NCBI RefSeq assembly: GCF_032854445.1
Contig: NC_088295.1
Span: forward strand, 51,015,385 to 51,079,384
Length of the DNA: 64,000 bases
Reading direction: 5' to 3'
Origin: Liolophura sinensis
Lineage: Eukaryota; Mollusca; Polyplacophora; Chitonida; Chitonidae
The notes under the pieces were generated by a model. It searched no databases. It was not told the DNA's origin and worked only from the letters and a program-made list of their open reading frames with translations. The translations under genes and the position numbers were made by a program. Shown one piece after another: positions 1 to 64,000 of this stretch (position 1 is its first letter; every line of letters starts with the position of its first letter).

Positions 1-201
1 TTCACTTATACGACGGCGGCCAGCATTATGGTGGTTGGAAACCCACGACCATCCGCAGGTTGCTGGCAGACCTTCCCACGTACGACCGGAGAGGAAGGCA
101 ATATGAGCTGGACTTGAACTCACAGCGACTGCATTGGTGAGAGACTCCTGGGTCATCACGCTGCGCTAGCACGCTAACCAACTGAGCCACGGAGGCCCCG
201 G
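1..201 (-). mobile_element. tRNA-derived SINE, family A (truncated by window edge)
   Basis: Read on the minus strand it has a tRNA-like head (box A TGGCTCAGTTGG, box B GAGTTCAAGTCC) followed by the conserved body with CCGGTCGTACGTGGGAAGGT-like sequence. Confidence 0.85.
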
Positions 202-396
202 CAGCACTTTGATGGCATGGACTCACCGTCCGACAAGGAGACACAGTATACATATATGTACACATGCCTAATGAAAAATTGTTTGGAAGTACAACGTAAG
301 ACTCCAAACATGCATACATACTTACTTATTGAAAGCTCACACCCGTACATGTATGGGTACATGTTCTAAACGTTCTAAACAGAGAACTCACCTGGG

Positions 397-652
397 ACCT
401 CCCTGGCTCATTTGGTTAGCCCGCGTGCGCAGCGTAATGACCCAGAAGCCTCTCACCAATGGGGTCGCTGTGAGTTCAAGTCCAGTTCATGCTGGCTTCC
501 TCTCCAGGCGTAAGTGGGAAGGTCTTCAGCAACCTGGTCATGGGTTTCCCCTGGGGTAGGCCTGGTTTCCTCCCGCCATTATGCTGGCCGCCATCATATA
601 CATAAATATTCTTGAGTACGGCGTGAAACACCAATCAAATAAAAACATCAAA
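397..652 (+). mobile_element. SINE family A, near full length
   Basis: Head with TGGCTCATTTGGTTAG, box B GAGTTCAAGTCC, body, and a tail ending CACCAATCAAATAAAAACA. Confidence 0.85.
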
Positions 653-857
653 TAGAACTCATATAATTTGAGTTTGGATACCTTGACTAAAGTGGGTAGA
701 CTTCAGAGGTTTGCAGTAATCATGAATGACTCTCAGAATCTTCAAATGACAAGAATATAAAGTTGATTTGAGATATCTATCCTGAAGGTTCTAATAAAAC
801 ATAACATTGATAAGAACAAAAATATCCTACACATTTGTTTTTTTGTTTCTCTTTCAG

Positions 858-968
858 CCGAACATTGGGTCAGCCAGTTCCACTGAGCTACAAACCCCCA
901 CCTTTTGCTGCTGGTGTTACAGAGGCTTTAGTACGGGATCAAATTGGTTCCCTCTGGCTGAACTACTG
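858..968 (+). CDS. Exon, ZFC3H1-like gene (first in window)
   Basis: A pyrimidine-rich acceptor ending CAG at 855-857 precedes the exon and a GTAATG donor starts at 969. One leading base completes an upstream codon. The frame then reads RTLGQPVPL, a PPPF motif and LWLNY. Two trailing bases join the first base of 2595 to give Cys, followed by LLLELQGDPG. The donor is also the first unit of the minisatellite that follows. Confidence 0.8.
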
Positions 969-3900
969 GTAATGTCTCCACTCCAGCTGGTAATGCCCCC
1001 CCCCCCTCCATTACACTTGGTAAATTCCACACTACACCTGGTAATGTCTTCCATGAGAGCTGGTTATGCCTCAATATATAATAGAGCTGGTAATGTCTCC
1101 AGTACACCGATAATGTCCACACCACATCTGGTAATGTCCTCCTTGAGAGCTGGTAATGCCTCAATACGTAATAGAGGTGGTAATGTCTCCAGTACACCTG
1201 GTAAAGTCCTCACTACACCTGGTAATGTCCTCCATGAGAGCTGGTAATGCCTCTGTATATAATAGAGGTGGTAATGTCTTCAGTACACCTGGTAAAGTCC
1301 ACACTACACCTGGTAATGCTTTCCGTGAGAGCTGGTAATGCCCTACTCTCACTCTGTATATAATAGAGCTGGTAATGTCTCCAGTACATTCGGTAAAGTC
1401 CACACTACAGCTGGTAATGTCCACACCACTATTGGTAATGTCCTCCATGAGAGCTGGTAATGCTTCATTATATAATAAAGCTGATAATGTCTCCACTACA
1501 GCTCGTAATATCTTCAATACACTCGGTAAAGTCCACACTACAGCTGGTAATGTCCACACCACTATTGGTAATGTCCTCCATGAGAGCTGGTAATGCTTCA
1601 ATATATAATAAAGCTGATAATGTCTCCACTACAGCTTGTAATGTCTTCAGTACACCTGGTAATGTCCACACTACAACTGGTATTGTCCTCCATGAGACCT
1701 GGTAATGCCTCAATATATAATAGAGCTGGTAATGTCTCCACTACAGCTGGTAATGTCTCCAGTACACGTGGTAAAGTCCACACTACACCTGGTAATGTCC
1801 ACACCACACCTGGTAATGTCTTCCATGAGAGCTGGTAATGCCTCAATATATAATAGGGCTGGTAATGTTTCCACCAGAGCTGGTAATGTCTCCAGTACAT
1901 GTGGTAAAGTCCACACTACAGGTGGTAATGTCCACACCACACCTGGTAATGTCCTCCATGAAGGCTGGTAATGCTTCAGTATATAATAGAGCTGGTAATG
2001 TCTCCACTACAACTGGTAATGCCTCCAGTACACCTGCTAAAGTCCACACTACACCTGGTAATGTCCTCCATGAGAGCTGGTAATGCCTCAGTATATAATA
2101 GAGCTGGTAATGTCTCCACTACAGCTGGTAATGCCTCCAGTACGCGTGGTAATGTCCACACCACACCTGGTAATGTCCTCCATGAAAGCTGGTAATGCCT
2201 CAATGTATGATAGAGCTGGTAATTACCAGCTGTACTGGAGACGCTACAGCTGATAATGTGCCCTAGTACATGTAAAGCTGGTCATGTCTAATCTTTCTGG
2301 TAATCTACCCTCTACATCTGGTAAATTCTCACCGTTGTGGGCGATGTCTCCGCTACAGCTGGTAATGTTTACTTTGTTGTTGATGTCCCAACCACATCTG
2401 GCAACTTTTTAACTTTTTATATACATCTGCTGTTTGAAAGATGTCCAGTTGTCCATCTGTCCATCTGTGTCAGTGCCATGCCTGTAAATGTTTTGCATAT
2501 GCAGTTTTAATATTTGGTGGATGGATAGATGATTTTGATTTTATATGCATGAGTAGGATGTGATGTTAAAGTTAGAAAAGCGGTTTTCTTGCAGTCTGTT
2601 ACTAGAACTACAGGGAGACCCAGGCCAAGCTGTTGAGAGCTATGAGACAGCCTTAGGGCTCCTCCAGTCTAGGCAACATCTCACAGACGTGTGGCAAGGG
2701 TAAGCTGGAACTTGATATCTGTTTATTCTAGCATGGTACGTGGGAAGGTCTTTCAGGAGCCTGCGGATGGTCGTGGGTTTCCCCTGGGCTCTGCCCGGTT
2801 TCCACCCACCATAATGCTGGCCACCGCCGTATGAGTGAAATATTCTTGAGTACGGCGTAAAACACCAATCAAATAAATACATAAATATTCTAGCCTATAT
2901 GGATTTTATGAAGTAAAAACGCTGAATTAGTGGTGTCTGTTTCTGTAGAAATTTCTTCCCCACCAAAACCTGAGAGCTTCATGTACGGTTAGATATTCCA
3001 GAAAGCAGCCCAAAACATCGAACAAATGCAGAAGATAATTGAGACAGGGCGTCATGTCCTGCATATGTTCACGTCTCTGTGTCGTTGAAGGTACCTTCAG
3101 TTCCACCAGCGCCAGCTGAGCTCTTTGGGTCTGAAGGAGAAGCAGAAATCTTTGCTGTCCCTCACTCGCCTTCTACATCGCTGCCTCAGCTCAATCCCCG
3201 TCAAGAGGCCACTGCCCTGCCCAGGGGACGGTCACTGGATGGACTACACAGACCATAACCAGGTTGTGGAAGTCTTCCTGAGATGTTTCCCAGAGGACCA
3301 GAGGTTACTGGTATACAGGAGACTGGTCCAGCTCATGCCCACCAATGTCAACCTCATCATCAGGTGCAGTACTACAACCTATCACTGTAACAGTGGGTCA
3401 GGATAGCTATATGTGTACAGTAAGCTTGTGATCTCCCTTCTTTAGAAAGTCTCTAGCCTTGCTTTGCACATACTAAACTGCCAATCAGCTCTACTTTAGG
3501 TGCTGTCTAACAGTTTTGACATGCTGAAAGCAGAGTGAAAGGTACATAAATGTTATATGTCACAGATGTGATCTCTGTTTTGGAAAGTTTCCTTTGCTGT
3601 TTAAAAATGTATTGGGGAATAGAACAGATAATAATGAGGAATACAACATACAGTAATGAGAAATACAGCAAAGTAAGGAGGAATACAACAGAATACAACA
3701 GGTAGTGATGAGGAATACAACACATAGTAATGAGGGATACAGCAAAGTAAGGAGGAATACAACAGATAGCGATGAGGAATACAACACAGTGATGGAGAAT
3801 ATCGCAGATAGTAATGAGGAATACAACATATAGTAATGAGAAATACAGCAAGGAGGAATACAACAGATACTAATGAGGAATACAGCAAAGTAAGGAGGAA

Positions 3901-6900
3901 TACAACAGAATACAACAGATAGCGATGAGGAATACAACAGATAGTGATGAGGAATACAACACATAGTAATGGGGAATGTTGCAGATAGTAATGAGGAATA
4001 CAACACAAGTGCTTATCACATAACACTATTATTTCCTTACAATAAAAATGCCTGTGTACAGCCTTAGGGCTCCTGCTGGTCAAATCTAAGCACTGAGTTC
4101 CTCATGGTTTTGGTCATATCAAAATGTAGGGCCCACTTTTCTTTCATTGGCAGCATTGGTAATACGATTGTGCATGTGTTTTGTTCAGTCATTGTGAGAT
4201 GTTTGCTGGATCAGTACAACTAGTGTAGAAAAAGTATATGTACATGTATACAGGGGCCTACATATACATGCACCGTAAACTACTTCTTTCCAATGCCACC
4301 CTTTACTGGATGTGGTCTATGGATAAACTCCTCCTTGAACGTTTTTGTCTCTCAGGTCTATAGAGCAGGCCCTTTCTGTGGAGGATTATGCAGAAGCCAA
4401 GAGTCTGTGCAACTCTGTGCTGTTTGAACAGGCTGCCAACTGTCGGCTGTGGAAACTGTGAGTATGAACCTATCACCCATCAGCTCTGCTCCGGCTAAAC
4501 TTTGTCCCTTACTTAGAGGTGAAATTCACTATGACAGTGTAGACAGGTGCTGTGAAATTCACTGTGACAGTGTGGACATGTGCTGTGAAATTCACTATGA
4601 CAATGTAGACTGGTGCTGTGAAATTCACTATGACAATGTGGAAATGTGCTGTGAAATTCCCTATGACAATGTGAACATGTGCTATGAAATTCATTATTGC
4701 AGGTGTGGCTGAGGCACTATTGCAGTGCATATGTTGTAAAATGCATTATTGCAATGCTGGTATGTGTTGTACTGTTGCAGTGTTGGTATGGGTTGTAAAA
4801 CTAACTATGGCAGTGTGGGCGTGGGTTGTACTATTGCTTTGTTGAGATATGTTGTAAAATTAATTATTGCAGTGATGGCATGTGTTGTACATGTTGGCAA
4901 ATGTAGGCAAATGTTGTAAAATTCACTAATACAGTGTTGGCATTTGTTGTAAATTTACTATTACAGTGTTGGCATGTGTTGTAAATTCATTATTACAGTG
5001 TTGGCATGTGTTGTAAATTCACCATTACAGTGTTGGCTTGTGTTGTAAATTCACTATTACAGTATTGGCTTGTGTTGTAAATTCACTATTACAGTGTTGG
5101 CATGTGTTGTAAATTCACCATTACAGTGTTGGCTTGTGTTGTAAATTCACTATTACAGTGTTGGCTTGTGTGGTAAATTCACCATTACAGTGTTGGCTTG
5201 TGTTGTAAATTCACTATTACAGTGTTGGCTTGTGTGGTAAATTCACTATTATAGTGTTGGCATGTGTTGTAAATTCACCATTACAGTGTTGGCTTGTGTT
5301 GTAAATTCATTATTGCAGGCAGTTACACAGGGGCAAACTAGCCAGATGCAGGACTAAATTACTTGAGATATTTTGACATTTTTTCATTGTTTCAGATTTC
5401 ATGTGTTACACAGTTAACATAAGCAGTTTTGTCATAAATTAAGACTGAATTTTTCTTATGAGAAATGTGCACATGTACATCACTTCTAACGCCAGAAGGT
5501 ATATAGTGAATCTTTTGTGAACCCACAACCAAATGGTTTGGGAATTGAGTATACTGACCAGCATTCTTGAACATTTTCACACTTCCTTTCTTTTTGTGTT
5601 TTGCAAAATTCTCAGCAATGGTCCATTATAACCTGACAGTTTTGTGTGAACCCTCAGCCTGATGGAATACACAGACTTTACCTGGTTATCAGGTTTAAGA
5701 ATCTTCTAACAGTTGACAGATCTGTGCTGTTTGCTGCAGATGAACTTGTAAACATAAGTTTGCTGTTGAAGAATGTATATCTTTGCTGTTACAGAGCAAT
5801 TGGCGTGACCTTGAAGATGAAAAAGTACAGGGAGGTTGGTAAAAAAATAAGGCTGTGCCTCTTTCCTGTTTTTGTTTGTTTTTTTTGTGTCAAATTTTAT
5901 TGTCGCTGTTATAGGACTTTACAAATAGAAATTTTACCCTTATGTCTGAATCATTGCCTCTTTACAATGTGTACTTAGCAATTTATGAATTTGAGAAAAA
6001 ATGCACTAGATTTTAAGTAAGTAACTTTGATGGTAATGTCAGTGTTTACAGATGACTCTAATTTATGTATTTGCCATCTCTCATTAACACCACCCCCCAC
6101 CCCCACCCCCACGCTTTACTCTGATGTTCAGAGTTTTTCTGCAATACTGATAAGTGAAGAGCACTCATATCATTGGAAATGACAATATCTCAGGAACACA
6201 GTATTTCATAGTGCTGTGTGATGAACTTCTATATGTAAGTTGAAGATTTATTTGTTGCATTTTTCGCAAGTGAACTCATTATGTTTGCTTTCCAGGTGCA
6301 CAAGTTGTATAAGAGAGCTGTCCAGAAGTTACCCTTGATGTTTACACTGTGGAAAGATGTAAAACTTCCTTTGCTGGTTTCGTCTGTATTTAAAAAATAG
6401 TTTTACTAATGAGACATTGGCATGAATTGGCAGTATTCTGTAATGAGAGGCCGACCATTGTGCAAGGGTCAACCGAATGCATGATGAGTAAAACATTGGG
6501 CTTATTTTGGATGATGCTGATGACTAAAGCCTTTGGCTACAGTTTGTGTTTCTGTTAAAAGTAGATAAGTATCAGTTCACATTATGAAGTCATGTGTTCA
6601 AGCACATTGTTTTACTCAGTGGCCAAGCAAAATGTGTAATCTTCTGTTATATGAAATACCCTTTGACTGAATAGCAATTTAATGTGGGTAAGTATTGGGT
6701 GTGGTACCAGTGAGGTTGACGGCTTATATCCGACCCTTGTTAGGGTCCTGGACCAATGACGGTCCCAGACCCAATGAGGTTGATGGCTTATATCCTTGTT
6801 AGGGTTCCAAACCCATGAGGTTTATGGCTTACATCCTGTCCTTGTTAGGGTTCCGAATGAATGAGGTTGATGGCTTATATCCTGTCCTTGTTAGGGTTCC

Positions 6901-7404
6901 GGACCAATGAGGTTGATGGCTTATATCCTGTCCTTGTTAGGGTTCCGGACCAATGAGGTTGATGGCTTATATCCTGTCCTTGTTAGGGTGCTGGACCAAT
7001 GAGGTTGATGGCTTATATCCCTTGTTAGTCCACCTGTTGCCTTGAAATGACTTTCTTCAGGTTCTTAGGAAAGTGCTGTGGGTTATTTCAGGAACTCTGG
7101 TATCCTCCAGCCGTACATGTAATTCTGACCAGCATCACATGTAAAGTAACCGTTTCTTTAGTATGGCCATTTGTTTTCCTAAGCACTTTTCTCCAGCAGC
7201 TGAGGTAATATAAGCTAAGGTTAATTGCAACAGAGTTTCTCAAATCTCATTTTTCACAATGAAATGCTGTTTTATTTTCAGTTTTTGCTGTTTGAGGTGA
7301 CTGAAGGGTCAGAGAGTGGAGCCAAATGGGTGATAGAACAGTGCCAGAAGCTGGGTGTCAACATCAAGGCATTTGTAGCAACAGTGTCCAAATTGCCAAC
7401 TTGA
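858..7404 (+). CDS. ZFC3H1: ZFC3H1-like protein, C-terminal part (3' end of gene)
   Basis: This is the 3' end of a plus-strand gene whose upstream exons lie outside the window. Coding blocks are 858-968, 2595-2699, a possible 19-nt exon 2894-2912, 3002-3363 (with an in-frame TGA at 3086), 4356-4457, 5795-5834, 6296-6358 and 7282-7404, ending in TGA. Except around 2700-3101, all junctions are GT-AG and in phase. The protein is helical and rich in HAT/TPR-like motifs: LWLNYCLLLE, AVESYETALG, NCRLWKLAI, LYKRAVQKLPL and TLWKDFLLFE. This pattern, and the short tail after the last HAT motif, match my recollection of the ZFC3H1 C-terminus. In known species that protein is a nuclear zinc-finger scaffold linking MTR4 and the RNA exosome (PAXT). 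The family call comes from motif memory only; another HAT-repeat RNA-processing protein is possible. The introns hold four different minisatellites. Confidence 0.6.
969..2235 (+). repeat. Minisatellite starting at a splice donor (CTGGTAATG units)
   Basis: Units of about 19-20 bp, each carrying (C)TGGTAATG, are organised in higher-order blocks of about 90-135 bp marked by CATGAGAGCTGGTAATGC (11 or so copies from about 1051 to 2200). The first unit is the donor of the exon ending at 968. Open frames on both strands here are repeat artefacts. Confidence 0.9.
2595..2699 (+). CDS. Exon, ZFC3H1-like gene
   Basis: The acceptor is TTGCAG and the donor is GTAAGC at 2700. The frame gives LLLELQGDPGQAVESYETAL and then a segment ending DVWQ, a typical HAT/TPR helix pair. 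It ends with two bases (GG) of a split codon. Confidence 0.85.
2738..2890 (+). mobile_element. SINE family A, 3' part only
   Basis: Body from ACGTGGGAAGGTCTT to CACCAATCAAATAAATACAT, without the tRNA head. The tail runs into the candidate acceptor TTCTAG at 2888-2893. Confidence 0.8.
2894..2912 (+). CDS. Possible 19-nt microexon, ZFC3H1-like gene
   Basis: The acceptor TTCTAG lies directly after a SINE tail and a weak GTAAAA donor follows. Its phase fits both neighbours and the spliced frame reads VWQGLYGFYE and then KAAQNIEQMQ. Support is only phase and plausibility. A frame shifted by one base would read AYMDFMK, which also looks like a HAT helix, so the true junction is uncertain. Confidence 0.35.
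3002..3363 (+). CDS. Exon block with in-frame TGA, ZFC3H1-like gene
   Basis: The acceptor TTCCAG ends at 3001 and the donor GTGCAG starts at 3364. The frame is open and coding-like on both sides of one TGA at 3086-3088: AAQNIEQMQKIIETG and FTSLCR before it, RYLQFHQRQLSSLGLKEKQ after it. An acceptor at 3101 (CTTCAG) would avoid the stop if a very short intron of about 45 nt (3056-3100) is removed. The downstream part, with HWMDYTDHNQVVEVFLRCF and VNLIIR, is secure. Confidence is lower for 3002-3100. Confidence 0.65.
3618..4006. repeat. Tandem repeat, about 20-bp units
   Basis: Units close to GAGGAATACAACAGATAGT repeat through an intron of the ZFC3H1-like gene. They create stop-free frames on the minus strand. 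Confidence 0.85.
4356..4457 (+). CDS. Exon, ZFC3H1-like gene
   Basis: The acceptor is CTCAG and the donor is a perfect GTGAGT. The split codon AG|G gives Arg, followed by SIEQALSVEDYAEAKSLCNS and an NCRLWK motif, a HAT repeat. Confidence 0.85.
4518..4735. repeat. Tandem repeat, about 36-bp units
   Basis: About six units containing TGCTGTGAAATTCACTATG lie shortly after the donor at 4458. They grade into related TTGCAGTG...GTTGTAAA units up to about 4930. Confidence 0.8.
4930..5322. repeat. Tandem repeat, 32-bp units with acceptor-like TTACAG
   Basis: About twelve units of 32 bp contain TTCACTATTACAGTGTTGG. Each carries TTACAG, resembling the true acceptor at 5789-5794 of the same intron. Confidence 0.85.
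5795..5834 (+). CDS. Exon, ZFC3H1-like gene (40 nt)
   Basis: The acceptor is TTACAG and the donor is GTTGGT. It reads AIGVTLKMKKYRE in phase with both neighbours. Confidence 0.8.
6296..6358 (+). CDS. Exon, ZFC3H1-like gene
   Basis: The acceptor is TTCCAG and the donor is GTAAAA. It reads VHKLYKRAVQKLPLMFTLWK then D, a clear HAT motif (LYKRAxxxLP...LW). Confidence 0.85.
6700..7040. repeat. Tandem repeat, about 60-bp units
   Basis: About six units built on CAATGAGGTTGATGGCTTAT followed by ATCCTGTCCTTGTTAGGGTT, in the last intron of the ZFC3H1-like gene. Confidence 0.8.
7282..7404 (+). CDS. Last coding exon, ZFC3H1-like gene
   Basis: The acceptor is TTTCAG. The frame gives FLLFEVTEG, WVIEQCQKLGVNIKAFV and ends at TGA 7402-7404. 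A possible poly(A) signal AATAAA lies at 7527-7532. Confidence 0.85.
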   Translation, partial: FLLFEVTEGSESGAKWVIEQCQKLGVNIKAFVATVSKLPT

Positions 7405-10400
7405 CAGCAACCTACTCTCAAACCCCATTCCTGTGATCATAAACACTCATGCGCACTCAGTCTTCACACTCCCATCGTCACATTGCATTTGTCATATCAA
7501 ACCTATCCTGTCCAGAAATTGTCTGGAATAAATGTGAATTCCAAAACTCCACCTCTCTCTCAATCATCCATGAAACTCCACCCCCACCCCTACACCGCCA
7601 CACCCCTAACAATCAAATACATGTTACATCCAAGTGGTGCCAAAAACGCTGAACATGCAATGTGAATCTGACAGAAATTCATCCAGAAGGACCTGTTGAG
7701 ACAAAGACATTGTAGGCAGTGACTGACTGAGTGACTGACTGACTGGCTGGCCAGCCTCTAAGCTAACAGCTGTAAGTATTTCCTGTGGCTGCTTTTGTTT
7801 TTTTCACTAGGCCTTCCCCTAAACCTTCATATCAACCTGCTTTTCTCAAACTGTCGGCAGTGTTCACTTTGGTGTGTTGTGCTTGATGTGGGATGCTTGG
7901 TTGTACAGTTTTCTGTAGTTTTGTACAGTTTTCTGTACAGTATTCTGTAGTTTTGTAGAGTTTTCTGTAGACTTGCAACTTTTGTCTTGAAAGTTCAACA
8001 GTGATTTATTATTCCCCCTGAGATTCTGTTGACAGCTAATTGGTCCTGTAGCCAGGTGTCTTTAAGACATAGCTCTCTTTGGCTGCATGTCATTGGACAG
8101 GTGTACAGAACTTTGCAAACAAGTGCAGATTTGAATCATGTTGCTGAACTTCAAGTGACATCAGGTTGATGTTAAGACATTTTGTTCATGAAAAAATGTG
8201 CTGAAAAATACTACACCCAGAGAGAAATTTTGCATATTATGAGCTTCAAATTTACTTCTAGGTTGTAAAGAAACTGTTAGGAAAAAAATGAAGCTCAAGT
8301 GATATGGTGCAAGTATTAGTGTTATGTTGAGGTAATTAAAAAGTTATTCTATAATTATAATAACTACATGCCTGATTTTTTACACTAGAACGTGTTAGGT
8401 CCAAATTCGTTCCACATTCCAAGGCTATGAGTTGCAAGTCTGTATGCAAAAAAATAACAAAAGCTCCCTATGTATTCTTTTGTTTTTCATTGTGCTCAAG
8501 TGTACAAAAAAAAATTCTTTTTGTTGGTACTGTTCCATTTGTGAACAGATGTCCGTCTTGCCTTTTGCTTGAGCTGAACTCAAATCTGTGGAATAAGCAG
8601 GACATGTGTATTGTACATTCTGTAGTACACTATATACGTGTGGCTCTGCATCTGTGTCCTACCTGATGGTGAACAATTCTCATTGGCTGAGTGACTTGTG
8701 ACGCTTGTGAGAAGATTGGTTTTAAGGGTACATCTGTATGTGCATGCAAACTGTAGATTCAAAAAACATAGTTAATGGAAACCTCAGATACTTGTATATA
8801 TACATTTGTGTAAGTGCATATACAAGTCCGGTTGTTCAGTTCAGTTGTTATGGTTGTAGAACTTGAACATTGAGAAGTTTCTTCCAAATGAGAACTATTT
8901 GAGAAGATGTATGTAGATAATTTTGAAGTGTGATACTACATGTAGTCAAACATGTGATGTCAAGGCAAAGATGAAGACCCTATTTGAACTACCTACCAGT
9001 AACAGCGATATGTCAAGAACAGATGGATTGGTGGATAGCGTGGAAAACGAAGAATTGTCATCATTTGGATGCAATCTATACTTGGGGAAAGTATAGACAA
9101 AAGTGATTGCCTGGAAGAAGTTGTTCAAGAAGAATGTTCAGTGAGAAGGATTTCCAGACAGGCAGCAATTTTGTGAAGAATGTTGGCTGGAAGACTGAAG
9201 ACAGCGGGCCGAATCGGTTATCTTTTGCAGAAGGTGTAGCTGAGAAGTTCCGTGAGTAATGAAGAAGAAAGAATTTCTTGAGAAACACCACCACCACAAC
9301 AACAACTGGGTGACATCACGGACTCAAATTCTTACTTCTGGGAAGATTATTTACATGCATGGATACTGTTCTTAAAAAACACGCTTGTGTTAGTTTTAAG
9401 GGATGTGTTTTACAAATTTTTTTGTTTAAGTTATGTTTATGATTGTTGGTGTTTTTGAATTTTTTTTGTCCAAGCATTACTATAAGCAGCTGTTGCCTTT
9501 GCTATCATGCCTGTGATTTGGGGGGGGTGGGGGAGGGGGTTAATTGCAGAGGTACATGTAAGCAGGTAAGTTGTTGACATGGTTGAAGTCTTCCGTCTTG
9601 CTGACCTGTTGTCTTGCTGAAGGCCTATCTGTAATGGGGATAAAGAAGTATACTTTAATTGATAAATTCATTTTGAACACAAACTGGCTTACATCCTATG
9701 TAAGCCATAGTTTTAGTTATGCACTTTTGTGAATCATAAATTTCATGATAAGTGGAAGGCCATCGGCATTTTGGCATAATTCTTTTTAAAATAATAATTC
9801 AAAGATAACCGACTGAAATGTTTATTTCTTTTGTTGTTAGTGTTTCGTGATACTTTGGAGCTACTTTCCAAAAGCGACTTTGTGTGTCTGTGTGTTGAGT
9901 TGTCCTCAATTAATAGGACAATGATTATTGCTGAGCTTGGCAACCTCAAAATTGTCATTTTTGCTAAAGTACATCTACACTCCATGTTCCATGCTTTTGG
10001 AAAATAGTCCCCAATATGATGTCATAAATTAATTTACATAAATTTTTGTGTATTTGTGTATTTTTGTATTTCTATGAAGATCCGTTTGTTTGGTCCGTTA
10101 TTAGTGGTAGACGTTGGACACCTTTAGAATGTTGACTTTTTAATATTTAACGAAGAGGATAGTTTCTTGGATAGGTCGGGTATTTACACGATGACGTTGG
10201 TTTGAAAACTGGTTACCCGGACAATTGGCCTTTAAATGCTTCTTGAATAATGAAAAAAAAATTCTCTTTTGCTGATGAAATCAAATGATATTCTAAAGAA
10301 CTGATTAGAATTTACTTCCAATTGATAAATAAAACGTGGCCAAAGTACTTATACATCGTTGTATATTAATTACATGTTTTGTATGCAATATATTGGAGAA

Positions 10401-10732
10401 CAGATTATCTTGTCTTTGTGTTCTTTGAATTCGCTTTTGCAGTACATATACCTTATTACCTTAAGTGTAGATTCCAAGAAAAACTATGTTAAAGGCAGAA
10501 AGAGCCTATACTCACCCAAGGTTAAATCCGCTCCCCACCCTCCACCCACCCAAAGTAATTCTGGCTGTAAGATTTGTAGTCCTGTCTTTGCGGTGACGAC
10601 TTGTGTGCTGACTGCTAACGTAGCACTCTTGTATTAATAGAGAGCAATGGCCTCTCCCACTTGGGACGGAGTCGCCGTTAGACGGGAAAAGGCATCTCAT
10701 TCACTTGGATATTTTCGTATATGTATGGAGTA
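7405..10732. other. Intergenic / 3' flank, no gene seen
   Basis: Contains a GACT-rich short tandem run at 7722-7760, repeated TTCTGTAGTTTTGTA words at 7905-7970, and a G-rich tract at 9513-9540. No convincing exon on either strand. Confidence 0.5.
7527..7532 (+). promoter_or_regulatory. Candidate poly(A) signal of the ZFC3H1-like gene
   Basis: Canonical AATAAA about 120 nt after the stop codon. Other AATAAA sites occur further downstream (for example near 10328), so the true 3' end is not settled. Confidence 0.4.
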
Positions 10733-11042
10733 AGTGAGTGATTGGAGTTTAACGTCGTACTTAACATTTTTCAGTTATAAGATGACGAAGGATTCCTTAG
10801 AGTGCATGCGATGTGCCTCCTTGTTGCAAGACGGATTTCTACCGCTCTTTTATCTAGTGCTGCTTCACCGAGACGCCTTACCGAAGGCAGGTAAGCTGCC
10901 CCTCCTAAGCCAGGGTCAACCAGTCGTTGCACTGTCTCCTTCATGCAGAACGCCAAGCAAGGAAGTCACAACTTCCTCTTTTAAGGTCTTAGGTGTGGCT
11001 TAACCCAGGATTGATCCTGGATCCACCGCTCCCGAAGCAGAC
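10733..11042 (-). mobile_element. tRNA-derived SINE, family B
   Basis: Minus-strand copy. The tail reads AGTGAGTGATTGGAGTTTAA and the body contains ATCTAGTGCTGCTTCACCGA. Family B is shared with 14124, 18808 and 39101. Confidence 0.8.
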
Positions 11043-11639
11043 CTACATGTATGGAATAATTTTTAAGAACAACCTGTCTGCTATTTATAACTTATAAGAT
11101 ATCAATTGGCTCCACCTGTTGACAGTTACGTTTTCAAGACGTTTTATTGTGGACGTCATATATGATTGAATTTACTTTATTACAAATTGTTGCATGTATA
11201 AGATCTGGATCAGGTAAAGGATGCAAATGATTGAAATCAGCAAAATAATACAGCACGGGTAAACTGGGACAAGAACTCAAAAAATCAGGAGGCAAGTAGG
11301 CCAGGTGTCTGGTACACTGTGACTGGGTGAGTTGTCAGTGTAGACGTATTTGTCAAGAAGCATCAGTTACACCTTTCCATAGACGATAGCGTTGGGATAG
11401 TCATTTTACAAGGATATTCTGTGGACCAACCTGAAGTAAAATTCTGGCTTTAAATGCATGTTCCACAGGACGTAGAGATCAGGCCGTCGGATGTGTTTTC
11501 TCAGAGGATGAAGATTCGTAAGAAAAGAATTCAAGATGGTTAGCGCTGTAACTACCACGTATTTATCCAATGAGCTCTCGCTGTTTCGGCTGCATCTCTT
11601 GTCAGGAGGTTCATCATGCACATGGCGTAGGTCGCGATG

Positions 11640-12345
11640 ATCTGTAAATTAGTAAACGTCCTCGTGGATGTTGTACTTGTCACTATGACAACAAATTCTA
11701 GTAACCGTCCATCTCGTGGATGTTGAACTTATTACGAGGACGACAAATTCTAGTAACCGTTCTCCCCGTGGATGTTGTACTTGTAACTAGGACGACAAAT
11801 TCTAGTAACCGTTCTCGTCGTTGTTGAACTTGTAACTAGGACGACAAATTCTAGTAACCGTCCATCTCGTGGATGTTGTACTTGTAATCAGGAGGACAAA
11901 ATTGTAGTAACCGCCCTCTTCGTGGATGTTGAACTTAACTAGGACGACAAATTCTAGTAACCGTCCATCTCGTGGATGTTGTACTTGTAATCAGGAGGAC
12001 AAATTGTAGTAACCGCCCTCTTCGTGGATGTTGAACTTAACTAGGACGACAAATTCTAGTAACCGTCCATCTCGTGGATGTTGTACTTGTAATCAGGAGG
12101 ACAAATTGTAGTAACCGCCCTCTTCGTGGATGTTGAACTTAACTAGGACGACAAATTCTGGTAACCGACCTCCTCGTGGGTGTTAAAAATGTAACTAGGA
12201 CGACAAATTCAAGTAATCGTCCATCTCGTGGATGTTGTACGTGTAATCAGGAAGACAAATTCTAGTAACCGTCCATCTCGTGAATGTTGAACTTGTAACG
12301 AGGACGACAAATTCTAGTAGCCGTTCTCGTGGATGTTGAAAAAAG
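11640..12345. repeat. Minisatellite with a 102-bp higher-order unit
   Basis: Units of about 50-56 bp contain GACAAATTCTAGTAACCGTC and CTCGTGGATGTTG. In 11930-12180 alternating variants form a 102-bp dimer repeat. Confidence 0.85.
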
Positions 12346-12976
12346 TATAGCATTTAGGAGGAGGATGGTGACTAAATTACATTCCTAGGCCTATATACGT
12401 ATTAACCAAAACATCCGTGTCGAGGTCGGTGGTTGATTTACTACCTTTCCCTTTGTAGAAGTTTGAAAAACATACACGAGAAAAGCGGTGCCAGAAATAT
12501 ACCTATAGATGTATGTTAACCCTATACATTTAAATAGGAACACGTGATGAAGGCAGAATAAACCTATGCAGCCGGTAAATATAACATGTACGCCTGTAGC
12601 TTGAAGAAAATAATAATAAAAGAAACAAATCCCTGAGGTGTCTAATTTACCACAGGTATAAAATACAACGTCCACAAGCAGGACGGTTACAGGTTTACCT
12701 TCCTGTCGTCATAATGCACAATGTATGCATGATGAGGGAGGTGGCTTAAATACCTTCCCATATATAGGCCCTTAGTAGAAACGTATAACATCCGCGAGGA
12801 GGACGGCAGCTGCAAACACGGAACTCTGATTTGAATGGCGCAGCTACGAGAGTTGCTAAAACGAAATAAAAATCGGAGGAATTTTGCTCCGCCTCTGAGC
12901 AGAAAAGTTCCACAAGTAGCATAATGTCAAGTAACAAGTAACATAACATTTTAAGTCCACATAACAGATATGTTTA

Positions 12977-13165
12977 TGGGGCCTCCGTGGCTCAGTTGAT
13001 TAGCACGCTAGCGCAGCGTAATGACCAGGAGTCTCTCACCAATGCGGTCGCTGTGAGTTCAAGTCCAGCTCATGCTAGCTTCCTCTCCGGCCGTACGTGG
13101 GAACGTCTGTCGGCAAACTGCGGATGGTCGTGGGTTTCCCCCGGGCTGTGCCCGGTTTCCACCAT
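12977..13165 (+). mobile_element. SINE family A, 3'-truncated
   Basis: Full tRNA-like head GGGGCCTCCGTGGCTCAG and body up to CACCATAATGCTGG, then an unrelated A/T-rich end. Confidence 0.85.
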
Positions 13166-13249
13166 AATGCTGGTTATTTAAATGTTATTTAAATAAAACC
13201 GAAGCCTCTCAGTCTGCCGAACTTGGTTAAAATGCCGTGACATTACAAG

Positions 13250-13330
13250 TACACACCGCTTTGGTGGCATACTGGTTAGAGTGTCTGCCTCGAAGTCAGG
13301 AGACACCATTCCCATCCTACCCACCGCAAA
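13250..13330 (+). mobile_element. tRNA-like fragment, possible third SINE family
   Basis: TTTGGTGGCATACTGGTTAG followed by a CTGCCTCGAAGTCAGGAG segment resembles a tRNA head with a weak box B. No body match to families A or B. Confidence 0.4.
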
Positions 13331-14123
13331 AAAGTATCACCTCTATATACCACCACCAAACTGAGAAAAAAAAATCAGCCTACTCGTTGAAAATTGTGGA
13401 CCGAAACTTCAGTAATGATAAATGTAACTGCTCTGGAGTCGGACCCTTTAGATTTATATTGGCCAAGACTAGATTTAAGTCATATTTTATATTCAAAATT
13501 CAAAACTCAGCAGCCAATGCTCTCAAAGTCAAAGCATAATAGCAGCAGTTTTAGTTCATATTTAATATAGTCTGGTACATATATTTTTGTACACGAAGTA
13601 CAAAACTGACGACTTGGTTTTAAGTTAAAAATGGTATTAAGTTTTAAACCAGTTTTGAACAACCGGACACTGATGCCGTGACTGTCTCGTTTGGATGGAT
13701 TTCAAAAGGGCTTTGTACGGAGTATAGGTTAACTGCACGGGGGGTGACACACTTGTAATTTAATATACATGGGGGTCGGAGCAAACAAAACATCTAGTAG
13801 TTATGTATACATATATCCGGTGGTTAGGTGTCACGCGTGGGTTTTCCCCCAATACTTATCCTCACGTGCTTTGATATCAAGGATGTGATTATTACTATTA
13901 AGCCTGAAGTAAAACCCTGCACTTAAGAGAAGAAAACAAACACCCTATTTACATGGCTCCATTTTGAAGAGATTTTGTGGTGATCACACCCAGATTTTAG
14001 TTTAGGGATGATCTGTTGTCTCGATGTGGGTGTGGTGAATTCGGCTTGTGAATTCTTTCAAACCATTTTTTCCCAAGCTGGCGTCCAATAAAGCACATAG
14101 GCCTATAAGCCACAGTAATGCCG

Positions 14124-14402
14124 GCCCCTATAGCACAGTTGGTTGAGCGTCCGCTTCGGGAGCGCTTGATCCAGGGTCAAGCCAGGGTCGAGTCACACCT
14201 AAGACCTTAAAAGAGGAAGATGTCACTTGACCCATATCCGGCGGGGCGTCTCAGTGAAGCAGCACTAGATAAAAGGACGGTGGAAATCCGTCCTGCAACA
14301 AGGAGGCACATTACACGTACAAGCAATCTAAGCACTTCTTCGTTGTCATATGACTGAAAAATTGTTAAGTACGACGTTAAACCCCAAGCACTCACTCACT
14401 CA
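14124..14402 (+). mobile_element. SINE family B, with tRNA-like head
   Basis: Head GGCCCCTATAGCACAGTTGG and GTTGAGCG; the body GAAGCAGCACTAGATAAAAG; the end is (ACTC)n after ACGTTAAACCCCAAGC. Confidence 0.85.
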
Positions 14403-15167
14403 TATTAACGTGGGAATTAAAAATACCAAAACATAAAGAACCTAAATGATATGAATCATGAGGATAAAAAATTTATGACAATGTGAACTAATATGAAGTT
14501 TATTTAATATATAATTACTGAGTCATCAGAAATCGCCTTAAACGAATATATCCGGCTCTGTGTGAAAAAAAAAATCTTCTCGGTGATACACATGCGTGTA
14601 GGCTGATTCTCTCCCCTCACCCTCGCCATAAGATACATCACGTTTCACCCCACCTACATTTAGGCCTACAATCCAAAAAACGCAAAAACCACAAGGCATT
14701 CCAGACACATACTTTTAACGAAATGAAGAACTATGCAAAGCTGTTATTTGGATGACCATTCTGAGTAAAACGAGCATCCACTGGTAATATATATATATTG
14801 ACTGTGAATGTAACGACTAATTTGGAATCCAACCGATCTCAGAGCTGCTACATGTATTACAGGCACTAAGATGCTGCTTAGAAGTAAGTATTGTGGCAGT
14901 ATGAATTATAGCGCTCGTACTTGTCTAAGAAACTTTAAAATTTCGAAACAATTACTTCAGTCAGCCGTTCAGGTATTTTATGTCCGCTACGCTGAAATGT
15001 TGAAACAAATGAAGGAAATGTTTGTGAAGTGCCCTATTCAAAATATAAACAAGGTAAATGACACAAAATTTCGCCAATTAAGTACATTTTTAGAGGTATA
15101 TAAGTGTGTCACAAACATTACCTTTGGTGTTGGACACTTTTCCTGTAGCGTACCATCCTACCTTCCT

Positions 15168-15440
15168 GGGGCCTCCGTGGCTCAGTTGGTTAGCACGCTA
15201 GCGCAGCGTAATGACCCAGGGGTCTCTCACCAATGCGGTCGCTGTGAGTTCAAGCCGAACTCATGCTGGCTTCGTCTCCGGCCGTACGTGGGAAGGTATG
15301 TCAGCAACCTGCGGATGGTTGTGGGTTTCCCCCAGGCTCTGCCCGGTTTCCACCCACCATAATGCTGGCCGCCGTCGTATAAGTGAAATATTCTTGAGTA
15401 CGGCGTAAAATACCAATCAAATAAATAAATAAATAAATCC
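15168..15440 (+). mobile_element. SINE family A, full length
   Basis: About 270 bp: tRNA head GGGGCCTCCGTGGCTCAG, box B, body CGGCCGTACGTGGGAAGGT, conserved TGAAATATTCTTGAGTACGG and an (AAAT)n tail. Confidence 0.9.
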
Positions 15441-15756
15441 TACCTTCCTAACACGCCACAGAACCCCTCTCACAGAATCAAGCAAAACGTACAACTCAGT
15501 CATGGCTGAAATGTAACTCACAGACCGAGGGTGTGTATTCGTGTCTTGGTATCTTGTAGAACCATGTACATCAATGTATCTGTTGTATTCCACGTGAGTC
15601 TGATTAAAAGCTCATTAAAGTTATTTCCTGAAATATTAAGTTTAAGAGCAAAATATGATTTGACAGTATACAGAAGTCATTGATGCATTCCTCAATATAG
15701 ACACCATAGACAAGATATGAAAAAAAAAAACCCAGTGAAACCTATTTATTAAGAAG

Positions 15757-15944
15757 TTCAAGTCCAGCTCATGCTGGCTTCCTCTCAGGCCGTAAGTGGG
15801 AAGGTCTGACAGCAACCTGTGTATGGTTGTGGGTTTCCTCCGGGCTGTGCCCGGTTTCCTCCCACCATAATGCTGGCCGCCGTCGTATAAGTGAAATATT
15901 CTTGAGTACGGCGTAAAACACCAATCAAATAAATAAATAAATAT
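15757..15944 (+). mobile_element. SINE family A, 5'-truncated
   Basis: Starts at the box B region (AGTTCAAGTCCAGCTCATGC) and continues to the (AAAT)n tail. Confidence 0.85.
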
Positions 15945-16214
15945 TCATAAAGAAATGTCAGATAACTATGCCTATAAGTATAGGCATATCAACTCGTGTC
16001 AATCTGTCATCATGGACCGATGCAGGTCCAGTGCGTATATACATCTTATACTTGGTTGACATCATATGGCGTTCCAGTGAGGAAGTACTACTTATAGGAC
16101 AATTTGAGGATCATCTTGCCTTCAACAAGGGGCAAGGGGAAATCTATTGTTAACTCTAGCTCTGACTTTTGGGAAATTTAATTACTTTTATGGGTAACAC
16201 TACAGTTTCCAAGT

Positions 16215-16372
16215 CGATATACCTCCATGCTCAGATACCTCCATGCTCAGATACCTCCATGCTTAGATACCTCCATGCTCAGATACCTCCATGCTCAGAT
16301 ACCTCCATGCTCAGATACCTCCATGCTCAGATACCTCCATGCTTAGATACCTCCATGCTCAGATACCTGCAT
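16215..16372. repeat. 16-bp tandem repeat (ATACCTCCATGCTCAG)n
   Basis: About ten near-perfect units just downstream of the TNFR gene's 3' end. Confidence 0.92.
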
Positions 16373-16677
16373 GTGAGGTTTATTGGTTTCTGGGTCATTA
16401 CCAAGATTTGGGCGAAAAGTTTTCGACAGAGTTTGTTTTGCATGTTGTTTAATGCATAACCACCGAAGAAAATGTTAATCTGAACAAGAATACACAAATA
16501 ATATTTTCTGGTAACAAAGTAGAGGGACGTCCGTCTGTTATATACGTTGCTGATAAGTTCTATTTAACAAAGATAAACGACGACAGTGTGATATCTGGCA
16601 AATTGTCACACGTAACCGGACCGCTGAAATACGGCCTCTTTCTCACTTTACCTCAGTTAGACTTTTATTCTCTGAGA

Positions 16678-16683
16678 TTTATT
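16678..16683 (-). promoter_or_regulatory. Candidate poly(A) signal of the TNFR gene
   Basis: AATAAA on the minus strand about 15 nt after the stop, with a second one at 16664-16669. If used, the 3' UTR would be very short. Confidence 0.35.
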
Positions 16684-16697
16684 TTTTGAGAATGTGA

Positions 16698-17290
16698 TCA
16701 CAGGCAGTGCTGGACCTCAATATCGCGCAGTGGACATCGTGTGGTTCGAGGGACTGGGAAGCCTGTTCTTTCTGATCGGGATTCTCGTGAAGTTTGAAGT
16801 TTTTCGTGTGTCCGCACGACATAGTCCACACAAGTCACTGATTCTGGGTGCACTGGATTTAGGCGGTGTGTTTCCAGCAACGGCTCTTCCGTGGATAATT
16901 CAGTCTGCAATACCATGTTATCATGTTCTTCACAGTACAGTGAATTTTCGCTGACATGCTTCGACACTTCGTTAATAGAAATGTTCCCAAGTTCAATTTG
17001 TGTTGAAATATTTGTCCTACGCCTGCTGATTGCGCTGTCTCTACGCGAGGTAAGATGTTCTTCTTTGTGAAGTGGATTCCAGATGTGTGCCCTTTCCGAG
17101 ACATTCATTTTTAACTTCCGACCCGATCTGCCATTTAAACGTAACACTGCTAGGCAGCATAGACTTGACAACACGCCTCCCGCACATATCACACACCAAA
17201 TCACTACATGGAGGAACTTAGGGATTCCCGAGTTTGCTGGGAGGACGGTTACATCGACAACTGTGATGTTCGGTGAAATCGAAACAGAAT
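16698..17290 (-). CDS. TNFR gene exon 4 (stalk, membrane span, cytoplasmic tail)
   Basis: The acceptor is CTCCAG and the split codon is G|AT (Asp). A Ser/Thr/Val-rich stalk is followed by a membrane span containing VVIWCVICAGGVL, a basic stop-transfer segment (RSGRKLK) and a polar tail ending at TGA 16698-16700. Confidence 0.88.
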
Positions 17291-20067
17291 CTGGAGAGAT
17301 CAACAAAGTATAGGGTTATAAAAATCTGGATTAATAAATTTTAGTTATAGGCCTTCAGCGACTCTCATTGTCATAGCTCTTCATATGAAAACAATGGCAT
17401 ACCATGCGTACGAGAAAATGCTGATAATACCTCAAGGTAAAAAAACTAATCGGTCGATTTACTTCACAAGTTTCGGATCTGAATGTCGAGGCGTCCTTGT
17501 GTCTTCAACGGATTTCATTGTGCGAGCACTGGTACTTAATAATCTAAGTCTATGTATTATAGATACATGTAAACGTTTGACTACTTCCATTTTCACTTTT
17601 CGTTCAGCTCCCTTGTGTTTTGTTACTTTCATAATACGATTGTGATGAACGATGATTCTATCAAAACAGTTTTCAGCAGTATCACTTTGGGCAGTGTTTT
17701 CTTTCGGCATATGATTTGGTGCTGTATATTCAAGCACACGTTCGCAGATGAGCCGAGTATATAACCCAACGTATTTTAAAGCAATATACTGTCATGGTCA
17801 TCAATAATGAATACACCTACTGTCAGCTGAAGCCGAACGTTATTGGGTTCTCGTGAATATGTTCGCATTTAAATCTCAATGTGATCAATACCTGAAACTT
17901 GTATGTCGTCTCGGCTAAATCCGAATGGTGGTCTCTCAAGGGGCATGCAAATGTAGTCCGGATTCCCTCCGTTTCTGGCACACTCCGGCACGGTCGCTGT
18001 GAGATTAGGGTGCTGCGGGTAACAGTAACTACATTTCCAACATTGGTTTAGATATGTGCTTCTGAAATAACCTAGAAGAAGATGGCGGAAACATACGGTG
18101 TCAGAAGGAAGACTGATCTATGAATAGACATTTCATTCTGAGCTTCATATAGAAAAAAAAAAAACACAGGGATGAACAGTCGGCCTTTAAGGTGAATTGC
18201 AAAGGTTTTTGGTGTGAAACTAAAAGTTATTACGCAGAGTAGATACATGGTGACGCTCCTCTTGGATTTGGAACGTCGTCACGTCAAACCGATCCTGGTC
18301 CATTCATTCTCAACCATTTCCAAATAACTGCTACTGTTTGCTGCATATGGATGACGAGCACCAGTAATGACGGTGCGACGTTCTACAAAAAGACAGATAA
18401 GCTACGGGTAGATTCTCATTCAGCCTTACATAGGACCATTGCAAAGATTTAAAATAAAATACTTAGTTATTATTTTCGCGGGGAAAAAATACTGCCATAA
18501 TCTTATAAAACAAAAAGAAATGCCTACTGATGATATTTTTGTGAAAACTGAAAGAAATGAAGTTCACCATTAACGGTCACGTCTGATATATTTCAGTCAT
18601 ATCGTTATGATTCTGTGCGGAAATCGGCCTTAAAGAATTGCAAGCCTTCCCTAATACTCACTGTCAATATCGTATCTACGACTTCATTTATTACTGCAAA
18701 AACTGGTTTGTTAAGATTATTCCATCAAACGCCTTCACGTTTCTGAAGTTTTAAAATGAGTATAATTCTCTTGTAAGTAAATATGGACGGAATGCACAGA
18801 ATCTCTGGTCCGCTTCGGGGCGGTAGATCCAGGATCAATCTTGGGTCGAGTCACACCTAAGACCTTAAAAGAGGGAGTTGTAACTTCCTCGCTTGGCCTT
18901 CAGAATGGAGGGGATAGTGCAACGACTGGTTGACCTGTAGCAGTATAATGGCTCGGGCGGGGCACCTTACTTGCCTTCGGTAAGGCGTCTCAGTCAATCA
19001 GCACTAGATAAAAGAGCGGTGGAAATCCGTCCTGTAACAAGGAGGCCCATTACAAACACCCTAAGGATTCCATCGTAGTTATATCACTGAAAAATTGTTG
19101 AGTACGACGTTAAAAACCAAGCACTCACTCACTCACTCTCACAGAATCTCTGACAATGACTCTGCCTCATAACTGTGTGCCATACCCCTTAACCCATGCT
19201 AGGGGCCATATATTCATCGTTATTCACGTTGGATATATATGAACAGTTGCATTCAAGTTTCGATTATCGACATCTTATTAACTAACATAGTAAATGATTT
19301 GAATACTGATTTAATTCATTTGCCAAGAATATTCCATGGATAGTCTTTCTATCATCATTGAAAAACTGTAGGCAGCTTCTTTTTGCATGAATCCGTCTTA
19401 ATTTTGTACTTTCTGTACTTTCTTTGTTCTTTGATGATAAACGATGATAAACGTTCTTCGCTGTGGCCGGGAACCTTAATTTTCGTTGACGGTAGATACA
19501 CAAATGTCTCTTTAAACGAATAGATTCATTACAGAAAGCGCCTGCGGAAGTGTTTGGAGGCTGTCTTGTACGTTTTTGAAACTAGCACAGACTTTATAAA
19601 GCTCCCCACTCCATTTTGTAATAATTACATTGAACTCAAGCTTTTTGGTTAGTATTAAATTGTAAGTTATGTTGAAGGCTCTATCATTTTAAGGAATTTG
19701 GCATTACGTTCACTTTCCTTTATTTAAAACCCACCCTGCTGTCAGTCGTGTCTTTACATGGCTAAAAGCACATTTGTGCCGTTAGGTCTGCATGTTAAGC
19801 GACACAGATTTCCTGTCATCACTTGCATGCTTGCCCCTGACATTCCAGACCTGGGCCAATCGCGTCATTCCTTAAAAGTATAATATAGCGATGTATCAAT
19901 AGTTTGATGTCATAGGTGGGTTTTAATTCAGATTCTGGTCACTCGAAAACTACGTTTCCTGGGTAAAACAGCCGTAAAGTCAAGACTGGTTTCTAGGCAG
20001 TAACGTACTGACAAGTCCATGAACCTGTGTCTGATCAACCAGAAGAATGCGAAAGAATCCTACACAA

Positions 20068-20115
<48 letters not shown>

Positions 20116-21510
20116 CTGCCTACCTTTCTTGCAGTCTCCACAGATAGTATCGCTGGTTGTTGTACATTTCCTGACACGTGCTTCGTGAGGATCACACTGG
20201 CGACACTTTTGACAAGTAGTCACGTGACTTTTCTTCGCGGAGAAAGCTCCTCGGATGCATGGCTTACATATAGTGTTGTTTTCACCCTGGCACTTCTGTG
20301 TCACTCCGCTGCCACGTCGACACTTCCTACATGTTCGACACTGGCCTTTAAATAGGTACTTGCCTTCAGGACAGGAGCAGATTGTGTCGTGATCATCGGC
20401 ACAGGTCTGTGTCTCTACACTATTAACGGGACATCGGCTACAAGGCAGACAACTCTCGGAACCATTTGGCCAGCTTTCTTGGAAAAATCCAATACCACAT
20501 CGAGAGACGGTCTGTCAAGAGATAGAAGACATTTGAGCATGTCTTTGAAACTAATTACCAGGTTGTTTCTTTGCCGTTCTGTTCATTTTTGTTCCCATCT
20601 TCTGGCACCCAAATAATGTCTGCCCAAAATATGCGAAATACAGATAATTTCAACAACACGGCCGAATTGGGAGGGCTTATTTAGCACCGAATTTAGCAAT
20701 CATATACCGCATCGAAAATCATAAATGTAAATCTTTTCCCATGTGAACATTTTTTTCCATAAACTGTAGCTTGATGAGAACAACTTTAGCTCATTAACAA
20801 TTTATCATTATGGAATATATATATATATATATATACGACCCCATTTTTTTTAATGACGTCAGCAAGGATATGGTCTCTTAATTTGTATAAATAATATAAC
20901 AACAACTTTTCTACCTCGTTCATTTATCATGAAAAAATAGCTTGGCCATCGCACCTGGACCCTTTAATATCGAGCATGAAATATAGGCCTTATGTGTACA
21001 GTGCTGTCATAATTGCTGAGAATGTATATAGTGAAGCAAATGTAATTAAGATGAAACTGTTGATATACTGAATTTACTCTAATAGCCACGGTCCTTGCTA
21101 TTCACGAATAATTGACCAGGGAACAACATGCTTTTGCACTTCGAGAAAAAATGCTGTTACTATATGTACATAATATCATAGTTTGTCAAAGGTAAACGAA
21201 ACAGGAAATTTTTATGTACAGTGATTTATCAGCTTACTCATGTTCATAGAAGAAATTCTAAACGCATGTCTAGAAATGTATGGGACTTCCCGTGAAAAGA
21301 CTGGGTATGTGTCCTTTTCAGTTACAACGAACTCCATGAAAGGGCATTGAAAAGCCCAGAAGTGATACAGGCCTAACATGTCGTGTATATGTTTATATAC
21401 AAATTATAGCCTCATGAAAGCACTGTCCTAATCTTTTGTAAATCTGCGCCAGGCTGGAATTCTTGACATATATAATAATGTGTATTCTGTGAGTCAGTCC
21501 CCTAGCTGTG

Positions 21511-21566
<56 letters not shown>

Positions 21567-24028
21567 GTTCTATTCGCCACGTCCATAGGTGTATTCGAAA
21601 CCCTGTGGCAAAAAAAGAGGATGTTTGACATACTTGATTTCTGTATTTATTTGATTGTTTTTTGTTTTTTTTTACGCCCTATCCGCTTAAACTCAAGGTA
21701 ATGTTTTACTTATACAACGGCGGACATACCTGTTTATGGTAATTGTATACTGCCATGTCTGTACGTTGTATATACATGTATTTGTAGTGCAGATTTTTGT
21801 CTATAGAGAGAATCTAAAATGATTCTTAAATAGGTTATATATGTGGGTCAATATAGAATGTATACGTAAACTTGGCCATACTATCGTCACTTTGCACACG
21901 AAATGTATACAATTGTGCAATAACAAATCTTTCATAATAGACAAAAAAAGAATGATGGACTATATTTAACAAAGGGTGCTATCAGTTTGGATACGTATAC
22001 ATGGAATTTGGAAATACAAAATACAGCAGTTAAGGCATTGCTGTTGGAAAGGATTGGCCGATATACATTACACATCAGCTGAGTATAATCTGTGAAGTGA
22101 GACAAAATATAGACTACACGCCCACTTTGTCTGCACTTGTGAACACACCCTAGTCAACTGCCCTATCGCGGTTTTATGTGGGAATGTCATATTCACCCAT
22201 TCACCTTAAGGATAATGAGTTCACGTAATTTTATTCCCAAATAAAATTTCTGACAAGTACGCGTATATCTATATACGCCTACGCCAGACCCCAAACACCT
22301 ACTCATAACTGAACACAGATCTGATACACGGCTGCGTGGCAGCCATGCTGTATTTCACCTCAAGTTTGTGTATAAAAATATACTTTCAGCATATAGACGC
22401 CATAAACTGATACTTTTGATGCCAACACTATTTTTTTCCTGATAAGCAATTAATCAAACAGCACAGCGGTCAATAATCAAACTGCAAATCAAATCAAACA
22501 TTTCAATAAGAATCAAGCAATATGTGTCACTTGAAAAATGAACTTTTAAAGCAGTCCAGGCCTAAAGCCGATATACATGCGAGCCGTTTTTTTTATAATC
22601 AGGTTTGGGCTTCACGTTCCAGACTAAAATTAACAGCTTAAAGAGGCTATACCGAAGATTGTGGCACAAAACCCAAAGGCCATATTCGCTAATCAAATCA
22701 GATTTTCTGTATTTGCCAAAACCTATTTCAAATTATTGCTTTTCAGTCACAATCAGACTTGTGTCTGCACAATTTATTGTGTTAAAATCATTCTACAGTG
22801 AAGAAAAAGTTTTAATACGACACGCTTTATAAATCTAAGAACATCATTACAGATTTTGAAAGGTAACATGTGCACAGACGAAGCTGATATTTTGTGAAAG
22901 ATTATTATTTGTATAGTGTTATAAAATAATAGGAAAAATTCGATTGGATTTTATTGGCGATGATTAAGTAAATTAGCCTAATATGGCAGGAGTACAGGTC
23001 ATGTATATGCATGTAGGTCTACAATTAATGCAGGTCTATAAAATATAACTGACAACGGCAATTACTTCCTTGTTAAAGTGAACAAAAAGTCTGCCAGCAT
23101 ATAAAAACACAGAAAAAAGGACATGGGACACAAGGTGTAAGAAATTCTGTAAACTTTTGAAAGATTAGATAAAGTTCAGCATTGAGGATATGGCACTGAT
23201 GGACAATTCACTCCGAGTAGCCATGTTGTAGAAGCCTTATGAACTTGGCAACGTAATAATTGGCTGTTGCGTCAAAAAACCTATTAGCTCTTAATTGTCA
23301 GGGTGGTTTCTTATAGTAGATATACAGATATCGATGTAATAAATTAGATTTTGCGGTTAGTTTAAGTACTAAACTGATGCATTTTCGACCACGTGGTCAT
23401 GAACAGAGACACGAGAACGCCTGCCCGTGTCATAATGCGTACATGTTGGGCAGGATACTGCAGTAACCTGAGCTGGCAAGAAAACCGCATTGGGAGAGTC
23501 ATTGGTTGAAGAAAAATATTGTGGCGTTGCATTATTCTTCTTTAGCAAAATAAGATTTATTACGAAAATATCTAACCGAAATCTGCATGAAAGAGTCTCT
23601 TATAAATCAGAAGGTCCTGCTATGTTCGGTAGATTTCCTGAAGTTGGTACAGCCAGCTAGGCCAAATGCTTACATCCATTCTGGAATGCTGCTCTCTTAA
23701 TTAATTCAGTTTTAGTGGCTGACTCTGTGTTCGCTTTTACTATATTCAGGCCTACATTTTGGTTCAGAATTGTCTCCCAGAATTTTGAAGCGAAGAATAC
23801 TTCAAGCATTGCAAAAATAATCCGAGATATTTAATGTTAGTGATTTTGCTGAATCAAACAGCCTCAAGCTTATCCAGAAGTTTCAGTTACACAGGTTCCT
23901 ACTTTACGACGTCTCAGACATATTTGGCCCCTTCCACTTTTTACTTGCAGGGCGAATTTCACCATGCAGGAAATGCAAGGTGTATGGGGCTATATGTAGC
24001 GCCACAATTTCAGTATTCGCCGAAAAAG

Positions 24029-24082
<54 letters not shown>

Positions 24083-24964
24083 GATCCATTAATGCTCATT
24101 TGAATTCACAAACTCGATCTCCCCATGCCCTAAAATAACTTAGAACTAGTCTGCGGTTGCGGAGCTTCCGGGGTCTAAGTGGACCCTGGACTCTCGCCTT
24201 AAAGTAAAAGAAAGTTAAACTATGAAGAAAGGTTTATCGTACGGGCAACTGAAAACTATGTCTAAAAAATACTTTCATTTATTCTTTTTTAGATTTTTTT
24301 ACGAGTGTTGAAAGACACTCAAATATCTGAATACTATGGTGGGCTTTATGAGTCATAATGATGGTATCTAGGAACTCTGTGGTCACAGAGTTTTCTGATG
24401 TTTACCAGACGGAAGGAATTTTTGGGAACATTATTTCAGTAATCTTTTACTGATGGGTAAGAAGTCATTTCAACATTCAGTATAGTGATTAGAGTTGGGA
24501 TAACTTCAAGCAGCGTCAGAATTCCTAACCGTTGATAGTGCGGTTCATAAAGCCCACCTAAAATTCAAATCTTTGAACGCCATTAACTCTTTCCACAAAA
24601 ATGTAAAAAAAAAATTAATGAAAGTATGTTTATGCCTAGTTTTAAATGGTCTAATTAGTGATGCCTACTTCGATGTTTTAGAGGTCTTTTCCTTTAATGT
24701 GCTTGGACACTTGCCCACCCCCCAACTCTCCCCATCACTTAGCATGCCATCATTTACCAGAATAGGAGTATGTATTTATCGATGGGGTTTTCCCTCCGTG
24801 ATTATGTGACTTGTGCAGGTTACCGGGCTATATTCGAGCAATTTTAGCCAGGTCAAGCGGTGAACTCGTTTTATGAGAAGTGTACATTTACTTACGGAGG
24901 TAGAGATGACAGCGGTTTCCACGGTTTGGATATGTATGCTGGTGAGCAGCAAAAACCCAATCAT
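16698..24964 (-). CDS. TNF receptor superfamily member without visible death domain (4 exons, 409 aa)
   Basis: Exons are 24964-24896, 20511-20124, 18071-17892 and 17290-16698, all with GT-AG introns and matching phase (1230 nt including stop). Residues 1-23 form a signal peptide starting MIGFLLLTS. Residues 28-198 hold four TNFR cysteine-rich domains; CRD1 has the canonical six cysteines at 28, 44, 47, 50, 60 and 68, with TICSC, TICKPC and TICGDC boundaries. A hydrophobic span at about 238-263 is a single membrane segment. The tail of about 145 aa shows no death domain; it contains STEE at 345-348, which fits the (P/S/A/T)x(Q/E)E TRAF2-type motif. Members of this family are type I plasma-membrane receptors for TNF ligands, often signalling through TRAFs. 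An in-frame TAG lies upstream of the start ATG. Introns contain long (TA)n tracts. Ligand and orthology cannot be stated. Confidence 0.88.
17892..18071 (-). CDS. TNFR gene exon 3 (CRD4)
   Basis: The acceptor TTCTAG adds GT to the G left by exon 2, giving Gly. The exon then reads YFRSTYLNQCWKCSYCYPQH through to DYIC, a fourth cysteine-rich repeat. The donor is CAG|GTATTG. Confidence 0.88.
18808..19138 (+). mobile_element. SINE family B
   Basis: Body as in the 14124 copy plus an extra internal segment (CTTGCCTTCGGTAAGGCGTC), ending in CACTCACTCACTC, in intron 2 of the TNFR gene. Confidence 0.85.
20070..20112. repeat. (TA)n microsatellite
   Basis: About 21 TA units beginning 12 nt after the donor of TNFR exon 2. 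Confidence 0.95.
20124..20511 (-). CDS. TNFR gene exon 2 (CRD1-CRD3)
   Basis: The acceptor is TTGACAG and the donor is GTAGGC. It encodes residues 24-152 with about 20 regularly spaced cysteines forming three TNFR repeats. A (TA)n tract starts about 12 nt past the donor. Confidence 0.92.
20816..20835. repeat. (TA)n microsatellite, short
   Basis: About ten TA units in intron 1 of the TNFR gene. Confidence 0.9.
21514..21565. repeat. (TA)n microsatellite
   Basis: About 25 TA units in intron 1 of the TNFR gene. Confidence 0.95.
24031..24079. repeat. (TA)n microsatellite
   Basis: About 24 TA units in intron 1 of the TNFR gene. Confidence 0.95.
24896..24964 (-). CDS. TNFR gene exon 1 (signal peptide)
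   Basis: ATG at 24964-24962 is followed by MIGFLLLTS and a short hydrophobic stretch. It ends in a perfect GTAAGT donor in phase 0. An in-frame TAG upstream makes this the first usable start. Confidence 0.8.
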
Positions 24965-25500
24965 GGCGCCTGCAAATGCCTCAGCGAACTAGCGTTGGTA
25001 CTGTTTAAGCTCGCCGTGAATCTCATTTTTCACAGAAGAGTGATTCACCGTACTTCCCAAAGTCTAACGTTACCGTTTCAGGTCATGGGGAATCCCCGTG
25101 GAGATTTCGCAACTACATTTTAAGCCTACCCTATAGCCATTTCGCTCAAGCCACGTAGGCCTAGTTTTTTTTTTTTAGTAGCATCAGTTACTTGAGTTGT
25201 TTAGTTAGCGTTATCAGAGTGATTAAATGCTTCCCTTGGTATATCATGTTCAAAACATAATTAAGATGTTTTGAATGTAAATAACTGACAATTTGAAAAA
25301 AGTTTACAGCGGCAACTGTTATTTCCTGGGCCACCATTATTATAAAACCTTAATAAAGATCGTTTCTGAAAAAAAGATAAGGTTTAATCACGCAGGCCTA
25401 CACCTCAGGCGGTACCCAAATCAAATAACATAACTTCATAATTAACTTCCTGCCTGACACCATGTCCTACTTACACATGCTCAACGTCAGTGCAGTATGC

Positions 25501-25520
25501 GGGGGGGGGGGGGGGGGGGG
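25501..25520. repeat. Poly(G) run, 20 nt
   Basis: Twenty consecutive G residues at the 5' end of a SINE A copy. It could form a G-quadruplex, and assembly length is uncertain. Confidence 0.9.
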
Positions 25521-25521
25521 T

Positions 25522-25793
25522 GGCTGGCCTCCATGGCTCAGTCGGTTAAAGCGCTAGCGCAGCGTAATGACCCAGGGGTCTCTCACCATTGCGGTCGCTG
25601 TGAGTTCAAGTCCATTTCATGTTTGCTTCCTCTCCGGCCGTACGTGAGAAGTCTGTCACGCAACCTGCGCATGGTCGTGGGTTTCCCCCGGGCTCTGCCC
25701 GGTTTCCACCCACCATAATGCTGGCAGCCGTCGTATAAGTGAAATATTCTTGATTACGGCGTAAAACACCAATCAAATAAATAAATAAATCAG
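25522..25793 (+). mobile_element. SINE family A, full length
   Basis: Complete copy directly after a run of 20 G residues (25501-25520), ending in (AAAT)n. Confidence 0.9.
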
Positions 25794-26102
25794 TGCAGTA
25801 TGAAAACAAACGTTTTAAAGCTCTCTATGACAAGACGAAACATATGAAGTTTGATATAAGGCGGGAATTTTTAACTGAAAATTCAGTGAAAATAAACATG
25901 GTGACTTTATACATACATATGTATATATATGTGAATAAACATATTCTTCATGGAGGGCGAACACTGTAGATTAACCCTACATATCAACAGTTTTGCCTCA
26001 AGGCCTTATTTATTAGGCCAAGAACATGCCCTGTTAAATTTTCTCAACCCATATCATGAAGTGCCATTGTATGCAAAGGGAATATTCATCAATACAGCAA
26101 AG

Positions 26103-26370
26103 GGCCTCCGTGGCTCAGTTGGTCAGCACATTACCATAGCATAATGAACCAGGAGCCTCTCACCAATGTGGTCGTTGTGAGTTCAAGTCCAGCTCATACT
26201 TTCTTCCTCTCCGGCAGTATGTGGGAAGGTCTGCCCAGCAACTTGCGGATGGTCGTGGGTTTCCACCGGGCTCTGCCTGGTTTCCTCCCACCATAATGCT
26301 GGCCGCTGTCGCATAAGTGAAATATTCTTGAGTCCGGCGTAAAACACCAATCAAATAAATAAATCAATAC
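26103..26370 (+). mobile_element. SINE family A, full length
   Basis: Head GGCCTCCGTGGCTCAGTTGG, body and tail CACCAATCAAATAAATAAAT. Confidence 0.88.
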
Positions 26371-26515
26371 AGCACTGAACACCAGTCACTCATTTTTGTA
26401 GATTATTTTTGACCTCTTTGATGTTCATTTAGAGAGAATGACAGTGAAACCATCACAGGAGAAAACTGTGAGATCTAGATAAAGTAGACATCTTGTCAAA
26501 CTAGGGTAACAAGCA

Positions 26516-26745
26516 TTTATTTATTTGATTGGTGTTCTACACCATACTCAAGAATATTTCACTTGTACAATGATGGCCAGTATTATGGCTAAAGGAAACA
26601 GCACAGGAAAAACCAAGACCATCTGCAGATTGCTGGCAGACCTTTCTTCGCAGAAAGACGCCAGCATGAACTGGACTTGAACTCACAGCAACCACATTTG
26701 TGAAAGTCTCCCGTCATTATGTTATGCTAGCATGCAAACTCTCTA
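26516..26745 (-). mobile_element. SINE family A, diverged
   Basis: Minus-strand copy with an ATTTATTTGATTGGTGTTCT start. The body and box B region are recognisable but mutated. Confidence 0.7.
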
Positions 26746-27934
26746 AGTAGATAACATTTATATTCGCTTTTGTAAAAAACCTATCACAACCAATCCAATG
26801 TAGAACTAAAAGTTTATGAAAATATCTTGTAATCATCAAGACACCTTTGACTAATCATCACTTTTGCTATAACTTCTCACACCTCCCTAGATACATGTAG
26901 ATCATACATGACTGAGATATGTTATTTTAAAAGTTGTTCCATTGACAAACGGGGAAATTGCAGTGGTACTGTTACGAAAATTATAATCTTGAAATTTATT
27001 ATTTCCTTATATATTGTACATTCAAAATTAGTGATGTTGGATTTTAGTTTTGGAGTTCTCACAGTATAATAAGATGTACATATTCACAATAATGTTGATC
27101 AATCAATTAGGGCACACGGTGAATTTCTCATTCACAGATACCAGGTAAACAAAGAATTCCATGGAACCTTATATAAGGTATATTATTTCCATTACCCTTA
27201 AAAAAACCTAAAGAAAAGAAAGTAATACATGTACTTGCAAGAAAAGAATGTTAAAATCTAGTCATCATATGAGCTTTCCTGAGGGTGACCACCAGCTGTT
27301 AGAGTTTACTATTTAAAAGTCAATATCCCATTTACATAAAATTTCTCATAAATGATTCATTCTGACCAAAATGCAAGAGCTATATCTAATCTGGTCATCG
27401 GTTGATTTGCATAAATCTCTCACACAAGCTTGATCAGGCAAATTCCAAATTTTGGCCCCTAACAAATTAAAGTTTTTGAATTTTATATAAATTCCACTGA
27501 TTAATAAGAAATCCTTGAGCCACTTCTACATAATTATGGATCTCAGCTTGTCGAAAAAGAAGCACATGAAAATAGGGCAGTTTGAAAATGAGACAGAAGT
27601 CCGTTTAAGTGTGGGTCCATCTTCAAATACCTAGTACATGTACTCCTCTATTTCTGTCCAATGGTACGCAGGCATACTCTTCCTCATACCTCCACCATCA
27701 CAATGTTGACAGCCATCTGTCACCTCGTTGTAGTAGGATCATTCACTGAATTAAACACGACAAGTAGTTCAGCCCATTTATAGATTAGTCTTCACTAGAT
27801 CTCCCAATCATTTCTATATATACATGTATCTCCAGTGACATGTTATTCCTTGAAATCCATATTTTGTTATCACGTTGAGTCTGCTGAGTACATTTAAGAT
27901 CTGGATACTCCAGCCACTCATCCTCACTTCTCAT

Positions 27935-28275
27935 GCCCTACGTCTGTTTAGGCCACGGAGTAACACTCATCCACAATATTTATGCCCTATGTCTGTTTAG
28001 ACCATGGGGCAACACTCATCCACATTACTTATATCCTGTCTGTTTAGGCCATGGGGCAAAACTCATCCACAATACTTATATCCTATGCCTGTTTAGGCCA
28101 TGGGGCAACACTCATCCCCACTGCTCATGTCCTATGTCTGTTTAGGCCATGGGGCAACGCTCATCCCCACTTTTCATGCCCTTTATCCTTTCAGGCCGTG
28201 GGGCAAAGCTCATCCCCACTTTTCATGCCCTTTATCCTTTTAGGCCATGGGGCAACGCTCATCCCCACTACTCAT
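27935..28275. repeat. Tandem repeat of about 50 bp in the 3' UTR/flank of the fusion gene
   Basis: About seven units with TGTTTAGGCCATGGGGCAAC and CTCATCC. On the gene's strand it starts about 15-20 nt after the stop codon. Confidence 0.85.
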
Positions 28276-28289
28276 CATCTGTTTATGTT

Positions 28290-28469
28290 TCAGGGCAGAC
28301 TGACATCATCTTCCTCATCCCCTTTGTTCATCCCTTGAAACAAAGTCCCCAGATTGACCCCTGTCTTATTGATTGCCATGACGGGCTTCATCGCTGACAT
28401 CATGCTGTTATAAAGGTGTGGGTGGAGTATTTCCTGAGACGCCAAGAGCTGCTTGATTCTGTGTCTCTC
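28290..28469 (-). CDS. Fusion gene exon 25 (last coding exon)
   Basis: Residues 1060-1118: ERHRIKQLLASQEILHPHLY, then MKPVMA and an acidic end GDEEDDVSLP, followed by TGA at 28290-28292. Confidence 0.92.
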   Translation of the reverse strand, partial: ERHRIKQLLASQEILHPHLYNSMMSAMKPVMAINKTGVNLGTLFQGMNKGDEEDDVSLP

Positions 28470-31400
28470 CTGACAACAAAACAACATGAAAACTGGCTTA
28501 GGATTAAGACATTCAGCTTACTGTCACAGTCCCTTCTAGAGAGATAATTCTAAGATCACTAATACTACTTTTAATACCTACATGTACATAGTATTGCTTC
28601 CAGAAAGATTGCTTTGGACGTTTAATCTAGGTAATGTTGTACAAGATTAAGTGAAGATAGCACGTGTACACTGTACATGTATGCTCTATGGAAGTCACTG
28701 AGCTCATCATCTGAGGACATAATTGGCAATAAGTGTCAGTGGCTTGCACAAAGACAAATCCATCATCCAAGCTTTCTTTTTTTGTCAGCAGTCTATATTT
28801 TTTACTATGATATTGCAAAGGGCATCCCTTTAGATCCAGCTTGTCCTGATGCTGCCACAGTTTTAGTAAGCCTCACAGGAATTCCATATCCTTTAGACCC
28901 ATTCCATTATATTCCACTAAGACCCAGCTCACCAGTTCTGTGTAAAAGAGGGGTGGGCATGGTGATGTCTTAGCTAGGTCGGGCCATTCTCACCATTCTG
29001 CTACTGCTATACAATATCTAGAACTGAAACACACAAACCTTTGGAGCCTCGAAACATGCTGGGCAATTCTCAGCTATTACTGGCAGTTTCTTCTGAAAGC
29101 AAAGAGGACACATTTTTAGCCATAAATAAATACATTTACTTTCTTTTCATTTCTCGTCAAACAATGTAAACAAGAACAAACAAGAGTGTGGCAAACACAA
29201 TGCATCACCAGATTTAACAACTTTGTGTGTATGAAATTCAGGCATTAAAACTAGCTATTTTCAGTTAGAAACAAGAAATCGGATCCACTGGATCCTAGTT
29301 TAATCAGGAAGAAATTTATCCCCATACTGAACCTGTATATGGCAAATCTGAAACACAATACTCTAATGGGATAACATAACTTGCAACCCTGTGACAGATA
29401 GTGCTTAAAAACAGTGCTAGCTACTCACTTATTTTTATAAATTTTACTAAAACATTTTAAAAACAGTCTGACAGCTTGAGCCGAAAGCTTGCCTGTGAAT
29501 TCTAAACAGTGCAGTTTTACGTCATTCTTTACTAGGTAACCAGTCATCAATGTTAATTGGGGAAGAGAAATGTGTGCAGGTATTTCTGAATTTCACACGG
29601 CATCACATTTGAGTATTGTGACTGACACGTTTACAAAAAAAGGTCGTGAAAAGTTACACGTGGAATCACTTACACCAACAGGAAAGAGTGCGATGTGAAT
29701 TATGCACTGGAGGATCTTTCATCTGTCATAATATCTTCATCTGGACATTGTCTTCACTTTTCAAAGCATTTGATTTATTTATTTATTTATTTGATTGGTG
29801 TTTTACGCCGTACTCAAGAATACTTTACTTATACGACGGCGGCCAGCATCGTGGTGGGTGGAAACTGGGAGGAGCCCGGGGGGAAACCCACGACCATCCG
29901 CAGGTTGCTGGCAGACCTTCCCATGTACGGCCGGAGAGGAAGCCAGCATGAGCTGGACTTGAACTCACAGCGACCGCATTGGTTAGAGACTCCTGGGTCA
30001 TTATGCTGTGCTAGCGCGATAACCAACTGAGCCACGGAGGCACCCAAAGCATTTGACATTTCAGGAATATTTTTAGGGTGTATTTTTATGATGTCTGGAA
30101 TTTACAGCATTCAACGTCATAATAAATCAAAGAAACAGCGATCATAATTTAGTTTACTGTCATACTTATTTAACTATTTCAAATGACTGACAGAAAAACT
30201 AAGGTTAATATATAATGAAAATGTGATACTGTCTAGAGAGATCTAGTAACACCCACCTCTGCTGCAAACTCCCGCAAGGCTTTCTCTCGTACATAAACAA
30301 ATGGACGAATGACTCTCAGATCTCCTTCCCTGAAACACACAAGTTTGTAGATTCAACAAACACTTCACCACAGAATGTAGCTGATTTAAACTGAACTTCA
30401 CCATGTACATGCAGCATACAGCTAGGAAGGCATTGGAATCAGAATTAGGCAAGAGTTCATGCACAACTGGTTTGATTGATTTTCCTGCTTGCTGTTAAAG
30501 CCTGACTTGTGAGTGGAGGAAATCCATTACATCTTACATGAACACGAAGCTAAAACAACAGCTCCTTTCTTAAAGCCCCAGCAAAGCCAGCAAGTGCTGA
30601 ATTTGAACTTTACGACTTCATTGTCAAGTGCCACAGGTAATAGATTTGTATGCCCCACCAAAAATCAGTCTGATCAGTCAGTGGAAGCCTTTTAAAGGAG
30701 AGATGAATTGTGTCCTACTTTCTACATTTGAGTAACAATGTTACAGTGGTTGACAGGTCTATGTAGCACAGCCATACCACTCGTGGTTGACAGGTCTATG
30801 TAGCACAGCGATACCACTCGTGGTTAACAGGTCTATGTAGCACAGCCATACCACTCGTGGTTGACAGGTCTCTGTAGCACAGAGATACCACTCGTGGTTG
30901 ACAGGTCTATGTAGCACAGCCATACCACTCGTGGTTGACAGGTCTATGTAGCACAGCCATACCACTCGTGGTTGACAGGTCTATGTAGCACAGCGATACC
31001 ACCCGTGGTTGACAGGTCTATGTAGTACAGCCATGCCACCGGTGGTTGATAGGTTTCTTTAGCACATCCATGCCACTGGTGGTTGACAGGTCTCTGTAGC
31101 ACAGCCATGCCACCGGTGGTTGACAGGTCTCTTCAGCACAGCCATGCCACCGGTGGTTGACAGGTCTCTGTAGCACCGGTGGTTGATAGGTTTCTGTAGT
31201 ACAGCCATGCCTCCGATGGTTGATAGGTCTCTGTAGCACAGCCATGTCACCGGTGGTTGATAGGTCTCTGTAGCACATCCATGCCACCAGTAGCTGACAG
31301 GTCTCTGTAGCACAGCCATGCCAACGGTGGTTGACAGGTCTTTGTAGCACCGGTGGTTGATAGGTTTCTGTAGCACCGGTGGTTGATAGGTTTCTGTAGT

Positions 31401-34400
31401 ACAGCCATGCCACCGGTGGTTGACAGGTCTCTGTAGCACCGGTGGTTGATAGGTTTCTGTAGCACAGCCATGCCACCGGTGGTTGACAGGTCTCTGCAGC
31501 ACCGGTGGTTGATAGGTTTCTGTAGCACAGCCATGCCACCGGTGGTTGACAGGTCTCTGTAGCACCGGTGGTTGATAGGTTTCTGTAGTACAGCCATGCC
31601 TCCGATGGTTGATAGGTCTCTGTAGCACAGCCATGTCATCGGTGGTTGATAGGTCTCTGTAGCACATCCATGCCACCAGTAGCTGACAAGTCTCTGTAGC
31701 ACAGCCATGCCAACGGTGGTTGACAGGTCTCTGTAGCACCGGTGGTTGATAGGTTTCTGTAGTACAGCCATGCCTCCGGTGGTTGATAGGCCTCTGTAGC
31801 ACAGCCATGCCAATGGTGGTTGACAGGTCTCTGTAGCACAGAGATGCCACTCGTCGTTGACTGGTTTCTGTAGCACAGCCATGCCACCGGTGGTTGACAG
31901 CTTTCTGTAGCACAGCCATGCCACCGGTGGTTGACAGGTCTATCTAGCACCGGCGGTTGATAGGTTTCTGTAGCACATCCATGCCACCGGAGGTTGATAG
32001 GTCTCTGTAGCACAGCGATACCACTGGTGGTTGATAGGCCTCTGTAGCACATCCATGCCACCCTTGTTTGACAGGTCTCTGTGGCACAGCCATGCCACCG
32101 GTGGTTGACAGGTCTCTGTAGCACCACAATACCACCCTTGTTTGACAGATCTATGAAAAAACTTATCCAAGGATCCAATTGTTTTTTAACTTGACTGAAT
32201 GGTACAAAAATAAGCCTGCACACAAAATACTATCAATGCTGGTAGACAATATCTGGAGCGATTAATGCATGGAAACCCAATGACCAATAGGAGTGAATTC
32301 ATTAAATGCCCAAAACTTAGCCATGCATTGGTCTGGTTTCAAATTTGATGTGGAGCTCCACAAAGTGAACCCAAATAAGAAGTTTTATTAAAGTGGGACA
32401 ATATTTGCAGGGAAACCAAAGCAATAGAGATGAACAAGGCAGACCAAAATTAACATCCTTCACCTAAACCAATTTTCTAATACACAACATATATATATAT
32501 ATATACTTACTGCACTGTATAGGATGCCTTCATAGTTCTTAGAATGCCATTATAGAAAAAAGACATGAGGAAACTGCAAATAGAAAACAGAATATACATA
32601 TTTAACTTATTTAGGGTCTAATACAATGTAGAAAGTAATGACAATAATAGCCAAACAAAGCCTACAAACAAATGGTGCTCTTACTTAATATATGTAGGAA
32701 TAACATATTGCACAAAATAACTATCAGAAATAATTACCTTTAACTGTTTGTCCCAATATTAAACTAAAATGTAAAACAAAGCTCTGTGAAGTAGAGTTAC
32801 CTGATGCCAGGTTGATGGATGATGGTAATCCCCAAATATACATACAGTGTACCTGACAAACCCCCTGACATCAACCCCCCTGACATCAAACCCCCTGACA
32901 TCAAACCCCAGACAAACCAGCCACATCTGGATTCAAGTCTGCCACCTCATTGGTCATTGTAAACAGCAACTTCAAGACAAGCATTGTACATCACTGAGTC
33001 TGCGAGGCATTTGTCAAGAACCACTAAGCTTGAGGGGAACCTTCATAGGTGTTGAATGTGGTTATCATGACAATCGCGCCAGTGGACAACTGTGTTCATC
33101 AAAAATAAAAACTTTATGCAGAAAACAGTTGGAGTTGTAGCCCGGACATGAAATTATATTTGTTTATATAGTTTATATAGGGGAAATGGCTATCTGGTTA
33201 CCATGACAACCGCTAAAATGGGCAAATGTGAGTCACGACACCTCGTAGTCTGTGTATCTATGTATCCACCAAAAATTAAAACTCTTGTCTGGAAAACAGT
33301 TTGAGCTATAGCTCGGAGACAAAATCATATTTATTGATATAGTATAGATAGGAAAATGACAATCTGGTAACTATGACAACTGCAAAAATGGACAAATGTG
33401 AATTATGGGACACATCATCATCTGTTTATTATGTATCCAACAAAAATGGAAACTCTATGCCGAAAAGAGTTGGAGTTATAGCCCAGACACGAAATCATGT
33501 CTGTTTCTATATAGAATATATAGGGAAACTGGCGATCTGGTAACCATGACAACCGCAGAAATGAACAAATGTGAGTCACGACACATCGTCATCCGTGTAT
33601 TTCTGTATCCACCAAAAATGTATCCACCATGGAAAACAATCGGAGATATAGCCTGGACACGAATACGGAGAGAAAAACTGACAAAATTACTACAGCATAA
33701 TACGCTCCTCCTAAGGGTGGGGGCATATAAAAAACCGTCCAAGATTACTGCTTTTACCTCTCTGCAAGGTCATCAAGATGCTGTCCGAGAGCTAAGACAT
33801 TGTATCCTTCTCTCCTGGCACAGGCATAAATACGACCTCGCTTCATACGGCTACAGAAACTACAAATAGAGGCACACTCATATGGCAACCCTGCAGCACT
33901 CTCTAAAATACCTGCAAAACATAACAAACACACCACGTTTCAGAACTGTCAACAATATCAGCAGACATCATTCACAAATAGACTGATCAATGTGTATATT
34001 TTATTGTAAAACATAATAGTGAGGAAGCATCACTATTTCACTTATCCTTACAGAATGGAAAATGAAAGTAAATTACAGTAGCATACATGTATCTTCAGTC
34101 TAATATCGTAGCAAGTATAACTGTTTTGTAATAATGTTTAACTGTTGAACCTATAACCTATAAATATAGATGAGAGCGGGACCTTAGTCTTGTGGGTAGA
34201 ACTGCTTGCTTTTCTATCGCTAAGACACACAAGCTGCAGCTTCATACCAAAGAAAAAATTGGTAAATTTAAGTGCTTTTTCTGCCTTTAGGACCATGGTG
34301 ACAATAAGTATGCACTGAAGACCGCTTATCCTCCACCAATATCGTGTTCATATCTGTACGCAGCATGTGAGAAAGTTCGCCAGTAAGCTGTCATACAACA

Positions 34401-37400
34401 GTGGTTTAACCCAGGTACTCCAGTTTTCCTCCCATATACAAAAATGACTACCATGGTGTAAGTGAAAAATTCATGATTATTGCTTTAAGCAACAATCAGA
34501 TAAATAAATAAACAATGGTATCATTTTACAAGCACAAACAATACCCATTCCAGGTCTGTACCAGAGCATAAATCTGACAGCTGCCAATGCTATTCACCTA
34601 TTCAAATACAGTAACTAAATGTCTGCCTTCAAAGCCCAGAGTTTGCCATATTCTGAATATACTGGCATGATAAAATATTGACCCTCCCGGAGTTACTTCC
34701 CCTTACAGTGCCCACCTTGAGACTCATAGAAATATGGAACCCCAAGAACTGCCAGGTAGTCTTTCAGAGGGCTGGGGTCATATGATGGGGTCTGGGGGTC
34801 CACAGTCACTGCTCCAAACTCAAAGTTCTTTCCCTGTAATCAGAGGAACATTTTCAGTTAAGACACATTATAACATTATAAGTTTCTTTCTCCTTTACTG
34901 CCAACAGTTCAGACAAAATGTATTCCTGTTAAAAAGTTTCCGACCTAAATCTTTCAACATCAAAGAAGATAAAATATGATCATGGCCTCACTGTCTCCAG
35001 CGTTTTAGCGTCAAAATAAAATTTCAATAAGATGTACTTAGGTAATCATATGTCTCAAATTCAGACATCTATTTAAAGAAAATAATATAAGACTGATCAA
35101 TTCCATTTGTTCCGTATTGTCAAACCATGGACAAACCTTGCTTCTGGCATAGAACTGGTACTGTCTGATGGTGTGTAGTAGAGAGAGGGAATCCTTTCCC
35201 CCGGACAGACAAACTAAGACACGGTCATTCACCCTCAGCATGCTGTACTCCTCTACTGCCTGGGGGCGGTGGAAAACAACAACACATGAACCAAAATCAG
35301 GGTACTCTGCCCAGTACCTGACAAACTGCAGCCTTTACTCTCCAGCTGAGCCAATAGGAGCTGGATGTAAACACTGAATTAGTAAGACCTTTTTTCATGC
35401 ATATTTTCTTTCAGTGGTTGGAAGTTTTAGGAAATAACATCAATGAACTTACTGGGTACAGCTGTACTGTTGATTACCACAACTGCCAGGTACTTAATTT
35501 TCGGAATGACAGTTGACACTTTCGGAAAAATGCTGAAAGTCATTTTTATGTCAGAAACAGGCTTTATGTATTTTTACATGTTAGGGCACCTCCTAAAATG
35601 CATACCGGTATTAAGAAATAAAAACCAAGCGTTTCATATATACTGTAAAAAAGTAAAACTTCATCAATAGTTTTAGATATACCTCCAGAAAGGGATTAAA
35701 TATCTTCTTCCCTGGACAATGCCACTTCAAAATCTTTGTTTTCTTTGCCTTTGGGTTTTCTTGATCTGTGATTTCTGAGGAAGTCTTCTTTGATTGGGAT
35801 ATCCTCTTTAATCTGGATGAACTGACTGTTTTAGATTTATCAGAGTCTACAGAGCCTCCTCCTGGAATATCCTTGTCTTTGTCTACAATACTTGAAACAG
35901 AAGTTAACTTACTTTCAGGACTGACCTCTAACATACTGCCAAGTGTCATTTTGGTTTCAGGCCCTGGGCTTAATCCTTGGCATGAGCTGGTCCTCTCATC
36001 CTGAAGCAGATCTGGCTCATTACCTTTTGTCATACTAGACATTTTTTGTGTCTCAGTTGTTACAAACATTGAAGTTCTGTCCTCACTTGAGACACAATCC
36101 GAATCAGGATTTTCATCCAACATAACACATTCTTGATTTTCAGTGAGTGACTCTGACACCTCTGGATCATCAGAAGCAATGCTGGAGAACCCACTCTGTA
36201 AAGTTTGTACCATTCCTGTCATGAAACTGACTTTATTTTTCAGAGAATGTGGAGAACTTGTCACCGAATCCAAAGCAGGCAAATCCTCCTGGATGAACTT
36301 TTTCTCATTTCCATCAACAGATAGAATAGTTTTAGGCTGCACACCAAATCTCTGACACAGTTTTGAGGGGCAAAAAGGTATCTGTGAACTCTGACAGCCA
36401 CCCTCTGAACTCTGACCTCTGTGACTGCTTTCTTGTGAACTTTGACCCCTCAGACACTGCTGTGCCTCACTGGGAAGAAGAAACCAGCGAAATGGCCTGG
36501 ATTCCTCATCAAATATCATGGTATAATCTGGTAGCTCTGGACAAGTCTGCTTGGACAAAAGAAGGCAAAACTTGACTTACGGCGATATCATCATGTTGTT
36601 GTTCGACTCAACATTTCACATGTTATTATGCTCAATATATTATTCAGATCTATGTCTTAATTAGCTTCAACACTCGTGTAACTGCTTTGATGTCGATGTC
36701 ACTTATCTGTATAAGTACATATGTTCACAGGAGGAGGGGGTACGTAGCATTACTTACAATGTGCCCAAGGGAAAGATGGGTGTGGGTGGGCGTCATCGTT
36801 AGGTTTATGTACAAAACGCGTCATCGTAAGATTTATGTATGCAACAAAAACCTGTGATGTAAAAGTAGCACAATACACTACGTCAGTGCTTATGGTAAAC
36901 CCAGCAAGGATGCAAAAAAATACCACGCAATACGAAATAACCCACAGCTATAGGAGCAAAACCAACACTCTGTATTTGTCAAGCACCTGACTGGTTTTTA
37001 CAGGTATTATTATGTACCTGTCATAGATAAAAACATGAGAGAATGGAGAACTCATAAAATTCCTTCCCGCCTGCATCAAGATGCTCCAAAGCGGTGAACT
37101 CATTTGTTTTCCCCTAATTATGTCCCGTTATAAGCCACTTGGACCTTCTGTGTAGCACATCCTCGAGTCTCTCATTAACCACCTACCTGATAGACTGTCT
37201 CACAAAGCTGCTTGGCCTGGTTCAAGCATTCCTGAAATCACAACATTAACGCATTGTATTTGACCTAACGTTAGACATGTGAAAAACTGGACTTCCTGAA
37301 GCTCATAAAGGCCTTACAATCATACTTTTGGTGCCAACACAAGAAATTTCTGATGAGAAATTGATCAAACTTTGCATGTGGCCCTGCATGGTGAAAGTAT

Positions 37401-40400
37401 CGATCAAAATCAAGCAAAATGTGTCATTTGAAAAATGGTCCAATACAGTAACCTACATGACATATTAGCTCAGCCAAGTTATAACTCCCTGAATCAAAGT
37501 CATAATTCTACAAAACATGCATATTCATTTTTATAAGCTATGCAAAATAGTATGAATGCTACATTTGTTTAATATGGTAGCTTCCAAACCCTAAATATAA
37601 ACAAATGATGCATGTATTTCATGCTTATTCCATACATTTTACACTCTGCTGATCTTTTGTCAGATTGGAATTGAAAAAAAAATCATCTCCCATGTACTGG
37701 AAGATTTTTGAGGGAAAAATTATCTTTTCATGATGCTTGGCAAACATTTGATAATTTTGACAACCTTGCAATGATCTGAAGCACCGACACATCTTTTAGT
37801 TTTTTACCTGTAAATTTTGGGGTAGCTGTCCTCTTAATGTGAAGGGATCCTTGTAGGTCATTTGTCCCGAGGAGTAGCTGATGTGACCCAGCCATTTTCT
37901 GTCTCTGAACAACTGCCAATAAACATGTCACATATCAACAAATGACAGGATTATTAACAATCAAGTAGTACCATATATAAGTAAAACATCAAGAATTTAC
38001 CTAAAAATCCCATGGTTAATCCCTAAAGCTCAGTGTAGTGGGCATAATGCATTCTGGGAAACGCATAAACCATCCAAAAACAAGTCCAGCATACACACTG
38101 CGCAGTCTAAACGCATACAAGCGTCTAGACAACATAATTCAGTGGTATGCTTTAAACTTGACTAAAAAAAGCTTCATTTTATCACTGAGATCCAGAATCT
38201 CTATCTGGAAAAGGTTATAGGAATCTAATGTATCCATGTGCTATCATTAACTGTCCCATGTTGATCCACTCCCCAATACAAGTTAATGGTGTCTGAAGGT
38301 TTACAATGTGGACACAGACCCCCATTACAACTTCCGTTTTTCAGTAGGGACGATTGTAGTTCTGTGTATTTTAGGGTGTAAAGTCTTTTTTTGCTGCCAG
38401 CCTGCCGTTTTTGGTGTACAGGTGCATGCTTGGTATCAAAATGATGGAAATTGTCTAAGCTTTGGGCAGGTATGAGTTTTAATGGTGAAAGTTTGAAATT
38501 CTGGGCGAGAGGACACAAGGAGACAGGTGGTGATGAGGCTGCGAGTGACGTCCCCTTGGCGTTGCTAGGCACCCCTCCCAGCTGCCGGCATGGAAAGGTC
38601 CAGATTTTGACGGTCAACCTATGTCAAGATTTTTACAGCTTCTTTCTCACAGGCTGGGCCAGGTATGCACCAAAGCTTATTGGCCTCAGAATGTTTGGGA
38701 CTGAGCTACAGCGCTAAACGTTAACATTGTCGCTTATGGAAAACTAATGGGGGTCTGTGGCCACGTAGCTGGACAGGGTGGAACAGAGGGAGACAACTCT
38801 GTGGGATAGAAACAGGGGAAATAACTATGTTTTTATCAGTTTCAAAAACTTTCAACAGTCAAGAGTGTGTGTTTTTCATTCAAAAATTAGATGATATCAC
38901 ATTACACATAGCAGAGTGCAATATTTTAAATCTATCATCTTTTTAATGCCTATAACCATGGAAACTAAAACTTACCTGATGATTTCTTGCCCTCCATTCT
39001 CCAGTTTGAGGATTGAACATGTACTGAAAGTTGAAAGTAGATTTTCAAGGTACAGTCTGTGAAAACTGAAGGCTAAACCATAAAACATGGATCACAAATA
39101 TAGTGATTGAGTGCTTAGGGTTTAACGTTGTACAATTTTTCAGTCATATGACAACCAAGGAGTCCTTAGAGTGCATGTAATGTGCCTCCTTGTTGCAGGA
39201 CGGATTTCCACCGCTCTTTTTCACATGCTGCTTCACTGAGACGACTTACCAAAGGCAAGTAAGCCGATCAACCAGTCGTTGCATTATTACCTTAATGCTG
39301 AATGCTAAGCGAGGAAGCTAGAATTTCCACTTTTAAGGTCTTAGGTGTGACCCGACCCCGGATTGACCCTGGATCTATAGCCCCCTCCCCCATCCCAAAG
39401 CGGAGAACACAAATATTAAAAGTCCTCCCAAAGGGGGTTCACCTTTATTGTAAAAATGGGGTTCACCTTTATTGTAAAAATGGGGTTCACCTTTATTGTA
39501 AAAATGCTTGGAGATAAAAATCTATGTAACCTGGGATCAAGACAGACGCCTATTTTAATCCCAGATGTAACAAATAAATAAAATTTCAGTACCACGAGAG
39601 GCCAGGCAGAAAATATTAAACTGATATGAAGGATACCCTGTGGAATATAGCTAGTATCAGGGTTCAAAACATTTAGGATTAACAACGCTATTTATAGAGT
39701 CCTCAAAAACAAAATCTTCAGCAGTTTCTGTAAAATGTTCCTGATGGGACGTGATAATATTCCTTATGTGACCATGAATTAGGCTGTTATGACATCGACT
39801 AAGGCAATTATGCTTGAATGACAAGATGTGCGTTGGAAGTATGACGCGTAAAGTAATTGCGTATAAAGCAACTAACACAAAACTTACCACGTCATCAAAA
39901 GGGTTTAAAATAAAAGTTCAAATCTTAAGCTCTGATCAGTGAATAGTTTTTTGGAGCTTTTGACTCAACAATGTAGGGGTTATACTATTATGAAAGTTTA
40001 TTTATTTGTTACATCTGGGATTAAAATAGACGTCTGTCTTAATCTCAGGTTACATAGATTTTTATCTCCAACCAATTTTTTACAATAAAGGTGAATCCCA
40101 TTTTTACAATAAGGGTGAACCCCATTTTTACAATAAAGGTGAACCCCATTTTTTACAATAAAGGTGAATCCCATTTTTACAATAAAGGTGAACCCTATTT
40201 GGCTTGACTCAGACCAGATAAAATGGGAATTGACTGAAAACTTTTGTTTCCTTATTGTCCTCCGGAACTAACAACAGTGGTTTTAATACAATGTATTTTT
40301 TTTTTTGCAATTTAAGAAAGCAATTCTTATTCTCTCAATCCTTATCATTTATCCTTGCTTTTAGAACATACATGTCTTAACACAAAAGTATCTCTTTATG

Positions 40401-43400
40401 TTTGGCTTACCAAATCAAGTAAGCTCTTTTTTGAGATATCTTGCTAACAACGTGTGGAAGACAACCAGTAGATAAACATGTCGACAGTACCCTTTGGTCA
40501 AATTGGCCAGGAAGTGAAGACATTACCCACTACCCACTGTACAGCTGATTTTTCAAATGATCAGAAATTATCCTTCCTCTCCGGCCGTAAGTGGGAAGGT
40601 CTTCCAGCAACCTGCGGATGGTTGTGGGTTTCCCCCCGGGCTGTACCCGGTTTCCACCCAACATAATGCTGGCCGTCGTCGTATAAGTAAAATATTCTTG
40701 AGTACGGCGTAAACCACCAATCAAATAAATAAATAAATAAATAAGAAATTACCCAAATAAATAAATAAATAAGAAATTACCCAAATAAATAAATAAATAA
40801 ATAAGAAATTACCCACATGTATATGTACAGTGTGTATTCATACCTTAGGCAATAGTTTCCAGCCCTCTGTAGCCACAATTTGAACAGCCTGAATGACAAA
40901 GTCCAGTTCCTCGTCAGTAATAAAGTAAGGCAGGTTGATCCTGGTGAATCCAGGTCTGCAGAAGGAAGTGAAATGTTGGTGACGTGCCCAAACTCTGCTG
41001 CTCACTTAACCATAAGCAAACACCAATGTCCAACAGCATTTCTCATAAAATCACAATATACTTCCCAACTTTTACAACATAGTGTGAATAATTTTTTTTA
41101 ATTTAGGAGTAAATTCAAAATACAGATTTACCATGAACTTTAGACATTAAGCCACGATCATTCCTTCAAATTACAGAAAAAAGGTTGACCTGTAAACATT
41201 AGCCACAACAACCATAACTGTAAATACAATTACGACAACAGAATGATGTCCCGGTGCATAAAGACGTCGCCACTTTACGGCACAGTAGGGCTACTTGCCT
41301 ACCTTTTAGCATGACAGTGACCGTGTGTAGATCAAACTATCGCCATTAAGTATTTTTTGTGCAATATTGGGGGAACACTAATACGCCCCTGAACACAATT
41401 CAGAAGATCAGTGTAATCCTTTCAATTATTTCTCTATATTCTATATACCACCCCATGTTAAAATTACCCTATTGGCCCTACCGTGCCATAAACTGACGAC
41501 GTCATATCATAAAGGGACGTCACTCTGTTGTCGTAACGTCATATCTCAAAACATGCGTATTACAGAACATATGTTTCACATTTCTCTGCGGAATCACCAT
41601 TACACAAGTTTCTGGAGTCAGATAAATGTCTGTGCTCACATCAGCAAACTGCTAACACAGGTTATTCTCATCATGACTTACAGATACTTTAATATGAAAA
41701 CAAAATGTGGTACATTGGCAGTCTGAACCACGTTTCTCTGGGAAATGCTTTGCCGTTTTTCTCCGAACGATGGTAACTGCATGGAAGCACGCTGTTTCAC
41801 TGACAACCCTATTTAATATGATTTATCAAGGTAAAGGATAGAAAACTTTAATACAATGAACCGGCCACCGCATGTATGCCGTTCCTTAAAATTTCCCTCT
41901 TCAATTTCTTATGTTTATGTTTCCAGTATCCCTGGCGAAAGTACTGCTTTACACAGAGAAATCGGTTTCCTGCTTCAATCTGATGATGTAGAAAATTCGC
42001 TGTCACAAATTCCCCCCCCCCCCCCCAAAAAAAATACATATATGTAAATCCCACCAAAGGTTATTTACAGATATGAATTTGTAACATGGTCTTGAAATGA
42101 TGGAATACAAACATATTCCACTTGTATTGGCTGAGGCAGCATGAGCCAACAACTGACCATCTTCCATCACCGTACTACGTATAGGTACTGGCATAATGCT
42201 CCCTACAGCAATAGTACACAAGTGTTTTCATGACTTGCAAATCCTAGATACACCTGACAAAGTGAACATCAAGGATACATTAAAATGAAGAGTGTGGTTT
42301 TTGGAAAAATGAAGAACTTTTTGAGGCATCATTTTTCAGGCATATTTTTCACTTCAGAACCTCTCTATTTTATGCATATTTTTTCCATCAGTGATTGAAA
42401 ATATTCAGCAATGATGTCATCAATATAAACAGTGGGAACACAGGGCCAGCTTAGTGGCCCCAATTTGGACCCCCCACCACCACCCCCACCCCCACTCCAA
42501 CAAAGTTGTTTTGACAGCTATCACCGTTGACACCACCACAGCAGGCTACTGAATTTCCAGACTGACTGCTACAGGGAAACTGTAGTTTAAAGCCACATTT
42601 ATACCCTTAGAAAAATCTGAGAAGTTTTTTTTCTACTTTTACAGTGTATTTTAGGCCACAGTGCTTACTCAGCATAAGCTAATAAAAACCATGCGTCTCA
42701 TGCATCCTTGAAATATCTAGAAATACTGTATAAACACGGCTTTGTCCAGAGCAGTATCTTCTCAAACAGAGCAGTGTACATACCCCAGAATCTCTCTGTC
42801 TGAGTACTCTGTGTATCTTCTCAGACAGAGCAATCTACATACCTGAGAATTTCTCTGTCTGAGTACTCTGTATATCTTCTCAGGTGAATTCTGTCCAAAC
42901 GACTACAACAGAAAACACTGACATAAAGAGTACATAGAGAGATTGCGTGTCAACTCACGCTCCTACCCTATACACTCTAGCACCACTACCATCTTAAGAC
43001 TTTTCAGTCGACCATGCTAACAGTTCAAGAATATGCTACATGTAGGTCTTGTTGTAAACGCAACAGAAATTTTAAAAATGCAGGTATTATTTGAGACAAT
43101 TAGAGTTGCATACCATTTATTACAACATGGGTAAATAACATGATGCTGCACTAACCAAAACCCACCTGTTGTGCAGATCTTCAAAAGAGTGTGTAAAGCT
43201 CAAATATTGGATATATTAGATACTCAGTTCATTAAAGCTATAGAGCCAAATTATGAAAAGTTACCTGCGTGTTGAGAAGGGTATATGGGGATTTCAACCC
43301 AGTTCACATCCCCATGTACCCTTCTCAAGACGGGGATAATGATTTTGTCCCTACAGTAAACAGAAAGCCAGTCTCCAGTACATGTAAAGTTATATAAAAA

Positions 43401-46400
43401 CTCGTAAAAAACTAAAAAAACTCGTGCTAGCTTTGTCAACTGCAGACAGCACTGGCCAACTGGCGTGACGTCACAATGACACGCCATGGAATGCGAGTGT
43501 CACAAAGAAAAATGACAGCAGCATGCGCAGTAATTTAGCTGCGCAGTGTATAAATTTAGCAGGCGAAGGCTATAAATTCCATATACCCTCTGTGGGGATG
43601 GCCTGCAGCTCTGACAAGTGTAAGTCAACATTTTATCTCGCCTGATCAGCCAATGGTAATCAAGAATCACGGATGATGGAGGAGTTAAGGTCCTGAAAAG
43701 TATTTCAGAGATCTCTGAAAGTATGAAGTTCAATTGCTCCTTTTTAATTAATTGACTTACCTATCCTCTGCCAATAGTTCTTCATACTTCTGTGCTAACT
43801 CTTCATCTATACCTAACAAAGCCTGGCAGGAGGAAAAGATAAGAGAAGATGAATAACACAATACACTTTCTAGAAGGACATGTCTCCTACTGGTTTAAAC
43901 CACTGGAACAACAACTATATGCACATCAAAGTCCACAACAGAGAAATGGATGAAATGGCTCACAGTTCCAACATGGCCTGTAACTCGTCTCAGTGAAGCC
44001 ACATACCAAGTGTCAATTCAGAATAACAAACTATTTTGACCAAAAAAAAAAAAAAGACCAAAAGAAGATAACAAGGCATTCAGAGAACACTGGATTGAGG
44101 AGTTCATAAAACTGCATAATGTTCAAGTCCGGTAAACCGTTCAAATGCTGACCTCTAAACCAAAATAAAGTGGACTGACACTATCATACACAGTTATTAT
44201 TCTCTAATAAGATATTATTAAATCAACAATCAAAGCCAAAAAAATTATTATACTGTCACAAATCACACCGTATGTTTATCATAAAGGAGCATATTTTATC
44301 ATGTTAATCGTAAGGGTATGAATGAATATTGCAGAGCGGTGACTTCCTCTGTTATAGAGTTGTAGTGGTAAAAGGCGGCAATGTGGGTAATGTTCTGTGA
44401 TATGCAAATCTTGAACTACTATCGGTGGCAACTGCGACCCTGTGACTTGCTGAGCTAATGTTGAGCTATCTTTCTTGTGAGGATTTCAAGCATCAACTCG
44501 CTGGAGTGATCTTTGATAGGCAAATAGCTATCCACGATTGGTTATTCGTGCACAATGTATGGCCAATGCAATCCTGTGATTGGCTGAACAAATACTCAGC
44601 TGAGAACAGTCACTGTTAATGTGGACGGTTTAATCATTTTGTTGTAGTCTAGGAAGGCACATGCATCGGCCAGTGCCATAAGCTCCTAGCACTAATATAG
44701 ATGTGGAAAGCTTGCTACAGATAATGTGCATACAAGACAAAATGAAATCCAAAAAGTAGGCAAACTCTGACACGCTATATATCTAGTAAAATAGCTAGAG
44801 ACAAAAAGCTTCTCTAGATAAGTGATTGCAAAAGAAACTGTATTCCTACATGAAATGCTTATAGAAATCTGTCTTTAAAGGAGAACAGTGAAAATTCACA
44901 AAACAGAACAAGGCAATCAGAAAAACCCACCAGCTCCCTGCTATAGCAGGCAACTAGACAATGAAATCAGAATATAGATAAAAGTTTTGTGGCGGTAAAG
45001 ACGTCACTGTAGGGAGTTCGTGGTCTTCGATATGCAAATTATGAACTGCAAGCTGCAATCCTTGAACAATTCCAACACTGTAAATGGCCGAGCAAATGTT
45101 GAACTATTGGTAGTAACAAACACTTCATTGTAGGGTGTTCGAGTACCAAGTCGCTGGAGTGGTCTTTGAAATGCAAATCGCTTCCCATGATTGGCTATCC
45201 GTGGACTATGGTTGGCCACTACAGCTCTCTGATTGGCTGAGCAAATACTCAGCTGACACCAGTCACTGTTTGTGTGGATGGTTTAAACATTCCGTCACAA
45301 TATAGGCAGGCACATGCCAGTGTCATAGGCTCCTAGTACTAACACAGATGTGGAAAGCTTTCTACTGATACTCTGTATACCAGATAAAATGGCATCCACC
45401 AAGGTAAATTCTTACACTCTACAAGTCTGGTAAAGTAGCTAGAGAGACAAAAAGCTTATCTCGATAAGTGATTGCATAAGAAAAAGTAGCCCTACAAGAA
45501 AGGCTTGTAGAAATCCGTGTTTACAGGAGAACGGAATGCAGTCAATCTGAATGTGTGTTCACAAAACAGGAAAATAGTGACAAATCTGGTAAAATCGTCA
45601 GAGGAACCTAACACCCTTCTTCTCCTACGTGTAGGTAGGCATGTGCATAAAATTGTAGCCCTACATGAAACTTTTCTTGATTACAAAAATGGTAAATCTA
45701 GCCATCTCGTAAGCAATAAAGTCACAGAAACCCTGTTTACAAGAAATTCTTGCCCTGCACGGAGGCTTAATTTCTACAGAACATGTTTACTACAGAAAAC
45801 AAACTGAAGTTTACATAACTAGTAAATTTTTGAACTGAAAGTCTATCAATTAAAATCATTAAAAAGCTTTCAGAAAGCCTATAAAACTAAAACCAATAAA
45901 AACAACCTTCCATCAGTAGGCCCTTTGTAGATGTACACTGGCAAAAAGAAATACAAACAAAACATATCTTTCTATAGCTGTATATTGGAGATCCGCATAT
46001 GATTGCCATCATGCAGGAGCTAAAAAACAAAAGCTTAACCTTCCATCTGAGAATGTGCATCTGCACACAATACCTTAAACTAGGGAGCAAAAAAAAAAAG
46101 CCCAACCTTCAATCCATGTGTGATAGCCCAATATACAAGAGTTAAGAAAAAAACTCAGCCTGCCATCCAAGAATGTGCATTTACCTTGGAATAAGTAGCA
46201 AACAAAAAGTTTACCCTTCAATGCATGTATGATAACACAATATACAAGAGGTTAAAAAAAAAGCTTAACCCTCAATCAATGAATGAGAGCTCATTATACA
46301 TGTACAGGAGCTAAAGAAAAAGACTAATCTTCAATCTATGTATGGGAGCCCATTATACAGGAGAAGAAAACAAAGCTTAACCAGACACCAACTCCGACAC

Positions 46401-49400
46401 CAACACTTTTCCCCCTCTCACAATACCTAGCCTTACTTCGTACAGGCGAACTTAAAAACGGCCGTAATTTTATTGAAAATGTATAAAACAACCCTAAGCT
46501 CAAAACCAATTCATAACTTGTCATCGTAAAGCAATGAACCAAGTTTCAATCCAATATGATAAACAATCTTTAAACAGGAAGTTTAAAAAACTGATCCGTG
46601 ACTGCCCAACAAAGAAGATGTAAATCTAAAGTCACTTTCAGCACCTGTCTGTGATTAATGAACTTTATAAAACAAACCATTCAAACCTTAGCCATCAGCA
46701 ACATTTAACAATCCGAAATCATCAAAAAAAAAACTTCATTAATTTCACTGAGTATTAATTTAATTTCAAAAGTGCTTTAATCTGAAAGTAATATTCCTGT
46801 GATTATATTTCCACTTTTTTAGTACACATGAATTTATTTATTTATTTATTTGATTGGTGTTTTACGCCGTACTCAAGAATATTTCACTTATACGACGGCG
46901 GCCAGCATTATGGTGGGTGGAAACCGGGCACAGCCCTAGGGAAACCCACGACCATCCGCAGGTTGCAGTCAGACCTTCCCACGTACGGCCGGAGAGGAAG
47001 CCAGCATGAGCTGGACTTGAACTCACAGTGACCACATTGGTAAGAGGCTCCTGGGGACATTATGCTGCGTTAGCATGCTAACCAACTGACCCACGCAGGC
47101 CCACTAGTACATATGAAAGACAGCAAGAAGACACATATTAAAGCAATGAGTAACTCTTAGTTCAAGAAAGAAGAGGTTACAGAAACCAGCTGTCTTAGCT
47201 CATTTTACAATCTGCTGAAGTTCTGATACAATAGGGCACAAACCTGAGCGTACGGGCCTGCACACGCACATCCACCCCGTGCCTGGATACCAAACACATC
47301 ATTTAGGACAGCACTGATAAAGTTGTGATGAAGCAGGAGTCCAGTCTCAATGTTATAAACAACAAATGAAAATATGGGTAGTCGAGTGCTTGACTCATTC
47401 CCCAGAATAATCATTCCAGGACAACGCTGCCAAGCAGATACAGCCTTTCTGGAAAGAAATCAGAAATTTGCAATTAATTAATCCATTATACTAAGCTACG
47501 AAAGTATGTGACTTCTAACTCCCATATCAGGAATATTTTTCTAGTGGTTTTCTGATCCACGCTAAAACATTCAGACTAGCTATAGCTGTCAGCCTTGTTG
47601 GACTGTAAAACCATGTGATTTCAAATGCCGATTATTAAAGGGACATACCGCCAACATCAAAGAAAGCGTGCTGTCATTTTAGACATCATCTACATAAAGT
47701 TAAGACTTGCCTACTGTCTACTGACATGCATCTGTATTTCACTGAACAAGTACATGTTCAGTTTTATCCAGGGTTTCCCTCTAACCATCAACTCACTCAA
47801 GTTGCCATATTTAGAAAGCCTGATTTTTTTCATCACTTACCTCCCCTTGTTGCCTGGATGACAGGAGATGTTCAGCAAACTTGAATTGTCAGACACAGTA
47901 TTGTATTGTAATTATGTGGTCTACCATTTAACTTCAGTTCTGCCATACAGATCCTTGGGAATTACAAAGACTGCATAAAAAATTTTCAATAGAAAGGAAG
48001 ATCGTATTTGATAGACTTTGCTTTCAATCTATGGTACTGTTTCCATGTGCGATACACAATTGAACGTTGTGGGAATCTTTGCGCTGCCTCACTTGCATGT
48101 TATTTCTTTGGGTGGACAGTTTAGAACAGTGACAGATTTCCCCTTATATTTGTATTTACTTGAACCAACTCAAAAATTCAGAATTTCTTTCAGCAGTATG
48201 TCCCATTAATTTTAGAAAAACTTTTCATGGTCACTTCCTGATCAACCCTGGCTTTGCTGGACCAACCAATGGATCCAGAGAAATCTTGTGGTCAACATAC
48301 AGCCATTAAATGCAGAGGATCCAACCATCCTGGACAAGGGGTAGGCCGTGGATCCAGTCAGGAACTAAACAGCATGGGCTTAGGACTGGAAGTTAGGATC
48401 TATAATGTACCTCTATGTAATTACTGTCTCGTTTCTGGACGATATGGTGACTAGTGTACTCAGTCTTACTACAATGGACTGATTTGACCTCCAGCACTTC
48501 ATCCCTCCCTCACCTGCAGAGTTCTTCCTCTCGCTGCATGATGACCTTGTGACCTATAGCCTCTTTTAGCTGTAGCACCATCCCTGCTCTGATGGAGCCA
48601 ACAATATCGGGTGTTCCAGCCTCCTCACGCAATTCAGGCTCCTGCAGGTACCGCTGCCTTTCCTTTCTCACCTAAAAAACAACAACAAGTAATGTCTTAA
48701 GCTAACAATGATGTGGTGGTAAGGCAATCATTAAAACTATTTGCTGGGCATAACCCATCTGATCCTCAAAAAACTGGCACAACGATACTCTGAAGTTTTT
48801 ATTGTAATTTTGATGTCAGGTGCCTGGCAAAGACTAGTGTTTTTCTACACGTTCTGGCTGGTTTCCTTAAGCCTGACTACTGTCGTGGGTAAGTGCTTAC
48901 ATTTATAAAGTCAAATATTCTAGAGTACAGCATTCATTTATTTATTTGATTGGTGTTTTACGCCGTACTCAAGAATATTTCACTTATACGACGACAGCCA
49001 GCATTATGTTGGGTGGAACCGGGCACAGCCTGGAGGAAACCCACAACCATCCGCAGGTTGCTGGCAGACCTTCCCACGTACAGCCGGATAGGAAGCCAGC
49101 ATGAGCTGAACTCACAGCGACTGCATTGGTGAGAGAATCCTGGGTCATAACACTGCGCTAGCGCGCTAACCAACTGACCCACGCAGGCCCCCCGAGTACA
49201 GGATTTAAGCTGCACTCCTATAAATAAATCAATAAATAAATAAGTACAAATCTGATAATAACATACACTGTTGTTTAGTACAGAAGGTTTAGTTTACTGG
49301 AATGATTCTTCAAGAAAGTCAATCACCCAAAGTACAATAAGAGCATTGTAACTTACAAAAAACACTGAACCACCTCCACATCCCTCAGGGACAGGATTCT

Positions 49401-52400
49401 GGAATAATGACTTCTTGGCAACAAGAACTCCTGCACAAAAAGAAAAATAATCTGAGAAATGTTGTAAGATCTAAACTGATTAATTTTTTCATTTTAACAC
49501 CATATTTTTCATTTAATATACAAGTGCGATTAGTTTTAGAGTCTGGGGTAAATACATGTAACTGACCTTTGGTAAGTTACTAACAAACCTTCCCACTCGT
49601 TAATATGTATGTGGGCACCATATTGGTAGAAGACAAGTCCAAGTAATCAAACTCACCTGGGGTAGACACTCCTCCCACAAATTTATGTACTGACATAAAA
49701 ACAGCATCCTTTGAACACAGAGAGCTGTCACAACTGAAACAGAAAGATGGGAATTAAGCAGAACTGAAATTCAGAAACAGAAATAAAAACCACAGAAACT
49801 GCCAATGTATATCTTATCTATCACAATGCAGTTAATCTATGATAACAGAACACGTAACAAAATTGAACACCTATTCAGATGAACACAATCTAAGCCCGAA
49901 TATAGTACTACTATGTATAGTAGATACTTGAAACAATGAAATCTGATGACAACATTGTGCCACTGTGTCTACTGCATGTACATGAACTATCCACACAAAT
50001 ACTGACGACATTGTGCCACTGTGTCTACTGCATGTACATGAACTATCCACACAAATACTGACGACATTGTGCCACTGTGTCTACTGCATGTACATGAACT
50101 ATCCACACAAATACTGACGACATTGTGCCACTGTGTCTACTGCATGTACATGAACTATCCACACAAATACTGACGACATTGTGCCACTGTGTCTACTGCA
50201 TGTACATGAACCATCCACACAAATACTGACGACACTGTGCCACTGTGTCTACTGCATGTACATGAACTATCCACACAAACACTGACGACATTGTGCCACT
50301 GTGTCTACTGCATGTACATGAACTATCCACAAAAATACTGATGACATTATGCCACTGTGTCTACTGCATGTACATGGACTATCCACACAAATACTGACGA
50401 CATTGTGCCACTGTGTCTACTGCATGTACATGAACTATCCACACAAATACTGACGACATTGTGCCACTGTGTCTACTGCATGTACATGGACTATCCACAC
50501 AAATACTGAGGACATTGTGCCACTGTGTCTACTGCAGGTATAAAAACTATCCACACAAATACTGAGGACATTGTGCCACTGTGTCTACTGCAGGTATATG
50601 AACTATCCACACAAATACTGACGACATTGTGCCACTGTGTCTACTGCATGTACATGAACTATCCACACAAATACTGACGACATTGTGCCACTGTGTCTAT
50701 TGCATGTACATGAACTATCCACACAAATACTGAGGACATTGTGCCACTGTGTCTACTGCATGTACATGGACTATCCACACAAATACTGAGGACATTGTGC
50801 CACTGTGTCTACTGCATGTACATGAACTATCCACACAAATACTGAGGACATTGTGCCACTGTGTCTACTGCATGTACATGGACTATCCACACAAATACTG
50901 AGGACATTGTGCCACTGTGTCTACTGCAGGTATATGAACTATCCACACAAATACTGACGACATTGTGCCACTGTGTCTACTGCAGGTATATGAACTATCC
51001 ACACAAATACTGACGACATTGTGCCACTGTGTCTACTGCATGTACATGAACTATCCACACAAGTACTGAGGACATTGTGCCACTGTGTCTACTGCATGTA
51101 CATGGACTATCCACACAAATACTGACGACATTGTGCCACTGTGTCTACTGCATGTACATGAACTATCCACACAAATACTGACGACACTGTGCCACTGTGT
51201 CTACTGCATGTACATGAACCATCCACACAAATACTGAGGACATTGTGCCACTGTGTCTACTGCATGTACATGGACTATCCACACAAATACTGACGACACT
51301 GTGCCACTGTGTCTACTGCATGTACATGGACTATCCACACAAATACTGACGACACTGTGCCACTGTGTCTACTGCATGTACATGGACTATCCACACAAAC
51401 ACTGACGACACTGTGCCACTGTGTCTACTGCATGTACATGGACTATCCACACAAATACTGACGACACTGTGCCACTGTGTCTACTGCATGTACATGGACT
51501 ATCCACACAAATACTGACGACACTGTGCCACTGTGTCTACTGCATGTACATGGACTATCCACACAAATACTGACGACACTGTGCCACTGTGTCTACTGCA
51601 TGTACATGGACTATCCACACAAATACTGACGACACTGTGCCACTGTGTCTACTGCATGTACATAAACTATCCACACAAATACTGACGACATTGTGCCACT
51701 GTGTCTACTGCATGTACATGGACTATCCACACAAATACTGACGACACTGTGCCACTGTGTCTACTGCATGTACATGAACTATCCACACAAATACTGACGA
51801 CACTATGCCACTGTGTCTACTGCATGTACATGGACTATCCACACAAATACTGAGGACATTGTGCCACTGTGTCTACTGCAGGTACATGAACTATCCACAC
51901 AAATACTGAGGACATTGTGCCACTGTGTCTACTGCATGTACATGAACTATCCACACAAATACTGATGACATTGTGCCACTGTGTCTACTGCATGTACATG
52001 AACTATCCACACAAATACTGATGACATTGTGCCACTGTGTCTACTGCATGTACATGAACTATCCACACAAATACTGACGACACTGTGCCACTGTGTCTAC
52101 TGCATGTACATGGACTATCCACACAAATACTGACGACATTGTGCCACTGTGTCTACTGCATGTACATGAACTATCCACACAAATACTGACGACATTGTGC
52201 CACTGTGTCTACTGCATGTACATGGACTATCCACACAAATACTGACGACATTGTGCCACTGTGTCTACTGCATGTACATGAACTATCCACACAAATACTG
52301 ACGACACTGTGCCACTGTGTCTACTGCATGTACATGGACTATCCACACAAATACTGACGACATTGTGCCACTGTGTCTACTGCATGTACATGGACTATCC

Positions 52401-55400
52401 ACACAAATACTGAGGACATTGTGCCACTGTGTCTACTGCAGGTATATGAACTATCCACACAAATACTGAGGACATTGTGCCACTGTGTCTACTGCATGTA
52501 CATGAACTATCCACAGAAATACTGAGGACATTGTGCCACTGTGTCTACTGCATGTATATGAACTATCCACACAAGTACTGACGACATTGTGCCACTGTGT
52601 CTACTGCATGTACATGAACTATCCACACAAGTACTGACGACATTGTGCCACTGTGTCTACTGCATGTACATGAACTATCCACACAAATACTGACGACATT
52701 GTGCCACTGTGTCTACTGCATGTACATGAACTATCCACACAAATACTGACGACATTGTGCCACTGTGTCTACTGCATGTACATGAACTATCCACACAAAT
52801 ACTGAGGACATTGTGCCCTTGTGTCTACTGCATGTACATGGACTATCCACACAAATACTGAGGACATTGTGCCACTGTGTCTACTGCAGGTATATGAACT
52901 ATCCACACAAATACTGACGACATTGTGTCCCTGTGTCTACTGCATGTACATGAACTATCCACACAAATACTGACGACATTGTGCCACTGTGTCTACTGCA
53001 GGTATATGAACTATCCACACAAATACTGACGACATTGTGCCACTGTGTCTACTGCATGTACATGAACCATCCACACAAATACTGATGACATTGTGCCACT
53101 GTGTCTACTGCATGTACATGGACTATCCACAAAAATACTGACGACACTGTGCCACTGTGTCTACTGCATGTACATGGACTATCCACAGAAATACTGAGGA
53201 CATTGTGCCACTGTGTCTACTGCATGTACATGGACTATCCACAGAAATACTGAGGACACTGTGCCACTGTGTCTACTGCATGTACATGGACTATCCACAG
53301 AAATACTGAGGACATTGTGCCACTGTGTCTACTGCATGTACATGAACCATCCACACAAATACTGACGACATTGTGCCACTGTGTCTACTGCATGTACATG
53401 AACTATCCACACAAATACTGACGACATTGTGCCACTGTGTCTACTGCATGTACATGAACTATCCACACAAATACTGACGACATTGTGCCACTGTGTCTAC
53501 TGCATGTACATGAACTATCCACACAAACACTGACGACATTGTGCCACTGTGTCTACTGCATGTACATGGACTATCCACACAAATACTGACGACATTGTGC
53601 CACTGTGTCTACTGCATGTACATGGACTATCCACACAAATACTGAGGACATTGTGCCACTGTGTCTACTGCATGTACATGAACTATCCACACAAATACTG
53701 AGGACATTGTGCCACTGTGTCTACTGCATGTACATGGACTATCCACACAAATACTGAGGACATTGTGCCCTTGTGTCTACTGCATGTACATGGACTATCC
53801 ACACAAATACTGACGACATTGTGCCACTGTGTCTACTGCATGTACATGAACTATCCACACAAATACTGACGACATTGTGCCACTGTGTCTACTGCATGTA
53901 CATGGACTATCCACAAAAATACTGACGACACTGTGCCACTGTGTCTACTGCGTGTACATGAACTATGCACACAAATATTGACGACACTGTGCCACTGTGT
54001 CTACTGCATGTACATGGACCATCCACACAAATACTGACGACACTGTGCCACTGTGTCTACTGCATGTATATGAACTATCCACACAAATACTGACGACATT
54101 GTGCCACTGTGTCTACTGCATGTACATGGACTATCCACACAAATACTGACGACATTGTGCCACTGTGTCTACTGCATGTACATGGACCATCCACACAAAT
54201 ACTGAAGACACTGTGCCACTGTGTCTACTGCATGTACATGAACTATCCACACAAATACTGACGACATTGTGCCACTGTGTCTACTGCATGTACATGAACT
54301 ATCCACACAAATATTGAATCTGCACATACAAATGATTTGTGATTGTAGCCTGGGCATTAAAGCATTTTGGAAAATGGCAATTTGCTTGCCATAGAATTAG
54401 GTCTGCTGGCAACGGTACTTTGTGACACAGCATCTGCACGAATTACATCTAACCACAAAAAGTGAGGTACATTGAATATACAGGCCAAACAAGAGGTAAA
54501 AGACAACCGCTCACCATAACATAAAACAACCCACTTTTGCAAGGACATATAAAACTTTAAATAGCAGAATTTGTGTGGTGTTTTTTAAGCTTCCAAGCCA
54601 AAAGCCTTTATTGTTCTTCTTCTAATTATTTAATTATTCTTCCCGGCTGTGAGCGTAATGCTGTATCTTTCATGCGTTAGGCATTGACAACTTGCTATGT
54701 CTTCTAAAGAGACAAAGGCCAGCTAAATATAGGTGAGCCAGGGACAATACAAAACTAATCAAGGGTTACTATCTACCGTTGCCTGTATGATGTTACAGTG
54801 GGTGACAGTGAAGAATTGTATCTGATTTTCCTTCCAAATGAAAACTGTGGTGCTCTGATGATATGTTCAGAACAAATATATGTTGGATCATCCCAGTTTT
54901 AAGCTTACTTTAAAGATATTTTACATTATACAGTGAATTAGTACCACAAAACATTGCGACAGCCCTCCTATTGCCCTAGCTTCCTAAAGTCAAGAGCAAC
55001 ACCCTCCAAAGAGCATTATACAGTCTCACAGTTGGGAAGAGATGAATATGTCGCTTGGTTGGAAACAGTTGCTGTAACCAAAGGCAGAAAATTTTACCGT
55101 TGAAATGCTTTTTTTCTTCTCACATATAACTTTTTTAATCTAAACAAATTGAGAAAAACAGAAAAGACAACTGAGCTTCACGCACCTAGATCTGATTGGA
55201 TTCATGTCAACTCTGACGTAAGGGGCAGCTGTGGCGTAATCCCAGAATGCAAGAGCTCCATGGCGATGAAGGCACTCTGTCACAGAGTCAACATCTGTTA
55301 AAATTCCAGTAATGTTTGATGCAGCAGAAAAACAGCCAATCAACTGTTTTCCACTGGGCTGCCACTTCTGGAAATCAGCCAGAAAGTAACATTAGCATGG

Positions 55401-58400
55401 TTTAACCCTATGTTTTAAAAGTTCTGGGATGTAAAAAAAAAACAGATTCTTTTACAAAGCATATTCTGACAGTTTTATCATAGAGGGTAAATGCCTCTTT
55501 TAAACAGAATATTGCTTCTTTAAGAAATTGAGTTACAATAAAAGATAGTGAGTTTCACTGTGTTTTCTTTAGAAGGGGTACAATACAAGGGGGACAACCT
55601 ATACAACCATAGATTAACCATTTTTAAGTTTAAGTTTAAATTCAGGTTAGTTACATTCACATGGTGTTATTCGCCAAATCGTATATGAAATAGCATTTGT
55701 CCCGTTTCCATTCCACCTGGCAAATTTGACACGTCGATACAAAAAAACTACAACATACACTAGTAAATGTTGCTTAAAAATTTTTCATATCAAGAAATCT
55801 GCACCTAGTATGCTGAAAATGGATATAATGTGCAACTTGTGAGGGTGTTCATAGTTACCCGAAGTTCTGTGATCAAGTGGTCCAGGCTTATCTGTCCGAA
55901 TTCATCCTCACGTATCTGCACCACCTAGACGTACAACAAAGTCATGACATTAGTTTTTTGTTTATGATTTGCTACCAATCACAGGCCACACTTCAATGTA
56001 GCTGAACTTTCTCTCAAGCATCACTGTGGTTCTTCAATACAGGCCATAAAGTTTACTGAACAATAAGGGGGGTAAGCGTGCATGATGTCATGAGCTGTTG
56101 TACAGTTAGTGAAAGGTCAGAAGTTCACTGAACAACAAGGAGGGTAAGCGTGCATGATGTCATGAGCCCTTGTACAGTTAGTGAAAGGTCAGAAGTTCAC
56201 TGAACAACAAGAGGGGTAAGCGAGCATGATGTCATGAGCTGTTGTACAGTTAGTGAAAGGTCAGAAGTTCACTGAACAACAAGGGGGGTAAGCGTGCATG
56301 ATGTCATGAGCTGTTGTACAGTTAGTGAAAGGTCAGAAGTTACTGAACAACAAGGAGGGTAAGCATGCATGATGTCATGAGCTCTTGTACAGTTAGTGAA
56401 AGGCCAGAAATTACTGAACAACAAGGGGGGTAAGCATGCATGATGTCATGAGCCCTTGTACAGTTAGTGAAAGGTCAGAAGTTACTGAACAACAAGGAGA
56501 GTAAGCATGCATGATGTCATGAGCTCTTGTACAATTAGTGAAAGGTCAGAAGTTACATGTATTTGTATCAGACAGAGATTGTTTACTTAAAGGGCTACTT
56601 TGGTGTCAAAACATCTGTGTCTTAAAAGCAAGGTGAACTGATAAAGACTGGGATGGTCTGAATTGCTCTCCTAAATTGTGAAAATATTGCAGTGAATTAA
56701 AACTAATATTGTACACTTCATCAAAGTATACGGAAACAAAGTATTTTTGCTCCTTCCACTTTGCCTGGTGTGACGTCACCCAGGAAAACATGACGTCATC
56801 AATCGATGACGTATATCCACAAATGACGATGCCCTTTCAAACGCTCTTGACATCATCCCAGGATAAATGTGTTAATTAATGTCACATCTGCCTGATTCGA
56901 CATCATACAGGGAATACTACCACGTCACATCAGGAAAATTTTACCGACACAGCCGAAGATATTGTTTTTCAAGGAATCTTCAGTTATATGGGTTAAATAG
57001 TGTTATGCATCAAAATCCCACTGAAAGATAGTGTTAGGCTTACTCCGAAGGATTTCTTTCATACCATTGTAATATTTCTACCCAATTTGTATTCTGACCA
57101 AAGAATAATTAAAACTGATACCCCCAAAATGCCTCAGTCAAGTAGTTTGAAAATGTCAACTGGATTTTGAAAATCTGGATATCGTTGATGCCCTAGTAAC
57201 ATTTGTTTGGTCTTCTTTATTCATAATAACAAGGTGACATGAAGTCACAGTTACTTCAATATAAAAAGAAATCTCTTTTGGCGTCGTACTAATTTGCCCA
57301 GTTATGGACAGCAAAAGCAAATGATTGAGTTCAGATATGTCAATTCAACAGAACAGAAAACTGAGAGACTATATAGGAGAATGATGCCAATTTGCAGTTT
57401 ACACAGTTCAAACTGAACTTTCTGAATATTTCTTCCAATACGCGACAAAGCCCTTTCAGAAAAATCTTTTTGTTTTTAGGCAATAATTAATTTTCTCAGT
57501 ACAGTAGTTCCATTTTGGTCGTTACGCCAAAACAGAAATAGTAAGTTAAATCTTCCACCCATTAAGGTGAGATATTTGAATAAAAAAAGCCATGTGTACA
57601 ACATCAAAGGCATTCATAAGTAAATACCAACATTTGCTCCGTATTCTCGCCAAGGTAACAAAATAGAATGGTGTTCATAGGGTCCTACAAATACCACCTG
57701 TAACATAAAGAAGAAGTACAGTGTTAGTGGACCATTTTAAGTAAAACGTTTCATATAACTTTATAGAGCCATATACAATTACAGTGTTAACCATTTGGGT
57801 GAAAGCTCAACTGTATTTATTTATTTACTTGATTGGTGTTTTACTCCGTACTCAAGAATATTTCACTTTTGCGACGTTGGCCAGGATTACAATGGGAGGA
57901 AACCAAGCAGAGCCCCGGGTAAACCCACGACCATCCGCAGGTTGCTGGCAGACCTTCCCAGGTATGGCCGGAGAGGAAGCCAGCACGAGCTGGACTTAAA
58001 CTCACAGCAACCACATTGGTGAGAGGCTCCTGGGTCATTACGCTGCACTAACGCTCTAACCCCAAAAGCTCAACTGTACAATCCAGACGTAATACCACCA
58101 GTCCTTCTGTTGACTGGATAATCAAGAGCCTTCTAACTACAGGAGAGATCACATCACATTTCATGTCAAAGTAGTGTAAATCTACGATCATTCCTTCAGT
58201 CATTCTGACATAACTGATCCTTTAACAACTGGTCTATCAAATCACAAATAATCTGAGAAACAAATGTACCACTGTCAATAAATGTTAAAATGGCTTTTAA
58301 CATTTAAGATTTTGAGTATTTCTTGAGGATTTGAGACAATGACAATACTATTATGAGATAAAATAAATTTGTAAATCTTCCTTACATTTTGACTCCATGT

Positions 58401-61400
58401 CTCTCCCAAGTATCTCTTACACATATACACGCAGGAATTAGACAATATGGTGCAAACAAAATGCACGATGAGCCTGACAAACAACCTTACATGTACGAAA
58501 TATTGTCATCAAGTTAATGTTTTCACCATTATTTGTTAACCAGAAAAGTTGTCTTACAGGCGGCTCTGGTAGTTTTAACCCATGAATGATCTTGTGCACC
58601 GCGCCCGTACACCCACTGCCGACAAATATCACTGCGTCATGTTCACTGGCATTCACAGCACTCCGTACTATATCTCTGAAAATAAAACAGAAATCAAACA
58701 TCACATTGGACAAGTTTGTTGTTTGGTTTGCTTGGAATTTGCTGTTACTTTTTAACATTACTGTGATCATAAAAAGACTGTGTATGCTCACCATATACAG
58801 AGCACTTAACCTACCAAAAAGGCTATCTACAGAGCACTTAACCTACCAAAAATGACATCTGAGCAAGTCACAACATTCTAACAGCCGGCCTTCCAGGACC
58901 TGACCTTTCACCTTTTCATCTAAGGTGCAAACAGTGTTCATTCTAAGAACAAAATTTTGTGCGCATGCGAGGTAAAGAAAATTTTGTGAAACTTAATAAA
59001 TCCTAAAAGTGACCACACAAACCAATGTAAATCTATACCTGAAGAAGATGACTCAATTGTCAATGGGAGACTTGAGGACGAACTACACAGAAGGTACAAA
59101 TGACAGAAGAGCACGTTTTCTTCTGTGAGGCTGCAGTGCATGTGTACTTCATACATGTTTTATGAGCACATATACACTGATAATTATGACGTAATAAAGA
59201 TAAGAACCTGAGCTCACAGCTTTGGACCGTCTTGGTACAGGCGGGAAGGAGTTTTACAAGTTCCCCATTAAAGCTCAGTCAGGTTTAAAAAGGTCTCTGA
59301 TTCGAAAAACTATTTACCTCTTTTATTTTACCTTATTTCAAGTCTGCAGACTGGTCACACTGGTGGATGTGTCAGTGTTACCTACCTGGTCTCATGTCGG
59401 TATAGTAGTGTCCGTAGACTGGTCACACTGATGGTTGTGACAGTGTTGTCTGTACACTAGTCACACTGGCGGTCGTGACAGAGCCTCATGTCTGTACAGT
59501 GTTGCCTGTAGACTGGTCACACTGGTGGTTGTGTCAGTGTTACCTACCTGGTATCATGTCTATACAGTGTTGTCTGTAGACTGGTCACACTGGTGCTTGT
59601 GTCAGTGTTACCTACCTGGCCTCATGTCTGTACAGTGTTGTTTGTAGACTAGTCACACTGGTGGTTGTGTCAGTGTTACCTACCTGGCCTCATGTGTGTA
59701 CAGTGTTGTCTGTAGACTGGTCACACTGGTCGTTGTGTCAGTGTTACCTACCTGGCCTCATGTCTGTACAGTGTTGTCTGTAGACTGGTCACACTGGTGG
59801 TTATGTCAGTGTTACCTACCTGGCCTCGTGTCTGTACAGTGTTGTCTGTAGACTGGTCACACCGGTGGTTGTGTCAGTGTTACCTACCTGGCCTCATGTC
59901 TGTACAGTGTTGTCTGTAGACTGGTCACATGGGTGGTTGTGTTAGTGTTACCTACCTGGCCTCGTGTCTGTACAGTGTTGTCTGTAGACTGGTCACACTG
60001 GTCGTTGTGTCAGTTTTACCTTCCTGGTCTCATGTCTGTACAGTGTTGTCTGTAGACTGGTCACACTGGTGCTTGTGACAGTGGTACCTACCTGGCCTCA
60101 TGTCTGTACAGTGTTGTCTGTAGACTGGTCACACTGGTGGTTGTGACAGTGTTACCTACCTGGCCTCATGTCTGTACAGTGTTGTCTGTAGACTGGTCAC
60201 ACTGGTGGTTGTGTCAGTGTTACCTACCTGGCCTCATGTCTGTACAGTGTTGTCTGTAGACTGGTCACACTGGTTGTTGTGTGAGTGTTCCCGTATTCTG
60301 GTAATACTTCGGATCGGATAAAGTCTTCTATGAATGATAAGCTTCTGGAAAAGACAGGTCAGGTCATTGGCATTAATGATCACAATTCAGGATTAAACCT
60401 TAAAAGAAAATACACCTCTCAGAGTAGTTATACTGGACATGAAAGTGTGCCTCATATAGTCCCTCAAGAAAAAGCATAAAGTCTGGTGATTTTACACGAA
60501 AGTACAAGCTACCAACGATAGAAGCCAAGCAAAAGTGCTGTACCTCTATCAGGGTAGTCATATTTTAAACCTATAATGATATCTGCAGATTGTTAGTTAA
60601 TGAGAGAGTAGAATTGTGGGAAATCTCATTAAGCCACTGATTTATTAGTGCCCAAAAGTGTACATTAGTCTAGAAGCCAACATGAAGTAGACAAGATTAA
60701 TCCGAAAATCTATTGAAATCTATGCAGTAGTACCTCCAGAGCTCAGAATGAAACATACACCATTATTACTCGTTTACACAAAAAAATTATGAATATGACC
60801 TACAACCAAAAGAAACCTTACAGTTTCAAAGTGAACATCTTTTGATTTATTTCTTCATTTGATTGGTATTTTAGGGCGTATTCAAGAATATTTCACTTTA
60901 AATATGCAACAGCAGCCAGCATTATGGTGGGGGGAAACCCACAACCATCCATAGGTTTCTGGCAAATCTCCTCACATACCAACATCTTCTGAGCTTTTCC
61001 TTCTCTTTCAATCTCCCGCTTATAAAGTTACACTAGCAGAAGTTGATAAACATAATATTTCTGAAACACACGCTCAAACTAAAAACAGCACATAGCTTCA
61101 ATACAACATTTTACAAGGAAAGCATGTACCTGCAAGGAATACAGCTTTAAAAAATAAATTTTACTAATACAATTAGGGTATGATTACTAATAGCAATAAA
61201 ATATATCCCACAAATCGTTCTATCACATACCTTCCTGAGGCTGTATAGTCCATGTACATCACTACAAAAAATATTCAAAATGTGAAAGATAGCAGTAAAA
61301 GTAGAATGTACAATCCATACAAAAAGCTAAAATACATTATTCACATTCATGGTCACGAATGCAAAGACATGGTGCTGATTTTTAAAAAATCTGCATTACT

Positions 61401-63106
61401 TAGTACGAACCCTGAATGAGAATGATCGGATTCATTATACTTCACCAGTGCAAATTATTTAATTTTTCCAATGGTGGCAAATTAGTTTAGTGCATTACTT
61501 TCATATTGTTTTCTTATTTGACATTCAATTGGGCCTTGATGCTTAGCCACCGGTATCGCTGTAAGGAACATAACAGCTTTAATTTGAATTTTTTATTTGA
61601 TTTCATGGGATGAAACTGGACAGAACCCAGAGAAAACCCACAACCATTCTCAGGTTGTTGCCAGACCTTCCCACATACAACTGGAAAGGAAGCCAGAATG
61701 AGCTGGAGTTGAACTCATGGCAGTCACACTGGTAAGAGGCTCCTGGGTTAGCATGCTGCACTAGCACACTAAACACCAGGTCACGAATAGATGTCCCAAT
61801 AAAGGAATATGTATATGTCGGGATAACTGTGGGCAGCTATAGATATACAACCAAGGAATGGGGACTGTAAATGAACATCTGAACAGCCAACAAACTACAA
61901 GGACAGCAACCTTAATTGTCATTACTGGTACAATTTACAAAAGCTGTGGAATGTAACTCTGTGTATCAAGTAACACCAAGTGTTGAGAGAGTTACGGGGA
62001 ATAACTGCTTCTAATGTGTCGGATCGATGTACGCCACATTTACCCCATATTCACACACGCATTAAATCTTCCCTAGTGTAAATCGATGTCAACTGAGTGA
62101 TACCCATAATCAACTAATCTGTTCTGAGTCTCGCTGAACGAAAAACGATCCATGACAACTGCACAAATTCACAAAATAAATACATTTTCAGACGCTACAC
62201 CCACTGTGGCCGTAAGCCGTCTGTCACCATTGGGATCACTTGTGAGAAGAAACAAGGCTTAAGCAATAAGCGCCATCCGACGACAGGGGGAGTGAACCAG
62301 CCAAACGGACAATCAGACTTGCCTAGTGTTACTATAATGACTGCCAAAGGCATTATCTCCCTTCAACGACCTTATTTTTTTTTTTCTGTACTCACATCGA
62401 TCACGCAACTCGTATGTATGACTATCAGAATGGGATGGTGGCCACAGTGCGTATAGTGTCTGACAATGTATTTATTTTGTAAAGTTGTATTGTTGTCATG
62501 GATCGTTTTTGGTTCAGCGAGACTCAGAACAAACTAGTTGATTGCACCTGGGGACCACTTGGTTGACATCCATTTACGATAAGAAAGATTTAATGCGCGT
62601 GTAAAGATGCGGTAGATATGGCTTATCCCCGATATGCCATATTAAAAGCAGTTATCCTCCGTAATTCTCCCAACACTCTGTGTTGGTCGATACAGACTGT
62701 TACATTCCGCAACTAAATTTACAACTGCCCAACAGGTGTAAATTTTCGTTCACTGTCGACAAAAAAAGAAACAACCGAGTACTTCCAAATTCGTGAATAC
62801 GGCCTTAAACAGCAATGAATCAAAGAATCAATCTTCTACTTTCTATTTACGAAAACTGGGTCCTTAATGACAGACTCATAACCATTGTGATTTATGTGAA
62901 GTCAAACCTTTCCTTGGTCCAAAAGGTCCATTGAAAACCTTGTCCTTCCCAATGACACTTTCTGATACTAACTGAAGCAGCCCAGTGACATCTGATGAAT
63001 AATTTCGTAATGATTTTTTATGATCTAATTCTTGAGGAAGAGCATAAAATTTTCTGTTTCTAGCAGCCTGCTGGCTGCCATTTTCACGTGGCCTGTTCAC
63101 GTCCAT
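28290..63106 (-). CDS. Cysteine desulfurase-like / TtcA-like PP-loop fusion protein (25 exons, 1118 aa)
   Basis: Twenty-five GT-AG exons join without a phase break into 3357 nt. Residues about 1-450 form a class V PLP aminotransferase of the NifS/SufS type. It has the YMDYTASGR start, GNTHTT at 95-100, the SGCTG loop at 136-140, EHH at 163-165, PLP-ring Asp242 in FWDYATAAPY, PLP lysine 277 in SVHKFVGG, and RGGCACAGPY at 420-429 carrying the candidate persulfide cysteines 423 and 425. Residues 450-575 are an extension and 576-864 a Ser-rich disordered linker encoded by one exon. Residues 865-1118 form a TtcA-like ATPase with SGGKDS at 883-888, CSFC at 961-964, GQHLDD, LRVIRP and a later CPAC at 1051-1054. 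In E. coli, TtcA is an Fe-S enzyme that thiolates C32 of tRNA using sulfur from IscS. The fusion would combine donor and acceptor; this function is inferred. No targeting peptide is evident. Confidence 0.9.
29039..29092 (-). CDS. Fusion gene exon 24
   Basis: Residues 1042-1059: LPVIAENCPACFEAPK. Cys1051 is the likely third Fe-S ligand by comparison with TtcA Cys222. Confidence 0.92.
29768..30045 (-). mobile_element. SINE family A, full length
   Basis: Minus-strand copy from the (TTTA)n tail through ATTGGTGTTTTACGCCGTAC to the head GAGCCACGGAGGC, in intron 23 of the fusion gene. Confidence 0.9.
30257..30329 (-). CDS. Fusion gene exon 23
   Basis: Residues 1017-1041: EGDLRVIRPFVYVREKALRE, a TtcA-type RPL/FxYVRE motif. 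The donor is GTGGGT. Confidence 0.93.
30749..32150. repeat. Minisatellite of mixed 37-bp and 26-bp units
   Basis: About 40 units. The full 37-bp unit contains GGTTGACAGGTCTCTGTAGC and ACAGCCATGCCACCGGT; the 26-bp form lacks 11 internal bases. It lies in intron 22 of the fusion gene and yields long stop-free minus-strand frames. Confidence 0.92.
32488..32505. repeat. (TA)n microsatellite at a splice donor
   Basis: About nine TA units that overlap the end of the GTAAGTATAT donor of fusion exon 22. Confidence 0.9.
32511..32573 (-). CDS. Fusion gene exon 22
   Basis: Residues 996-1016: SFLMSFFYNGILRTMKASYT. The donor GTAAGT runs directly into a (TA)n tract. Confidence 0.9.
32860..32915. repeat. 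Short repeat (CCCCCTGACATCAAA)n
   Basis: About four units of roughly 15 bp, in intron 21 of the fusion gene. Confidence 0.8.
33056..33665. repeat. Satellite-like tandem repeat, about 170-bp units
   Basis: Three to four diverged units marked by GGTAACCATGACAACCGC (33196, 33366 and 33538), with GTGAGTCACGACACATCG and GTATCCACCAAAAAT. Intron 21 of the fusion gene. Confidence 0.75.
33758..33911 (-). CDS. Fusion gene exon 21 (CxxC motif)
   Basis: Residues 945-995, with CASICSFCSRMKRGRIYACA and LALGQHLDDLAE. Cys961 and Cys964 match the TtcA CxxC Fe-S ligands; GQHLDD matches the TtcA GHHxDD site. Confidence 0.95.
34165..34515 (+). mobile_element. SINE-like element
   Basis: GGGACCTTAGTCTTGTGGGT at the 5' end and ATGGTGTAAGTGAAAAATTC, then CAATCAGATAAATAAATAAA at the 3' end recall a SINE body and tail, but the sequence differs from family A. 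Single copy in this window. Confidence 0.5.
34716..34833 (-). CDS. Fusion gene exon 20
   Basis: Residues 906-944: FEFGAVTVDPQTPSYDPSPL, then KDYLAVLGVPYFYES. This corresponds to the second strand-helix unit of the PP-loop fold. Confidence 0.92.
35137..35259 (-). CDS. Fusion gene exon 19 (PP-loop SGGKDS)
   Basis: Residues 865-905: YSMLRVNDRVLVCLSGGKDS, then LSLLHTIRQYQF. SGGKDS is the ATP-pyrophosphatase loop of N-type PP-loop enzymes. Confidence 0.95.
35683..36549 (-). CDS. Fusion gene exon 18 (disordered linker, 867 nt)
   Basis: Residues 576-864. It opens with CPELPDYTMIFDEESRPFRW, then runs Ser/Glu/Gln-rich with GQSSQESSHRGQSSEGGCQS, and ends KKTKILKWHCPGKKIFNPF. No fold is visible. It is by far the longest exon and joins the two enzyme modules. 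The acceptor AAGCAG is a NAGNAG tandem, so one Gln may be optional. Confidence 0.9.
37187..37231 (-). CDS. Fusion gene exon 17 (45 nt)
   Basis: Residues 561-575: ECLNQAKQLCETVYQ. The acceptor is TTTCAG and the donor is GTAGGT. Confidence 0.85.
37808..37912 (-). CDS. Fusion gene exon 16
   Basis: Residues 526-560: LFRDRKWLGHISYSS, then MTYKDPFTLRGQLPQNLQ. GT-AG boundaries, phase 0. Confidence 0.88.
38976..39023 (-). CDS. Fusion gene exon 15
   Basis: Residues 510-525: YMFNPQTGEWRARNHQ. Phase 0 on both sides, donor GTAAGT. Confidence 0.88.
39101..39405 (-). mobile_element. SINE family B
   Basis: Minus-strand copy beside the foldback element at 39433. Confidence 0.8.
39433..40196. mobile_element. 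Foldback-type element with long inverted arms
   Basis: The left arm (39433-39588) has three GGGTTCACCTTTATTGTAAA subrepeats followed by GATAAAAATCTATGTAACCT. The right arm (39997-40196) is the inverse complement, with five subrepeats. The 400-bp middle has no coding potential. No clear target-site duplication was seen. Confidence 0.75.
40568..40745 (+). mobile_element. SINE family A, 5'-truncated
   Basis: Body from TTCCTCTCCGGCCGTAAGTG to (AAAT)n; the tail is followed by further AAATAA/AAATTACCCA duplications to 40815. Confidence 0.85.
40844..40955 (-). CDS. Fusion gene exon 14
   Basis: Residues 472-509: PGFTRINLPYFITDEELDFV, then IQAVQIVATEGWKLLPK. This is the C-terminal helical part of the aminotransferase module. 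Confidence 0.9.
42750..42890 (-). repeat. 59-bp tandem duplication overlapping the exon 13 donor
   Basis: The 3' part of exon 13, its GTATGT donor and following intron bases are repeated 59 bp downstream, and a third partial copy follows after another 59 bp. Confidence 0.85.
42843..42902 (-). CDS. Fusion gene exon 13
   Basis: Residues 452-471: RLDRIHLRRYTEYSDREIL. A second copy of its 3' end and donor lies 59 bp downstream. Confidence 0.88.
43761..43822 (-). CDS. Fusion gene exon 12
   Basis: Residues 432-451: ALLGIDEELAQKYEELLAED. The acceptor is CTGCCAG and the donor is GTAAGT. Confidence 0.88.
44330..45600. repeat. Diverged tandem duplication, about 600 bp per copy
   Basis: 44330-44960 and 44990-45600 align through TATGCAAAT, CGCTGGAGTG, GATTGGCTGA, ACTCAGCTGA, GATGTGGAAAGCTT and AGATAAGTGATTGCA. 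Both copies lie in intron 11 of the fusion gene. Confidence 0.75.
45950..46390. repeat. Degenerate tandem repeat of about 60-65 bp
   Basis: Units share AATATACAAGAG, an A-rich run, AGCTTAACC and TTCAATC. About six weak copies, in intron 11 of the fusion gene. Confidence 0.6.
46828..47105 (-). mobile_element. SINE family A, full length
   Basis: Minus-strand copy with the (TTTA)n tail at 46828 and a tRNA-like head near 47100, in intron 11 of the fusion gene. Confidence 0.9.
47244..47448 (-). CDS. Fusion gene exon 11 (candidate catalytic cysteines)
   Basis: Residues 363-431, with RLPIFSFVV, LLHHNFISAVLNDVFGIQAR and GGCACAGPYAQ. Cys423 and Cys425 lie where desulfurases of this class carry the persulfide cysteine. 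Confidence 0.92.
48514..48671 (-). CDS. Fusion gene exon 10
   Basis: Residues 311-362: RYLQEPELREEAGTPDIVGS, then IRAGMVLQLKEAIG and REEELC. EAGTPDI is a conserved class V motif of this family. Confidence 0.92.
48932..49195 (-). mobile_element. SINE family A, full length
   Basis: Minus-strand copy with a small deletion between body and box B, in intron 9 of the fusion gene. Confidence 0.88.
49357..49430 (-). CDS. Fusion gene exon 9
   Basis: Residues 286-310: VLVAKKSLFQNPVPEGCGGG then SVFF. The donor is GTAAGT. Confidence 0.9.
49657..49733 (-). CDS. Fusion gene exon 8 (PLP lysine)
   Basis: Residues 260-285, with KDAVFMSVHKFVGGVSTPG. Lys277 in SVHKF is the expected Schiff-base lysine. It is separated from exon 7 by 5.4 kb, mostly a 56-bp array. 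Confidence 0.92.
49947..54312. repeat. 56-bp minisatellite, about 78 copies (4.4 kb)
   Basis: Highly uniform units contain ACATTGTGCCACTGTGTCTA, CTGCATGTACATG and CTATCCACACAAATACTGA. Variants (ACGACATT/AGGACATT/ACGACACT, GAACT/GGACT) are clustered in blocks. The array fills most of intron 7 of the fusion gene. Confidence 0.95.
55186..55367 (-). CDS. Fusion gene exon 7 (PLP aspartate)
   Basis: Residues 200-259, with CFSAASNITG and FWDYATAAPYVRVDMNP. Asp242 should contact the PLP ring nitrogen. The donor is GTGCGT. Confidence 0.92.
55859..55924 (-). CDS. Fusion gene exon 6
   Basis: Residues 178-199: VVQIREDEFGQISLDHLITE then LR. GT-AG boundaries, phase 0 on both sides. Confidence 0.9.
56046..56560. 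repeat. 72-bp tandem repeat, 7 copies
   Basis: Units of 71-72 bp contain GGTAAGCGTGCATGATGTCA and TTGTACAGTTAGTGAAAGGT. They lie in intron 5 of the fusion gene. Confidence 0.9.
57632..57697 (-). CDS. Fusion gene exon 5 (EHH motif)
   Basis: Residues 156-177: VVFVGPYEHHSILLPWREYG. The EHH histidine is the family position that stacks on the PLP ring. Flanking introns are phase 0. Confidence 0.9.
57812..58065 (-). mobile_element. SINE family A
   Basis: Minus-strand copy from the tail TTTATTTACTTGATTGG to the head region, in intron 4 of the fusion gene. Confidence 0.85.
58558..58675 (-). CDS. Fusion gene exon 4 (PLP phosphate loop)
   Basis: Residues 116-155: DIVRSAVNASEHDAVIFVG then SGCTGAVHK. 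The acceptor is TTTCAG and the donor is GTAAGA. Confidence 0.92.
59342..60290 (-). repeat. 68-bp tandem array derived from exon 3 and its donor, about 14 copies
   Basis: On the minus strand each unit reads as the last 62 bases of fusion exon 3 (ACCAGTGTGACCAGTCTACA ... GAGGCCAG) plus GTAGGT. It starts within the exon itself and extends about 0.9 kb into intron 3. Confidence 0.92.
60228..60344 (-). CDS. Fusion gene exon 3 (GNTHTT motif)
   Basis: Residues 77-115: SLSFIEDFI, then EVLPEYGNTHTTTSVT and ending YRHEAR. The donor CAG|GTAGGT is immediately followed by a 68-bp tandem array that copies this exon's 3' end and donor. Confidence 0.9.
60844..60980 (-). mobile_element. SINE family A, 3' fragment
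   Basis: Tail and part of the body only (TTTGATTGGTATTTTAGGGC, CAGCCAGCATTATGGTGGG), in intron 2 of the fusion gene. Confidence 0.7.
61231..61261 (-). CDS. Fusion gene exon 2 (31 nt)
   Basis: Encodes VMYMDYTASGR with both ends split. Its phase matches exons 1 and 3. The motif is conserved in class V aminotransferases of this group. Confidence 0.85.
61600..61775 (-). mobile_element. SINE family A, diverged 5' part
   Basis: Recognisable by CCCACAACCATTCTCAGGTT, the box B region and TGAGAGGC-like sequence in reverse. The tail is lost. Confidence 0.65.
62908..63106 (-). CDS. Fusion gene exon 1
   Basis: Residues 1-66, starting MDVNRPRENG and ending GPFGPRK, the usual N-terminus before the conserved DYTASG motif. 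The frame stays open upstream to 63316 but is low complexity there, so I chose the ATG at 63104-63106. The donor is GTTTGA. Confidence 0.75.
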
Positions 63107-63387
63107 GTCTATACACCTTTCCGGGAACCACCGTAGGATTCGGAAGCCAGTAAAAAAAAAAAACTGGTACAGTACATGGTTTAAATCATTATCCTTTAAT
63201 CTGGATTTACATGAATAACGAATTTCATCTTCAACGATATACCCTTTACAAGTAAAGCTCTGTTTAAAAATAAATAAATAAACTGTCAAAAAAAAGAAAG
63301 AAAGAAAAACGTTCATTTTTTAACAACAGCTAAAGCTCCCTCAATGTTTACTTCCCCTGACACAGTGAGCTAGATGGCGCTGTAACG
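63107..63387. promoter_or_regulatory. Candidate bidirectional promoter
   Basis: This stretch of about 280 bp separates the start codon of the minus-strand fusion gene from the candidate plus-strand exon at 63388. It has an AT-rich core with A-tracts and no TATA box I would trust. The promoter role is inferred from the head-to-head layout. Confidence 0.4.
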
Positions 63388-63453
63388 ATGACTTACCATT
63401 CATTGGATAATTTTAGCGCTGAGTTTGAACGTGGTGAATGCTACCAACGACAA
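63388..63453 (+). CDS. Probable first coding exon of a divergent gene (partial)
   Basis: ATG at 63388 opens 22 codons reading MTYHSLDNFSAEFERGECYQ and ends in phase 0 at a perfect GTAAGT donor. It is preceded by a four-codon upstream ORF (ATG GCG CTG TAA at 63374-63385). The rest of the gene would lie beyond the window. I do not recognise the protein. The composition looks coding, but one short exon is weak evidence. Confidence 0.5.
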
Positions 63454-64000
63454 GTAAGTTAAAATCAAGCTATTTCTCTTTCATGATTGCAGCTGTGATC
63501 GTATTTCATGTGAAGTATCTTGACAGTATAAAGGAGAAGAGTCAGGCATAATCACTGTGGTAATTGTAAAGCTGTCAACGGACTTCTGTTGCTTGGATGC
63601 CTTTCGGGTTGGACAATTCACGCTGAAGATCTTTACATAAAATGCTCTCTACTCCAGCCTGGTTTTCAGGTCTAAAATGCGAAATCTCTTGTCTATGGAA
63701 GTGAACAGTGATACTAAGTGACACCCGTACACCATACTTAGGGACCGCTGGTCAGTGTAGTTAGTCAACTGCCCATTGGCAAATTAGGTGTTCAAACGCA
63801 GACAACACAATGTTGACTGTCGATAAAATTAGCCTATTCAGTTTAATTCTAACTTTGTGAAGTTGCATTTGTAGACAGTGCCTGGTTTACGCCAGTTTCC
63901 TCCACCCTGGTCCATCCAGATTGACCAGTATGCTATTTATAAGTCTGACTTCATAACGGGTATCTCTTTAAGAAAGTGGAGATTTGATATGGTTTCAATA
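63454..64000. other. Probable intron of the divergent gene; no exon seen
   Basis: The stretch after the GTAAGT at 63454 holds no convincing exon, repeat or RNA gene. Confidence 0.4.

Follow-up and report, generated by a model that had tools for sequence, protein, structure and literature searches.

An animal gene predicted to join a desulfurase-like PLP domain to a TtcA-like tRNA thiolase domain

The gene and its surroundings

The window (the whole stretch of DNA analysed here, 64,000 nucleotides) lies at 51.0 Mb on a contig of a 609-Mb assembly of 632 contigs. Between 63106 and 28290, its minus strand carries one spliced gene, assembled from minus-strand frames, whose ATG lies at 63106 and whose stop codon ends at 28290. 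Candidate exons were taken from the minus-strand reading frames, their borders were then inspected and the gene was then assembled; the small exon 14 was recovered by a constrained search. The resulting model comprises 22 exons with a coding sequence of 3144 nt for 1047 amino acids, in which the sole stop codon is the terminal one. All of the introns (21/21) are of the GT-AG type and their phases are all compatible. Splice-site support is weakest at the exon 5 donor (GTTGGT) and the exon 8 acceptor, and cDNA could still shift exon borders of the 22-exon model. The exons are as follows:

Exon 1, 62908..63106, minus strand: start codon at 63106; aa 1-66; GT donor, phase kept
Exon 2, 61231..61261, minus strand: YMDYTASGR, a block conserved in bacteria
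Exon 3, 60228..60344, minus strand: HTT motif; a 68-bp tandem array has its first unit at the 3' end of this exon
Exon 4, 58558..58675, minus strand: GSGCTG
Exon 5, 57632..57697, minus strand: EHH; weak donor GTTGGT
Exon 6, 55859..55924, minus strand: part of the gene model
Exon 7, 55186..55367, minus strand: WDYATAAPY, with D242
Exon 8, 49657..49733, minus strand: SVHK, with K277 as the PLP lysine; the acceptor may be off by a few codons
Exon 9, 49357..49430, minus strand: part of the gene model
Exon 10, 48514..48671, minus strand: part of the gene model
Exon 11, 47244..47448, minus strand: GGCACAGPY, with C423 and C425
Exon 12, 43761..43822, minus strand: part of the gene model
Exon 13, 40844..40955, minus strand: FTRINLPYF
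Exon 14, 38976..39023, minus strand: YMFNPQTGEW
Exon 15, 35683..36546, minus strand: 288 codons; class V tail RWFLLP, Ser-rich linker and start of the TtcA domain (WHCPGKK)
Exon 16, 35137..35259, minus strand: PP-loop SGGKDS
Exon 17, 34716..34833, minus strand: part of the gene model
Exon 18, 33758..33911, minus strand: CSFC (C890/C893) and GQHLDD
Exon 19, 32511..32573, minus strand: part of the gene model
Exon 20, 30257..30329, minus strand: RVIRP
Exon 21, 29039..29092, minus strand: CPAC, with C980/C983
Exon 22, 28290..28469, minus strand: ends in the stop codon

A first-pass annotation of this DNA had proposed a minus-strand gene between 63106 and 28290 with a set of enzyme motifs in one spliced frame, and all of these are present: its six motifs of at least five residues were each found on the minus strand, and HTT, EHH and SVHK were placed in the spliced protein. 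The N-terminal motifs start at aa 98 (HTT), 135 (GSGCTG), 163 (EHH), 241 (WDYATAAPY), 274 (SVHK) and 421 (GGCACAGPY), the C-terminal ones at aa 812 (SGGKDS), 890 (CSFC), 916 (GQHLDD), 951 (RVIRP) and 980 (CPAC). The 25 exons counted at that time were too many, since the model needs only 22. The protein is collinear with bacterial class V and TtcA proteins without a missing block, and therefore no further exons are called for.

In a search of the animal's own genome, the 8 matches listed for the TtcA part and the 16 listed for the class V part all lie within the locus described here, and the gene is single copy, for relatives of these domains, as far as the search reaches. The Aminotran_5 profile has six matches elsewhere in the genome, which are more distant class V proteins. 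The Pfam ATP_bind_3 profile gave no match in the own genome although the gene is present, as its short exons fall below the model; short exons may likewise escape the NcsA model in the same genome, and we do not claim an absence of CTU1.

Several repeats were observed in the window. A 68-bp minisatellite (59483-60289, 11.9 copies, 93% matches) starts within exon 3, and its unit combines the last part of coding exon 3 with the splice donor. There are ten copies of the donor string CAGGTAGGT in it, the real donor included, and only the first exon 3 donor keeps the frame, because an in-frame stop follows just after it. A 56-bp tandem array (49947-54317, approximately 78 copies, 96% matches) makes up most of intron 7, and a 37-bp-based array of approximately 40 copies in intron 19 (30746-32152) gives rise to spurious long open frames on the minus strand. 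A dispersed repeat, recognizable in translation by NLRMVVG or a neighbouring frame, is found on both strands in about ten places (around 62, 15304, 25661, 26238, 29907, 40608, 46965, 49060, 57944 and 61656) and is possibly a SINE-type element.

Beside the gene, a minus-strand open frame at 20038-20514 contains cysteine-rich repeats of the TNFR/NGFR type in three stretches (Pfam E 1.4e-23), which fits an animal origin of the window. The frame at 16701-17315 shows a hydrophobic stretch by eye and no Pfam match; there may be a TNF-receptor-like gene in this region. Bacterial contamination was considered and rejected in view of the 21 introns, a contig that extends past 51 Mb and the frame with TNFR cysteine-rich repeats.

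Two enzyme domains in one chain

The N-terminal part of the protein matches Pfam Aminotran_5 over aa 69-433 (E = 7.1e-38, above the cut-off), and the PLP lysine, the His and the Asp of a class V domain are all present. The closest solved structures, in single-sequence as well as in profile searches, are SufS-type cysteine desulfurases, and the Cys of RAGHHCA in 8d8s, 7e6d and 5j8q has its counterpart in C425. The NCBIfam SufS model (TIGR01979) is matched with 127 bits, below its cut-off of 475.1. The first-pass annotation had placed a persulfide on Cys423/425; the numbering of both residues holds, but the residue aligned with the catalytic Cys of SufS is C425 and not C423. The latter is an additional Cys, likewise kept in 86/86 bacterial relatives.

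Relatives of the class V domain occur on plasmid records (up to 48% identity) and, among the best 80 of at least 584 genome matches, in bacteria of several phyla (up to 53% identity by tblastn). The 86 class V loci compared here are six plasmid loci and these best 80 of at least 584 relatives from a scan of bacterial and archaeal genomes, the 80 having been chosen by a GPYEHHS-type or a Y[AM]D..SGR-type pattern. H98, H164, H165, D242, K277, R420, C423 and C425 are each conserved in 86/86 loci, a count that is biased by this choice for the two His of EHH and unbiased for the Cys. In a seven-row alignment, the animal domain is collinear with the bacterial proteins at 41-50% identity.

No characterised member of this bacterial subfamily was found, and no neighbour family is conserved across the 86 loci: the largest cluster beyond the gene itself covers 8 loci, with four clusters (47-86 of 86 loci) being taken as the class V gene in several frames. 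Transporter genes lie directly upstream in two of the six plasmid contexts, and an Lrp-type regulator is present in two of the six. In one plasmid context with ABC transporter genes upstream, a gene for L-2-amino-thiazoline-4-carboxylate hydrolase, an enzyme that leads to cysteine, is found two genes on from the class V relative. Among viral contigs there was one distant relative of the class V part (30% identity) and none of the TtcA part.

The C-terminal part matches Pfam ATP_bind_3 (aa 807-976, E = 9.8e-12, above the cut-off) and the NCBIfam TtcA model NF007972 (aa 771-1023, E = 5.5e-57, 193.3 bits, below the equivalog cut-off of 272), with weaker matches to TtuA (4.3e-10) and NcsA (2.8e-6). 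The PP-loop SGGKDS typical of the TtcA family lies at aa 812-817, and CSFC (890-893) and CPAC (980-983) align with the Cys columns of E. coli TtcA (L107). The earlier description of this part as TtcA-like is thus sustained by the TtcA match at E 5.5e-57, with the restriction that the domain belongs to a divergent subclade and not to canonical TtcA (193 bits against 272). Three bacterial members of this subclade also score under the TtcA cut-off (195.9-224.6 bits).

The identity to the animal domain is approximately 34% for E. coli TtcA and reaches 36% for TtcA relatives on plasmids, among the matches listed. Of the genomes belonging to the 80 class V genome loci, 40 were searched, and 18 of these 40 carriers of the class V gene have a TtcA-type match (best 36%). 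In the phylum of genome G031, such a match is present in 127/188 genomes (best 38%), and in the phylum of genome G019, 2/398 genomes pass E 1e-40, with 54% and 51% identity. The divergent subclade itself was detected in 49/300 genomes of one order of Pseudomonadota, to which the better of these two genomes belongs, with 48-59% identity at a threshold of E 1e-45. A tree of 41 sequences unites the animal domain with the 12 subclade rows, to the exclusion of every other row, at 100/100 support; the tree program marks two long branches, the animal row and L106, and cautions that joins of this kind may be spurious. The identity values (48-59% to the subclade versus 34-38% to other TtcA proteins) agree with the tree in siding the animal domain with the subclade, and the animal domain, L105 and L106 share blocks that are absent from the canonical rows, for example GD.RVIRP and ENCPAC. 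Canonical TtcA as the nearest relative is not favoured, since the tree places the animal domain in the subclade, albeit as a flagged long branch.

The subclade stands in for canonical TtcA in the hosts tested. We searched 32 genomes of the order with E. coli TtcA, half of them from the 49 carriers and half from the 251 non-carriers. Each of the 16 carriers has exactly one TtcA-type match, which is the subclade gene (35-41% identity to E. coli TtcA), whereas 15/16 non-carriers have one canonical TtcA (48-77%) and 1/16 has none. The gene order methyltransferase (presumably MidA-like), short-chain dehydrogenase, ttcA and class V aminotransferase is shared by L130, where ttcA is the subclade gene, and L140, where it is the canonical one, which looks like an in-place replacement of one tRNA modification enzyme by the other. 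For neighbour counts, the L130 proteins were used as queries, and the canonical loci were shorter (2.7-3.8 kb). In 4/11 subclade loci (L122, L124, L128 and L130 itself), the dehydrogenase lies within 120 bp and the methyltransferase is present as well; L129 has a more distant set of the shared neighbours and 6/11 have none of them. Among canonical loci, 4/10 have the dehydrogenase (56-68% identity) within 200 bp and two of these four the methyltransferase, too. Since both types are mutually exclusive in the sample and can occupy the same place, we infer that the subclade does the same job as canonical TtcA, which would be the synthesis of s2C32.

The connection between both domains is provided by exon 15. 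It starts a little ahead of the class V tail (RWFLLP) and extends as far as the N-terminal part of the TtcA-like domain, the start of which (WHCPGKK...FLE) is continued in exon 16 (AVEEYSML...SGGKDS). The open reading frame containing exon 15 has 321 codons, and no other in the window is as long, even in the repeat arrays; given how often stops occur in the non-exonic sequence, the chance of 288 open codons is approximately 2e-8. That the tail belongs to the class V domain can be judged from the bacterial relatives: an RWF..P-like motif (for example LRWFLLP in L013) is present at the tail of the full open frames in 77/86 of them, compared to 51/1720 shuffled tails, and RWF..P itself stands there in 3/6 bacterial proteins of the seven-row alignment. 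In the 86-row alignment of local matches, 80 rows stop short of the RWF..P column. The 289-aa linker of the first-pass annotation corresponds to exon 15 as a whole (288 codons); the linker proper, by the domain borders, spans approximately aa 537-768 (232 aa). This segment contains 20% Ser, and order-promoting residues make up 24% of it versus 38% in both enzyme domains.

As exon 15 by itself covers the class V tail, the Ser-rich linker and the beginning of the TtcA domain, a physical fusion of the class V and TtcA-like domains in one chain is strongly favoured from the gene model. It is very improbable that two neighbouring genes have been joined on paper only. Such a reading can point to the genomic DNA on which the model rests and to the unrelated bacterial relatives of the two halves, but conserved residues of both domains lie inside the single 288-codon open frame of exon 15 and the phases match across both introns flanking it. 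We rejected the split-gene reading because exon 15 spans both domains. The earlier view of a desulfurase-like N-terminus and a TtcA-like C-terminus in one gene, with catalytic residues kept, is borne out by profile matches and alignments.

Origin of the fusion and a proposed sulfur relay

The fusion was probably formed in a eukaryote out of two genes of bacterial type, as the bacterial relatives of the two halves differ and were not found adjacent to each other. At E ≤ 1e-3, there is no TtcA relative in the 86 class V loci (approximately 3.5-13.5 kb) and no relative of the animal class V domain in 51 TtcA-bearing loci, and the first-found two genomes with the closest, subclade-type TtcA contain weak class V matches only. 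A bacterial operon or fusion of the two parts was considered, and none was seen in these 86 and 51 loci. Another class V enzyme (Aminotran_5, E 1.4e-24) adjoins the subclade TtcA in L122, L129 and L130 and canonical TtcA in L134 and L140. We take it as unrelated to the animal fusion, because the animal domain misses all of these enzymes by tblastn. Our view of the origin rests on one animal sequence. A krill transcript with daily cycling has been annotated as TtcA (PMC3714250); it is a lead only.

We consider it fairly probable that this one nuclear animal gene encodes a two-enzyme tRNA thiolase with a sulfur relay in one chain, and we rank the relay as the likeliest reading of the sequence. 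In a first step, the class V domain, with a Schiff base on K277 and with H164 and D242, would take the sulfur of L-cysteine onto C425 in persulfide form, in the manner of SufS. In a second step, the flexible Ser-rich linker of approximately 230 aa would let the C425 loop reach the C-terminal domain. There, a tRNA cytidine would be adenylated at C2 by the PP-loop SGGKDS, and the sulfur would be taken up and passed on by a [4Fe-4S] cluster bound to C890, C893 and C983. The product would be 2-thiocytidine, most likely at tRNA position 32. The first of these steps is deduced from the conserved residues and the third from TtcA; the second is likewise proposed.

The assignment of the cluster ligands follows from described TtcA proteins, in which three Cys from two CXXC motifs hold the [4Fe-4S] cluster (PMC5372739). 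For P. aeruginosa TtcA, C115, C118 and C206 have been named as putative Fe-S ligands (PMC6082896), and C890, C893 and C983 of the animal protein, aligned to E. coli TtcA, match the ligand positions in the two CxxC motifs. For s2C32 in E. coli, the enzyme set tabulated in a review is IscS plus TtcA (PMC5372739). A layout in one chain is workable, as an engineered MnmA-YrvO chain of thiolase and desulfurase has been described to function in living cells, namely in Plasmodium apicoplasts (PMC10219651). Doubts about the relay come from the TtcA score below the cut-off, the lack of a bacterial precedent for the partnership in the loci seen, the 6/11 subclade loci without shared neighbours and the long branch in the tree.

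Other readings accept the fusion and differ in what its parts do. The class V domain might serve the Fe-S cluster of the TtcA domain, by building or repairing it, or other sulfur users, instead of acting as the direct donor for tRNA, and we regard this as unlikely. Cytosolic supply of Fe-S clusters in animals differs from that in bacteria. TtcA needs an oxygen-sensitive [4Fe-4S] cluster (PMC5372739, PMC6082896), and sulfur from bacterial IscS is described as first going to IscU for cluster assembly (PMC5372739). However, one desulfurase per TtcA chain would be an odd way to feed a single cluster, and the IscS plus TtcA set for s2C32 (PMC5372739) is compatible with either reading. A comparably small probability applies to a C-terminal domain that thiolates another position or base, as in the s2U33 that occurs in trypanosomatids (PMC5372739), or a mitochondrial tRNA. 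The divergent subclade does score under the TtcA cut-off and s2C32 is described as so far found in Archaea and Bacteria (PMC6082896); on the other hand, the match to TtcA (5.5e-57) is far ahead of those to TtuA (4.3e-10) and NcsA (2.8e-6), and the mutual exclusion with canonical TtcA in the tested bacteria, with a partly shared locus, argues for the usual target.

Still less likely is a class V domain that works as a different PLP enzyme, such as a C-S lyase, a selenocysteine lyase or an enzyme of amino-acid catabolism, which would couple thiolation to the amino-acid status with no transfer of sulfur. The subfamily is unlike SufS (127 bits, with the cut-off at 475), and the plasmid contexts with transporter genes directly upstream (2/6) or an Lrp-type regulator (2/6) would suit such a role. 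Yet the best solved matches are cysteine desulfurases, C425 stands in the desulfurase Cys register and is conserved in 86/86 relatives, and one relative lies two genes from the hydrolase that leads to cysteine.

Significance and comparison with known systems

If the relay is correct, some animals would keep a self-contained thiolation enzyme of bacterial type, which makes its own persulfide from cysteine and forms 2-thiocytidine in tRNA, bypassing the NFS1 route of mitochondria and the URM1 route. We propose this wider conclusion tentatively, as quite possible. It would amount to a tRNA modification and a sulfur route that we found described for no animal; a search of the open-licence literature gave no account of a desulfurase-TtcA fusion or of s2C in animal tRNA, and databases may well contain unnamed entries with this architecture. 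In a review, s2C32 is listed for bacteria and archaea (PMC5372739), and a functional TtcA in an animal would extend the set of modifications of animal tRNA. The same review names the reaction mechanism of Fe-S tRNA thiolases as an open question (PMC5372739). As the putative sulfur donor and its acceptor lie in a single chain open to expression and mutagenesis, the protein would be a compact system for studying this mechanism. Here, a putative TtcA-type thiolase of the kind best known from bacteria is encoded by an animal gene, with a putative sulfur donor attached.

Compared to TtcA of E. coli and P. aeruginosa, the animal protein has the same PP-loop SGGKDS, central CxxC, second CxxC and VIRP block. 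It differs in being only about 34% identical to the E. coli protein, under the NCBI cut-off and in a separate clade, in being fused to a PLP enzyme and in its occurrence in an animal. The likeness to the TtcA-like subclade of Pseudomonadota is closer (48-59% identity, common signature blocks, 100/100 grouping), but no fusion partner was seen there and no relative of the animal class V domain in the loci examined.

With desulfurases of the SufS/CsdA type, the N-terminal domain shares the class V fold match and the PLP Lys, His, Asp and Cys in register, whereas its GGC[AS]CA motif, its extra C-terminal FTRINLPYF...TGEW...RWF and its score (127 bits versus 475) set it apart. Bacterial proteins known as aminotransferase class V-fold PLP-dependent enzymes are more similar, with up to 53% identity over approximately 450 aa and the tail motif in 77/86, although they are neither fused to nor beside TtcA in 86 loci. 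A functional parallel is offered by YrvO and MnmA of B. subtilis. Their genes are separate, 31 bp apart (PMC10219651), and the thiolase is of another, Fe-S independent type (PMC5372739), but there, too, a dedicated desulfurase is described to feed a tRNA thiolase, in this case for s2U34 (PMC10219651).
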